From: Synaphobranchus kaupii
Lineage: Eukaryota; Chordata; Actinopteri; Anguilliformes; Synaphobranchidae
Assembly (NCBI GenBank): GCA_029718625.1
Contig: CM056380.1
Coordinates: 40,325,569 to 40,389,568, forward strand
Length of the DNA stretch: 64,000 nucleotides
Direction: 5' to 3'
In this document: piece after piece, positions 1-64,000 of the stretch
Position numbering within the stretch: position 1 is the stretch's first letter
Layout: every line of letters begins with the position of its first letter
The notes under the pieces: generated by a model
The model's database searches: none
Told to the model about the DNA's origin: nothing
The model's input: the letters and a program-made list of their open reading frames with translations, nothing else
Position numbers and translations under genes: made by a program

Positions 1-413
1 CAACTATCTACAAGCAAAAGATCCTCCCGGTCGAATAAACGCCTCCCTGTCTGCCTGTTTGCCTGTCTCGCGCGTGCATTGGACCATAATTTGGTGGCAG
101 GGGCTTAGGAGAGATATAAGAGGGAGGAGAGCAAAAGGGGGAAGTCTTTTTGCCTTGTATATTTTCAAATCTGCCTACTGCAGCTTTAAATGTGTAATTT
201 TGATTAGTTTTTTTTTTACTGAGTTATAGGCTTTTGTGCCTTCATGAAGATGCAACATATGACAAATATATTGAAATGGAATATATCATCATGATCAGAA
301 AATATATTACAACTATGGCTGGGCTGGTATTGGTGTCCCCAGACCTGAGTATGGTTCATATTTTACTACATATTTCATATTTCACTGGTTCACTAAGCAG
401 AAGATTGACTCAC

Positions 414-483
414 ATTCTTGCGTTTGGAGTCATAGTCCTTAAAGAGCTGGGTGTAGGCATGTTGCAGCTGTGCTAGCTTCCTC
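414..483 (-). CDS. ikbkg: ikbkg coding exon 9 (human exon 6 counterpart, residues 372-395)
   Basis: The 70-nt exon has acceptor TTATCTGTCAG and donor GTGAGTC, phase 2 to 0. After the split lysine codon it encodes RKLAQLQHAYTQLFKDYDSK and ends RKN. This matches the NEMO segment RKLAQLQ-AY-QLF-YD just before the UBAN region. It lacks the extra residues found at the end of human exon 6. The next exon was not found in bases 1-413 and should lie off the left edge. Confidence 0.92.
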
Positions 484-817
484 CTGACAGATAAGGGGAA
501 TAAATAAGTCATATGTTAGAATAATACTCATAAGTTTCACTGGATACAAATCTGTTTGCTATAACTGATATGTTTCATATGCAAAAACATCAACAGTATC
601 AAATAGAAATTGTGGACTTGCTATGCATATTAGAACAGCCTTCAAGTACAAGAGATTTGATATGTACAAAATGTCACCCAGAGGGTTGGAAGCTTCTGGT
701 GTTCATCGTGTGAGCCCAAATGAGTCAATTAATGGGGCACCAGAATACAATATACTTCATCACCCAACCATTGTTTATGGAGACTTGTACATGTATAATG
801 ATAAGCTTTTATTTTTT
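484..817. other. ikbkg intron, unique AT-rich sequence
   Basis: This is intron sequence between ikbkg coding exons 9 and 8. I see no conserved peptide, RNA gene or transposon in it. Bases 1-413, on the other side of exon 9, likewise show nothing recognisable. Confidence 0.5.
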
Positions 818-1318
818 ATGTATTTCAGTGTGTTGTTAGTGTTATGTATTTCAGTGTGTTGTTAGTGTTATGTATTTCAGTGTGTTGTTAGTGTTATGTA
901 TTTCAGTGTGTTGTTAGTGTTATGTATTTCAGTGTGTTGTTAGTGTTATGTATTTCAGTGTGTTGTTAGTGTTATGTATTTCAGTGTGTTGTTAGTGTTA
1001 TGTATTTCAGTGTGTTGTTAGTGTTATGTATTTCAGTGTGTTGTTAGTGTTATGTATTTCAGTGTGTTGTTAGTGTTATGTATTTCAGTGTGTTGTTAGT
1101 GTTATGTATTTCAGTGTGTTGTTAGTGTTATGTATTTCAGTGTGTTGTTAGTGTTATGTATTTCAGTGTGTTGTTAGTGTTATGTATTTCAGTGTGTTGT
1201 TAGTGTTATGTATTTCAGTGTGTTGTTAGTGTTATGTATTTCAGTGTGTTGTTAGTGTTATGTATTTCAGTGTGTTGTTAGTGTTATGTATTTCAGTGTG
1301 TTGTTAGTGTTATGTATT
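818..1318. repeat. 26-bp minisatellite, about 19 copies
   Basis: The unit is about TATGTATTTCAGTGTGTTGT plus TAGTGT, and the copies are nearly identical, which points to recent expansion. It lies inside an ikbkg intron and away from any exon. Confidence 0.95.
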
Positions 1319-1436
1319 ACTGGTGTCAGTGATAAATTTAGTCAGTGCTAAAGGCCCAGATTTATCGCACCAGTCTCATTGTTATAATTACAATTTCAGT
1401 GTTTTACCCTCAGTCAGTGTTAAAGCCAGAGACCAA

Positions 1437-1601
1437 GGGCCTGATCTACAAAGACCTTTAGCACACGGAAAACCATTTAGCACACGGAAAACCATTTAGC
1501 ACACGCAAAACCATGACCAATGATTGGAATTTATTTTGCAGCAATCATTGGTCATGTTATTGGATTTGTGCTTGTGCTAAAGGTCTTTGTAAATCAGGCC
1601 C
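1437..1601. mobile_element. small MITE with about 28-bp terminal inverted repeats
   Basis: The left end GGGCCTGATCTACAAAGACC is matched in reverse at the right end (GGTCTTTGTAAATCAGGCCC). Inside there is a second palindrome around ACCAATGATTG/CAATCATTGGT and a short direct triplication containing TTAGCACACG. There is no coding capacity. A partly similar end (CTTGATTTACCAAAAACC) occurs near 34453. Confidence 0.75.
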
Positions 1602-1697
1602 AAAGTGTAGTTGTGTCAATGTCAGTGTTAAAGCCTCCCTCTCAGAGTCCTAGCCCCAGAGTAGACATTGTATTCCCTATGTATTGTATCAACAGAG

Positions 1698-2303
1698 TTG
1701 GTGTTAGTGTTAAAGCCAGTGTCAGTGTTAAAGCCAGAGTGTCAGTGTTAAAGCCAGAGTGTCAGTGTTAAAGCCAGAGTTTCAGTGTTAAAGCCAGAGT
1801 GTCAGTGCTAAAGCCAGTTTCAGTGTTAAAGCCAGAGTTTCAGTGTTAAAGCCAGAGTTTCAGTATTAAAGCCAGAGTATCAGTATTAAAGCCAGAGTTT
1901 CAGTATTAAAGCCAGTGTTTAAGTATTAAAGCCAGTGTTAGTGTTAAAGCCAGAGTGTTAATGTTAAAGCCAGTGTCAGTGTTAAAGCCAGAGTGTCAGT
2001 GTTAAAGCCAGAGTGTCAGTGTTAAAGCCAGAGTGTCAGTGTTAAAGCCAGAGTGTCAGTGTTAAAGCCAGAGTGTCAGTGTTAAAGCCAGTGTGTTAGT
2101 GTTAAAGCCAGAGAGCTAATGTTAAAGCCAGAGAGCTAATGTTAAAGCCAGTGTCAGTGTTAAAGCCAGAGTATTAGTGTTAAAGCCAGAGTGTCAGTGT
2201 TAAAGCCAGAGTGTCAGTGTTAAATCCAGAGTGTCAGTGTTAAAGCCAGAGTGTCAGTGTTAAAGCCAGAGTGTCAGTGTTAAAGCCAGAGTGTCAGTGT
2301 TAA
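1698..2303. repeat. 20-bp minisatellite, about 30 copies, next to an ikbkg donor
   Basis: The unit is GTGTCAGTGTTAAAGCCAGA with scattered substitutions and length variants. The array stops about 10 bases from the donor of the exon at 2313-2466, so on the minus strand the intron enters the array almost at once. Confidence 0.95.
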
Positions 2304-2312
2304 GATCCCAAC

Positions 2313-2466
2313 TTTTCTTCGGTGAGGACAAGTCTCTCGGTTCTCAGGGCCGACTCCAGGTTGTGGGTCTGCAGACGCAGCGTATCCACCGTCACACTGT
2401 GCTGCTTCCTCAGCTGCTCCAGCTCCCTCTGGATACAGTGCAAATCGTCTGTCCCGCATAGATAGC
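2313..2466 (-). CDS. ikbkg: ikbkg coding exon 8 (human exon 5 counterpart) with an apparent 1-nt insertion
   Basis: The acceptor CTCTCTCAG precedes base 2466 and the donor GTTGGG follows base 2313. The conserved peptide is LHCIQRELEQLRKQHSV, then a helix with LRLQ and ALRTER, ending TEE plus two bases. The next exon completes this to EEK-RKLAQLQ, as in human NEMO. The exon measures 154 nt, whereas phase 2 at both ends requires a multiple of three, and human exon 5 is 153 nt. The surplus base is near the exon start, most simply in the G run at 2453-2455 (C on the plus strand). As written, the frame breaks around residue 326. A sequencing or assembly error is more likely than a null allele. Confidence 0.88.
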
Positions 2467-2526
2467 CTGAGAGAGGGAGAGACAATTAAATTAAACAATA
2501 AATTGGAAATTTACCGCACTCTAGCT

Positions 2527-3230
2527 CGAAATTACTCCGTCTGAATACCCGACACAAGCTAAAAACCCAAAACAAAGACGCACATTGACAATGTACAGAC
2601 TCAGTGACCACAGCATTGCCGTTGAAACTGGTCGCCACAAAAAGACCTGGCTGCCAAAAGAGAACAGGCTGTGTGCTCACTGCAACCTGGCAGAGGTAGA
2701 GACAGAGGCCCACTACTGCCCCAAGTACCTATTAATTCGAAGCCAATATTTTTCCAAATTCAATGCGCAAATGCACCAATTTGAATACCAATCAGAATCA
2801 AATTAATTAATAGTAGTTCTGGGAGAAGAGGATGCCACAATAGAAATGGCAGCTCATTACGTCTCTGCCTGCCATCATTTAAGAGAGGGTGTGGACTAAT
2901 TTAAATAGTAAATAGTCATCTATGTTCTTTTTAATACTGCCAGGGTTTATATGTAATATGTATTACATTATAGTACTAAATGTCCTTTGACCTTGGATTA
3001 TGAGTACTGGCGGGGGGGGGGGGGTGTTATTCATGTTTTGTTTAGTTTTTCTCTCTCCTCCTTCTTGGGTATGGGGGATGTTTATTGTCTGTCATTCATG
3101 TATCAATGCTTGTGCAACACAAGTTTACTTGTCATGCAAATAAAGCACATTTGAATTTGAAAGAGAGAGAGAGAGAGAGAGAGAGACATGGGAGAGAGAA
3201 AGAGAGGGGGAGAGAGAGACATGCTTCATT
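2527..3230 (+). mobile_element. LINE 3' end fragment with GA-rich tail
   Basis: Bases 2585-2800 encode a C-terminal piece of a non-LTR retrotransposon polyprotein. It contains MYRLSDHSIAVETGRHKKTW and a cysteine/histidine cluster (LCAHCNLAEVETEAHYC). The 3' end CAAATAAAGCACATTTGAAT is typical of fish LINE tails and is followed by a (GA)n tract at about 3160-3215. A frameshift or deletion follows the cysteine cluster, so the fragment is dead. Confidence 0.7.
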
Positions 3231-3960
3231 TGAGCTCCTGGATTTTTCACAAATTTGGTTGTTTTTAAAATGATTAAAAAAGAAAAAAGAAAACTCAACA
3301 TAACCGGAAGGAAGAAGAGGATGCAGGGACACTATTAATTTTGACTACAAAGTAAACAGTTTCTCATAAAAAGTTAAAACATAAGGAATAACACAGGAGA
3401 AAAGCAGCAAGAAGCAGAGGAGACAGTGAGAGACAGAGCTAGCAAAAGAGCTAGCAACAGAGCGAGCAAAAGAGCTAGCAAAAGAGCTAGCAACAGAGCT
3501 AGCAACAGAGCTAGCAAAAGAGCTAGCAACAGAGCTAACAGAGCTAGCAACAGAGCTAGCAACAAAGCTAGCAAAAGACCAACAAAAGAAAACAAGGAAA
3601 AAGGATCAAGAACCATCCCCAAAGCCAAAGTTAAAATTAGTTTTTTGTTTTTTTCTCCACGAGGGCGCAGCCATATTGGACCAACTGCGGTCATGACGTC
3701 ACTAGGTTGTTTGGTCTCAGCTGTTCAATGTATTACTATGGGAAAGTAGCTGACTTTCAGTGAGCTCAACGATGTATTGTGAGGAAAAAATAAAACAAAA
3801 AACGCACTGACGGTCTTTTTGTATTGTCCCGAGATGCTCAAATGAGTATTACAGAACAAAACTAAATTTAAAACTTAATTTCCACTGTTCTTTTTCCAGC
3901 AAATATGGGTCGGTTTGAGATTTGAACGCACGGTCATATCTAATTTAAGGTAAAAAGCTA
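3231..3960. other. intronic sequence with a 12-bp minisatellite
   Basis: Bases 3425-3575 carry about 13 imperfect copies of AGAGCTAGCAAC. The rest is AT-rich intron sequence with no recognisable gene. The stretch from about 3600 may already belong to the LINE described next. Confidence 0.6.
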
Positions 3961-3967
3961 ACGAACC

Positions 3968-4137
3968 AGGGCCACTTTACCGAGTGCTTCATGTCCCCTT
4001 TAACGAACCAGAGCCACTTTACCGAGTGCTTCATGTCCCCTTTAACGAACAAGAGCCACTTTACCGAGTGCTTCATGTCCCCTTTAACGAACCAGAGCCA
4101 CTATACCGAGTGCTTCATGTCCCCTTTAACACTTTAA
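3968..4137. repeat. 42-bp tandem repeat, 4 copies
   Basis: The unit contains GAGTGCTTCATGTCCCCTTT followed by AACGAACCAGAGCCACTTTA. The four copies are almost identical and lie just upstream of the LINE coding remnant. Confidence 0.9.
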
Positions 4138-4239
4138 AAGCACAGGCAGAGACTGAGACACCTCAGGAAACAGTGAACAGCAGGGGAGGAAAACCATTGT
4201 GTAGTCCAGCACAGGCAGCAAGAGAGCACAGTCTCCCAA

Positions 4240-6560
4240 ATGAGAGAGAGCCTTTCTCTACAAGAGGTAGAACTGGTGGAACTGAGAGAGCTGGTAGTGG
4301 ATCACTTTACAACCAGTGACTCCTCACAACACCTAAAAGACCAGCTCAGCCAAATAAAAAATGAGCTGAAAGCCTCACTACAGGAGCTGAGAGGAGAGGT
4401 GCAGGAGTTGCAGAAGGACAGGGAGGTGCTGAGGAGGGAGCTCACTGCAGTGAGGGAGGAGCTGCACAAGGACAGGGAGGTGCTGAGGAGGGAGCTCACT
4501 GCAGTTAGAGAGGAGCTGCAGAAGGACAGGGAGGTGCTGGGGAGGGAGCTCACTGCAGTTAGAGAGGAGCTGCAGAAGGACAGGGAGGTGCTGAGGAGGG
4601 AGCTCACTGCAGTTAGAGAGGAGCTGCAGAAGGACAGGGAGGTGCTGAGGAGGGAGCTCACTGCAGTTAGAGAGGAGTTGCAGAAGGACAGGGAGGTGCT
4701 GAGGAGGGAGCTCACTGCAGTTAGAGAGGAGCTGCAGAAGGACAGGGAGGTGCTGAGGAGGGAGCTCACTGCAGTTAGAGAGGAGCTGCAGAAGGACAGG
4801 GAGGTGCTGGGGAGCATGCTCGGTCTGTACATCGTCAATGGTAGGTTACGAGGGGACTCTCTAGGGAGATACACCTACTGCTCACCTCTTGGCTGTAGTA
4901 CAGTTCATTACATGGTCACAGATATGGACCCTTTCTCTTTCAGAGCATTCACCATCAAGCCACTAACCCCTCTGTCTGATCACAGCCAAATTACTGTATA
5001 TCTCAAAAGGACAGAAACTAACACCACCACACACACACAGCCCAGTAAGCTGTTCAGTATCCCCAAATCATACAGATGGGCCCAAAACAGCACTGAAGAA
5101 TTCCAGCAATCACCACCCAAGAAATTCAAACATTATTAGACACCTTTCTGGAAACCACATACACTCACAGTAAAGAAGGATTGAAATTGTCAAAAAATAG
5201 ACCAAAAAATCCCAAAGAGGAAAACTGGTTTGATATAGATTGTCAAAACATAAGGAAAGAATTTAGGAAATTATCAAATCAAAAACATTGAGACCCAAAA
5301 AAACACAGATTTACACCTTAATTACTGTGAGACTCTAAAGCATTATAAACGTACTCAGAACCAAAAAGGCACAATACACCCGCAAACAACTGACACTAAT
5401 TGAGGAGCCCATAAACACAAACAGATTCTGGGAAAATTGGAATAATCTTAAAAAAAAACTAATAATGAAGAATTGGCCATACAAAATGGAGAAATCTGGA
5501 CTAACCATTTCAAAACACTGTATGAGAAAGTAACACCAGGTATGCAATCAAAGAAAAATTTAATAAATTGTAATTGTCAATAAAAGACAACCAGAATCCT
5601 TTGGACTCCCCCATTACTGAGAATGGAATCAAGGACTCATAACCCCAATATTTAAAAGTGGAGATAAATTTGACCCCAAAAACTACTGAGGCATTTGTGT
5701 GAACAGTAATCTGGGGAAGGTTTTTTGTAGCATTATTAATTCTAGACATCAATACTTCCTTAATGAGCACAATGTCTTTAGTAAAAGTCTAATTGGATTC
5801 CTACCAAAACACCGCACGTGTGACCGTATTTACTATTTACACCCTACACACCCTGATCGACAAACATGTCAACCAAGAAAAAAACAAAATATTTGCTTGT
5901 TTTATAGACTTCGGAAAAGCTTTCGATTCAATCTGGCATAAAGGCTTATTATACAAAATTATTTAAAGTGGTGTAGGGGGTAAAATATATGACATTATTA
6001 AAACAATGTACACAGGCAATATGTGTAGCATCAAAATTGGCAACAAAAGAACAGATTTCTTTACACAGGGGCGTGGAGTGAAGCAGGGCTGCAGTTTAAG
6101 TCCAACTCTATTCAACATCTATATCAACGATCTGGCAACTATGTTGGAGAAATCTACAGTCCCTGGTCTCACTCTCCATGAGTAGAGAAAATTTAAATTA
6201 AACTTCTGCTCTATGCAGACGACCTGGTGCTTCTGTCACCCACTGAACATAGATTACAGCAGAGCCTGGACCTGTTGGAGCAGTATTGCCAATCCTGGGC
6301 CTTGGCAATAAACATGACAAAGACTAAAATAATGATTTTCCAAAAAAGATCCAGATCTCAGGGAGCTAGACACAACTTCACAATAGGAAAAAAAGTAATT
6401 GAACACTGTACAAATTATAATTATTTACTCATACTCTCTCTGAAGGTAAAACACACAGAACAACATAAAACAGACCCGATAGATGCATCCTTACTCATTA
6501 TTCTCTTCCTCAGTGCATACCCATGTAATTCAGTTCTCCCAAAGAATATAGGGATTGAGA
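4240..6560 (+). pseudogene. degenerate LINE: coiled coil, endonuclease tail and reverse transcriptase
   Basis: An open frame at 4240-5139 starts with a glutamate-rich segment, then has about 7-8 copies of an 18-residue block (QKDREVLRRELTAVREEL). It passes directly into what looks like the C-terminal part of an AP-type endonuclease (RGDSLGRYTYCSPLGCSTV, PLTPLSDHSQITVYLK). Downstream, interrupted by stops and frameshifts, are reverse transcriptase segments: IDFGKAFDSIWHKGL near 5905-5950, QGRGVKQGCSLSPTLFNIYI near 6065-6125, and the catalytic LLYADDLVLLSP at about 6205-6240. Most of the endonuclease is missing and the reverse transcriptase is broken, so it cannot move. The clade is not certain; an I/Nimb-like fish LINE is plausible. 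Confidence 0.75.
4405..4815. repeat. 54-bp tandem repeat inside the LINE frame
   Basis: The unit encodes 18 residues and is repeated about 7-8 times with over 90 percent identity by eye. The period keeps both the reading frame and the helical pattern. Confidence 0.93.
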
Positions 6561-6690
6561 ATAATAATATTAATAATACATATCTGTATAGCACATTTTC
6601 AGACAATGAACTGCAGCCCAAAGTGCTTTACATTAAAAGGAAATATATAAAACAAAGCAAAGAAAAAACATGAGATAAGAGATAAAATAT
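6560..6690. repeat. dispersed repeat fragment ending near a Tc1 insertion
   Basis: An (AAT)n-like stretch is followed by TGTATAGCACATTTTCAGAC and AAAGTGCTTTACATT. This is a common tail motif of fish dispersed repeats, and a related fragment lies near 21455-21510. Its family is not resolved. Confidence 0.4.
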
Positions 6691-6693
6691 ATA

Positions 6694-8148
6694 CAGTGCC
6701 CGTCCACAATTATTGGCACCCCTGGTAAAGATGAGTAAAAAGGGTTATAAAAAATTCACCTTTTGGTGAATTAGCTTAATCTCACACTGAACAAATGAGT
6801 AAAATCCAACCTTTAATTGAAGTAAATTTATTCTGAGAAAAAAAGATCCCTCAGCAAGAAATAATAATTTTTTAACAAAACCATGTGTGCCACAATTATT
6901 GGCACCCCTAGAAATTCTTATGAACAAAATGTAACTGAAGCATTTTTTCCATTTATATTTTACTTTTTAGTGTTTAGGAACTTTCAAGCAGTAATCCATG
7001 ACTTCCTGTTTCACTGGGGTATAAATATGAGGTGACACAGAGGCCATATTCCCTTATTCATACTTCAACATTGGAAAGATAAGAGCACACATAAATCAAA
7101 TTAGTGAAAAGTGTGTTGAGCTTCATAAGTCAGGGAATGGCTATAAAAAAAATAGCTACTCACCTGAAAATGCCCATATCTACCGTTAGGGTAATACTTA
7201 AAAAGTTCAAAGCAACTGGAACTGTTACAAACTTGCCTGGAAGAGGACCCAAGCTTATTTTTCCCCCACGCACAGTGAGGAGGATGGTAAGAGAGGCAAA
7301 AAAATCCTCAAGGATTACTGTTGGAGAATTACAGAGGAAAGTAGCATCTTAGGGTCATCAAGTCTCCAAAACTACCATTAGATGTCACCTCCACAAATTA
7401 TTTGGAAGGCATGCCAGAAAAAAGCCTTTCCTGTCATTTCACCACAAATGTAAGCACCTGGAGTTTGCTAAACGCTACTGGAACCTTGACTGGAACCGTG
7501 TTCTACAGTCAGATGAAACTAAAATTGAGCTTTTCGGCAACCAACACTCAAGGTGGGTTTGGCGTAAAAAGAAGGATGGCTATACCGAAAATAACCTGAT
7601 CCCCCTGTTAAGTACGGTGGAGGTTCTGTGATGTTGTGGGGCTGTTTTTCCTCCAAAGGCCCTGGGAACCTTGTTAGGGTACATGGCATCAAGAACTCCA
7701 TGAAATAACTCTGAATCTGGCTGCCTCTGCCAGGAAACTAAAACTGGGTCGTCGTTGGAGCTTCCAGCAGGACAATGATCCAAAACATACACCCAAATCA
7801 ACACAAAAATGGTTCACTGAACACTAGGACTCTGGATGATCTGGAGAGATTCTGGAAAGAGGAATGGTCTCAGATTCCTTGCTCTGTATTCTCCAACCTT
7901 ACTAGATGTTACGGGAGAAGACTCAGTGCTGTTTTATTGGCAAAGGGGGGTTGTAGAAAGTACTAAATACAGGGGTGCCAATAATTGATGAGGGATTTTT
8001 TTTTTCTCAGAATAAATTTACTTCAATTAAAGGTTGAATTTTTCTCATTTTTTCAGTGTGAGATTAAGCTAATTCACCAAACGGTGAATTTTTTATAACC
8101 CTTTTAACTCATCTTTACCAGAGGTGCCAATAATTGTGGAGGGCACTG
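6694..8148 (+). mobile_element. Tc1/mariner element A, dead transposase on plus strand
   Basis: The ends are CAGTGCCCGTCCACAATTAT and its inverse GTGGAGGGCACTG, flanked by TA. The ends are long and include a second inverted block (TTCACC-TTTGGTGAATTAGC). Bases 7104-7965 hold a broken transposase: a helix-turn-helix region with LKMPISTVRVILKKFKATGT, a GRGPK motif, SDETKIELFG with the first catalytic aspartate, and [10 protein letters not shown] with the second. Several stops and frameshifts are present. Confidence 0.88.
7104..7965 (+). pseudogene. Tc1-like transposase pseudogene (element A)
   Basis: The product would bind the element's inverted ends and cut and paste them with a DDE nuclease. 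The first 82 codons are open (paired DNA-binding domain), but the rest is spread over three frames with in-frame stops. The third acidic residue region is not recognisable. Confidence 0.8.
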
Positions 8149-8521
8149 TATATGTAAAAAAATAAAAAAATAAAAAATGATTAAAAACATTACTGATGGA
8201 GATTCACTCATAGGGACTGCGACAGAAGTAGCCTTTGAAAGTGATTGGAGACCCTAGAAAGTCTAGCCTTGCTTCATCTATAGCTGTGCTCCAAAGCACA
8301 TACAGTCAAGCCGGAAAGTCTCCCCACCCCTTTCACCTTCTCCACGTTTTATTACGTTACAGACTTATACTACAATAGATTGAGTTCATTTTTTGCCTCA
8401 AACATCTACACACAATAGCCAATAATGACGAAGTGAAAACAGGTTTTTAGAAAATATGCAAGTTTATTTTACTGACAAAAATAGGTTATTTAGGGGTTAC
8501 ATATCTGTACACACCCTTAGC

Positions 8522-9964
8522 CTAATACTTGGTGGCTGCACCTTTGGTAGCGATTACAGCTTCAAGGCATCTTGGGAAAGAAGCTACGAGCTTGGCACAC
8601 TTGTTTCTGGACATCTTTGCCCATTCCTCTTGGCATATCCTTGCAAGCTCCGTCAGGTTAGATGGGGAGCGTCGGTACACAGCCATTTTCAGCTCTTTCC
8701 ACAGATGTTCAATTGGATTCAGGTCTGGGCTCTGGCTGGGCCACTCAAGGACATGCACAGACTTTCTCCGAAGCCACTCCTTTGTTCTCTTGGCTGTGTG
8801 CTTCGGGTCGTTGTCATGTTGGAAGGTAAACCTTCGCCCCAGTCTGAGGTCCAGAGCGCTCTGGAGCAGGTTTTCTTCAAGGATCTCGGTGTACTTAGCT
8901 GCATTCATCTTTCCCTCTATCAGGACTAGTCGCCCCGTTCCCGCTGCTGAAAAACATCCCCACATCATGATGCTGCCACCGCCATGCTTCACTGTAGGGA
9001 TGGTATTAGCCAGGTGATGAGCGGTGCCTGGTTTCCTCCAGACATGACGCTTGGTATTCAGGCCAAAAAGTTCCATTTTGGTTTCATCAGACCAGAGAAT
9101 CTTGATTCTCATGGTTAGAGAGTCCTCTAGGTGCCTTTTGGCAAACTCCAAGCGGGCTGTGATGTGCCTTTTTTTATTTTTAAAAATTTTTTATTTCTGA
9201 TTTTTTCCCATTTTCTCCCAATTTAGTAGCCAATTGAACCCTTATTCTAATTCAATTCCCCCCGTGTAGCAACCGCTAGAGAACCACCGCTGCACAACCC
9301 CGTCAGCCGGTAGTAGACAGAGGTCGCCACGTCCTTATTCAGGGCGCGACTCCTCAACGCTGACCGTGGTTCCAGCTCGCCCGGGGCCGCTATGCGCGCA
9401 GCGATTCTCTCCGAGCCCCTCCCCCCACCCGGAAGCAGCCGCCAATTGCCGCTCCCACAGGGCACCGGCCATGCTCGGATCTGGCAGGACCGGGGCGCGA
9501 AGCCCGATCCTCGGAGCACAACTGCACCGACTGAAAGTCGGCACTCTTACCGTTGTACCACCGCAGCGCCCCTATGATGTGCCTTTTACTAAGGAGTCGC
9601 TTCCGTCTGGCCACTCTACCATAAAGGCCTGATTGGTGGAGTGCTGCCTGGACGGTTGATCTTCTGAAAGGTTCTCCCATCTCCACAAGGATATGCTGGA
9701 GCTCTGTCAGAGTGACCCTCGGGTTCCTGCTCACCTCCCTGGCCAAGGCCCGTCTTCCCCGATTGCTCAGTTTGGCCGGACGGCCAGGCGGCCAGGTCTA
9801 GGAAGATTCTTGGTGGTTCCAAACTTCTTCCATTTACGAATGATGGTGGCCACTGTGCTCTTTGGGACCTGTAAAGCTGCAGATATTTTTCCATACCCTT
9901 CTCCAGATCTATGCCTTGACACAATCCTGTTTCTGAGGTCTGCAGATAATTCCTTTGACCCCAT
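8522..9964 (-). pseudogene. Tc1-like transposase, copy 1, disrupted by SINE and frameshift
   Basis: All three DDE blocks are readable: SDETK, DNDPKH and PIEHLWKEL. The N-terminal paired-type domain is readable as well. The reading frame is interrupted between the two halves by the SINE and by the duplicated GGCCAGGC block, so no active enzyme is encoded. Confidence 0.9.
9173..9575 (-). mobile_element. tRNA-derived SINE with 12-bp target-site duplication
   Basis: Both sides carry GATGTGCCTTTT (9161-9172 and 9576-9587), which is present only once in the uninterrupted Tc1 copy at 32460. On the minus strand the element starts GGGGCGCTGCGGTGGTACAA. TGGTACAACGG fits the polymerase III A box, and GGATCGGGCTTCGCGCC resembles a B-box arm. 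The 3' part ends in an A-rich tail (T-rich on the plus strand, 9171-9200). It gives a clean relative date: it inserted after this Tc1 copy. Confidence 0.88.
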
Positions 9965-10365
9965 GGCTTGGAGTTTGCTCTGACATGCACTGTCAACTGT
10001 GGGACCTTATATAGGCAGGTGTTGGCAATCCCCAATCATGTCCAATCAATTGAATTTATCACAGGTGGACTCCAATTAAGTTGTAGAAACATCTCAAGCA
10101 GTATCAGTGGAAACAAAATGCACCTCAGCTCACTTTTGGGTGTCATATCAAAGGGTGTGCACACTTGTGTACATATGATATTTTACATTTAGATTTTTAA
10201 TAAATTAGCACAAATGTCTAAAAACCTGTTTTCACTTTGTCATTATGGGCTATTTTGTGTAGAATTTTGACAAAAAATGAACTCAATCTATTGTAGAATA
10301 TGTCTGTAACGTAATAAAACATGGAGAAGGTGAAAGGAGTGTTCAGACTTCCCGGCTTGACTGTA

Positions 10366-10801
10366 TATAACTCACACACACATAAACATTAGAGGTGCTT
10401 ACTCATACATAGATATATAACCCACACACACATAGATGCTAGAGGTGCTTACTCATACATAGATATATAACTCACACACACATAGATGCTAGAGGTGCTT
10501 ACTCATACATAGATATATAACTCACACACACATAGATGTTAGAGGTGCTTACTCATACATAGATATATAACTCACACACACATAGATGTTAGAGGTGCTT
10601 ACTCATACATAGATATATAACTCACACACACATAGATGTTAGAGGTGCTTACTCATACATAGATATATAACTCACACACACATAGATGTTAGAGGTGCTT
10701 ACTCATAAATAGATATATAACTCACACACACATAGATGTTAGAGGTGCTTACTCATACGTAGATATATAACCCACACACACATAGATGTTAGAGGTGCTT
10801 A
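10366..10801. repeat. 50-bp minisatellite, about 8-9 copies, carrying ikbkg donor copies
   Basis: The unit is about TAGATGTTAGAGGTGCTTAC, TCATACATAGATATATAACT and (CA)5. On the minus strand each unit contains GTAAGCACCTCTAACATC, the same bases that follow the exon at 10803-10918. The array ends exactly at the real donor. Confidence 0.95.
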
Positions 10802-10802
10802 C

Positions 10803-10918
10803 TTTTCTTCTCCCTGTTTCCTCTCCTTCTCGCTGTTTTCCAGGCAGCTCTGTCTCTCGTTCAGTTCCCCCAGGAGTGAGGTCACCTGGGCCTTTAGAGC
10901 TTCGCTGTCCTTAACAAG
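10803..10918 (-). CDS. ikbkg: ikbkg coding exon 7 (human exon 4 counterpart, residues 283-320)
   Basis: The 116-nt exon has acceptor GTTACACAG and donor GTAAGC, phase 0 to 2. It encodes LVKDSEALKAQVTSLLGELN followed by a charged helix ending in GEE. KAQVTSLLGEL is shared exactly with mammalian NEMO. As I recall, the human exon 4 is 119 nt with the same phases, so this one is a single codon shorter. Its donor is copied in every unit of the 50-bp array that follows. Confidence 0.92.
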
Positions 10919-11149
10919 CTGTGTAACACACCACAGACAGGACAGCCTACATGATGAAGTGTGCACACTGCCAGAACCACACTTCCCAGAAGGCAGTGGG
11001 GTGTTAACTGGTGTTCTGTAGTGCTGAATTATATAATGCATTGCTGGGCTTCCCAAACTCAGACCAAGGGTACAGCCCTGTGTGTGAGTTTATTGTTAAT
11101 CTAATGAGCTGTTAATGTAGCTGTAGCCTGCAAATGGGACATGTGTATG

Positions 11150-11226
11150 TGCATATGCATGTGTGAGCGGGTGTGTGTGTGAGCGGGTGTGTGTGTGTGT
11201 GTGTGCGTGTGTGTGCGTGTGTGAGC

Positions 11227-11289
<63 letters not shown>

Positions 11290-11530
11290 CATGTGTATGT
11301 GCATATGCGTGTGTGAGCGGGTGGGTATGTGTGTGTGTGTGTGCGTGTGTCTGTGTGTGTGTGTGTCTCTCTGTGTGTGTGTGTGTGTGTGTGCGCGTGT
11401 GTGAGCGGGTGTGTGTGTGTGTGTGTGTGCATGTGTATGTGCATATGCGTGTGTGAGCGGGTGTGTATGTGTGTGTGTGCGTGTGTGTGTGTGTGTGCGT
11501 GTGTGTGTGCATATGCGTGTGTGAGCGGGT

Positions 11531-11574
<44 letters not shown>

Positions 11575-11592
11575 ACACACGCATGCATGGTG
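11150..11592. repeat. long compound GT/CA microsatellite at an ikbkg donor
   Basis: About 440 bp of (GT)n with interspersed GCGTGTGTGAGCGGGTGT and GCATATGCGT blocks. It starts about 4 bases into the intron after the exon at 11596-11698. Alternating purine-pyrimidine DNA like this can adopt Z-form. Confidence 0.95.
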
Positions 11593-11595
11593 TAC

Positions 11596-11698
11596 CTGTG
11601 CGAAATCCTTCTCTCTTTGCTTTAGCAGGGCTTCTGTTCTGTCTCTCTGAACTGTGCTCTTCTGAAGGCAATCCAACTTCTCCTGTAAGTCTCGATAC
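11596..11698 (-). CDS. ikbkg: ikbkg coding exon 6 (residues 248-282), coiled coil
   Basis: The 103-nt exon has acceptor GCTATAACAG and donor GTACAC, phase 2 to 0. It encodes RYRDLQEKLDCLQKSTVQRD and ends KQREKDFAQ. With the two preceding exons it forms the rest of the cassette absent from human IKBKG. The following intron starts at once with a long CA/GT microsatellite, and the acceptor is duplicated in tandem upstream. Confidence 0.82.
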
Positions 11699-11699
11699 C

Positions 11700-11800
11700 T
11701 GTTATAGCAGAGGCACATAGCATGACACATAGCTCTGAACACCTGTTATAGCAGAGGCACATAGCATGACACATAGCTCTGAACACCTGTTATAGCAGCC
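11700..11800. repeat. 44-bp duplication containing an ikbkg acceptor
   Basis: Two full units plus a partial one. On the minus strand each ends GCTATAACAGGT, the acceptor sequence of the exon at 11596-11698. Two decoy acceptors therefore lie 44 and 88 bases upstream of the real one. Confidence 0.88.
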
Positions 11801-11849
11801 CTACAATCTCAGCTTTTCACTCCCGTCTCATGCAACATCAAAAGGCATA

Positions 11850-13845
11850 TAGTACAACAATAGTACACACTGAACCATCCTCTCTCCCCAAAGAGCTGTT
11901 ACACTAGCTACACCAGTAACATCCTAAAAATAGTACACACTAAACCATCCTCTCTCCCCAAAGAGCTGTTACACTAGCTACACCAGTAACATCCTAACAA
12001 TAGTACACGCTAAACCATCCTCTCTCCCCAAAGAGCTGTTACACTAGCTACACCAGTAACATCCTAACAATAGTACACACTAAACCATCCTCTCTCCCCA
12101 AAGAGCTGTTCCACTAGCTACACCAGTAACATCCTAACAATAGTACACACTAAACCATCCTCTCTCCCCAAAGAGCTGTTCCACTAGCTACACCAGTAAC
12201 ATCCTAACAATAATACACACTAAACCATCCTCTCTCCCCAAAGAGCTGTTACACTAGCTACACCAGTAACATCCTAACAATAGTACACACTAAACCATCC
12301 TCTCTCCCCAAAGAGCTGTTACACTAGCTACACCAGTAATATCCTAACAATAGTACACACTGAACCATCCTCTCCCCAAAGAGCTGTTACACTAGCTACA
12401 CCAGTAACATCCTAACAATAGTACACACTAAACCATCCTCTCTCCCGAAAGAGCTGTTACACTAGCTACACCAGTAACATCCTAACAATAGTACACACTA
12501 AACCATCCTCTCTCCCCAAAGAGGTGTTACACTAGCTACACCAGTAACATCCTAACAATAGTACACACTAAACCATCCTCTCTCCCCAAAGAGCTGTTAC
12601 ACTAGCTACACCAGTAACATCCTAACAATAGTACACACTAAACCATCCTCTCTCCCCAAAGAGCTGTTACACTAGCTACACCAGTAACATCCTAACAATA
12701 ATACACACTGAACCATCCTCTCTCCCCAAAGAGCTGTTACACTAGCTACACCAGTAACATCCTAACAATAGTACACACTGAACCATCCTCTCTCCCCAAA
12801 GAGCTGTTACACTAGCTACACCAGTAACATCCTAACAATAGTACACACTAAACCATCCTCTCTCCCCAAAGAGCTGTTACACTAGCTACACCAGTAACAT
12901 CCTAACAATAGTACACACTGAACCATCCTCTCTCCCCAAAGAGCTGTTACACTAGCTACACCAGTATCATCCTAACAATAATACACACTGAACCATCCTC
13001 TCTCCCCAAAGAGCTGTTACACTAGCTACACCAGTATCATCCTAACAATAGTACACACTGAACCATCCTCTCTCCCCAAAGAGGTTACACTAGCTACACC
13101 AGTAACATCCTAACAATAGTACACACTAAACCATCCTCTCTCCCCAAAGAGCTGAACATTACACTAGCTACACCAGTAACATCCTAACAATAGTACACAC
13201 TAAACCATCCTCTCTCCCCAAAGAGCTGTTACACTAGATACACCAGTAACATCCTAACAATAGTACACACTAAACCATCCTCTCCCCCAAAGAGCTGTTA
13301 CACTAGCTACACCAGTAACATCCTAACAATAGTACACACTGAACCATCCTTTCTCCCCAAAGAGCTGTTACACTAGCTACACCAGTAACATCCTAACAAT
13401 AGTACACACTAAACCATCCTCTCTCCCCAAAGAGCTGTTACACTAGCTACACCTGTAACATCCTAACAATAATACACACTAAACCATCCTCTCTCCCCAA
13501 AGAGCTGTTACACTAGCTACACCAGTAACATCCTAACAATAATACACACTAAACCATCCTCTCTCCCCAAAGAGCTGTTACACTAGCTACACCAGTAACA
13601 TCCTAACAATAATACACACTGAACCATCCTCTCTCCCCAAAGAGCTGTTACACTAGCTACACCAGTAACATCCTAACAATAATACACACTAAACCATCCT
13701 CTCTCCCCAAAGAGCTGTTACACTAGCTACACCAGTAACATCCTAACAATAGTACACACTAAACCATCCTCTCTCCCCAAAGAGCTGTTACACTAGCTAC
13801 ACCAGTAACATCCTAACAATAGTACATACTGAACCATCCTCTCGG
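11850..13845. repeat. 70-bp minisatellite, about 28 copies
   Basis: The unit contains AATAGTACACACTAAACCAT, CCTCTCTCCCCAAAGAGCTG and TTACACTAGCTACACCAGTA. Copies are over 95 percent identical, with a few 1-3 base indels. It fills much of the intron between the exons at 11596-11698 and 14640-14687. Confidence 0.96.
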
Positions 13846-13899
13846 GCCTCTCAGGACAATTTTTGTGCGACTTCAGTGCGATTCACCAACATCGGGCTA

Positions 13900-14610
13900 C
13901 TCAAACCCAGAAGTGAAAAATAGACAACACGGCGGGCGTTCTATGTGACTAAAACTGAAACATGGCGGGCGTTCTATGTGAATAAAACTGAAAACACGGC
14001 GGGCGTTCTATGTGACTAAAACTGAAAACATGGCGGGCGTTCTATGTGAATAAAACTGAAAACATGGCGGGCGTTCTATGTGAATAAAACTGAAAACATG
14101 GCGGGCGTTCTATGTGAATAAAACTAAAAACATGGCGGGCGTTCTATGTGAATAAAACTGAAAACATGGCGGCGTTCTATGTGAATAAAACCAAAAACAT
14201 GGTGGGCGTTCTTTGTGAATAAAACTGAAATCATGGCGGGCGTTCTATGAATAAAACTGAAAACATGGCGGGCGTTCTATGAATAAAACTGAAATCATGG
14301 CGGGCGTTCTATGAATAAAACTGAAATCATGGCGGGCGTTCTATGTGAATAAAACTGAAAACACGGCGGGCGTTCTTTGTGAATAAAACTGAAACATGGT
14401 GGGCGTTCTATGAATAAAACTGAAAACATGGTGGGCGTTCTATGAATAAAACTGAAACATGGTGGGCGTTCTATGAATAAAACTGAAACATGGTGGGCGT
14501 TCTATGAATAAAACTGAAAACACGGCGGGCGTTCTATGAATAAAACTGAAATCATGGCGGGCGTTCTATGTGAATAAAACTGAAAAGATGGCGGGCGTTC
14601 TTTAGACCGT
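13900..14610. repeat. 34-bp minisatellite with length variants, about 22 copies
   Basis: The unit is about AAAACATGGCGGGCGTTCTA plus TGTGAATAAAACTG. Shorter forms lack TGTG or an A. It ends about 30 bases from the micro-exon at 14640. Confidence 0.95.
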
Positions 14611-14639
14611 TTGACAGTAAAGGTCCCAGGCTTGATTAC

Positions 14640-14687
14640 CTGCACTGTGTGGCTTGTAACTGCTCAGTCAGCCGTGCCAGAGTAGAG
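14640..14687 (-). CDS. ikbkg: ikbkg micro-exon (coding exon 5, residues 232-248)
   Basis: This 48-nt exon has acceptor CTTCTCTTAG and donor GTAATC. It enters needing one base and leaves with two, in phase with both neighbours. The peptide is STLARLTEQLQATQC, a continuation of the coiled coil. It sits as a small unique island between a 34-bp array and a 6.3-kb 29-bp array. It is too short to be found by ORF length; the phase match on both sides and the coiled-coil character are the evidence. Confidence 0.75.
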
Positions 14688-14739
14688 CTAAGAGAAGAAA
14701 AGGGAAAAAGCGAAAGACAAGAAGCAGAGAAAGGATGAG

Positions 14740-17700
14740 GATGCGACTCTCATAGCCGCTATAGCCAGAATACGCCTCTCACAGCTGCTATAGCCAGAAT
14801 ACGCCTCTCACAGCCGCTATAGCCAGAATACGCCTCTCACAGCCGCTATAGCCAGAATACGCCTCTCACAGCCGCTATAGCCAGAATACGCCTCTCATAG
14901 CCGCTATAGCCAGAATACGCCTCTCATAGCCGCTATAGCCAGAATACACCTCTCATAGCCGCTATAGCCAGAATACGCCTCTCATAGCCGCTATAGCCAG
15001 AATACGGCTCTCATAGCCGCTATAGCCAGAATACGCCTCTCATAGCCACTATAGCCAGAATACGCCTCTCATAGCCGCTATAGCCAGAATACGCCTCTCA
15101 TAGCCGCTATAGCCAGAATACGCCTCTCATAGCCGCTATAGCCAGAATACGCCTCTCATAGGCGCTATAGCCAGAATACGCCTCTCATAGCCGCTATAGC
15201 CAGAATACACCTCTCATAGCCGCTATAGCCAGAATACGCCTCTCATAGCCGCTATAGCCAGAATACGCCTCTCATAGCCGCTATAGCCAGAATACGCCTC
15301 TCATAGCCGCTATAGCCAGAATACGCCTCTCATAGCCGCTATAGCCAGAATACGCCTCTCATAGCCGCTATAGCCAGAATACGCCTCTCATAGCCGCTAT
15401 AGCCAGAATACGCCTCTCACAGCCGCTATAGCCAGAATACGCCTCTCATAGCCGCTATAGCCAGAATACGCCTCTCATAGCCGCTATAGCCAGAATACGC
15501 CTCTCATAGCCGCTATAGCCAGAATACACCTCTCATAGCCGCTATAGCCAGAATACGCCTCTCATAGCCGCTATAGCCAGAATACACCTCTCATAGCCGC
15601 TATAGCCAGAATACGCCTCTCATAGCGGCCATAGCCAGAATACGCCTCTCATAGCCGCTATAGCCAGAATACGCCTCTCATAGCCGCTATAGCCAGAATA
15701 CGCCTCTCATAGCCGCTATAGCCAGAATACGCCTCTCATAGCCGCTATAGCCAGAATACGCCTCTCATAGCGGCCATAGCCAGAATACGCCTCTCATAGC
15801 CGCTATAGCCAGAATACGCCTCTCATAGCCGCTATAGCCAGAATACACCTCTCATAGCCGCTATAGCCAGAATACGCCTCTCATAGCCGCTATAGCCAGA
15901 ATACACCTCTCATAGCCGCTATAGCCAGAATACACCTCTCATAGCCGCTATAGCCAGAATACGCCTCCCATAGCCGCTATAGCCAGAATACGCCTCTCAT
16001 AGCCGCTATAGCCAGAATACGCCTCCCATAGCCGCTATAGCCAGAATACGCCTCTCATAGCCGCTATAGCCAGAATACGCCTCTCATAGCCGCTATAGCC
16101 AGAATATGCCTCTCATAGCCGCTATAGCCAGAATACGCCTCCCATAGCCGCTATAGCCAGAATACGCCTCTCATAGCCGCTATAGCCAGAATACGCCTCT
16201 CATAGCCGCTATAGCCAGAATACGCCTCTCACAGCCGCTATAGCCAGAATACGCCTCTCATAGCCGCTATAGCCAGAATACGCCTCTCATAGCCGCTATA
16301 GCCAGAATACGCCTCTCATAGCCGCTATAGCCAGAATACGCCTCTCATAGCCGCTATAGCCAGAATACGCCTCTCATAGCCGCTATAGCCAGAATACGCC
16401 TCTCATAGCCGCTATAGCCAGAATACGCCTCTCATAGCCGCTATAGCCAGAATACACCTCTCATAGCCGCTATAGCCAGAATACGCCTCTCATAGCCGCC
16501 ACAGCCAGAATACACCTCTCATAGCCGCTATAGCCAGAATACGCCTCTCATAGCCGCCATAGCCAGAATACGCCTCTCACAGCCGCTATAGCCAGAATAC
16601 TCCTCTCATAGCCGCTATAGCCAGAATACGCCTCTCATAGCCGCTATAGCCAGAATACGCCTCTCACAGCGGCCATAGCCAGAATACGCCTCTCACAGCC
16701 GCTATAGCCAGAATACGCCTCTCATAGCCGCTATAGCCAGAATACGCCTCTCATAGCGGCCATAGCCAGAATACGCCTCTCACAGCGGCCATAGCCAGAA
16801 TACGCCTCTCACAGCGGCCATAGCCAGAATACGCCTCTCATAGCCGCTATAGCCAGAATACGCCTCTCACAGCCGCTATAGCCAGAATACGCCTCTCATA
16901 GCCGCTATAGCCAGAATACGCCTCTCACAGCCGCTATAGCCAGAATACGCCTCTCACAGCGGCCATAGCCAGAATACGCCTCTCACAGCCGCTATAGCCA
17001 GAATACGCCTCTCACAGCCGCTATAGCCAGAATACGCCTCTCACAGCCGCTATAGCCAGAATACGCCTCTCATAGCCGCTATAGCCAGAATACGCCTCTC
17101 ATAGCCGCTATAGCCAGAATACGCCTCTCATAGCCGCTATAGCCAGAATACGCCACTCATAGCGGCCATAGCCAGAATACGCATCTCACAGCCGCTATAG
17201 CCAGAATACGCCTCTCACAGCCGCTATAGCCAGAATACGCATCTCACAGCCGCTATAGCCAGAATACACCTCTCACAGCCGCTATAGCCAGAATATGCCT
17301 CTCACAGCCGCTATAGCCAGAATACGCCTCTCATAGCCGCTATAGCCAGAATACGCCTCTCATAGCCGCTATAGCCAGAATACGCCTCTCATAGCCGCTA
17401 TAGCCAGAATACGCCACTCATAGCGGCCATAGCCAGAATACGCATCTCACAGCCGCTATAGCCAGAATACGCCTCTCACAGCCGCCATAGCCAGAATACG
17501 CCTCTCATAGCGGCCATAGCCAGAATACGCCTCTCACAGCCGCTATAGCCAGAATACGCCTCTCACAGCGGCCATAGCCAGAATACACCTCTCACAGCGG
17601 CCATAGCCAGAATACACCTCTCACAGCGGCCATAGCCAGAATACGCATCTCACAGCCGCTATAGCCAGAATACGCCTCTCACAGCCGCTATAGCCAGAAT

Positions 17701-20700
17701 ACGCCTCTCACAGCCGCTATAGCCAGAATACGCCTCTCATAGCCGCTATAGCCAGAATACGCCTCTCACAGCCGCTATAGCCAGAATACGCCTCTCACAG
17801 CGGCCATAGCCAGAATACACCTCTCACAGCGGCCATAGCCAGAATACGCATCTCACAGCCGCTATAGCCAGAATACGCCTCTCACAGCGGCCATAGCCAG
17901 AATACACCTCTCACAGCGGCCATAGCCAGAATACGCATCTCACAGCCGCTATAGCCAGAATACGCCTCTCATAGCCGCTATAGCCAGAATACGCCTCTCA
18001 TAGCCGCTATAGCCAGAATACACCTCTCATAGCCGCTATAGCCAGAATACGCCTCTCATAGCCGCTATAGCCAGAATACGCCTCTCATAGCCGCTATAGC
18101 CAGAATACGCCTCTCATAGCCGCCATAGCCAGAATACGCCTCTCATAGCGGCCATAGCCAGAATACGCCTCTCATAGCGGCCATAGCCAGAATACGCCTC
18201 TCATAGCCGCTATAGCCAGAATACGCCTCTCATAGCCGCTATAGCCAGAATACGCCTCTCACAGCGGCCATAGCCAGAATACGCATCTCACAGCCGCTAT
18301 AGCCAGAATACGCCTCTCACAGCCGCTATAGCCAGAATACGCCTCTCACAGCCGCTATAGCCAGAATACGCCTCTCATAGCCGCTATAGCCAGAATACGC
18401 CTCTCACAGCCGCTATAGCCAGAATACGCCTCTCACAGCGGCCATAGCCAGAATACACCTCTCACAGCGGCCATAGCCAGAATACGCCTCTCACAGCGGC
18501 CATAGCCAGAATACGCCTCTCATAGCCGCTATAGCCAGAATACGCCTCTCACAGCCGCTATAGCCAGAATACGCCTCTCACAGCGGCCATAGCCAGAATA
18601 CACCTCTCACAGCGGCCATAGCCAGAATACGCCTCTCACAGCGGCCATAGCCAGAATACGCCTCTCACAGCGGCCATAGCCAGAATACGCATCTCACAGC
18701 CGCTATAGCCAGAATACGCCTCTCACAGCCGCTATAGCCAGAATACGCATCTCACAGCCGCTATAGCCAGAATACACCTCTCACAGCCGCTATAGCCAGA
18801 ATACGCCTCTCATAGCCGCTATAGCCAGAATACGCCTCTCATAGCCGCTATAGCCAGAATACGCCTCTCATAGCCGCTATAGCCAGAATACGCCACTCAT
18901 AGCGGCCATAGCCAGAATACGCATCTCACAGCCGCTATAGCCAGAATACGCCTCTCACAGCCGCCATAGCCAGAATACGCCTCTCATAGCGGCCATAGCC
19001 AGAATACGCCTCTCACAGCCGCTATAGCCAGAATACGCATCTCACAGCCGCTATAGCCAGAATACGCCTCTCACAGCCGCTATAGCCAGAATACGCCTCT
19101 CACAGTCGCTATAGCCAGAATACGCCTCTCATAGCCGCTATAGCCAGAATACGCCTCTCACAGCCGCTATAGCCAGAATACGCCTCTCACAGCGGCCATA
19201 GCCAGAATACACCTCTCACAGCGGCCATAGCCAGAATACGCATCTCACAGCCGCTATAGCCAGAATACGCCTCTCACAGCGGCCATAGCCAGAATACACC
19301 TCTCACAGCGGCCATAGCCAGAATACGCATCTCACAGCCGCTATAGCCAGAATACGCCTCTCATAGCCGCTATAGCCAGAATACGCCTCTCATAGCCGCT
19401 ATAGCCAGAATACACCTCTCATAGCCGCTATAGCCAGAATACGCCTCTCATAGCCGCTATAGCCAGAATACGCCTCTCATAGCCGCTATAGCCAGAATAC
19501 GCCTCTCATAGCCGCCATAGCCAGAATACGCCTCTCATAGCGGCCATAGCCAGAATACGCCTCTCATAGCGGCCATAGCCAGAATACGCCTCTCATAGCC
19601 GCTATAGCCAGAATACGCCTCTCACAGCGGCCATAGCCAGAATACGCATCTCACAGCCGCTATAGCCAGAATACGCCTCTCACAGCCGCTATAGCCAGAA
19701 TACGCCTCTCACAGCCGCTATAGCCAGAATACGCCTCTCATAGCCGCTATAGCCAGAATACGCCTCTCACAGCCGCTATAGCCAGAATACGCCTCTCACA
19801 GCGGCCATAGCCAGAATACACCTCTCACAGCGGCCATAGCCAGAATACGCCTCTCACAGCGGCCATAGCCAGAATACACCTCTCATAGCCGCTATAGCCA
19901 GAATACGCCTCTCACAGCCGCTATAGCCAGAATACGCCTCTCATAGCCGCTATAGCCAGAATACGCCTCTCACAGCGGCCATAGCCAGAATACACCTCTC
20001 ACAGCGGCCATAGCCAGAATACGCCTCTCACAGCGGCCATAGCCAGAATACGCCTCTCACAGCGGCCATAGCCAGAATACGCCTCTCACAGCCGCTATAG
20101 CCAGAATACGCCTCTCACAGCGGCCATAGCCAGAATACGCCTCTCATAGCCGCTATAGCCAGAATACGCATCTCACAGCCGCTATAGCCAGAATACGCGT
20201 CTCACAGCGGCCATAGCCAGAATACACCTCTCACAGCGGCCATAGCCAGAATACGCCTCTCACAGCGGCCATAGCCAGAATACGCCTCTCACTGCGGCCA
20301 TAGCCAGAATACGCCTCTCACAGCCGCTATAGCCAGAATACGCCTCTCACAGCGGCCATAGCCAGAATACGCATCTCACAGCCGCTATAGCCAGAATACG
20401 CCTCTCACAGCGGCCATAGCCAGAATACGCCTCTCACAGCGGCCATAGCCAGAATACGCCTCTCACAGCGGCCATAGCCAGATTACGCCTCTCACTGCGG
20501 CCATAGCCAGAATACACCTCTCACAGCGGCCATAGCCAGAATACGCCTCTCACAGCGGCCATAGCCAGAATACACCTCTCACAGCGGCCATAGCCAGAAT
20601 ACGCCTCTCACAGCGGCCATAGCCAGAATACGCCTCTCACAGCGGCCATAGCCAGAATACGCCTCTCACAGCGGCCATAGCCAGAATACGCCTCTCACAG

Positions 20701-21078
20701 CCGCTATAGCCAGAATACGCCTCTCATAGCGGCCATAGCCAGAATACACCTCTCACAGCGGCCATAGCCAGAATACACCTCTCATAGCCGCTATAGCCAG
20801 AATACGCCTCTCACAGCCGCTATAGCCAGAATACGCCTCTCATAGCGGCCATAGCCAGAATACGCCTCTCACAGCCGCTATAGCCAGAATACGCCTCTCA
20901 CAGCCGCTATAGCCAGAATACGCCTCTCACAGCCGCTATAGCCAGAATACGCCTCTCACAGCCGCTATAGCCAGAATACGCCTCTCATAGCCGCTATAGC
21001 CAGAATACGCCTCTCATAGCCGCTATAGCCAGAATACGCCTCTCATAGCCGCCATAGCCAGAATACGCCTCTCACAGG
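14740..21078. repeat. 29-bp minisatellite, about 218 copies (6.3 kb)
   Basis: The unit is CGCCTCTCATAGCCGCTATA plus GCCAGAATA. Recurrent variants exchange CGCTATAG for GGCCATAG, ATAGCC for ACAGCC, and CGCCTC for CACCTC or CGCATC. The right half is richer in the GGCCATAG form. The same order of variants recurs about 1.4 kb apart (for example from 17934 and from 19326), showing higher-order duplication. It occupies nearly the whole intron between two ikbkg exons. Confidence 0.97.
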
Positions 21079-21305
21079 ATGGCGCACGCTTCAGGGGCCG
21101 GTAGCACACGCTTCAGGGGCCCGTAGCACACGCTAGTCTGTGTGCTCTCAATTTACTAAGGATGGGGTTTCAACAGGACAGCCCGATTACTGTAATTTAG
21201 CATTCCAGACTGCGAAATAATGTAAAAAAATGTTGGAAAATAGGAGAGCCAGGCCAGATTAAGACAAACAGGAGGAGACAGAGTGATTCCAGAGACGTGC
21301 AGTAC

Positions 21306-21367
21306 CTGTCAGAGCCACTGGGGTGCGATGCTGAGCGCTGGGGAGTCTCCTCCATCACACTGGAACC
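21306..21367 (-). CDS. ikbkg: ikbkg coding exon 4 (residues 212-232)
   Basis: The 62-nt exon runs from phase 0 to phase 2. The acceptor is TTCCCCCTCAG and the donor is GTACTG. It encodes GSSVMEETPQRSASHPSGSD, a short polar linker. The GSS start at the end of a coiled coil matches the place in optineurin where the LC3-interacting segment sits, but no aromatic LIR core is visible here. The next exon completes the split serine codon in frame, which supports the boundaries. Confidence 0.75.
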
Positions 21368-21379
21368 CTGAGGGGGAAA

Positions 21380-21875
21380 TGAACAGAACCATGCACGTAC
21401 AAACACAGACGCAGTAAATATACCATCGCAAACCCTCTACCAATAATGACTAATTATTTATACTGGACCTTCAAGTTATTTGTAGCCAAAAGTGCTTCAC
21501 AGAAAATATAAAAGAGATACAAAGATATAGTTGAAAAAAGTTCCAAAATAAAGACGGAGTAAAATATAAAGGAGAACTACTCATATTAGTTCATATTAGA
21601 AAATACTCAAATTAAAATCAACAAAAATCAACTGAAAGGGAATGCAAAAACATGGTTTCAATTGACTTTATAAAAACTAGCAACTGTTGGTGCCTCTGAT
21701 CTGCTAAGGGAAGCACTCAGGCCTTATTTCGGGTAATAGTCTTGCAGGACAGTGAAGAGATAAAAGCACTCAGGCCTTATTTTGGGCAATAGTCTTGCAG
21801 GACCATTTTTGAGTCATTGTAATTTTTCTCCTTTTCTTAAATTGGTGTCCAACGTGGGGCTGAACATGCCAAATA
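21380..21875. other. ikbkg intron with a dispersed repeat fragment
   Basis: Bases 21455-21510 contain TTATACTGGACCTTCAAGTT and AAAAGTGCTTCACAG, a dispersed-repeat tail. A 50-60 base block containing GCACTCAGGCCTTATTT is duplicated at about 21712 and 21767. No gene is seen. Confidence 0.5.
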
Positions 21876-21879
21876 CCCA

Positions 21880-22798
21880 CCATGACCATGTGTAGGGTTA
21901 GGGTTACCATGACGATGTGTAGGGTTAGGGTTACCATGACGATGCGTAGGGTTAGGGTTACCGTGACAATGCGTAGGGTTAGGGTTACCGTGACGATGCG
22001 TAGGGTTAGGGTTACCGTGACGATGCGTAGGGTTAGGGTTACCGTGACGATGCGTAGGGTTAGGGTTACCGTGAAGATGCGTAGGGTCAGGGTTACCGTG
22101 ACGATGTGTAGGGTCAGGGTTACCGTGACGATGTGTAGGGTCAGGGTTACCGTGACGATGTGTAGGGTCAGGGTTATCGTGACGATGTGTAGGGTTAGGG
22201 GTTACCGTGACGATGCGTAGGGTTAGGGTTACCGTGACGATGCGTAGGGTTGGGATTACCGTGACGATGCGTAGGGTTAGGGTTACCGTGACGATGTGTA
22301 GGGTTAGGGTTACCGTGACCATGTGTAGGGTTAGGGTTACCGTGACCATGCGTAGGGTTAGGGTTACCGTGACGATGCGTAGGGTTAGGGTTACCGTGAC
22401 GATGTGTAGGGTTAGGGTTACCGTGACGATGTGTAGGGTTAGGGTTACCGTGATGATGCGTAGGGTTAGGGTTACCGTGACGATGCGTAGGGTTAGGGTT
22501 ACCGTGACGATGTGTAGGGTTAGGGTTACCGTGACGATGTGTAGGGTTAGGGTTACCGTGACGATGTGTAGGGTTAGGGTTACCGTGACGATGCGTAGGG
22601 TTAGGGTTACCGTGACGATGCGTAGGGTTAGGGTTACCGTGACGATGCGTAGGGTTAGGGTTAACGTGACGATGCGTAGGGTTAGGGTTACCATGACGAT
22701 GCGTAGGGTTAGGGTTACCGCGACGATGCGTAGGGTTAGGGTTACCGTGACGATGCGTAGGGTTAGGGTTACCGTGACGATGTGTAGGGTTAGGGTTA
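21880..22798. repeat. 27-bp telomere-like minisatellite, about 34 copies
   Basis: The unit GTAGGGTTAGGGTTACCGTG plus ACGATGC contains two vertebrate telomere hexamers in register. It starts about 20 bases into the intron after the exon at 22819-23004. On the minus strand each unit offers GGTAACCC, similar to the real donor GGTAACTG. Confidence 0.96.
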
Positions 22799-22818
22799 GG
22801 TGGGAGTCGTGCAGTTAC

Positions 22819-23004
22819 CTGCATCTGAGCAAGTTTGGCCTGCAGCTGTGCATTGGTGCTGCGGAGACCTTCTCTCTCCCTCTCTGTGTCTTCCCTCTCT
22901 CTCTCCAGCTCTTCATTTCTCCTCCTCAACTCCTGCATCCCTTCTTCCAACTTCTCTTTATGGCTCTTGAGCAGCTGGAGAAACTCATTCCCTCCTTCAA
23001 TGGG
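22819..23004 (-). CDS. ikbkg: ikbkg coding exon 3 (residues 150-211), optineurin-like coiled coil
   Basis: The 186-nt exon is phase 0 at both ends, with acceptor CCCCTTCAG after a long C tract and donor GTAACT. It starts PIEGGNEFLQLLKSHKEKLE and continues with a highly charged helix rich in glutamate and arginine, ending LQAKLAQMQ. I know of no equivalent in mammalian IKBKG. Its position and its LQ-K-L ending followed by GSS resemble optineurin, a NEMO paralogue. As a symmetric exon it could be skipped without shifting frame. A telomere-like 27-bp array begins about 20 bases downstream of the donor. Confidence 0.8.
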
Positions 23005-23009
23005 CTGAA

Positions 23010-23525
23010 GGGGGGGGGGCAGGGGGGGTTGGGAGAGAGAAAAGATTTTAGAGATGAGAAGATCACAGGATAATCACCAAGAAGCAACATTTTTCTTTTT
23101 TACTGCAGTTGATTTCGTTCACGTTTTAGTTGCTTCACGCAAAGAGCTATAGCGTTTCTCAGATGTAGCTGGGCGTTTAGAAAGCGAAATGCTTTTAATT
23201 ACAGCCTACTCAGGCAAGTGTGCAGTGCAATACGAAGATTAGGGAAAGGACGCTCGGAGCTGCAGCGACTGCGTATTATTGTGCCAAACTCTGGAGAATC
23301 CGGACCCAGTGAACGTCACAACAGCATGTATGGTTCCTTCACGGATTCGTTCCTCTCGTTCACGTAACTTCCCACCGCTCTCTGTCACACACAGACAGGA
23401 GGGGCTCGGAGAGCATGCCCCGCTCAAGCGGATCAATGCTGCCATTGGCTAATGACTTGTTAAATAGGAGTAGCTGCAACTTCAGCGAATGAGAAGCTCG
23501 CAATTGAGAGAGGAACCAAAGGAAC
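23010..23525. other. ikbkg intron, no recognisable feature
   Basis: A poly-G/poly-C tract (23009-23031) forms the pyrimidine tract of the neighbouring acceptor on the minus strand. Beyond it I see only unique intron sequence. Confidence 0.5.
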
Positions 23526-23850
23526 GAATCCGGACACAGTGGTGAGTCAGTTCCTTTCATTCACCAAACGGATTCATTCAAAAGGAACGAATCCGGACAC
23601 GGTGGTGAGTCAGTTCCTTTCATTCACCAAACGGATTCATTCAAAAGGAACGAATCCAGACACGGTGGTGAGTCGGTTCCTTTCGTTCACCAAACGGATT
23701 CATTTAAAAGGAACGAATCCGGACACGGTGGTGAGTCGGTTCCTTTCGTTCACCAAACGGATTCATTCAAAAGGAACGAATCGGGACACGGTGGTGAGTC
23801 AGTTCCTTTCGTTCACCAAACGGATTCATTCAAAAGGAACGAATCGTTCA
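23526..23850. repeat. 63-bp tandem repeat, about 5 copies
   Basis: The unit includes GTGGTGAGTCAGTTCCTTTC and CAAACGGATTCATTCAAAAG. The period of 63 keeps an open frame of 109 codons, which has no other coding sign. Confidence 0.93.
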
Positions 23851-23859
23851 CGAACGACA

Positions 23860-24960
23860 CACCACTAAAATCAGGCCCTTAGTGTGAATATACGATAATA
23901 TGTGGATCCACCCTTTCCCCCCTCAATATTGAGGAAGGGGAAACGCAAATACAGAGACAGTTATAGAAGTTAAAAAATTGGCTTAATAAACATACAAAGC
24001 ATGATCTAAATGAGGGTGTGAAATTAGGGGAAGCAAATAAACCAGTACTTTTAAGGAAGCTCCCCAACGAACATTTACAGCAATGCTGGCCTTGTACTAG
24101 GACTGTCAAATTTACATTCAGGGCTCTACTTTCCGGCTGTCACATGGCGGGTGGCGAGCCAGCGCATTGGCGAAGTGACATTTTCGGCATGTATTTTCAC
24201 GCTCCTGAGCCCGTTTGACTCGCGGTACCCCGAGAGTGGGAGGAGAGTCGCTGGTGTGTCAGTCCAGATCGAGCAGCGAACGTGCAAATTTGGGGCTCTA
24301 TTTTCTGGCCGGCCGGTGGCGAGCCATCACTGGCGAGGTTGCAATTTCGTCATGGATTTGCATTTGCCATTTGGGGGCAATTTGGGGACTCGCCATGCGC
24401 TGAAGTGGGAGGGGGGGGGGTGTCTGTCAAGAGGGAGCAGCCCAGTTCTATTTTACAGGAGAGGAATGCAATTTTGGGCTAGGTTAGACTGCGCTTTGGC
24501 GCTCGTGCTGCCCGCCAGGTGAGACCACGTTTACAGCACAAATCGCACCACAGCCTATGGCGAGTTGCTCATGTCGGGGCTTTCCCCAATGCGTGCATGA
24601 TCATAACCTATTCAAAAGCCAATCAAGCGTTTTTATGGATCATATGCGGTCCAATTTGAGTTTGAAATAACTTGACTTTGCTCATTGTCTTATTTTATAA
24701 TGTAAATTCTTGTATTTATTTCTGTTTTTAATTGTTTATGGCTGTTATTATACTGCACTGTGATCCCAGGGGTACTGTATCATTTCTTACACCATCTGTA
24801 ATGAGAATAATGGCAAATTTGGTGCATACAGTCAGTCTTATTGCACGTATAGCGATAAAAACTTAACTCTTAACTCAATTACATTCAATTCAATTAATGC
24901 AAAATAGATATTGTCTTCCAATGCAGAATCCTAAAGGCAACAGAAGTCACTAATAAATGT
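23860..24960. other. ikbkg intron with an unclassified GC-rich insertion
   Basis: Bases 24120-24560 are GC-rich compared with the surroundings and contain partial internal duplications (GTGGCGAGCCA at two places, GGGGCTCTA). This suggests an old dispersed element that I cannot place. The flanks are AT-rich and unique. Confidence 0.4.
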
Positions 24961-24965
24961 GGCGA

Positions 24966-25114
24966 GGAAATGGGATATGTTGCATGGGGGAAATGGGATA
25001 TGTTGCATGGGGGAAATGGGATATGTTGCATGGGGGAAATGGGATATGTTGCATGGGGGAAATGGGATATGTTGCATGGGGGAAATGGGATAAGTTGCAT
25101 GGGGGAAATGGGAA
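24966..25114. repeat. 23-bp minisatellite, about 6-7 copies
   Basis: The unit is ATGGGGGAAATGGGATATGT plus TGC. Copies are nearly identical. Confidence 0.95.
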
Positions 25115-26060
25115 ATAGATAAATGATTAAACGCATACTAGGGCCGAGAAAATATGAAAAGAGAGGAGTTGAAAAATAAAAAGAGCCAGTAAATGATAAA
25201 TGGGAGAGTAAAATAAATTATTTTAAAAGTTTATTTTATCAACTGATTGGAAGCTAAGGAAATAATTAAAAGCTTTTTATTTTTCACAATCCAGATAACC
25301 TATTAGTGACTTTTGTGGCCTTTAGGATTCCATAGTTGGAAATTGACTGTGGGTAGACTCGTTCTGCAAGCGGGAGGCCTCCTGACCACGACCGAATGGG
25401 CGTGTTCTGCTGTCGTTTTTCACTAAACCACGTGATGCGGGATAGCCCGGCGTGGTCAAAACCAGTCCACCCAATACGCCAGGTCGCAATGCACACGGCT
25501 CTTAAAAGGACTGAAAAGAGGTAATGTGATTAGCTATGGTGCAGCTGAAGCACACCCACTGATAAATGTTCAGTATAACCCAGCCCATTTTCAACCTGTG
25601 CAGTGCGGTGTGAACTGTGCGCTCCTCGCCTCTGGTCCGAAAATAGCGAATTTCGTGCGCCATACACTACGCCATTGACTATGACGGCTCGCGCATGCCA
25701 TGTGCTTGCCGGAAAATAAATCCCTCAATCTAAAATACCTCAAATATATTTGGAATAGGGAAAAAATAAATAAACATTTGAATATGTAATGTGCGCATTG
25801 AAAATCTAACTTGTTCCCGGTTTCAAACCGTTACCTCTAGCTTCTGACCCCATTTTTACAACTGCAAATAGCAACTTAAACTAGCCAATCAGAACATGGC
25901 GAAAGCTTAAACTAGCCAATCAGAACATGGCGAAAGCTTGGAAGTAGTGATGGTAACTTTCATTTCCTTTCGGTGAGCCACATCTTTTGGCTCCACTCGT
26001 TCAAAAAAGCCAGTCCTGCTGAGAATGGACGCAAGTTAAAAGAGTTGGAAATGCCTCCTC
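25115..26060. other. ikbkg intron, mostly unique sequence
   Basis: A 35-bp block containing AACTAGCCAATCAGAACATG is duplicated at about 25872-25940. Bases 25370-25500 and 25600-25720 are GC-richer and may be old element fragments. No exon is recognised. Confidence 0.45.
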
Positions 26061-26067
26061 CGGTGGT

Positions 26068-29000
26068 GACTCTACTGACACTTACAGAGGTGAAGAGGCT
26101 TGTTGTGGTACAGTATATAGTGGTGAATCTACTGACACTTACAGAGGTGAAGAGGCTTGTTGTGGTACAGTATATAGTGGTGAATCTACTGACACTTACA
26201 GAGGTGAAGAGGCTTGTTGTGGTACAGTATATAGTGGTGAATCTACTGACACTTACAGAGGTGAAGAGGCTTGTTGTGGTACAGTATATAGTGGTGAATC
26301 TACTGACACTTACAGAGGTGAAGAGGCTTGTTGTGGTACAGTATATAGTGATGAATCTACTGACACTTACAGAGGTGAAGAGGCTTGTTGTGGTACAGTA
26401 CATAGTGGTGAATCTACTGACACTTACAGAGGTGAAGAGGCTTGTTGTGGTACAGTATATAGTGGTGAATCTACTGACACTTACAGAGGTGAAGAGGCTT
26501 GTTGTGGTACAGTATATAGTGGTGAATCTACTGACACTTACAGAGGTGAAGAGGCTTGTTGTGGTACAGTATATAGTGATGAATCTACTGACACTTACAG
26601 AGGTGAAGAGGCTTGTTGTGGTACAGTACATAGTGGTGAATCTACTGACACAGAGGTGAAGAGGCTTGTTGTGGTACAGTATATAGTGATGAATCTACTG
26701 ACACTTACAGAGGTGAATAGGCTTGTTGTGGTACAGTACATAGTGGTGAATCTACTGACACAGAGGTGAAGAGGCTTGTTGTGGTACAGTACATAGTGGT
26801 GAATCTACTGACACAGAGGTGAAGAGGCTTGTTGTGGTACAGTATATAGTGGTGAATCTACTGACACAGAGGTGAAGAGGCTTGTTGTGGTACAGTACAT
26901 AGTGGTGAATCTACTGACACAGAGGTGAAGAGGCTTGTTGTGGTACAGTATATAGTGGTGAATCTACTGACACTTACAGAGGTGAAGAGGCTTGTTGTGG
27001 TACAGTATATAGTGGTGAATCTACTGACACAGAGGTGAAGAGGCTTGTTGTGGTACAGTATATAGTGGTGAATCTACTGACACTTACAGAGGTGAAGAGG
27101 CTTGTTGTGGTACAGTATATAGTGGTGAATCTACTGACACAGAGGTGAAGAGGCTTGTTGTGGTACAGTACATAGTGGTGAATCTACTGACACTTACAGA
27201 GGTGAAGAGGCTTGTTGTGGTACTGTATGTAGTGGTGAATCTACTGACACTTACAGAGGTGAAGAGGCTTGTTGTGGTACAGTATATAGTGGTGAATCTA
27301 CTGACACAGAGGTGAAGAGGCTTGTTGTGGTACAGTATATAGTGGTGAATCTACTGACACTTACAGAGGTGAAGAGGCTTGTTGTGGTACTGTATGTAGT
27401 GGTGAATCTACTGACACTTAGAGGTGAAGAGGCTTGTTGTGGTACAGTATATAGTGGTGAATCTACTGACACAGAGGTGAAGAGGCTTGTTGTGGTACAG
27501 TATATAGTGGTGAATCTACTGACACAGAGGTGAAGAGGCTTGTTGTGGTACAGTACATAGTGGTGAATCTACTGACACAGAGGTGAAGAGGCTTGTTGTG
27601 GTACAGTATATAGTGGTGAATCTACAGACACTTACAGAGGTGAAGAGGCTTGTTGTGGTACAGTATATAGTGGTGAATCTACTGACACAGAGGTGAAGAG
27701 GCTTGTTGTGGTACAGTATATAGTGGTGAATCTACTGACACAGAGGTGAAGAGGCTTGTTGTGGTACAGTACATAGTGGTGAATCTACTGACACTTACAG
27801 AGGTGAAGAGGCTTGTTGTGGTACTGTATGTAGTGGTGAATCTACTGACACTTACAGAGGTGAAGAGGCTTGTTGTGGTACAGTATATAGTGGTGAATCT
27901 ACTGACACAGAGGTGAAGAGGCTTGTTGTGGTACAGTATATAGTGGTGAATCTACTGACACTTACAGAGGTGAAGAGGCTTGTTGTGGTACTGTATGTAG
28001 TGGTGAATCTACTGACACTTACAGAGGTGAAGAGGCTTGTTGTGGTACAGTATATAGTGGTGAATCTACTGACACAGAGGTGAAGAGGCTTGTTGTGGTA
28101 CAGTATATAGTGGTGAATCTACTGACACAGAGGTGAAGAGGCTTGTTGTGGTACTGTATATAGTGGTGAATCTACTGACACAGAGGTGAAGAGGCTTGTT
28201 GTGGTACTGTATGTAGTGGTGAATCTACTGACACTTACAGAGGTGAAGAGGCTTGTTGTGGTACAGTATATAGTGGTGAATCTACTGACACAGAGGTGAA
28301 GAGGCTTGTTGTGGTACAGTATATAGTGGTGAATCTACTGACACAGAGGTGAAGAGGCTTGTTGTGGTACAGTACATAGTGGTGAATCTACTGACACAGA
28401 GGTGAAGAGGCTTGTTGTGGTACAGTATATAGTGGTGAATCTACAGACACTTACAGAGGTGAAGAGGCTTGTTGTGGTACAGTATATAGTGGTGAATCTA
28501 CTGACACAGAGGTGAAGAGGCTTGTTGTGGTACAGTACATAGTGGTGAATCTACTGACACAGAGGTGAAGAGGCTTGTTGTGGTACAGTACATAGTGGTG
28601 AATCTACTGACACTTACAGAGGTGAAGAGGCTTGTTGTGGTACAGTATATAGTGGTGAATCTACTGACACAGAGGTGAAGAGGCTTGTTGTGGTACAGTA
28701 TATAGTGGTGAATCTACTGACACAGAGGTGAAGAGGCTTGTTGTGGTACAGTATATAGTGGTGAATCTACTGACACTTACAGAGGTGAAGAGGCTTGTTG
28801 TGGTACAGTATATAGTGGTGAATCTACTGACACTTACAGAGGTGAAGAGGCTTGTTGTGGTACAGTATATAGTGGTGAATCTACTGACACTTACAGAGGT
28901 GAAGAGGCTTGTTGTGGTACAGTATATAGTGGTGAATCTACTGACACTTACAGAGGTGAAGAGGCTTGTTGTGGTACAGTACATAGTGGTGAATCTACTG

Positions 29001-29962
29001 ACACAGAGGTGAAGAGGCTTGTTGTGGTACAGTACATAGTGGTGAATCTACTGACACTTACAGAGGTGAAGAGGCTTGTTGTGGTACAGTATATAGTGGT
29101 GAATCTACTGACACAGAGGTGAAGAGGCTTGTTGTGGTACAGTACATAGTGGTGAATCTACTGACACAGAGGTGAAGAGGCTTGTTGTGGTACAGTACAT
29201 AGTGGTGAATCTACTGACACTTACAGAGGTGAAGAGGCTTGTTGTGGTACAGTATATAGTGGTGAATCTACTGACACTTACAGAGGTGAAGAGGCTTGTT
29301 GTGGTACAGTATATAGTGGTGAATCTACTGACACTTACAGAGGTGAAGAGGCTTGTTGTGGTACAGTACATAGTGGTGAATCTACTGACACAGAGGTGAA
29401 GAGGCTTGTTGTGGTACAGTACATAGTGGTGAATCTACTGACACTTACAGAGGTGAAGAGGCTTGTTGTGGTACAGTATATAGTGGTGAATCTACTGACA
29501 CTTACTGAGGTGAAGAGGCTTGTTGTGGTACAGTATATAGTGGTGAATCTACTGACACTTACAGAGGTGAAGAGGCTTGTTGGTACAGTATATAGTGGTG
29601 AATCTACTGACACAGAGGTGAAGAGGCTTGTTGTGGTACAGTATATAGTGGTGAATCTACTGACACAGAGGTGAAGAGGCTTGTTGTGGTACAGTACATA
29701 GTGGTGAATCTACTGACACAGAGGTGAAGAGGCTTGTTGTGGTACAGTATATAGTGGTGAATCTACTGACATTTACAGAGGTGAAGAGGCTTGTTGTGGT
29801 ACAGTATATAGTGGTGAATCTACTGACATTTACAGAGGTGAAGAGGCTTGTTGTGGTACAGTATATAGTGGTGAATCTACTGACACTTACAGAGGTGAAG
29901 AGGCTTGTTGTGGTACAGTACATAGTGGTGAATCTACTGACACTTACAGAGGTGAAGAGGTT
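26068..29962. repeat. 57/51-bp two-form minisatellite, about 71 copies (3.9 kb)
   Basis: The long form is TGAATCTACTGACACTTACA, GAGGTGAAGAGGCTTGTTGT and GGTACAGTATATAGTGG. The short form lacks six bases (CTTACA). The first kilobase is nearly all long form; later parts interleave the two in recurring patterns. Both lengths are multiples of three, so long frames exist on both strands. Confidence 0.97.
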
Positions 29963-29989
29963 TTTGTTCAGAAACATGGTGCTGTAGAG

Positions 29990-31217
29990 CCAGAGACCTG
30001 TTTAATTTTTAGTTCACAATTTTCTTGCTTCCTCCCATGAACTCAAATCATGTCTCACAGAAAACACTGGTGTACTTCTGAAATACTAATGTACTGTTAC
30101 AATGTAGACAGTGCATCACTGCTGTTGTCCAAGTAATGAGTTTAATGTCTGAATGCAACTGTACTGTGCATAGGTGAGCACGGGCAAATCGTATTGCTGG
30201 GTGAAGTTATACAAAAGATATTTAATGTTTTACCTGATCAACTTTATTGATTTTTGTAAATATATGCTGTAGGGACAACAGACTACATTTCCATTAATTC
30301 CACAGGAAACCCCAACTGCATTTAAAACACAGCCATAGCGTAATGTCCGTTGTTAGTGATCCAATCTCTCTCTTGGAAATACGAGACACTAAGGGTCATA
30401 AAACTAAAACAGATAAAACTGAACGCATTCCAGTCTGTCGCCTCAAGCCACTTCTACTCCATTTTGCTTAGTGCTCCACACAGCTGCACAAGAGGCAGCA
30501 CTCCATTTTGTCTTCCCCTTTTGCTAGCTACACAGCTATAAAGGTGGATCTCCATTCTCTTTCTCCATTGCACCAGTAACACCAGAAAGGCCGCGGAGAG
30601 AGACGCAAGTGACGTTAGCTTGCCTACGGCATCTAACCATAGAACTGGATTAACGCAACTCCGACCGAGGTGTGTTCCAGCCACGGACAAAGACGCAGGC
30701 GATAACCAGACGACCAGCAGAACTCCCTACCAGGATAAGAAAGGCCAAAGGAGACGCCCTGGCCATCAACCTCACGGACAAGCCAGCTATAATGAACTCA
30801 CCGCGGACAGACTGATCAAACATCCCAGGCATAGCTTAGGATTTTAGTCTGAATTGTTTATCGGTAATTTGATTGTATCTCGACTTTGTGCGATAATAGC
30901 TGTATAAATTTGTTGGTTAGCTTGTTGGTTAGTAAGCTGGTTAGCAAGCTAGCCGGTTGGCCTATCGTTTCATAGCTAATGTGGTAGTAGCTACTAACTA
31001 ACCCGAGCAGGCCTCACTGGTTTGCTCCTCTATCCTAACACTGACTAACATTTGTGTGATCTGATCTCATTTTAGCTTACTGTAGATGGTTACCAGTATT
31101 TCCTGACCGAAGTGTGTGAACTTATTTATAGTAACGTTAGATTTGAGATCAATAACCACCATCGTGCTGCGACACAGCTAGTTTACTCCACACTCCTTTG
31201 TTCTCTGAGCACACGTG

Positions 31218-31275
<58 letters not shown>

Positions 31276-31600
31276 GCATACCCACAAAAAGCTCCAATAC
31301 GCACACAACACAATATGTCTATTTAGTATAATGTGATATTCCTGTTTTGCCTTGTTTAATAAATCTATTTCTGTTAAACCTGGTGTCTGTTTTGATGTCG
31401 TATGAACACGAGAGCTGAGTCAAACCTAATCATGAGAACGTAATACGTTCAACCCTTATGAATTATTAGTTATTAGTGCTTTGATGGTAAATAATAATCA
31501 AATGAGACTGATTTAGCCTAACTAAGAACAATAAGGGTAATCCTCATTATTCTATAGTTATTGCCTATATTTCTGGCATCCCATGTAAGAGTTTAGATAT
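29990..31600. other. possible LTR-type region in an ikbkg intron
   Basis: The stretch from about 30340 to 31400 has a promoter-like TTGCTAGCTACACAGCTATA block and a polyadenylation-like GTTTAATAAATCTATTTCTG at about 31357. An (ACGC)n microsatellite lies at 31216-31275. Primer-binding-like sequences follow beyond the Tc1 copy at 31604-33225. Together this could be one LTR plus leader of a retrotransposon split by that Tc1, but no second LTR or protein-coding part was found. Confidence 0.3.
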
Positions 31601-31603
31601 ATA

Positions 31604-33225
31604 CAGTCAAGCCGGAAAGTCTGCACACCCCTTTCACCTTCTCCACGTTTTATTACGTTACAGACTTATACTACAATAGATTGAGTTCATTTTTTGCCTC
31701 AAACATCTACACACAATAGCCAATAATGACGAAGTGAAAACAGGTTTTTAGAAAATATGCAATTTTATTTTACTGACAAAAATAGGTTATTTAGGGGTTA
31801 CATATCTGTACACACCCTTAGCCTGATACTTGGTTGCTGCACCTTTGGCAGCGATTACAGCTTCAATGTGTCTTGGGAAAGAAGCTACGAGCTTGGCACA
31901 CTTGTTTCTGGACATTTTTGCCCATTCCTCTTGGCATATCCTTGCAAGCTCCATCAGGTTGGATGGGGAGCGTCGGTACACAGCCATTTTCAGCTCTTTC
32001 CACAGATGTTCAATTGGATTCAGGTCTGGGCTCTGGCTGGGCCACTCAAGGACATGCACAGACTTTCTCCGAAGCCACTCCTTTGTTGTCTTGGCTGTGT
32101 GCTTCGGTTCGTTGTCATGTTGGAAGGTAAACCTTCGCCCCAGTCTGAGGTCCAGAGAGCTCTGGAGCAGGTTTTCTTCAAGGATCTCGGTGTACTTAGC
32201 TGCATTCATCTTTCCCTCTATCAGGACTAGTCGCCCCGTTCCCACAGCTGAAAAACATCCCCACATCATGATGCTGCCACCGCCATGCTTCACTGTAGGG
32301 ATGGTATTAGCCAGGTGATGAGCGGTGCCTGGTTTCCTCCAGACGTGACGCTTGGTATTCAGGCCAAAAAGTTCCATTTTGGTTTCATCAGACCAGAGAA
32401 TCTTGATTCTCATGGTTTGAGAGTCCTCTAGGTGCCTTTTGGCAAACTCCAAGCGGCTGTGATGTGCCTTTTACTAAGGAGGGGCTTCCGTCTGGCCACT
32501 CTACCATAAAGGCCTGATTGGTGGAGTGCTGCCCGGATGGTTGATCTTCTGAAAGTTTCTCCCATCTCCACAAGGATACGCTGGAGCCCTGTCAGAGTGA
32601 CCCTCGGGTTCCTGCTCACCTCACTGGCCAAGGCCCGTCTTCCCCGATTGCTCAGTTTGGCCGGGCGGCCAGGTCTAGGAAGATTCTTGGTGGTTCCAAA
32701 CTTCTTCCATTTACGAATGATGGTGGCCACTGTGCTCTTTGGGACCTGTAAAGCTGCAGAGATTTTTCCGTACCCTTCTCCAGATCTATGCATTGACACA
32801 ATCCTGTTTCTGAGGTCTGCAGATAATTCCTTTGACCCCATGGCTTGGAGTTTGCTCTGACATGCACTGTCAACAGTGGGACCTTATATAGGCAGGTGTT
32901 GGCAATCCCCAATCGTGTCCAATCAATTGAATTTATCACAGGTGGACTCCAATTAAGTTGTAGAAACATCTCAAGCAGTATCAGTGGAAACAAAATGCAC
33001 CTCAGCTCACTTTTGGGTGTCACTTGTGTACATATGATATTTTACATTTTTATTTTTTAATAAATTAGCACAAATGTCTAGAAACCTGTTCTCACTTTGT
33101 CATTATGGGCTATTTTGTGTAGAATTTTGAGACAAAAAATGAACTCAATCTATTGTAGAATATGTCTGTAACGTAATAAAACGTGGAGAAGGTGAAAGGG
33201 GTGTGCAGACTTACCGGCTTGACTG
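31604..33225 (-). mobile_element. Tc1/mariner element B, copy 2 (1.62 kb, near complete)
   Basis: Same family as 8303-10363, with ends CAGTCAAGCCGGAAAGTC and TACCGGCTTGACTG and TA on both sides. It lacks the SINE and the 8-bp duplication of copy 1. The transposase is almost intact, with one missing base near 32453. Confidence 0.95.
31820..32841 (-). pseudogene. Tc1-like transposase, copy 2, single-base frameshift
   Basis: The N-terminal frame (from 32841) begins MGSKELSADLRNRIVSMHRS and contains the GRPAKLSNRGRR linker. It reads to KRHITA and then shifts. The C-terminal frame resumes at [12 protein letters not shown] and has [14 protein letters not shown] and [10 protein letters not shown]. 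Comparison with copy 1 shows one G missing near 32453-32456. DNEPKH differs from the usual DNDPKH. The protein is inactive as written. Confidence 0.92.
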
Positions 33226-34530
33226 TATACAGAGAAATATTCCTTACATTTATGGTGCCCTGGTGTGAGGATTTATAAATATTTCTTACGTTTATTGGCG
33301 CCCCGTCCGAGGATATTCTCTACATATTTGGTGCCCACGTGAGGACTCTGATGATTCAGAAATCATATTACTAATCATCTTGCTCACTGCTACAAGATTC
33401 GTACGTATTCTCTAGATTTATGGTGCCCGGGTGAAGACTGGTAAGACGAACATGTTTTATTTGTCTATCACCACTACTGCTAAGTGTAAACACCTTGCAT
33501 GAGTAATACTCCACATGTAAGAATATAGAGGCATGTTCCTTACATATGCTAATTCCAAATTTGATGCCTGCAACACGTTCCAAAGAACTTTGGGTTAGGG
33601 TTAGCCCAGTGATGAGGACACATTGTTTGAAATACAGTAGAACAACACAGCTACAGAACTGTATAGCAGTCAGATATAAAAAAAAACAGAGTACTGGAAA
33701 TCCCTGATAGGCTAGTGTAGAGAGCTGAAGTTTGGCTTGGTGGTGCTCATTTGAGAGAGAGAGGGAGAGAGGGAGAGAGGGAGGGAGGGAGAGAGGGAGA
33801 GAGGGAGAGAGGGAGGGAGGGAGAGAGGGAGGGGTGACTGTCTCACCTTGCAGCAGTCCCCACCCTCTCCCTCTCCCCTGTCAGAAGACAGGCTGTCGGC
33901 CAGGCTGGGGAACACAGTACTGCAGGAGCTACACACACTCGAGTCTGCCTGGTTACACACAAGTGGAGATGTTTTCAAAAAGCAGGCACACGCACACACA
34001 CACACACACACACACATGCACACTTCAGTAGTAAGTGATCCTTTCTTAGGAATGAAGTAGAACCTCACACAACCAAAGAGGAAAACATGAAAATGCATTT
34101 TTTCATGTGGCCCTCTAAAACATCAGAGATGTCATGGTGTTCTAGTCTGAGCTTGTCTTCTCCTGGCGTTGCACTCAAACACCTCTGATAGGGTCAGGGA
34201 AAAAAAAAAGTGTTCCTCACACTATCTCAAATTTTTCCAATTATTCCCTTTGGAAAAGATCAATTGTGAAGCACATACAAATGGACACGCAGACACACAG
34301 CCACACAAGGGATGGATATAGCACTCCCAATGCAAGGTCATCTAAGCACTTCAAGGATTTTAAAGAAGTAAATTTGTGTGCGGAAAAGAAGCGGCCTGTG
34401 AAAGCCTGCATGGAGAAACAGCATGAATAACTCATTTGCTGTGCATTTGGGGCTTGATTTACCAAAAACCTTTAAATCACATGCAAAAGGTCTTAGTACT
34501 CCGAGTGCCTGATTTACTCTGTTAATGTAT
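33226..34530. other. ikbkg intron with PBS-like repeats and microsatellites
   Basis: Bases 33249-33440 hold four spaced blocks of the form TTTATGGTGCCC or ATTGGCGCCCCGTCCGAGGA. Bases 33752-33835 are (GAGAGGGA)n and 33985-34018 are (CA)n. No exon is recognised. Confidence 0.5.
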
Positions 34531-36022
34531 TAGGGTTGTCAAAAGTATCGATACTTCGATACTTTTCGATACCACGTGCTTAAAAACGATACGATCTCAA
34601 CTTTATTTTAAAAAACAATATTAAATTTAAAAAAAATTTATTTTAATTTTTTTTATTTGTACAAAATATTTGTGGGTTTTCAGTGCCTCTGGCTTCATTA
34701 TGGCATTCTCTCCAGCAACGAACCCACCACGTGACTGACAGAGTGAGAGAGTGACAGTGGCAGAGGCACAAGCACTACAGGTACGATGATGATCAGAAGG
34801 AGAGCGAGAGACAAAACACGCCAGTGGATGTCACTCAGAACAGCCAGCGACCCGTCACTGTTATTCAAGAAGCCAGCTAGAGTTAGCCATGGCAAGTCTA
34901 GCCCCAGAACTAATGTTAGTTGAAAAAGAAAATAGTAGGAGTGCTGTTTGGCAATATTTTGCCTATGAGGCGGATGCAGAAGGAAAGGCGAAAGAGCTTA
35001 CTGTAAAAGAGCCGTTTTGCAAAAGTTGCTTCAAAACGGTGCCAACAAGAGGAGGGAACACTTCAAATTTGGCAAAGCATCTGAAGGACCGGCACCCTGA
35101 TCTCTCCAAAGAATTGAGAGGTAATGTTGAGTTAATATCATTTAATAAGTGTACAGTTATTGTCATGAATGACGTTGCGATGTGATGCTGATGAGCTCAG
35201 AAAGTTTCCCCCGAGCGAGCTAACGTTAGCAGCTATAACGTTAACTAGCCTAGCTTTTTTTTTTTTTTCCTCAGAGCAAGCTAGCATCTAACCAGCTGGC
35301 TTGCTATATTGTGTGTTGCTTAACGACACCAACTACATTAGCCAAAGTAAGGTAACGGGGTTGCACTGACAGCTGAGCTGACGACATAACGTTACACATT
35401 TATCCAAAATTAGTTTCAGCCAACGTAAGCTAACTGGCTGATCTTGCGCATTGATTACTGCCAGTGATGTTGGACCTGACAGAAAGTTTTATTAATTTTA
35501 ATTGCATAAAAATACATGCAATTTAAGAATTATACCATCAAATCTAATTATGGATTTTATCTCATATAGCACCAGAGAGAAGCTGCAAAGGACACCCAGA
35601 CCCTTGCAATTGGAATGTTCTTGTTTTATTTTATTTATCCTTTGTTTACAGAGGAAACCCACTGAGACTGTACTGTGTTTACAAGTGAAGCAACATTAGA
35701 GAAAAAAAAGAAATAATACTAAAAGCAATAATAACTACATAAATAATGTGTAGGCCTACAAGGTAGGGAAAACATTTAAGAACAGTAATAATAATGTTAA
35801 TCTTGTTCTGTGTTCAGTGACTTTTCTGTACCAGCACTGTGTGCAGGTTGTTAATAATAAAAAAAAAATATTTTTCACTTTTTTTTAATTAAAAAAGTAT
35901 CCTATTTTGTGTGTCTAGGACTTTTTTTTTGTGTGCCGTGGTATCGAAAGAGGTATCGAGTATCGTTTTTTTTATACTAGTATCGTATCGAAGTTTAAAA
36001 TCCTGGTATCGTGACAACCCTA
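34531..36022 (+). mobile_element. hAT element with BED-finger exon, non-autonomous
   Basis: The ends are TAGGGTTGTCA and TGACAACCCTA. Both flanks carry the same 8 bases, TAATGTAT (34523-34530 and 36023-36030), the hallmark of hAT insertion. Subterminal regions are full of GTATCGATAC-type motifs in both orientations. A plus-strand exon at 34889-35119 encodes a BED zinc finger, but the catalytic hAT transposase and dimerisation region are absent. Confidence 0.88.
34889..35119 (+). pseudogene. BED zinc-finger exon of a ZBED-like hAT transposase
   Basis: The ATG opens MASLAPELMLVEKENSRSAV and the finger follows: FCKSCFK supplies the two cysteines and HLKDRH the two histidines, separated by a TSNLAKH helix. 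The exon ends at GAGAG before a good donor GTAATG at 35120. In complete elements this exon is spliced to the catalytic part, which is missing here. It could still produce a DNA-binding fragment if transcribed. Confidence 0.8.
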
Positions 36023-36520
36023 TAATGTATGCGCACACATGAAAACACACACAGAAATAAAAGACGTTTCTTACCAAAGGGCCGCGCTGATTCTCTCTTT
36101 CTGCAGCCTCTTTGCCTTCTCTCTCCAACCTTCCCACCGTCGCCTAAATTACACAAGTTATCCATTACCCACCCTTTGAAGAGCAAGAGGAAGAAACCAA
36201 ACAAAGACATCTCAACTGTCAAAATCATAAAAGTGCACTAAGATCAGATCTCAACTGTCAAAATCATAAAAGTGCACTAAGATCAGGGAAGAGTTATCCG
36301 TCAATTCAGCCTCTCATTTGGCCTTCACTTTAAGTCAATTTTCCAAATCCAAATAATGACTGACAAAATAATAATTAAGTGGCCAGGACAAACCAAAAAC
36401 AGGGGGTCCCACAAGACCGCAGAGCCATCTAAACTGTGGGATCTTGGGAGGGGTTTAAGGTGAGTCGCAAGATGACAAAAATATTGTGTATAATTACAAC
36501 TTTCCACTGACATTCCCGAC
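36023..36520. other. ikbkg intron, short tandem duplication
   Basis: A block of about 40 bases containing ATCTCAACTGTCAAAATCAT is duplicated (36208 and 36249). The rest is unique and has no recognisable exon. Confidence 0.5.
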
Positions 36521-36524
36521 AGTG

Positions 36525-39500
36525 AAACACACTGACTGGGTTTGGGAAGCGCTGGAATAGAGAGTCAAACACACCGACTGGGTTTGGGAAGCCCTTGGAA
36601 TAGAGAGTCAAACACACCCACTGGGTTTGGGAAGCGCTGGAATAGAGAGTCAAACACACTGACTGGGTTTGGGCAGCCCTGGTATAGAGAGTCAAACACA
36701 CTGACTGGATTTGGGAAGCTCTGGTATAGAGAGTCAAACACACTGACTGGGTTTGGGAAGCGCTGGTATAGAGAGTCAAACACACTGACTGGGTTTGGGC
36801 AGCCCTGGTATAGAGAGTCAAACACACTGACTGGATTTGGGAAGCCCTGGTATAGAGAGTCAAACACACTGACTGGGTTTGGGAAGCTCTGGTATAGAGA
36901 GTCAAACACACTGACTGGGTTTGGGAAGCGCTGGTATAGAGAGTCAAACACACTGACTGGATTTGGGAAGCCCTGGTATAGAGAGTCAAACACACTGACT
37001 GGGTTTGGGAAGCTCTGGTATAGAGAGTCAAACACACTGACTGGGTTTGGGAAGCTCTGGTATAGAGAGTCAAACACACTGACTGGGTTTGGGAAGCGCT
37101 GGTATAGAGAGTCAAACACACTGACTGGATTTGGGAAGCTCTGGTATAGAGAGTCAAACACACTGACTGGATTTGGGAAGCCCTGGTATAGAGAGTCAAA
37201 CACACTGACTGGGTTTGGGAAGCTCTGGTATAGAGAGTCAAACACACTGACTGGGTTTGGGAAGCGCTGGTATAGAGAGTCAAACACACTGACTGGGTTT
37301 GGGAAGCTCTGGTATAGAGAGTCAAACACACTGACTGGGTTTGGGAAGCGCTGGTATAGAGAGTCAAACACACTGACTGGATTTGGGAAGCCCTGGTATA
37401 GAGAGTCAAACACACTGACTGGGTTTGGGAAGCTCTGGTATAGAGAGTCAAACACACTGACTGGGTTTGGGAAGCGCTGGTATAGAGAGTCAAACACACT
37501 GACTGGATTTGGGAAGCGCTGGTATAGAGAGTCAAACACACTGACTGGATTTGGGAAGCCCTGGTATAGAGAGTCAAACACACTGACTGGGTTTGGGAAG
37601 CTCTGGTATAGAGAGTCAAACACACTGACTGGGTTTGGGAAGCGCTGGTATAGAGAGTCAAACACACTGACTGGGTTTGGGCAGCCCTGGTATAGAGAGT
37701 CAAACACACTGACTGGATTTGGGAAGCCCTGGTATAGAGAGTCAAACACACTGACTGGGTTTGGGAAGCGCTGGTATAGAGAGTCAAACACACTGACTGG
37801 ATTTGGGAAGCCCTGGTATAGAGAGTCAAACACACTGACTGGGTTTGGGAAGCTCTGGTATAGAGAGTCAAACACACTGACTGGGTTTGGGAAGCGCTGG
37901 TATAGAGAGTCAAACACACTGACTGGATTTGGGAAGCTCTGGTATAGAGAGTCAAACACACTGACTGGATTTGGGAAGCCCTGGTATAGAGAGTCAAACA
38001 CACTGACTGGGTTTGGGAAGCTCTGGTATAGAGAGTCAAACACACTGACTGGGTTTGGGAAGCGCTGGTATAGAGAGTCAAACACACTGACTGGGTTTGG
38101 GAAGCTCTGGTATAGAGAGTCAAACACACTGACTGGGTTTGGGAAGCGCTGGTATAGAGAGTCAAACACACTGACTGGATTTGGGAAGCCCTGGTATAGA
38201 GAGTCAAACACACTGACTGGGTTTGGGAAGCTCTGGTATAGAGAGTCAAACACACTGACTGGGTTTGGGAAGCGCTGGTATAGAGAGTCAAACACACTGA
38301 CTGGATTTGGGAAGCGCTGGTATAGAGAGTCAAACACACTGACTGGATTTGGGAAGCCCTGGTATAGAGAGTCAAACACACTGACTGGGTTTGGGAAGCT
38401 CTGGTATAGAGAGTCAAACACACTGACTGGGTTTGGGAAGCGCTGGTATAGAGAGTCAAACACACTGACTGGATTTGGGAAGCTCTGGTATAGAGAGTCA
38501 AACACACTGACTGGGTTTGGGCAGCCCTGGTATAGAGAGTCAAACACACTGACTGGATTTGGGAAGCCCTGGTATAGAGAGTCAAACACACTGACTGGGT
38601 TTGGGAAGCTCTGGTATAGAGAGTCAAACACATTGACTGGGTTTGGGAAGCGCTGGTATAGAGAGTCAAACACACTGACTGGATTTGGGAAGCCCTGGTA
38701 TAGAGAGTCAAACACACTGACTGGGTTTGGGAAGCTCTGGTATAGAGAGTCAAACACACTGACTGGGTTTGGGAAGCGCTGGTATAGAGAGTCAAACACA
38801 CTGACTGGATTTGGGAAGCTCTGGTATAGAGAGTCAAACACACTGACTGGGTTTGGGAAGCTCTGGTATAAAGAGTCAAACACACTGACTGGGTTTGGAA
38901 AGCTCTGGTATAGAGAGTCAAACACACTGACTGGGTTTGGGCAGCCCTGGTATAGAGAGTCAAACACACTGACTGGGTTTGGGAAGCCCTGGTATAGAGA
39001 GTCAAACACATTGACTGGATTTGGGAAGCTCTGGTATAAAGAGTCAAACACACTGACTGGGTTTGGAAAGCTCTGGTATAAAGAGTCAAACACACCGACT
39101 GGGTTTGGGCAGCCCTGGTATAGAGAGTCAAACACACTGACTGGATTTGGGAAGCCCTGGTATAGAGAGTCAAACACACTGACTGGGTTTGGGAAGCTCT
39201 GGTATAGAGAGTCAAACACACTGACTGGGTTTGGGAAGCCGTTGGTTCAGACAGTAAAACACACTGACTGGATTTGGGAAGCTCTGGTATAGAGAGTCAA
39301 ACACACTGACTGGGTTTGGGAAGCTCTGGTATAAAGAGTCAAACACACTGACTGGGTTTGGAAAGCTCTGGTATAGAGAGTCAAACACACTGACTGGGTT
39401 TGGGCAGCCCTGGTATAGAGAGTCAAACACACTGACTGGGTTTGGGAAGCCCTGGTATAGAGAGTCAAACACATTGACTGGATTTGGGAAGCTCTGGTAT

Positions 39501-39731
39501 AAAGAGTCAAACACACTGACTGGGTTTGGAAAGCTCTGGTATAAAGAGTCAAACACACCGACTGGGTTTGGGCAGCCCTGGTATAGAGAGTCAAACACAC
39601 TGACTGGATTTGGGCAGCCCTCGTATAGAGAGTCAAACACACTGACTGGGTTTGGGCAGCCCTGGTATAGAGAGTCAAACACACTGACTGGGTTTGGGAA
39701 GCCGTTGGTTCAGACAGTAAAACACACTGAC
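36525..39731. repeat. 42-bp minisatellite, about 76 copies, starting at an ikbkg donor
   Basis: The unit is AGAGAGTCAAACACACTGAC, TGGGTTTGGGAAGCTCTGGT and AT. Variants are AAGCGCTGG, AAGCCCTGG and GCAGCCCTGG, used in recurring three- and four-unit patterns. On the minus strand each unit contains AGTCAGTGTGTTTGACTC, a copy of the start of the intron after the exon at 39732-39991 (GTCAGTGTGTTTTACTG). The 14-codon period leaves open frames of 880-930 codons on both strands, which are not genes. Confidence 0.97.
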
Positions 39732-39991
39732 CCCTCGCTGATTCAGGGGCTCCTCTGCCTGTGCCCCTGTGCCAGGGTGCTCCATGTCCTGTCCCAGCTT
39801 TGGCGGATTGGCGCCCGTGTGGTTGAGCTGGACCTGCAGGGCTTTGTTCTCACAGGCTAACCTCTCCACCAGGGCTCGGGCCTCCCGAAATCGAGAGCCG
39901 ACGAAGTCTCTCTCCTCCCTCATCCTCCGCTGCCATCCCTCCATTTCTTCACAGCGCTCCCTAAGGGCGACAGTACTGCGCCGCAAGGCCT
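39732..39991 (-). CDS. ikbkg: ikbkg coding exon 2 (residues 63-149), coiled coil 1
   Basis: The 260-nt exon enters at phase 1 (2 bases, then 86 codons) and leaves at phase 0. Its acceptor is TTTGTGCAG and its donor is GTCAGT. It encodes ALRRSTVALRERCEEMEGW, REERDFVGSRFREARALVERL and then a proline/glycine-rich tail ending LNQRG. The first two thirds align with the human NEMO N-terminal coiled coil that binds IKK-beta. The tail is about 16 residues longer than in human. The donor is unusual: the intron starts directly inside the first unit of a 42-bp minisatellite that repeats the donor sequence. Confidence 0.9.
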
Positions 39992-40021
39992 CTGCACAAA
40001 GAGAGAGAGAGAGAGAGAGAA

Positions 40022-42334
40022 GAGAGCTGGTTACTCTGTAATAAATGTACAGTGTGGAAGAGCTGGTTACTCTGTAATAGATGTACTGTGTTGAAGAGCT
40101 GGTTATTCTGTAATAAATGTACTGTGTGGAAGAGCTGGTTACTCTGTAATAAATGTACTGTGTGGAAGAGCTGGTTACTCTGTAATAAATGTACTGTGTG
40201 GAAGAGCTGGTTACTCTGTAATAAATGTACTGTGTGGAAGAGCTGGTTACTCTGTAATAAATGTACTGTGTGGAAGAGCTGGTTACTCTGTAATAAATGT
40301 ACTGTGTGGAAGAGCTGGTTACTCTGTAATAAATGTACTGTGTGGAAGAGCTGGTTACTCTGTAATAAATGTACTGCGTGGAAGAGCTGGTTACTCTGTA
40401 ATAAATGTACTGTGTGGAAGAGCTGGTTACTCTGTAATAAATGTACTGTGTGGAAGAGCTGGTTACTCTGTAATAAATGTACTGTGTGGAAGAGCTGGTT
40501 ACTCTGTAATAAATGTACTGTGTGGAAGAGCTGGTTACTCTGTAATAAATGTACTGTGTGGAAGAGCTGGTTACTCTGTAATAAATGTACTGTGTGGAAG
40601 AGCTGGTTACTCTGTAATAGATGTACTGTGTGGAAGGGCTGGTTACTCTGTAATAAATGTACTGTGTGGAAGAGCTGGTTACTCTGTAATAAATGTACTG
40701 TGTGGAAGGGCTGGTTACTCTGTAATAAATGTACTGTGTGGAAGAGCTGGTTACTCTGTAATAAATGTACTGTGTGGAAGAGCTGGTTACTCTGTAATAA
40801 ATGTACTGTGTTGAAGAGCTGGTTACTCTGTAATAACTGTACTGTGTTGAAGAGCTGGTTACTCTGTAATAAATGTACTGTGTGGAAGAGCTGGTTACTC
40901 TGTAATAAATGTACTGTGTGGAAGAGCTGGTTACTCTGTAATAAATGTACTGTGTGGTAGAGCTGGTTACTCTGTAATAGATGTACTGTGTGGAAGAGCT
41001 GGTTACTCTGTAATAGATGTACTGTGTGGTAGAGCTGGTTACTCTGTAATAGATGTACTGTGTGGAAGAGCTGGTTACTCTGTAATAAATGTACTGTGTG
41101 GAAGAGCTGGTTACTCTGTAGTAAATGTACTGTGTGGAAGAGGTGGTTACTCTGTAATAAATGTACTGTGTGGAAGAGCTGGTTACTCTGTAATAAATGT
41201 ACTGTGTGGAAGAGCTGGTTACTCTGTAATAAATGTACTGTGTGGAAGAGCTGGTTACTCTGTAATAAATGTACTGTGTTGAAGAGCTGGTTACTCTGTA
41301 ATAAATGTACTGTGTTGAAGAGCTGGTTACTCTGTAATAAATGTACTGTGTTGAAGAGCTGGTTACTCTGTAATAAATGTACTGTGTTGAAGAGCTGGTT
41401 ACTCTGTAATAAATGTACTGTGTGGAAGAGCTGGTTACTCTGTAATAAATGTACTGTGTGGAAGAGCTGGTTACTCTGTAATAAATGTACTGTGTGGAAG
41501 GGCTGGTTACTCTGTAATAAATGTACTGTGTGGAAGGGCTGGTTACTCTGTAATAAATGTACTATGTGGAAGAGCTGGTTACTCTGTAATAAATGTACTG
41601 TGTTGAAGAGCTGGTTACTCTGTAATAACTGTACTGTGTTGAAGAGCTGGTTACTCTGTAATAAATGTACTGTGTGGAAGAGCTGGTTACTCTGTAATAA
41701 ATGTACTGTGTGGAAGAGCTGGTTACTCTGTAATAAATGTACTGTGTGGTAGAGCTGGTTACTCTGTAATAGATGTACTGTGTGGAAGAGCTGGTTACTC
41801 TGTAATAGATGTACTGTGTGGTAGAGCTGGTTACTCTGTAATAGATGTACTGTGTGGAAGAGCTGGTTACTCTGTAATAGATGTACTGTGTGGTAGAGCT
41901 GGTTACTCTGTAATAGATGTACTGTGTGGAAGAGCTGGTTACTCTGTAATAGATGTACTGTGTGGTAGAGCTGGTTACTCTGTAATAGATGTACTGTGTG
42001 GAAGAGCTGGTTACTCTGTAATAAATGTACTGTGTGGTAGAGCTGGTTACTCTGTAATAGATGTACTGTGTGGAAGAGCTGGTTACTCTGTAATAGATGT
42101 ACTGTGTGGTAGAGCTGGTTACTCTGTAATAGATGTACTGTGTGGAAGAGCTGGTTACTCTGTAATAGATGTACTGTGTGGTAGAGCTGGTTACTCTGTA
42201 ATAGATGTACTGTGTGGTAGAGCTGGTTACTCTGTAATAGATGTACTGTGTGGAAGAGCTGGTTACTCTGTAATAGATGTACTGTGTGGTAGAGCTGGTT
42301 ACTCTGTAATAGATGTACTGTGTGGTAGAGCAGC
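40022..42334. repeat. 36-bp minisatellite, about 64 copies, filling an ikbkg intron
   Basis: The unit is TTACTCTGTAATAAATGTAC plus TGTGTGGAAGAGCTGG. It runs from a short (GA)n next to the acceptor at 39991 to within about 8 bases of the donor at 42342. Virtually the entire 2.35-kb intron is array. On the minus strand the unit AGAGTAACCAGCTCTACCAC resembles the real donor region GAGAGGTGATCAGCTGCTCT. Confidence 0.97.
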
Positions 42335-42341
42335 TGATCAC

Positions 42342-42532
42342 CTCTCAGCTGATGATTGTCTCCCAGGAGTCTGTGCACAATTTCATTGGAGGCAAGCTCT
42401 GGTGGGACCCTGAGAGAGCCCTGACTGCTGGGTCCCAGAGATCCCTGGCCACCTGCGGCCAGAACGTCTCCGCCCCCGGTCATCTCCCACTGCAGAGCGG
42501 TGTCCACATGGGCCTGCGGTTGAACCATGACC
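42342..42532 (-). CDS. ikbkg: ikbkg first coding exon (residues 1-62)
   Basis: The acceptor CTCCTCTCAG lies just before base 42532. Four untranslated bases follow and then the ATG at 42528-42526. The coding part is 187 nt and ends in phase 1 at a GTGATC donor. The peptide begins MVQP, runs through a low-complexity glycine/serine-rich stretch and ends LLGDNHQLR, which continues into the next exon as E-ALRRS. MVQP occurs in human NEMO shortly after its start, so the human N-terminus may be slightly longer. This segment starts the kinase-binding, dimerising region. The exon is bracketed by a 39-bp array on its acceptor side and a 36-bp array on its donor side. Confidence 0.88.
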
Positions 42533-42550
42533 CTGAGAGGAGAGACAGAC

Positions 42551-45500
42551 CATCACCTGGAGTACTGCACTAATGCAAGGACTACATTTAATCACCTGGA
42601 GTACTGCACTAATGCAAGGACTACATTCAATCACCTGGAGTACTGCACTAATGCAAGGACTACATTTAATCACCTGGAGTACTGCACTAATGCAAGGACT
42701 ACATTTAATCACCTGGAGTACTGCACTAATGCAAGGACTACATTTAATCACCTGGAGTACAGCACTAATGCAAGGACTACATTTAATCACCTGGAGTACA
42801 GCACTAATGCCAGGACTACATTTAATCACCTGGAGTACAGCACTAATGCAAGGACTACATTTAATCACCTGGAGTACAGCACTAATGCAAGGACTACATT
42901 TAATCACCTGGAGTACTGCACTAATGCAAGGACTACATTTAATCACCTGGAGTACTGCACTAATGCAATGACTACATTTAATCACCTGGAGTACTGCACT
43001 AATGCAAGGACTACATTTAATCACCTGGAGTACTGCACTAATGCAAGGACTACATTTAATCACCTGGAGTACTGCACTAATGCAATGACTACATTTAATC
43101 ACCTGGAGTACAGCACTAATGCAAGGACTACATTTAATCACCTGGAGTACAGCACTAATGCAAGGACTACATTTAATCACCTGGAGTACTGCACTAATGC
43201 AAGGACTACATTTAATCACCTGGAGTACTGCACTAATGCAATGACTACATTTAATCACCTGGAGTACAGCACTAATGCAAGGACTACATTTAATCACCTG
43301 GAGTACAGCACTAATGCAAGGACTACATTTAATCACCTGGAGTACAGCACTAATGCAAGGACTACATTTAATCACCTGGAGTACAGCACTAATGCAAGGA
43401 CTACATTTAATCACCTGGAGTACAGCACTAATGCAAGGACTACATTTAATGACCTGGAGTACTGCACTAATGCAAGGACTACATTCAATGACCTGGAGTA
43501 CTGCACTAATGCAAGGACTACATTCAATCACCTGGAGTACAGCACTAATGCAAGGACTACATTTAATCACCTGGAGTACAGCACTAATGCAAGGACTACA
43601 TTCAATCACCTGGAGTACAGCACTAATGCAAGGACTACATTCAATCACCTGGAGTACAGCACTAATGCAAGGACTACATTTAATCACCTGGAGTACAGCA
43701 CTAATGCAAGGACTACATTCAATCACCTGGAGTACAGCACTAATGCAAGGACTACATTCAATCACCTGGAGTACAGCACTAATGCAAGGACTACATTTAA
43801 TCACCTGGAGTACTGCACTAATGCAAGGACTACATTCAATCACCTGGAGTACTGCACTAATGCAAGGACTACATTTAATCACCAGGAGTACTGCACTAAT
43901 GCAAGGACTACATTTAATCACCTGGAGTACAGCACTAATGCAAGGACTACATTCAATCACCTGGAGTACAGCACTAATGCAAGGACTACATTCAATCACC
44001 TGGAGTACAGCACTAATGCAAGGACTACATTCAATCACCTGGAGTACTGCACTAATGCAAGGACTACATTCAATCACCTGGAGTACAGCACTAATGCAAG
44101 GACTACATTCAATCACCTGGAGTACTGCACTAATGCAAGGACTACATTCAATCACCTGGAGTACAGCACTAATGCAAGGACTACATTTAATCACCTGGAG
44201 TACAGCACTAATGCAAGGACTACATTTAATCACCTGGAGTACAGCACTAATGCAAGGACTACATTCAATCACCTGGAGTACAGCACTAATGCAAGGACTA
44301 CATTCAATCACCTGGAGTACAGCACTAATGCAAGGACTACATTTAATCACCTGGAGTACAGCACTAGTGCAAGGACTACATTTAACCACCTGGAATACTG
44401 CACTAATGCAAGGACTACATTCAATCACCTGGAGTACAGCACTAATGCAAGGACTACATTCAATCACCTGGAGTACAGCACTAATGCAAGGACTACATTT
44501 AATCACCTGGAGTACAGCACTAATGCAAGGACTATATTTAACCACCTGGAGTACTGCACTAATGCAAGGACTACATTTAATCACGTGGAGTACAGCACTA
44601 ATGCAAGGACTACATTTAATCACCTGGAGTACAGCACTAATGCAAGGACTACATTCAATCACCTGGAGTACAGCACTAATGCAAGGACTACATTCAATCA
44701 CCTGGAGTACTGCACTAATGCAAGGACTACATTTAATCACCTGGAGTACAGCACTAATGCAAGGACTACATTTAATCACCTGGAGTACAGCACTAATGCA
44801 AGGACTACATTCAATCACCTGGAGTACAGCACTAATGCAAGGACTACATTCAATCACCTGGAGTACAGCACTAATGCAAGGACTACATTTAATCACCTGG
44901 AGTACTGCAGTAATGCAAGGACTACATTCAATCACCTGGAGTACAGCACTAATGCAAGGACTACATTCAATCACCTGGAGTACAGCATTAATGCAAGGAC
45001 TACATTTAATCACCTGGAGTACAGCATTAATGCAAGGACTACATTTAATCACCTGGAGTACAGCACTAATGCAAGGACTACATTCAATCACCTGGAGTAC
45101 TGCACTAATGCAAGGACTACATTCAATCACCTGGAGTACTGCACTAATGCAAGGACTACATTTAATCACCTGGAGTACAGCACTAATGCAAGGACTACAT
45201 TCAATCACCTGGAGTACTGCACTAATGCAACGACTACATTTAATCACCTGGAGTACTGCACTAATGCAAGGACTACATTTAATCACCTGGAGTACAGCAC
45301 TAATGCAAGGACTACATTCAATCACCTGGAGTACAGCACTAATGCAAGGACTACATTTAATCACCTGGAGTACTGCACTAATGCAAGGACTACATTTAAT
45401 CACCTGGAGTACAGCACTAATGCAAGGACTACATTCAATCACCTGGAGTACTGCACTAATGCAAGGACTACATTTAATCACCTGGAGTATTGCACTAATG

Positions 45501-46095
45501 CAAGGACTACATTTAATCACCTGGAGTACTGCAGTAATGCAAGGACTACATTCAATCACCTGGAGTACAGCACTAATGCAAGGACTACATTCAATCACCT
45601 GGAGTACAGCACTAATGCAAGGACTACATTCAATCACCTGGAGTACAGCACTAATGCAAGGACTACATTCAATCACCTGGAGTACTGCAGTAATGCAAGG
45701 ACTACATTCAATCACCTGGAGTACTGCACTAATGCAAGGACTACATTTAATCACCTGGAGTACAGCACTAATGCAAGGACAACATTTAATCACCTGGAGT
45801 ACTGCACTAATGCACGGACTACATTTAATCACCTGGAGTACTGCACTAATGCAAGGACTACATTTAATCACCTGGAGTACAGCACTAATGCAATGACTAC
45901 ATTCAATCACCTGGAGTACAGCACTAATGCAAGGACTACATTCAATCACCTGGAGTACAGCACTAATGCAAGGACTACATTTAATCACCTGGAGTACAGC
46001 ACTAATGCAAGGACTACATTTAATCACCTGGAGTACAGCACTAATGCAAGGACTACATTTAATCACCTGGAATACAGCACTAATGCAATGACTAC
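42551..46095. repeat. 39-bp minisatellite, about 91 copies (3.5 kb)
   Basis: The unit is AATCACCTGGAGTACTGCAC plus TAATGCAAGGACTACATTT. Main variants are AGTACAGCAC and ACATTCAAT. It starts only about 19 bases upstream of the acceptor of the first ikbkg coding exon. The 13-codon period gives frames of about 1,200 codons on both strands. Confidence 0.97.
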
Positions 46096-46099
46096 AGTT

Positions 46100-47430
46100 A
46101 CTTGCACATTACATTGACTTTATTCTGATATACACTGAATAGACTGAATAGGCTAAAACCCCAGTTATGAGTCACCATTCCTGTATTATTATTATTATAG
46201 ATATTCCTCTATTAAATGGAGTATTGACCAATGAGAACACTTTTTTCAGAATATAGTACCTCCTAACTGGAAATACTTAGACCTGTACATTCCATTTTGC
46301 TTCATAATTAACTTTATAAAGCAAAATAAAGCAAACTCAAAAATCTTTATTTATATATTTATCTGTCCATTTATTTAATAAACAATGTCTTGGTCAGGAA
46401 AACGCAATAAAATAAATTTAATCCTCAATTTCATCCGTCAACAAAAAAGGCTGAGTATTTCGAAGAGACATGCCCCTAGTGGCGGCAGTCTGGAACAATC
46501 AAGTTTAACTTTGCCAATAATTCTCAGAGAATGCATCCCTGTGGGTGTTAAATCCCAAAAGTCAAGTACAAGAGTTACGATAACCCGAGGCCGCAACACA
46601 TCACAAAAGAAGTAAACGTCGAATTTCAATAATAAAACTAAGTTTATTACACAAAATAAGACAAAATAAACACACAACACTTTACCTCATGAAGGTTGAA
46701 AGGATAGACAGGATAGGCAGGCCAGACCTAAGCCACTCCTAGACTAAAACCACGTATCTACCATCTCTAACCGAGGCGACTGAAAAGGAGGGAGTCTTCC
46801 GGGTAACTACATCCGCGCTCCGGCCTCAACCTGAATCCAGCTAAAAAGATGTATCAGAAAAAAGAAACTGCCAATCCACCTTCAAACTACAACAAGAAAA
46901 TGCATCAACAGAGAAACGTGCGGCAGAGGAACACACAACGGCTATGGAATGGCCCACAAAAATGCAAACATCCCAGATCAGCACAGCGATCAGGCTTTCA
47001 TTCATTTGGGCTGTCAGGTGGGCACAGGTGCACATCGTCAGCAATCAGGTCCTTGTTCAGCTTCACCTACAGCACACACAGGCATGTCGGGGTGTGTGTG
47101 TGTGTGTATATGTGTGTAATGCACAGACTATATAAAACAAGGCAGCATCACAGTCGGTGACTGGCACAAGCTCTTAAAATTGTGTTATTTTCCGAAGCGG
47201 CTTGTGATGGGGACCTTCTTTTGGCTCCATTCATTTGGCATGTTCGTATGGTTGGCCATCGGGGCCAAAATATGCAAGAAAATGCATCTCTGGACATTGA
47301 TTTGCACATCTGGAGACTTCAATATTTGTTCATTTTCTTCTGAGTAAGTTGCAAGTACTGCAATAGCACCACCAGGTGGCCATGACTATCAAGCACATTT
47401 TTCTACAAATCAACAAAATGGAAGATAGTA
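46100..47430. other. ikbkg intron 1, no recognisable gene
   Basis: AT-rich sequence with a short GT tract near 47090-47118. A TATA-like ACTATATAAAACAAGG at about 47128 stands alone without a recognisable transcription unit. No conserved peptide is seen. Confidence 0.45.
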
Positions 47431-47432
47431 TA

Positions 47433-47695
47433 CAGTGCTTCCGGAAAGTATTCACAGCGCTTCACTTTTTCCACATTTTGTTCTGTTACAGCCTTATTCC
47501 AAAATTGATTAAATTCATTTTTCCCTCAAAATTCTACACACAACACCCCATAATGACAATGTGAAAAAAGTTTTTTTGAGATTTTTGCAAATTTATTAAA
47601 AATAAAAAAATAAATTTTCTCATTTACATAAGTATTCATACCTTTTGCTTTAACGTATTTTTAAAGTATCATATTTCATATTTGGTCGCATATCC
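47433..47695. mobile_element. one-ended Tc1-like fragment (family C)
   Basis: It begins after a TA with CAGTGCTTCCGGAAAGTATT, a fish Tc1 terminal repeat. It continues with the usual AT-rich subterminal sequence (CCCCATAATGACAATGTGAA). No opposite end or transposase follows, so it is truncated. Confidence 0.75.
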
Positions 47696-47799
47696 TTTAC
47701 ATGCTGTTACTTCCTGAAGTCTGTGACCATCAACATCAAAAAACTGTCGATATCTTATTTTCAGGTACTGTTACAAGCGATACTATAACCTCTCTGCAT

Positions 47800-47990
47800 T
47801 TGAATGGATCTCTATGGAAATTGGGGGGTGAGACTAGATTCAGCTGTAAATTACACTGGTACAGTATGGAACACATGGCTGGCTAAATGGCTGTAAGTTA
47901 TCAAGGGTCTGAGCTATCAAACAAGCCCCAAACCATCACTCTGTTGCCAGATATGGAGCAGATGTGGATGGATCACTTTAAGGGTTGTTA
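47800..47990. repeat. dispersed repeat, copy 1 of an unclassified family
   Basis: About 185 bases here match 57592-57766 on the same strand. Shared strings include AATTGGGGGG, CAAGGGTCTGAG, AAACCATCAC and GATGGATCACT. No inverted ends or target duplications are evident. Confidence 0.75.
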
Positions 47991-48145
47991 ATTTTGTGGC
48001 AGCAAATCAGGTGAAATAAAGCATTCGTAGTCAGCAGCATGCAGTCAGTTTCACACATCCAGCCTTTCAAAATCAGAACACAGTTGTGTTTGAATTAGAT
48101 AAATGGCCAGCAACATATAGCTAAATTAGCCCATATTAATTACAT

Positions 48146-48765
48146 TTGAATGCAACACACAGCAGCTACAGCACACTGCAGCTACAACACACTGCAGCTA
48201 CAACACACTGCAGCTACAGCACACTGCAGCTACAACACACTGCAGCTACAACACACTACAATACACTGCAGCTACAATACACTGTAGCTACAACACACAG
48301 CAGCTACAACATACTGCAGCTACAACACACTGCAGCTACAACACACTGGAGCTACAAGACACTGCAGCTACAATACACTGCAGCTACAGCACACAGCAGC
48401 TACAACATACTGCAGCTACAACACACTGGAGCTACAATACACTGTAGCTACAAGACACTGCAGCTACAACACACTGGAGCTACAAGACACTGCAGCTACA
48501 ATACACTGCAGCTACAGCACACAGCAGCTACAACATACTGCAGCTACAACACACTGTAGCTACAATACACTGTAGCTACAACACACTGCAGCTACAACAC
48601 ACTGGAGCTACAAGACACTGCAGCTACAATACACTCGAGCAACAACACAATGCGACATTGCAGCTACAAGACACTGCAACTACAATACACTGCAGCTACA
48701 ACACACTGCAACTACAATACACAGCAGCTACAAGACACTGCAGCTACAACACACAGCAGCTACAT
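48146..48765. repeat. irregular 16-bp minisatellite (CAGCTACAACACACTG)
   Basis: About 38 imperfect copies with variants CAGCTACAATACACTG, GAGCTACAAGACACTG and CAGCTACAACATACTG. An (HTAAT)-type open frame exists but is not coding. Confidence 0.93.
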
Positions 48766-48769
48766 GCCT

Positions 48770-49270
48770 TAATGTTCGTTTGAAGTAGGCTAGCTAGATC
48801 TATCGGAGCCAGGTTAAAAGTGTAGCCTAAACGGTCCAGTGACTCATGCACACACATGAAGTGTGTAATACAGTAAACACAATTAACGATAGATGGGACA
48901 GAAACACTTATGAGAGAAACACTTATGAGAGCTATTTTAGGATAATAATAAACCGCTAGCAAGCTCAATTTAAGATTTAACCCTGGATGTTTTGTATGAC
49001 GAAGCTGACACTTTCAAATAGCCTACATTAACATTTCTCAGTTTGCATAACAGAATAGAATCTGGCTGTCGATAGACTTTTTGAAGCAATGCCTTAATGT
49101 TCGCTTAAAGTACCGGAGCCATGTTAAAAGTTTAAACGATCCAGTGACTCATTTGCGGTCTTTTCATTTATTTTAAGAGAGGATTTCATTTCTTTCCAGC
49201 AGTCCAACACAACCGATCCAATCCAACGTTTAACCTGGCACAATATAGCCTATTGTAGGCTACTACCAGG
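48770..49270. other. ikbkg intron 1, partial local duplication
   Basis: Sequences near 48766-48845 and 49090-49150 share GCCTTAATGTTCG, GGAGCCA and CCAGTGACTCAT. This indicates an old duplication of about 80 bases. No gene is seen. Confidence 0.45.
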
Positions 49271-49277
49271 TTTGCAG

Positions 49278-49476
49278 AGGTGGAAATTCCAGGGGTCAGA
49301 AAGTAAAAGTCCTGCCGTGTTTCTTCCACCCATGAACTCACGATTTCACTAATTAGCCTAGTTAGCTCCTACCTCTTGGCTGAAGAATTGTGATAATTAG
49401 CAAATCCAGGTGATTGGAACAAATGATTGGGGAGGACTTTCATTTTCTGAACCTGTATTTTCCACCTCGCAGGTTT
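49278..49476. mobile_element. MITE copy 1 with AGGTGGAAAT-type inverted ends
   Basis: The left end AGAGGTGGAAATTCCAGG and AGAAAGTAAAAGTCCT is mirrored at the right end (AGGACTTTCATTTTCTG, TTTTCCACCTC). It matches the copy at 54966-55166 throughout. It is non-coding, about 0.2 kb. Confidence 0.8.
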
Positions 49477-49479
49477 GAC

Positions 49480-51208
49480 CTATAGCCTACACAGCGTAGC
49501 ACTGGCTAGCTAGCTCCATTTCTTTCATAGAACAAGAATACTTTATAACACTGCTCAGATTCTTCATCATTTCATCCGTTAAAACTTAGGAGTGCCCTTA
49601 GAGCATAGTATCAAGCATAGACTGTTACCCATCCCTTTGCTATGCTCCCCCTAGTGTTCATTAAGTGCTACTGCACTAAACCTGTATGAGGTCCACCCTG
49701 CTTGCTTTGATTGATAGGAGGACCATACCCCCTCATTTACATAGATAGTTTGAAAACGAAAACGAAAACAAAAATGAAAATGAAAATGAAAACAAAGTTT
49801 TTAATTTTAATTTTAATTTTGGGCTGAATAATCCTCCATTTTCATTTTCCATTTTCATTTTGGGCTGAATAATCCTCCATAGTTAAAGACCAATAAACAT
49901 GCACCAATAAATAAAAATACATATTCACTTAAAGCATTTAGCTTATAAACAAACATGACTACAGAACACATTAGTGTACTTCATTAATTTCAATAGCGAA
50001 TAGCCACTAGTCACACCAGTGCCACACAGTAAATATCGAATTTATGTAAATCATTGGATGGGCGACATTAATCAAGATATAAAACTGATTAGAGGGAGAA
50101 CAATTTCCACTTCCTACCTTTCTGAATCAGAACAAAGTTGAGGCTTAACCTTGACCTAAGAGGGTACCTGACAATTACTGTAACAGAACAGAACAGCGCC
50201 CTCTAGTGGTTCCTATATGTACAATGTTAAAACTCCACCCTCCATGTACAATGTTAAAACTCACTCTGGTGCAATCGAAGTACAAAACAAATGTGGGCAA
50301 TTGGAGCACTCTGGAGCCCCGTCTTTAGGCTTTATCTGCTTTCCTTTGTCAATTGTTGTAACATCACACTACAGTGATTTTGGGAGGACAAACTAAAAAT
50401 AAAAAATAAAGTACATAAACAAAAAAACCTATCGATACCAACATCACAATACATTACTACCACTAGGCCTATGCGTATTCATTTGTATAATCTGGATTCA
50501 CAAAAATCATAAGTCCAATGTCCATAATTATAGCCCTCTATAATATGTGGAATTCTCATTTTCAAACCATAATTCATACACTCAATTTACTCTATACTAA
50601 CTTGAATTATAATTTGACAGTACAAATTACGAATACATTTGCAGAATGGAAAACAGTATTGGGGTTTCAGAGTGGAGACTCAATGTTAATACAGATAGAT
50701 AACTTGTGCTCAAATGCAATTGAACACATTGCAGCAGTGTACTACAAATTATGAAACTTGTATTAAAACATTATGCTTTCTAACATTTTACATCAAGATG
50801 ATTACATATGCTACTGTAGAGAACAAAAAACCTCCAGAAGGCGTATAACGGGAATAATTATGATTGGCAAATATGGCATTTAATACTGATAATATGATGG
50901 AACATACGACAATAGATAATCAGTAGCCTATACTGACCCTACAGAGGCTATGGCATATTGCATATAATGAATAACAGTATCATTCAGCTTAGCTGAACAT
51001 GGGGTGTCTCTGCGAGATAACTCTATTGACTGCATATTATTTAGCATTTAGCTTGATAGGCTATCTAGCTTGTCTTGCTGCTGTTTTAGCTATCAGCTGC
51101 CACCTATTATTGGCCATTATTAATGCTTGAAAGAGGCAATACAATAAACATATACTCCAGTTTACCCGCCCTACTATAACAACGGCGCAAACTACAGCCA
51201 GAGAGGTA
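49480..51208. other. ikbkg intron 1, AT-rich, no gene recognised
   Basis: Bases 49750-49885 contain (GAAAAC)n/(GAAAAT)n runs and a twice-repeated TTTTGGGCTGAATAATCCTC. A 30-bp block containing TGTACAATGTTAAAACTC is duplicated near 50216-50262. Nothing else is recognised. Confidence 0.45.
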
Positions 51209-52704
51209 CAGTGCAGTCCAAGCATGTGAAAAAGTAAGTACACCCTCAAACGGTAGTGTTTTTTTGACACATCTGGACACAAGTTTAATTTATTTCAACC
51301 ATATTGATTTATTAAGGTAAACTAATTCAACAAATGATGCTAAAAAAAAGTAGACTTTGGAATCACTTAAGCAATTGAAATGAAGTGGATCGCTTAAGCA
51401 ATTGGAAGTTCTCTGCTTACATAAAAACAGACAATTGGTCTGCTTTGGACCTAACCATGGAGGTGTGTGCCAACATATCATGCCGAGGTCAAAAGGAGCT
51501 AGCCGGAGCCCTGAGAAAGAAGGATTATTGATTCTCATGAGACTGGGAGGGGTTACAAAACCATTTCAAAGCAGTTTGAAGTACATCATTCAACTGTTCG
51601 ACACATCATATCCAAATGGAGAAAATTCCACATCACCGGAAATCTACGCAGGACAGGCGGTCAGACCAAATTCACCCCAAGAGCTGACTGAAAGATGCTC
51701 CTAGAAGTCTCCAAGAACCCAAGGATAACATCTAAGGACCTACAGACTTCACTTTCCACAGTTAACGTAAAAGTGCATGAGTCAACAATCAGAAATAGAT
51801 GCACAAACTTGGCCTACATGGGAGGATAGGAAGGAAGAAGCCCCTGCTCTCCAAAAAGAATATAAAAGAACTTTGCCCAACAACATCTGGATAAAGTTCA
51901 AAACTACTGGAAAAATGTTCACTGGACTGATGAGTTAAAGTTGGAGTTGTTTGGGCGCAATTCAAAACGTCATGTTTGGTGAAGATGCAACACTGCCTTT
52001 GAGCAGAAGCACCTCATTCCAACGGTGAAACATGGTGGAGGGGGCGTTATGGTTTGGGGCTGCTTTGCTGCCTCAGGGCCTGGTAAACTTACCATAATAG
52101 ATTCAACCATGAATTTAACTTTATACCAGACCATTCTTGAGGAGAATGTGAGGCCATCAGTTCAGATGCTGAAGCTGAAAAGGTCCTGGATCCTCCAACA
52201 AGATAATGATCCTCAATATACAAGCAAATCTACTACAGAATGGTACAGAAAGTAAAAATGGAGGGTTACGAAACGGCCAAGTCAAAGTCCAGACCTCAAT
52301 CCTATCAAAATGCTTTGGGGGGGACTTGAAATTCAAGGGCTGCGCATTCAAGGAAGCCCTCTAACATCACACAATTAAAGCAGTACTACAAAGAAGAATG
52401 CCTAAAAATTCCTCCCAGTCAATATAAGAGACTTATAGTCAATTACAAGAAACACCTAGAAGAGGTTATTGCTGTCAAAGGGGCCAGTTATTGAAGCCAG
52501 AGATGTACTTACTTTTTCATCACAGGATAATTGCACTTCTGATTTCTGATACATAAATCATTTAAAAGCAACATTTCTTTGTGTCCTAAAATAGACAACC
52601 TTTTAACAGTAAAAAGCATTGGAATAAGGATCAAATATCCATGTGTCCAAATATGTCTAAGAAGAGAACTTATCTGAGGGTGTACTTATTTTTTCACATG
52701 ACTG
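51209..52704 (+). mobile_element. Tc1/mariner element D, dead
   Basis: The inverted ends contain CATGTGAAAAAGTAAGTACA and TGTACTTATTTTTTCACATG, and both outer borders are TA. The transposase on the plus strand is broken by many stops. Confidence 0.88.
51481..52495 (+). pseudogene. Tc1-like transposase pseudogene (element D)
   Basis: Readable parts include WTDELKLELFGRNSKRHVW (first aspartate block), [37 protein letters not shown] (second block, with PQYT instead of PKHT) and [14 protein letters not shown]. In the last, the expected catalytic glutamate after PI is replaced by lysine. In-frame stops and shifts occur throughout. Confidence 0.85.
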
Positions 52705-52705
52705 T

Positions 52706-53340
52706 ATTTGGACAGTGGCACATTGGATTTGAAATAGAACAGTGAGGTTAAAGTGCAGGCTTTAATTTGAGGGTATTTACATCCATATCGGGTGAACCCC
52801 CCCTCCCTTTTTAGGGGACAAAACGTAATTGCACGATTGGCTGTTTCTTTGGCAGGTGTGTTTCGTTTCATCGTTACTTGATGCACAAGAGAGCTAACAA
52901 ATGGTGTAGGGTAGATTCCAGGTGTGACATTTTCACTTGGAGTCTGTTGTTTTCTCTCAACATGAGGACCAAAGAAGTGTCAATGCCAGGAAAGCAGGCC
53001 ATCATGAGGCTGAAAAATCTGAATAAATCAGAACATAGCCAGGCATCGAAATCAACTAGTTGGTACGTTGTTAAGAAGCAAGAACGCACTGGTGAGCTCA
53101 GGAATCATCCTGGCTGACCATGGAAGACCAGTGTCGTGGATGAAAGGATACTTGGAATGGTGAAGAAAAACCCCTTTATAACTGTTGAGCAGATCAAAAA
53201 AACCTGTATATTTCTGTAACAAAGTGTTATGGACAGATAAGACAAAGATCAGCCTGTACCAGAGTGATGGAAAGAGAAAGGTGTGGAGAAAAAGGAACAG
53301 CTCGTGATCCAACCAACTGCCCGATGCTATGGGCAGATTA
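52706..53340 (+). pseudogene. second mariner/Tc1 remnant abutting element D
   Basis: It shows degraded transposase pieces: MRTKEVSMPGKQAIMRLKNL at 52963, KKQERTGELRNHPG, GMVKKNPFITVEQIKKT, then VLWTDKTKISLYQSDGKRKV with WRKKGTARDPTN. The region between the DNA-binding and catalytic parts is shortened and the second half is missing. It is a different Tc1 family from the neighbouring element. Confidence 0.7.
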
Positions 53341-53344
53341 AACA

Positions 53345-54180
53345 AAAGTGCACGTTATTTGAATAAATGTAAGAAAGCACGAATCCTTAGTTATCTATCC
53401 TTAGTTTCTGCGAAAAAAATGTGAACGTTTAGTTACAACTTGGCATCGTTTTGATATCAATTTCCTAAGCAAAAGGATTTTTAGGAATTATTTTTACAGA
53501 TGTAACTTCTAGATTGATGCAAATATGATTGTAATGTTACAAAGCTATTTAGTTAAAGATATGAGTCAGTCTACAGTGCTGTATTCAAAGACGGACACTG
53601 CAGTGCCGCTGTGACAGCCACATTCACAGGCACCGGCTTGGGCCTTACAGTTCACTGTTGTACAGAGAAACATGTCAGCGACCGATCAGTATAATGTTCA
53701 CTGAATATTAACATAGCCATGACACGTTACTAACGTTGTCATGATTCCAAACAGTATTCGCTAGCTAGAAAGGACTTCAAACAGACTAAATTATTTGGTA
53801 ATTAGTTAACAGTTAACTAGCGTTATAGTGGACAGTGTTCTTGAGTTGATAGCTAACATACTGTAGCTACCTAGCCAACACAACATTAGGTGACAATCAT
53901 GACATTTTAATAGGAATTGCCGAGCTACCGGTTCCTTCTAGGCAGCTAACCTTTCACTAGCTAGCTAGACACATCATTAGCTTGCTAACTAATTAGCCAA
54001 CTGCTACGACAGATTTCACTCGTTTGACAGTGTAACGTTACTGTCCTGTCACTGCTTGCAATACACCTAGCCTAGGTGGATAGATTATCCAGCATTGCAA
54101 AGCGAGAATCACATCGACGACACACATTATCACAAAAATGAATATAGAATTGGCAGGCTGGCCGAGTTGTCCAAACATAC
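53345..54180. other. ikbkg intron 1, 5' end
   Basis: Unique sequence with many GCTAGC and AACGTTA motifs. No conserved exon is visible. Confidence 0.45.
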
Positions 54181-54420
54181 CTGTTCTCGGCGCGTTAGTT
54201 AATTTAGAAACGTTAGCAAAATAACGGAATCGGGTGCTGTGTCCAAAGCCCAGTCAGGCGATCTATACCGGCGTTGTTGTTAATGTAAACGCAACTGGAA
54301 CAGCAAAGCAAAACTGTCAAAAATATAAATAACGTTAGCTATCGAGCTGTCAACCAGCAAACTACGGGTATTTACAACACTGCATATCTCGCTCTTTGCA
54401 GCAGGAATTCCCCTTGGCTT
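54181..54420 (-). other. ikbkg: probable ikbkg 5' non-coding exon (5' limit uncertain)
   Basis: The coding exon at 42342-42532 starts with an acceptor only four bases before its ATG, so an upstream non-coding exon must exist. Reading the minus strand, the sequence around 54180 gives a near-perfect donor (GAGAACAG then GTATGTTT). The DNA on its 5' side is richer in CpG than the rest of the intron and resembles a promoter-proximal region. Mammalian IKBKG also begins with non-coding exons. The transcription start and upper boundary are guesses; the first intron would be about 11.6 kb. Confidence 0.4.
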
Positions 54421-54620
54421 CCTACTTCCGCAGTCAAGAGCGAGACTTCCCATCTAGACGTTACGCAGACTCACAAAACTCTGACGCAGACCACAGAACT
54501 GTGCGCAGACTTCTAGGTCCGATTGTAGCTAAAGCAGAAATCTCTGGCTAAAGTCGTCTCGTCAACTAAGCAGTTCTGTGCAACAACAACAGCACACCAT
54601 CGTATTTTTTCTATAACGTT
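54300..54620 (-). promoter_or_regulatory. probable ikbkg promoter region
   Basis: This lies upstream of the probable first exon and has more CpG dinucleotides than the neighbouring introns. It has short repeats of ACGCAGAC and no TATA box at an obvious place, as expected for a housekeeping promoter. The exact start site cannot be read from the sequence. Confidence 0.3.
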
Positions 54621-54965
54621 TCGCCCTCAATGTATTGGTGCATTATCGCCACCTACCGCGCTGGGGTATATTGCCATACATAATAAAATAAAAATACTCA
54701 AATAAACCAGGTCTGATAAATCAATTTGCAGCATTGTCAGTTCTGCTGCAAGTTCAAAATTAAATGTTTTCAATGTAGGGTTTTTAGTCACGTCACTTCT
54801 GAAATCTAAAAATATTAAATGTGCTTTCCATTTCGTCCACGAAACTTCTTATTTCTCAGCCTCATCATGGAATGGCTTCCTTAACTTTCATTGGCACAAC
54901 TCTGGTCCACATGTTGACAACCACCAACAGTGTTGGGCAGTAACGAGTTATTAGTAATATTGCTG

Positions 54966-55166
54966 TAATAATCAGAGGTGGAAATCCAGGAGACAGAAAG
55001 TAAAAGTCCTACCATGTGTTTCTTCCACCCATGAACTCAGCCAGCTGATTTCACTCATTAGTTCGACCTCCTCGCTGAAGAATTATGTTAATTTGCAAAT
55101 CCAGGTGTTTGTAGCAAAATACTGGGGAGGACTTTTACTTTATGTCCCCTGGATTTCCACCTCTCA
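54966..55166. mobile_element. MITE copy 2 with AGGTGGAAAT-type inverted ends
   Basis: The ends CAGAGGTGGAAATCCAGG and CCTGGATTTCCACCTCT are near-perfect inverse copies, and AGAAAGTAAAAGTCCTAC is mirrored by AGGACTTTTACTTT. The interior matches the copy at 49278-49476. Confidence 0.85.
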
Positions 55167-55169
55167 CGG

Positions 55170-56361
55170 AGTAATATGTAACGTATTTAGTTACTATTAG
55201 AAGTAGTAACGAGTCGTGTGTAGTATAGACTATTGCTTTTATTTTAAAGTAGGCCTAGCCTAACGAGCCCAACTCTGACCAATAACAGACTCCAAAAGCC
55301 ATCAAAAAGCGTAGCCTAGATACTGAAAGCACTATTATGCACTAAGGAAGCAATTGAACGCACCTGAACAAAAATAGGCCTACATTGATTTGAAATAGTC
55401 GACATGGTGAGCGACAGTTTAAAAACATAAAACTCCGTTCGAGTAAAGAGGGGAAATAATTAGTTAAAATTCATAGACGTGGGAAATAATCATTTCCGTT
55501 GGGAATATGAGGACGGCAATGGGCCCATGATGTTAATCGGTGGAATGAAATACACCTGTGTTGGTGACAAGGACCACTTCCATTGCTGCTGAAAGATTAC
55601 ATTGGATAAAGTTACTGACAACGAAGCCCACATCTTGCTGCCCCACAGTTTCAGCAGATTTCATTTCAGCGTCTTTCGTCATAACAGGTGTGCAGGCCGA
55701 TAACGTAAGTCCGTTTTGAAAAGTAGCCTAGCCGACTACAATGCATTCACTAGCCGAATGTTCTTGCTGTTGGCTCCGTGTCCGTAGCAATTACCGCAAC
55801 TTTTCTTTCATTTTATTAGTTTTGGCGTTGTTAGTTGTTAGGCTAATTGTGCGGATACCCGCTGCTTAATCTGCATTAAGCAGGACCACATTTAAGTAGG
55901 CCCTACGCCTTCTAGACCGCACTTTTGATATTTGATTGAGGCGTCGCACAACCATGGCTGGCGAGGGAGAATTGCGGTTCATTTGTATCAAACGCACACA
56001 GGCTGATTGAAATCCCCCAGTAACCGAAGCAATTTATGAGGCCACAGTGTTGAAGCCGATCACTTCTCTCAGAAATAAAGGTAGCCTACACCGGAGGTGC
56101 ATGTTTAAGGTAGCTACAGATTCCCCAAATCTAACCTGTAAGCTACAATAATGTTCTGTGTGGGTACAAGCTACCTTTCAAGCAAAAATGATCCAAATTA
56201 AGTATTTCTGGCTCGGGGTACAATTTTATGTAGCCTACCCATATGGTACCACCTCAGTGACATGTGTTTTTACCTTTTTAGGCACATTTTGTACCTTTAT
56301 CTGAGCGTTTGAAACGCTCGGCGCGCTCGATTAATGGATCCCGGTCGGTAGGTTTCACTCG
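55170..56361. other. intergenic region, possible galnt6 5' leader
   Basis: The galnt6 coding exon begins with an acceptor, so a 5' non-coding exon must exist. A good donor context (GATAACGTAAGTCC, with GT at 55705) on the plus strand makes about 55620-55704 a candidate. The evidence is only this donor and its location. The rest is unique. Confidence 0.25.
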
Positions 56362-56369
56362 ATTTAAAC

Positions 56370-57074
56370 CAGTGGTTCTCAACCCTGGTCCTGGGGACCC
56401 CCTGTGTATGCTGGTTTTCGTTCCAACCACAATTGCAATACCAGAATTTTAACAAGCTGTTCATTTTTCTTAATTAGGGATTTTTAATGTTTAGAGGGAT
56501 TATTTACCCTATTAAGCCACATTATGTTAGCAATAGTTATGCATGCCATGAAGAATAAAAGTCCAATATTCACATTGTGCTATATTGCAAACAATTAAAA
56601 AGAGGTAAAACATTTTTTTTAACTGATCAAATTAAAGACTGAGGCGAATCAATAGGCTCATAATTGTTGAAATTGTCGACACATGGCCACTAAAACTAAG
56701 TGTTTGGTAAATAATGAAGAATTCAAAGAAAGCAAATGATAACGAGCCAAACCTGCATTGTGTTAAGTTTAAGGAAAAAATTATGAAGGAACTTAAACTT
56801 GTATTCAATTACCTAATTAGGAGCCTATTCACCTCAGTTACCTCTTCATTGTAGATGTTTGCAATATAACACAATAAGCATAATGAACATGGGATTTGTA
56901 TTCTTCATGGCATGCATAGCTATTGCTAACATAATGTGGCTTCAATATTCCCTCTAAACATTAAATACAATTAAGAAAAATTAACAGCTTGTTAAAATTC
57001 CTGTATTGCAATTGTGGTTGGAAGGAAAACCAGCATACACAGGGGGTCCCCAGGACCAGGGTTGAGAACCCCTG
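56370..57074. mobile_element. hAT-type foldback element with about 250-bp inverted ends
   Basis: The ends are CAGTGGTTCTCAACCCTGGT and its inverse, flanked by the 8-bp duplication ATTTAAAC (56362-56369 and 57075-57082). The inverted arms are long, covering blocks such as GCATGCCATGAAGAATA and its reverse complement. The short middle has no coding capacity. Such arms would form a strong hairpin in RNA. Confidence 0.92.
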
Positions 57075-57082
57075 ATTTAAAC

Positions 57083-57590
57083 GGTGATTGCTAGTTGCCA
57101 TTGAAGCAGAGGGCGGTCCTCTGCGCTTGCGGGGAATTTATGAGTTATGATTAATCTAATTGTATCAAAACTACTTTAAAATTTCTTGCTAATTATTTAA
57201 TATTTTGTTCTATGTGGTCTGAAGCAGCCTACATGCCAATTTACAGAGTGGGATCTCTTGTATTTTTATTCTATAGTACTATTACAAGGGGTGATTGACT
57301 AGTTAAAGCAGGGGTGCACCAGCCCAGTCCTGGTTTTTGTTTGCAACCGATTACCTTAGTTTTAGTTAAAACATAAAAGTTTACTGACAAAAGCATCGCC
57401 CATGGCAGATGGACACTAGTTGAAGTCTAGTCTACCACTTCTGCGTTTTTCCAGTCACCTGGCTCCCCGTGACTTCAGCTGGCACTTGCGCGAGTGATTC
57501 TTGTGTTTTTGACGATACTTCTTGAGTCAAACTTTAACTTTGTTTTAACGAGTGCTGCACCACAAAGGCAGACGACAAACACGTGCTGTA
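57083..57590. other. intergenic or galnt6 intron sequence
   Basis: There is a short fragment resembling common fish dispersed repeats (CAGGGGTGCACCAGCCCAGT at 57309). No exon is recognised. Confidence 0.4.
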
Positions 57591-57591
57591 A

Positions 57592-57766
57592 ATTGTCTAT
57601 GGGAATTGGGGGGCGGGACTAGATTTAGCTGTAAATTATGCTGGAACACTAGCATGGTTGGTAAAATGGCTGTAAATCATCAAGGGTCTGAGGTATCAAA
57701 CGAGCCTCAAACCATCACTGCTGCCAGATATGCAGTAGATATGGATGGATCACTCTAAGGGTTGTT
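57592..57766. repeat. dispersed repeat, copy 2 of an unclassified family
   Basis: Matches 47800-47990 on the same strand with about 80-85 percent identity by eye and a few small indels. Both copies lie upstream of unrelated sequence, so this is an interspersed element rather than a local duplication. Confidence 0.75.
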
Positions 57767-57917
57767 TCTCCTGACAAATTGTCCTATTGAACTCTATGGA
57801 TAAATAAGTCAGGAGAAGGTAAATAAGTTGCTGTGCATTTCCAGGTGGGTGGTGCACATATGTTTAGTAACCCCCCGCTATTATCCGTATTCTGCTAATT
57901 AATCTTTGCTCCTCCAG

Positions 57918-58418
57918 TCTGGCTGCGCCGGTTCCAATGTTCTCTGTGGTGAGGGTACTGCGATGCCGTGCCTCCCCCTTGGCGCTTGTCTTGCTGGGGG
58001 CCACCTCATTCCTGGTGGTCCTCATCATGATTCAGGGGACCACAAGGGGTGGGGCCCCCAGTCCCGAGTCCTGGTTCCGTGAGCTGCCTGACGAGAAGGG
58101 TCAGGTGGTGGGCGTGTTCAGAGGTGCTTTCAGAAAACTCCCAATCAGGGCCGTGCTGCCCCCTGCTTTACCCCCCTGGAGGAACAGAAGCTGCCCCCCT
58201 GGGTTCTACAGCCCAACTGAGCTCAGGCCCCACATGGAGAGGCCCCTGCAGGACCCCTGGGGCCCTGGGGCTGATGGAAGGGCCTTTACGATGGGCAGTT
58301 TGTCGGGGCAAGAGCTGAGGGAAAAGATGGAGGGAATGGCCCAAAACTATTTCAATCAGTTTGCCAGCGACCGCATCTCCCTTCACCGCTTCCTGGGTGC
58401 AGACACACGCCAATCTGA
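57918..58418 (+). CDS. galnt6: galnt6-like exon with start codon: signal anchor and stem
   Basis: The acceptor GCTCCTCCAG is followed by 19 untranslated bases and the ATG at 57937. The 482 coding nt (160 codons plus 2) end at CAATCTGA before the donor GTAAGTT. Residues about 15-32 form a hydrophobic segment after an arginine-containing N-terminus, giving a type II Golgi signal anchor. A stem follows with SCPPGFYSPTELRP, ERPLQDPWGPGADG, and the family signature FASDRISLHRFLGADTR. These strings match the GALNT3/6 subfamily of enzymes that start mucin-type O-glycosylation by moving GalNAc from UDP-GalNAc to serine or threonine. The exon end is itself part of the first unit of a 50-bp array. Confidence 0.93.
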
Positions 58419-59660
58419 GTAAGTTACACTATGCATGCGCTGGTATGAGATTACACACACCAATCTGAGTAAATTACACTGCATGCGCTGGTATGAGATT
58501 ACCCACACCAATCTGAGTAAGTTACACTATGCATGCGCTGGTATGAGATTACACACGCCAATCTGAGTAAGTTACACTATGCATGCGCTGGTATGAGATT
58601 ACACACACCAATCTGAGTAAGTTACACTATGCATGCGCTGGTATGAGATTACACACACCAATCTGAGTAAGTTACACTATGCATGCGCTGACATGAGATT
58701 ACACATGCCAATCTGAGTAAATTACACTATGCATGCGCTGGTATGAGATTACACACACCAATCTGAGTAAGTTACACTATGCATGCGCTGGTATGAGATT
58801 ACACACGCCAATCTGAGTAAGTTACACTATGCATGCGCTGATATGAGATTACACACACCAATCTGAGTAAGATACACTATGCATGCGCTGATATGAGATT
58901 ACACACACCAATCTGAGTAAGTTACACTGCATGCGCTGGTATGAGATTACACACGCCAATCTGAGTAAGTTACACTGCATGCGCTGATATGAGATTACAC
59001 ACGCCAATCTGAGTAAATTACACTATGCATGCGCTGGTATGAGATTACACACACCAATCTGAGTAAATTACACTGCATGCGCTGATATGAGATTACACAC
59101 GCCAATCTGAGTAAATTACACTATGCATGCGCTGGTATGAGATTACACACACCAATCTGAGTAAGTTACACTGCATGCGCTGATATGAGATTACACACGC
59201 CAATCTGAGTAAATTACACTATGCATGCGCTGGTATGAGATTACACACACCAATCTGAGTAAATTACACTGCATGCGCTGATATGAGATTACACACGCCA
59301 ATCTGAGTAAATTACACTATGCATGCGCTGGTATGAGATTACACACACCAATCTGAGTAAGTTACACTGCATGCGCTGATATGAGATTACACACGCCAAT
59401 CTGAGTAAATTACACTATGCATGCGCTGGTATGAGATTACACACACCAATCTGAGTAAGTTACACTATGCATGCGCTGGTATGAGATTACACACGCCAAT
59501 CTGAGTAAGTTACACTATGCATGCGCTGGTATGAGATTACACACACCAATCTGAGTAAGTTACACTATGCATGCGCTGGTATGAGATTACACACGCCAAT
59601 CTGAGTAAATTACACTATGCATGCGCTGGTATGAGATTACACACGCCAATCTCAGTAAAT
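58404..59660. repeat. 50-bp minisatellite carrying the galnt6 exon end and donor, about 26 copies
   Basis: The unit includes ACACACCAATCTGAGTAAGT, TACACTATGCATGCGCTGGT and ATGAGATT. The first unit overlaps the exon: ACACGCCAATCTGA is coding, and GTAAGT is the true donor. About 25 further copies of CAATCTGA-GTAA follow in the intron. Confidence 0.96.
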
Positions 59661-59816
59661 TCTGCATTTACAGTAGGAACAGTATGCGCTGTTATGAGAT
59701 TTTGACGGTCTGATAAACAGGAATACCATGGTTACACTATCGCGCACCTCTAAAATGTGTTATTGTAAAAGCAACAGGTAACAAAAAAAACAACTCCCAC
59801 ATTTTTTGCCCTGAGT
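59661..59816. other. galnt6 intron spacer
   Basis: Unique sequence between two arrays. No feature is seen. Confidence 0.4.
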
Positions 59817-60826
59817 GTGATTTGTGTGTGTCTCTCTCCCAGTGCGGATGGGTGGGATTTGTGTGTGTCTCTCTCCCAGTGCGGATGGGTGGGATTTGTG
59901 TGTGTGTCTCTCCCAGTGTGGATGGGTGGGATTTGTGTGTGTCTCTCTCCCAGTGCACATGGGTGGGATTTGTGTGTGTGTCTCTCCCAGTGCGGATGGG
60001 TGGGATTTGTGTGTGTGTCTCTCTCCCAGTGCACATGGGTGGGATTTGTGTGTCTCTCTCCCAGTGCACATGGGTGTGATTTGTGTGTGTCTCTCTCCCA
60101 GTGCACATGGGTGGGATTTGTGTGTGTCTCTCTCCCAGTGCGGATGGGTGGGATTTGTGTGTGTCTCTCCCAGTGCGGATGGGTGGGATTTGTGTGTGTC
60201 TCTCTCCCAGTGCGGATGGGTGTGATTTGTGTGTGTGTCTCTCTCCCAGTGCGGATGGGTGGGATTTGTGTGTGTGTCTCTCTCCCAGTGTGGATGGGTG
60301 GGATTTGTGTGTGTCTCTCTCCCAGTGCACATGGGTGGGATTTGTGTGTGAGTCTCTCCCAGTGTGGATGGGTGGGATTTGTGTGTGTGTCTCTCTCCCA
60401 GTGTGGATGGGTGGGATTTGTGTGTCTCTCTCCCAGTGCACATGGGTGTGATTTGTGTGTGAGTCTCTCCCAGTGCACATGGGTGGGATTTGTGTGTGTG
60501 TCTCTCCCAGTGCGGATGGGTGGGATTTGTGTGTGTGTCTCTCCCAGTGTGGATGGGTGGGATTTGTGTGTGTGTCTCTCCCAGTGTGGATGGGTGGGAT
60601 TTGTGTGTGTGTCTCTCCCAGTGTGGATGGGTGGGATTTGTGTGTGTCTCTCCCAGTGCGGATGGGTGGGATTTGTGTGTGTCTCTCCCAGTGCGGATGG
60701 GTGGGATTTGTGTGTGTCTCTCCCAGTGCACATGGGTGGGATTTGTGTGTGTGTCTCTCCCAGTGCGGATGGGTGGGATTTGTGTGTGTGTCTCTCCCAG
60801 TGCACATGGGTGGGATTTGTGTGTTC
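59817..60826. repeat. 35-bp minisatellite, about 28 copies
   Basis: The unit is GTGTGTGTCTCTCCCAGTGC plus GGATGGGTGGGATTT, with GTGCACATG and GTGTGGATG variants and GT-length variation. Each unit contains CTCTCTCCCAG, an acceptor-like pyrimidine tract with AG. Open frames on both strands follow from the period and are not genes. Confidence 0.95.
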
Positions 60827-61095
60827 AGGGGCCACATGCATAAACAGTGCTGAGCAGAAAAATGCCTTCAGAAAGCTGTATAATATTATACAGATGTATA
60901 ATATAACACGTGCTGTGAGAATCTGCGTACCTCTGCACATGCTGGACACCATACGTACGCAGTGGTTGGAGGCAGTGTGATATGGTGACACCATGATCAA
61001 AAGGCAGAGGGAGAAAATTCAAAACCTTGCTTAAGTGGATTACCGACTTTCACCCTGAGCATTATTTTACTCAGTTATACGTGAGGCCCCTGGCG
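60827..61095. other. galnt6 intron spacer
   Basis: Unique sequence between arrays, with no exon recognised. Confidence 0.4.
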
Positions 61096-61099
61096 TGTG

Positions 61100-61380
61100 A
61101 AGTGTGTGATTTGTATGTTCAGGTGTGTGACGCGTGTGATTTGTTTGTGTTCAGGCATGTGATTTGTGTGTGAAGCATGTGATTTGTATGTTCAGGTATG
61201 TGACGCGTGTGATTTGTTTGTGTTCAGGCGTGTGAAGCGTGTGATTTGTGTGTTCAGGCGTGTGAAGCGTGTGATTTGTGTGTTCAGGTGTGAAGCGTGT
61301 GATTTGTGTGTTCAGGCGTGTGAAGCGTGTGATTTGTGTGTTCAGGTGTGTGATTTGTGTGTTCAGGTGTGTGAAGCGTT
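61100..61380. repeat. tandem repeat of about 30 bp across the galnt6 exon 2 acceptor
   Basis: The unit is about GTGTGATTTGTGTGTTCAGG plus CGTGTGAAGC, with roughly 9 imperfect copies. The last copy supplies the true acceptor and the first bases of the exon (TTCAG, then GTGTGTGAAGCG). Earlier copies are near-identical decoys. Confidence 0.92.
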
Positions 61381-61539
61381 TGTTCCGCCGATGCCCCCCT
61401 TTGTCCACCACCAGTGTTATCATCGTCTTCCACAATGAGGCCTGGTCTACTCTTCTCCGCACTGTCTACAGTGTCCTGCACACTGCACCTGCCATCTTCC
61501 TCACAGAGATACTACTGGTGGATGATGCAAGCACTGCAG
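61367..61539 (+). CDS. galnt6: galnt6-like exon: start of the GT-A catalytic domain
   Basis: The 173-nt exon has acceptor TGTGTTCAG and donor GTATGG, and is in phase with its neighbours. It encodes [39 protein letters not shown] and [10 protein letters not shown], the UDP-binding first half of the GT-A fold. YSVLHT favours GALNT6 over GALNT3. The acceptor lies at the end of a tandem repeat of about 30 bp whose units each end in a TTCAGG acceptor copy. Confidence 0.95.
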
Positions 61540-61734
61540 GTATGGCACTTATGAATGTAGCAACATCAATTCATGCAGAAAATCCTAACCCATCTGGCCA
61601 TGGGTGTGGGGTAAATCAAGCAGGGATTGTGCTGGCATTTGTGTGCATTGCACCCTGCCAACCAGGTTGTAGCAAAATCCAGAGTTTCAATGAACACTCG
61701 AGTGCTACAGTGGTGGCAAACGCCGTAGCAAGTG

Positions 61735-61812
61735 ACAGTTAAGGGAGAACTACAAGTGTATTAAAGGGAGAACCACAAGTGTATTAAAGGGAGAACCACA
61801 AGTGTATTTTGT
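61735..61812. repeat. short tandem repeat, about 3 copies
   Basis: The unit AAGGGAGAACCACAAGTGTA plus TT lies about 60 bases before galnt6 exon 3. The intervening bases form the pyrimidine tract. Confidence 0.85.
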
Positions 61813-61868
61813 ATCCAGAGGGAGGGGGGACGGGGCAGATTGCTGCTTAACTCACTTTGTTTTTGCAG

Positions 61869-62018
61869 ATCACTTGAAAAGCAGCCTGGAGGAGTACGTG
61901 CGGAGGCTTAAGGTCGTGCGGGTATTGCGGCAGACTGAGAGGAAGGGTCTAATCACAGCCAGGCTGCTTGGGGCCAGGGAGGCCCGAGGCCAGGTGCTCA
62001 CCTTCCTGGATGCCCACT
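61869..62018 (+). CDS. galnt6: galnt6-like exon: [13 protein letters not shown] and DxH motif
   Basis: The 150-nt exon has acceptor TTTTTGCAG and donor GTGAGTG. It encodes [20 protein letters not shown], then [13 protein letters not shown] and TFLDAHC. The Asp-x-His (about residues 266-268) is the metal- and UDP-binding DxH motif of GalNAc-transferases. Its cysteine codon is split by the intron and correctly restored by the next exon. All expected key residues in this part are present. Confidence 0.95.
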
Positions 62019-62195
62019 GTGAGTGACATAGGATGCAGCCCTCCCTCGGCATTGTAGGAGTTTCTGTAAGTGACAGCATGCAGCCCTCCCTCGGCATTGT
62101 GGGAGTTACTGTAAGTGACAGCTTGCAGCCCTCCCTCGGCATTGTGGGAGTTACTGCAAGTGACAGCTTGCAGCCCTCCCTCGGCACTGTGTGAA
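62014..62195. repeat. 46-bp tandem repeat copying the galnt6 exon 3 donor, about 4 copies
   Basis: The real junction reads CCCACT-GTGAGTGACA. Downstream units end GTTTCT-GTAAGTGACA, GTTACT-GTAAGTGACA and GTTACT-GCAAGTGACA. At least two are good donors. Confidence 0.9.
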
Positions 62196-62204
62196 CAGAC
62201 TTGA

Positions 62205-62375
62205 CACAGAAATCTTCTGTATAGAAGATCTATGTGTGAATGGGGAATCCGTATGAGATCTATGTGTAAATGGGGAATCCGTATAGGAGATCTATGTGTG
62301 AATGAGGAATCCGTATAGGAGATCTGTGTGTGAATGGGGAATCCGTATAGGAGATCTATGTGTAAATGGGGAAAA
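62205..62375. repeat. 32-bp tandem repeat, about 5 copies
   Basis: The unit is about GAGATCTATGTGTGAATGGG plus GAATCCGTATAG. It lies within galnt6 intron 3. Confidence 0.92.
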
Positions 62376-62475
62376 CGACTAGCCAACCCAGAAAATTGAA
62401 CCCGGGAATGTTAAGGCTTCCATGTGTGAATGGGGCTTATGTGTGCAGTTGAGCCTGGAGGCTGGGGTGTTCACC

Positions 62476-62553
62476 CTCAGGTGAATGTTCCTCTGGCCTC
62501 TCCACCTCCAGGTGAATGTTCCTCTGGCCTCTCCACCTCCAGGTGAATGCTTC
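62476..62553. repeat. 31-bp repeat copying the galnt6 exon 4 acceptor, 3 junction copies
   Basis: GTGAATG begins at 62481, 62512 and 62543, each preceded by CAG, exactly 31 bases apart. The third is the true exon start (GTGAATGCTTCTC); the first two read GTGAATGTTCCTC. Confidence 0.95.
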
Positions 62554-62777
62554 TCTGGCTGGCTGGAGCCGCTGCTGGCTCGGATTGCAGAGGAGCCCAC
62601 AGCAGTGGTGAGCCCTGACATCCCCACCATTGACCAGGACACCCTGGAGTTCAACAAGCCCGTGGCGGCCAGTCGCTCTTTTGTCCGCGGCAGCTTTGAC
62701 TGGAGCCTGAACTTCGGCTGGGAGGCCATCCCAGAGGAACAGAGGAGGAGCCGCAAAGACGAGACCTACCCTGTGAA
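62543..62777 (+). CDS. galnt6: galnt6-like exon: central catalytic domain (last one in window)
   Basis: The 235-nt exon has acceptor CCACCTCCAG and donor GTGAGC. It encodes [47 protein letters not shown] and [12 protein letters not shown]. Together the four exons give about 346 residues, roughly the N-terminal half to two thirds of the enzyme. The Gal/GalNAc-transferase motif and the C-terminal ricin-type lectin domain should lie beyond base 64000. The acceptor is one of three tandem 31-bp copies, and the intron begins directly in a 35-bp array. Confidence 0.95.
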
Positions 62778-64000
62778 GTGAGCTTTCCCACAGAGGACCC
62801 ATGTGCATATAGTATGAACTTTCCCCTCAGAGGACCATGTGCATATAGTATGAGCTTTCCCACAGAGGACCATGTGCATATAGTATGAGCTTTCCCACAG
62901 AGGACCATGTGCATATAGTATGAGCTTTCCCACAGAGGACCCATGTGCATATAGTATGAACTTTCCCCTCAGAGGACCATGTGCATATAGTATGAGCTTT
63001 CCCACAGAGGACCATGTGCATATAGTATGAGCTTTCCCATCGAGGACCCATGTGCATATAGTATGAGCTTTCCCACAGAGGACCATGTGCATAAAGTATG
63101 AGCTTTCCCACAGAGGACCATGTGCATATAGTATGAGCTTTCCCACAGAGGACCATGTGCATATAGTATGAGCTTTCCCACCGAGGACCCATGTGCATAT
63201 AGTATGAGCTTTCCCACAGAGGACCATGTGCATATAGTATGAGCTTTCCCACCGAGGACCCATGTGCATATAGTATGAGCTTTCCCACAGAGGACCATGT
63301 GCATATAGTATGAGCTTTCCCACCGAGGACCCATGTGCACATAGTATGAGCTTTCCCACAGAGGACCATGTGCATATAGTATGAGCTTTCCCACAGAGGA
63401 CCATGTGCATATAGTATGAGCTTTCCCACAGAGGACCATGTGCATATAGTATGAGCTTTCCCACAGAGGACCATGTGCATATAGTATGAGCTTTCCCACA
63501 GAGGACCCATGTGCATATAGTATGAGCTTTCCCACAGAGGACCATGTGCATATAGTATGAGCTTTCCCACAGAGGACCATGTGCATATAGTATGAGCTTT
63601 CCCACAGAGGACCATGTGCATATAGTATGAGCTTTCCCACAGAGGACCATGTGCATATAGTATGAGCTTTCCCACAGAGGACCATGTGCATATAGTATGA
63701 GCTTTCCCACAGAGGACCCATGTGCATATAGTATGAGCTTTCCCACAGAGGACCCATGTGCATATAGTATGAGCTTTCCCACAGAGGACCATGTGCATAT
63801 AGTATGAGCTTTCCCACAGAGGACCCATGTGCATATAGTATGAGCTTTCCCACAGAGGACCATGTGCATATAGTATGAGCTTTCCCACAGAGGACCCATG
63901 TGCATATAGTATGAACTTTCCCCTCAGAGGACCATGTGCATATAGTATGAGCTTTCCCACAGAGGACCATGTGCATATAGTATGAGCTTTCCCACAGAGG
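62778..64000. repeat. 35-bp minisatellite starting at the galnt6 exon 4 donor, about 34 copies
   Basis: The unit is GTATGAGCTTTCCCACAGAG plus GACCATGTGCATATA, with a one-base longer GACCCATG form. The first unit is the intron start itself (GTGAGCTTTCCCACAGAGGA). Later units carry GTATGAGC, a consensus-like donor. The array runs off the right edge. Confidence 0.96.

Follow-up and report, generated by a model that had tools for sequence, protein, structure and literature searches.

The window, the whole 64,000-nucleotide stretch of Synaphobranchus kaupii DNA analysed here, is a single region of one haplotype, chosen for the pattern described below. It contains coding exons of ikbkg on the minus strand and galnt6 on the plus strand. 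We modelled 13 exons, nine in ikbkg and four in galnt6, with the reading frame kept across all joins. The products matched NEMO and Glycos_transf_2 in Pfam, and a scan of the window against Rfam gave no matches at gathering scores. The galnt6 product aligned with structure 6s22 over residues 61–346, crossing all three of its joins, and the ikbkg product aligned with NEMO structures only at residues 47–115 and 310–377 of 379, crossing three of eight. Structure alignments thus cross 6/11 joins in total; for ikbkg edges 39732 through 10909 the placement comes from frame and splice signals alone. The 13 splice edges named in the initial annotation are all identical to edges of these frame-checked models, whose coding exons are:

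42342..42532, minus: ikbkg first coding exon, ATG at 42528 (frame, NEMO structure alignment)
39732..39991, minus: ikbkg exon 2 (5' part aligned to NEMO structures)
22819..23004, minus: ikbkg exon 3 (frame and splice signals)
21306..21367, minus: ikbkg exon 4 (frame and splice signals; nearest array 171 bp off)
14640..14687, minus: ikbkg exon 5 (frame and splice signals; arrays at 38 and 59 bp)
11596..11698, minus: ikbkg exon 6 (frame and splice signals)
10803..10909, minus: ikbkg exon 7 (frame, NEMO structure alignment)
2313..2426, minus: ikbkg exon 8 (acceptor either 2426 or 2466; NEMO structure alignment)
414..483, minus: ikbkg exon 9 (frame, NEMO structure alignment)
57937..58418, plus: galnt6 first coding exon from the ATG (frame, 6s22 alignment)
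61367..61539, plus: galnt6 exon 2 (frame, 6s22 alignment)
61869..62018, plus: galnt6 exon 3 (frame, 6s22 alignment)
62543..62777, plus: galnt6 exon 4 (frame, 6s22 alignment)

Tandem repeats are abundant around these exons. TRF reported 59 rows at a score of at least 50 and 72 at a score of at least 40; merging the latter at a period of at least 7 gave 43 minisatellite arrays covering 31,431 of the 64,000 bases. The arrays closest to splice edges, together with one repeat of a different kind, are:

42552..46100, minus: array before the ikbkg first coding exon; 39-bp unit x 91, stopping 19 bp short of acceptor 42532
40023..42331, minus: array in ikbkg intron 1; 36-bp unit x 64, 10 bp past donor 42342, out of register
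36521..39731, minus: ikbkg intron 2 array at donor 39732; 42-bp unit x 76, matching from GTCAGT exactly
21879..22798, minus: array in ikbkg intron 3; 27-bp unit x 34, starting 20 bp past donor 22819, out of register
11697..11798, minus: array at ikbkg acceptor 11698; 44-bp unit x 2.3, spanning AACAG|GT with 2 exon bases
11160..11571, minus: CA/TG microsatellite, 24 bp past ikbkg donor 11596
10364..10803, minus: array at ikbkg donor 10803; 50-bp unit x 8.8, matching from 1 base before GTAAGC
1701..2303, minus: array at ikbkg donor 2313; 20-bp unit x 31, 9 bp past the donor, unit without GT
58403..59658, plus: array at the galnt6 intron 1 donor; 50-bp unit x 25, with 16 coding bases of exon 1 and GTAAGT
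61095..61385, plus: galnt6 intron 1 acceptor array; unit of about 30 bp, 16 exon 2 bases inside
62016..62191, plus: array at the galnt6 intron 3 donor; 45-bp unit x 3.9, holding GTRAGT and 3 bases of the exon
62478..62559, plus: array at the galnt6 intron 3 acceptor; 31-bp unit x 2.6, with 17 exon 4 coding bases
62779..64000, plus: array at the galnt6 intron 4 donor; 35-bp unit x 34, continuing past the window end

The unit of the galnt6 intron 4 array carries GTATGAGC in place of the true donor GTGAGC, and that of the ikbkg intron 3 array includes the telomere-like TAACCCTAACCC. The array before the first ikbkg coding exon leaves the pyrimidine tract of acceptor 42532 free.

Misplaced exon edges or misassembled repeats could mimic an association between arrays and junctions. 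The edges are predictions from DNA and protein alignment; 5/11 joins are uncrossed by structure alignments, and the position of two acceptors is in doubt: 2426, which may be 2466, and 57915, an index slip for about 57918. The intact frame at all joins and the 6/11 that are crossed argue against such an artefact, as do the copies themselves: in most junction arrays they have diverged by a few per cent, as in real arrays (91–97% matches in TRF for 9/12 main rows). We consider an artefact highly improbable.

Arrays lie at or near exon edges in both genes, as had been noted at the outset: a minisatellite overlaps or lies within 25 bp of 8/13 donors and 4/13 acceptors, the donor count rising to 9/13 with the CA/TG microsatellite. 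The distance is 0 at donors 39732 and 10803, 1 bp at 62777, 9 bp at 2313, 10 bp at 42342 and 20 bp at 22819, and donors 58418 and 62018 are overlapped, as are acceptors 11698, 61367 and 62543; at acceptor 42532 it is 19 bp. Farther off are donors 14640 (38 bp), 21306 (171 bp) and 61539 (201 bp), and donor 414 has no minisatellite ahead of it within the window. The remaining acceptors lie at 31 bp (39991; 8 bp with a short CT run included), 59 bp (14687), 60 bp (61869), 207 bp (2426), 332 bp (483), 511 bp (21367), 513 bp (23004) 787 bp (10909, 250 bp from the dinucleotide array) and 3403 bp (57915, the uncertain galnt6 acceptor).

We compared these distances with random placement of arrays inside the same introns, keeping the array content of each, for the 11 introns lying fully inside the window (which leaves out edges 62777 and 42532). 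In this window, picked for its pattern, 6/11 donors had an array within 10 bp against 0.96 expected (p = 5e-5), and the donor excess was present at all thresholds examined between 5 and 40 bp. Acceptors exceeded chance at 5 bp only (3/11, p = 0.011, in the same selected window), with no enrichment at 20–40 bp under this null. Of five other TRF settings, the one with the strictest mismatch penalty lowered the 5-bp donor count to 2/11 (p = 0.09), p staying below 0.01 at 10–25 bp; with the remaining four, donor p was at most 0.004 whichever of the four thresholds was applied. When introns were omitted one at a time, at 10 bp only, p was ≤ 0.0013 for donors and 0.025 to 0.22 for acceptors.

In introns so rich in arrays, the arrays might touch exons by default, with selection merely halting them at the exon. 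Arrays make up 54% of 414–42532 and 73% of 58419–62542, exons counted in, and 98% of ikbkg intron 1; such space filling agrees with the acceptor counts at 20–40 bp and with the four arrays that lie close to a junction without being in register. A null that already keeps array content nevertheless falls far short of the observed donors, and the coding bases found within units are left unexplained, so that we regard space filling as unlikely.

The relation between unit and junction was examined by aligning the 16/26 edges that have a nearby array; the other ten have none within 59 bp. The unit extends to the splice site at eight of the 26 edges, five donors and three acceptors, with 62777 counted as in register despite a 2-base difference. 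It holds 16–17 exon bases at three edges, 1–3 at three more and 0 or −1 at two; the match at donor 39732 starts at the GT, at 10803 one base before it and at 62777 one base after its G. The claim that the unit contains the local splice site is accordingly correct for eight of the 13 named edges (39732, 10803, 58418, 62018, 62777, 11698, 61367 and 62543) and wrong for 42342, 22819, 2313, 42532 and 11596, where an array is merely nearby. Anchored alignment detected no unit homology up to the junction at 42342, 22819, 2313 and 42532, four of the 12 junction minisatellites (p = 0.25–0.89), leaving a decayed register at these edges unsupported, and nothing past the array edge at 10803, 62777, 14640 and 39991. 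A 9-base match to an array at acceptor 14687 was set aside as chance.

The copied coding residues at 58418, 61367 and 62543 align with structure 6s22, and the exon is therefore the likely source of the copied bases. With 16–17 coding bases copied at each, these three arrays appear to have grown out of the junction. Among eight arrays compared, the junction copy was not clearly more diverged than the others, save at 39732, where its value was 0.81 and the median 0.976.

The initial annotation had suggested that tandem duplication starts repeatedly at AG/GT-rich junction sequence. Seeding at the junction is supported where exon bases lie in the unit, with 16 coding bases at both 58418 and 61367 and 17 at 62543, and by the within-intron donor placement and an association with splice-site words. 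All three array-spanned acceptors read AG|GT against 0/10 others (p = 0.0035), and all five in-register donors read GTNAG against 1/8 others (p = 0.0047), both comparisons being post hoc and uncorrected. Against AG/GT as a general seed, 0/5 in-register donors end in AG|GT. Across 650 unit comparisons the best score was 12.5, and four exceeded the shuffled 99.9th percentile (10.5) against 0.65 expected; the best-scoring pair consists of two GTG-rich units, and shuffling single bases leaves low complexity uncontrolled. We read no shared unit family from these scores, although weak kinship is possible. Little kinship among the units suggests separate births of the arrays, the four high scores leaving room for some dependence among them.

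The same words bear on whether the introns themselves were born from AGGT-containing tandem duplications (the Rogers model), with the arrays as birth marks. The AG|GT at three of three spanned acceptors would fit, and its absence from in-register donors would not. Nor would the ikbkg introns 2 and 7, of 16.7 and 8.4 kb, both with transposase reading frames and the latter additionally with reverse-transcriptase pieces; arrays touch both ends of only 2/11 introns, and the introns of both genes are presumably at old positions. Such intron gain is described in ATP2A1, potato RdRp and fission yeast, and the multi-copy AGGT introns reported in the last (PMC4974935) are a point in favour of the model. 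As outlined there, the model shares with our arrays the tandem duplication of a splice-signal sequence, but it makes a new intron, whereas the ikbkg and galnt6 arrays appear to multiply existing junctions inside one. We consider this origin highly improbable.

The copies were further described as decoys. Donors were scored with an unfitted weight matrix. By this matrix, only two of the seven donor arrays checked had any in-register copy of true donor strength; that strength was matched by 13/23 in-register copies at 58418, all 13 carrying the identical donor 9-mer (true site excluded), and 1/2 at 62018, and by 0/69 at 39732, 0/8 at 10803 and 0/34 at 62777. Counting all GT sites in ten arrays with the same matrix added 4/307 at 39732 as strong as the true donor. 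At acceptor 61367 the last 10 acceptor bases were matched at 11 places with at most two mismatches, the true one included. Donor-like motifs showed no clear excess over shuffled units in the eight donor-edge arrays (lowest fraction 0.016); among 18 other arrays the lowest fraction was 0.002, in the acceptor array at 62478. The term decoy is apt at galnt6 58418 and overstated elsewhere, since the donor copies mostly fall below the real site in strength. That weakness, and the four of 12 junction minisatellites with no site in register, leave unsupported the idea that a functional splice site is a precondition for an array to be tolerated.

Splicing from an array GT instead of the true donor would truncate the product at a stop for 128/128 copies tested at 39732, 10803, 58418, 62018 and 22819 (the last included though out of register; 62777 was not part of the set), and 10/12 acceptor copies tested likewise gave stops. 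The exon-contiguous copy should therefore be the one used in RNA, as judged from reading frames; donor 42342 is excepted from this argument, its array GTs giving a stop in 0/58. Selection might instead retain the arrays for a function of the extra sites, buffering against site loss or slowing or regulating splicing. The strong copies at 58418 and 62018 favour such a role, and the lack of any at 39732, 10803 and 62777, the stops from most inner copies and the four arrays without an in-register site speak against it; we judge it very unlikely.

We favour, as the probable explanation, mirage-type minisatellites: junction-spanning duplications expanded by ordinary turnover and tolerated because the exon-joined copy still works and everything else is spliced out. 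A short tandem duplication that happened to span an exon–intron junction would come first, and slippage, unequal exchange and conversion would then enlarge it. Selection would pin the exon-side array edge at the junction, and contraction between copies would restore an intact one. The unit register, the copied exon bases and the donor excess within the window are direct observations; the order of events, the mode of turnover, the exon-joined copy as the one used in RNA and any birth bias towards AG|GT or GTNAG words are inferred. The arrays at 42342, 22819, 2313 and 42532, which have no junction homology, count against the explanation and need another reason for their place, and so do count against it the 7/15 arrays of at least 400 bp in the gene territories that lie away from junctions and the missing acceptor enrichment at 20–40 bp; the arrays at 39732, 10803 and 62777 hold 0–1 exon base, and a spanning duplication is therefore unproven there.

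The process had been put forward as undescribed, yet amphioxus mirages are in print. As far as the parts of those reports available to us go, mirages are minisatellite-like repeats over 5' or 3' exon–intron boundaries, with AG/GT signals possible in the copies, known from Adh3, the globins BflGb6 and BflGb9, TnC and PGBD5; splicing is reported as normal for Adh, globin and TnC, and the PGBD5 repeats adjoin the 5' splice site. Shared with ikbkg and galnt6 are a unit spanning the boundary, occurrence at both 5' and 3' edges and some copies with AG/GT. Copy numbers differ, at 3–6 (BflGb6) and 2–7 (PGBD5, two assemblies) in the mirage excerpts against up to about 76 here, and several junctions carry arrays in each of our two genes. 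The mirage cases in those excerpts are cephalochordate, whereas the present arrays are apparently vertebrate, the products of their genes matching NEMO and GalNAc-transferase structures. They look like a vertebrate case of mirages with more copies.

Among the matches listed, seen as titles and abstract openings and with subscription literature mostly outside, none described vertebrate mirages; the nearest were PMC2812944 and PMC3045353. The former, in the portion available, reports human variable internal tandem repeats, minisatellites at exon–intron boundaries able to alter gene structure; these are paralogues in segmental duplications that lengthen exons or create introns, unlike the ikbkg and galnt6 arrays. 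The latter, likewise in part, reports polymorphic tandem repeats in Sparus aurata, with minisatellites in GH introns 1 and 3 and, at the start (5' end) of MSTN-2 intron 1, a block of about 150 bp. The likeness is that of tandem repeats in fish introns; the MSTN-2 block has 1–2 copies and, unlike for galnt6, the available text does not mention exon-base copying. Minisatellites near alternative exons are also described for C. elegans in the accessible part of PMC4039745.

The junction repeats raise the question of how the splicing machinery selects the right copy. Galnt6 intron 1, which beyond its true sites offers 13 donor 9-mers of identical sequence and 10 acceptor ends that are nearly so, is a ready test of site choice, and such a natural locus makes the old question of exon versus intron definition, and of the nearest versus the strongest site, testable. 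It is possible, if doubtful, that throughout the genome in this vertebrate lineage minisatellites arise preferentially at AG|GT acceptors and GTNAG donors, with splice sites seeding intron growth and the spliceosome routinely choosing among tens of near-identical sites. If general, the finding would extend amphioxus mirages to vertebrates and show a route by which vertebrate introns lengthen from their own splice sites.

Two divergent genes lie in the window, galnt6 (5′ part, forward strand) and ikbkg (much of it, reverse strand). Coding exons were modelled from sequence (nine for ikbkg, four for galnt6), with the frame kept at all joins and Pfam matches to NEMO and Glycos_transf_2, respectively. 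Residues 61–346 of the 346-residue galnt6 product align with the GalNAc-transferase structure 6s22, crossing all three joins; residues 47–115 and 310–377 of the 379-residue ikbkg product align with NEMO structures, crossing three of eight. The middle of the ikbkg model, between the end of exon 2 and the start of exon 7, was placed by frame and splice signals. Two acceptors are uncertain, both more than 160 bp from any array. In ikbkg one may be at either 2426 or 2466; the other lies 5′ of galnt6 exon 1 and was entered at 57915, with an AG about three bases further on. The site at 2466 looks the better acceptor but breaks the frame, so the ikbkg model may lack a small exon between 10803 and 2426. 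The ikbkg donor at 2313 (AAA/GTTGGG) fits the consensus very poorly, scoring 1.3 bits with a generic donor weight matrix.

At score 40, TRF returned 72 rows. Merged, they give 43 minisatellite arrays with periods of at least 7, which together span 31,431 of the 64,000 bases. Excerpts of PMC2688266 put tandem repeats at 1.7–5.0% of four other fish genomes and at 20.6% of the Nothobranchius furzeri genome, where the abundant ones are centromeric. Arrays occupy 54% of 414–42532 and 73% of 58419–62542, both with exons. Between the genes (46101–57914) the share is low by comparison (7.6%), as if arrays favoured transcribed sequence.

The ikbkg introns also hold transposon pieces. In intron 7, an ORF (4177–5136, forward strand) carries a 54-bp tandem repeat in frame, a coiled coil by eye, and precedes an RVT_1 reverse-transcriptase piece within 6197–6670 (forward strand); the two may belong to a LINE-like element whose own ORF contains a repeat. 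Two transposase reading frames, Tc1-like by eye, lie in ikbkg introns, and a further DDE_3 copy, interrupted by stops, is apparently present near 51.5–52.5 kb:
8525–9190, reverse strand, DDE_3 transposase reading frame, 222 aa
31790–32470, reverse strand, DDE_3 transposase reading frame, 227 aa

The initial annotation had named arrays at 13 splice edges, and all 13 proved correct against the frame-checked gene models. At 8 of the 13 donors and 4 of the 13 acceptors a minisatellite overlaps the edge or comes within 25 bp of it; short-period arrays raise these counts to nine and five. In all, 58 of 2,203 exon bases fall inside arrays, and these are the sum over six overlapped edges, so that no array lies inside an exon.

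Placement was compared with a null in which each intron's arrays were kept and placed randomly, using the 11 introns wholly within the window; since the window was picked for its array pattern, the p-values are not genome-wide. Arrays lay within 5 bp of four donors (0.53 expected, p = 0.00075), within 10 bp of six (0.96 expected, p = 5e-5) and within 25 bp of seven (2.16 expected, p = 0.00025). Three acceptors had an array at each distance (0.54 expected, p = 0.011 at 5 bp; 0.95, p = 0.052 at 10 bp), and at 25 bp this within-intron null gave no significant excess (2.16, p = 0.36). Under a looser null, with arrays shuffled between introns, every threshold gave p ≤0.011 on the acceptor side and 0.0002 on the donor side. 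Leaving out one intron at a time (10 bp) gave p ≤0.0013 for donors and 0.025–0.22 for acceptors. The donor result persisted across five other TRF settings, and was weakest with the strictest mismatch penalty (2/11 at 5 bp, p = 0.09; p <0.01 at 10–25 bp).

Alignment with the unit of a nearby array covered 16 of the 26 edges; at the remaining ten, every array is more than 59 bp away. Units include 16 exon bases at 58418, 16 at 61367 and 17 at 62543, and these copied bases encode residues aligned to 6s22. This is direct evidence that the three arrays grew out of the junction. Units reach three bases into the exon at 62018, two at 11698, one at 10803 and none at 39732, while at 62777 the match begins one base inside the intron. 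At 42342, 22819, 2313 and 42532 it stops 9–20 bp before the edge, and anchored extension found no residual homology up to these junctions; at 39991, 14640 and 11596 it stops 24–38 bp before. At 14687 only a chance match of nine bases appears. The array beside donor 22819 (21879–22798, 27-bp unit × 34) holds the telomere-like word TAACCCTAACCC.

In-register GT copies beyond the true donor number 69 at 39732, 8 at 10803, 23 at 58418, 2 at 62018 and 34 at 62777; by a generic donor weight matrix, 0, 0, 13, 1 and 0 of them, respectively, equal or exceed the true donor in strength, and none of the unit GT copies at 42342 (58) and 22819 (26) does. Matches to the last ten acceptor bases (≤2 mismatches, true site counted) number 11 at 61367, 2 at 62543 and 3 at 11698. 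Splicing at a GT copy would lead to a stop for 128/128 copies tested (39732, 10803, 58418, 62018, 22819), as would splicing at 10 of 12 acceptor copies tested. As the copies would mostly bring stops, the exon-contiguous site is presumably the working one. At 42342 none of the 58 GT copies would bring a stop: the 36-bp array that follows the first coding exon of ikbkg (40023–42342) is open in that exon's frame, and all 58 would give a stop-free in-frame extension.

Splice-site sequence was compared with array status post hoc, with uncorrected p-values. GT follows each of the three array-spanned acceptors and no other acceptor (p = 0.0035), and GTNAG occurs at 5/5 in-register donors vs 1/8 others (p = 0.0047); we regard both associations as leads rather than results. 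Absence of G at −1 was not significantly associated with in-register donors (p = 0.086), none of which (0/5) ends AG/GT.

Excerpts of PMC3087553 and PMC3902484 describe exon–intron-spanning tandem repeats of amphioxus, for which the name mirages was given in Adh and which are also reported in globin, TnC and PGBD5. They affect both edges, their copies may carry AG/GT, and Adh, globin and TnC are reported to be spliced normally. In Sparus aurata, the portion of PMC3045353 consulted describes intron minisatellites in GH and a repeated 5′-terminal block in MSTN-2 intron 1. No report of a vertebrate mirage was among the matches listed in open-licence literature. The gene names in the initial annotation, the kinds of transposon and the protein matches suggest that the present DNA is from a fish. 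The ikbkg and galnt6 arrays match the amphioxus mirages in the sequence features excerpted, and exceed the cases compared in copy number. We file these junction arrays as apparently of the mirage kind already described in amphioxus.
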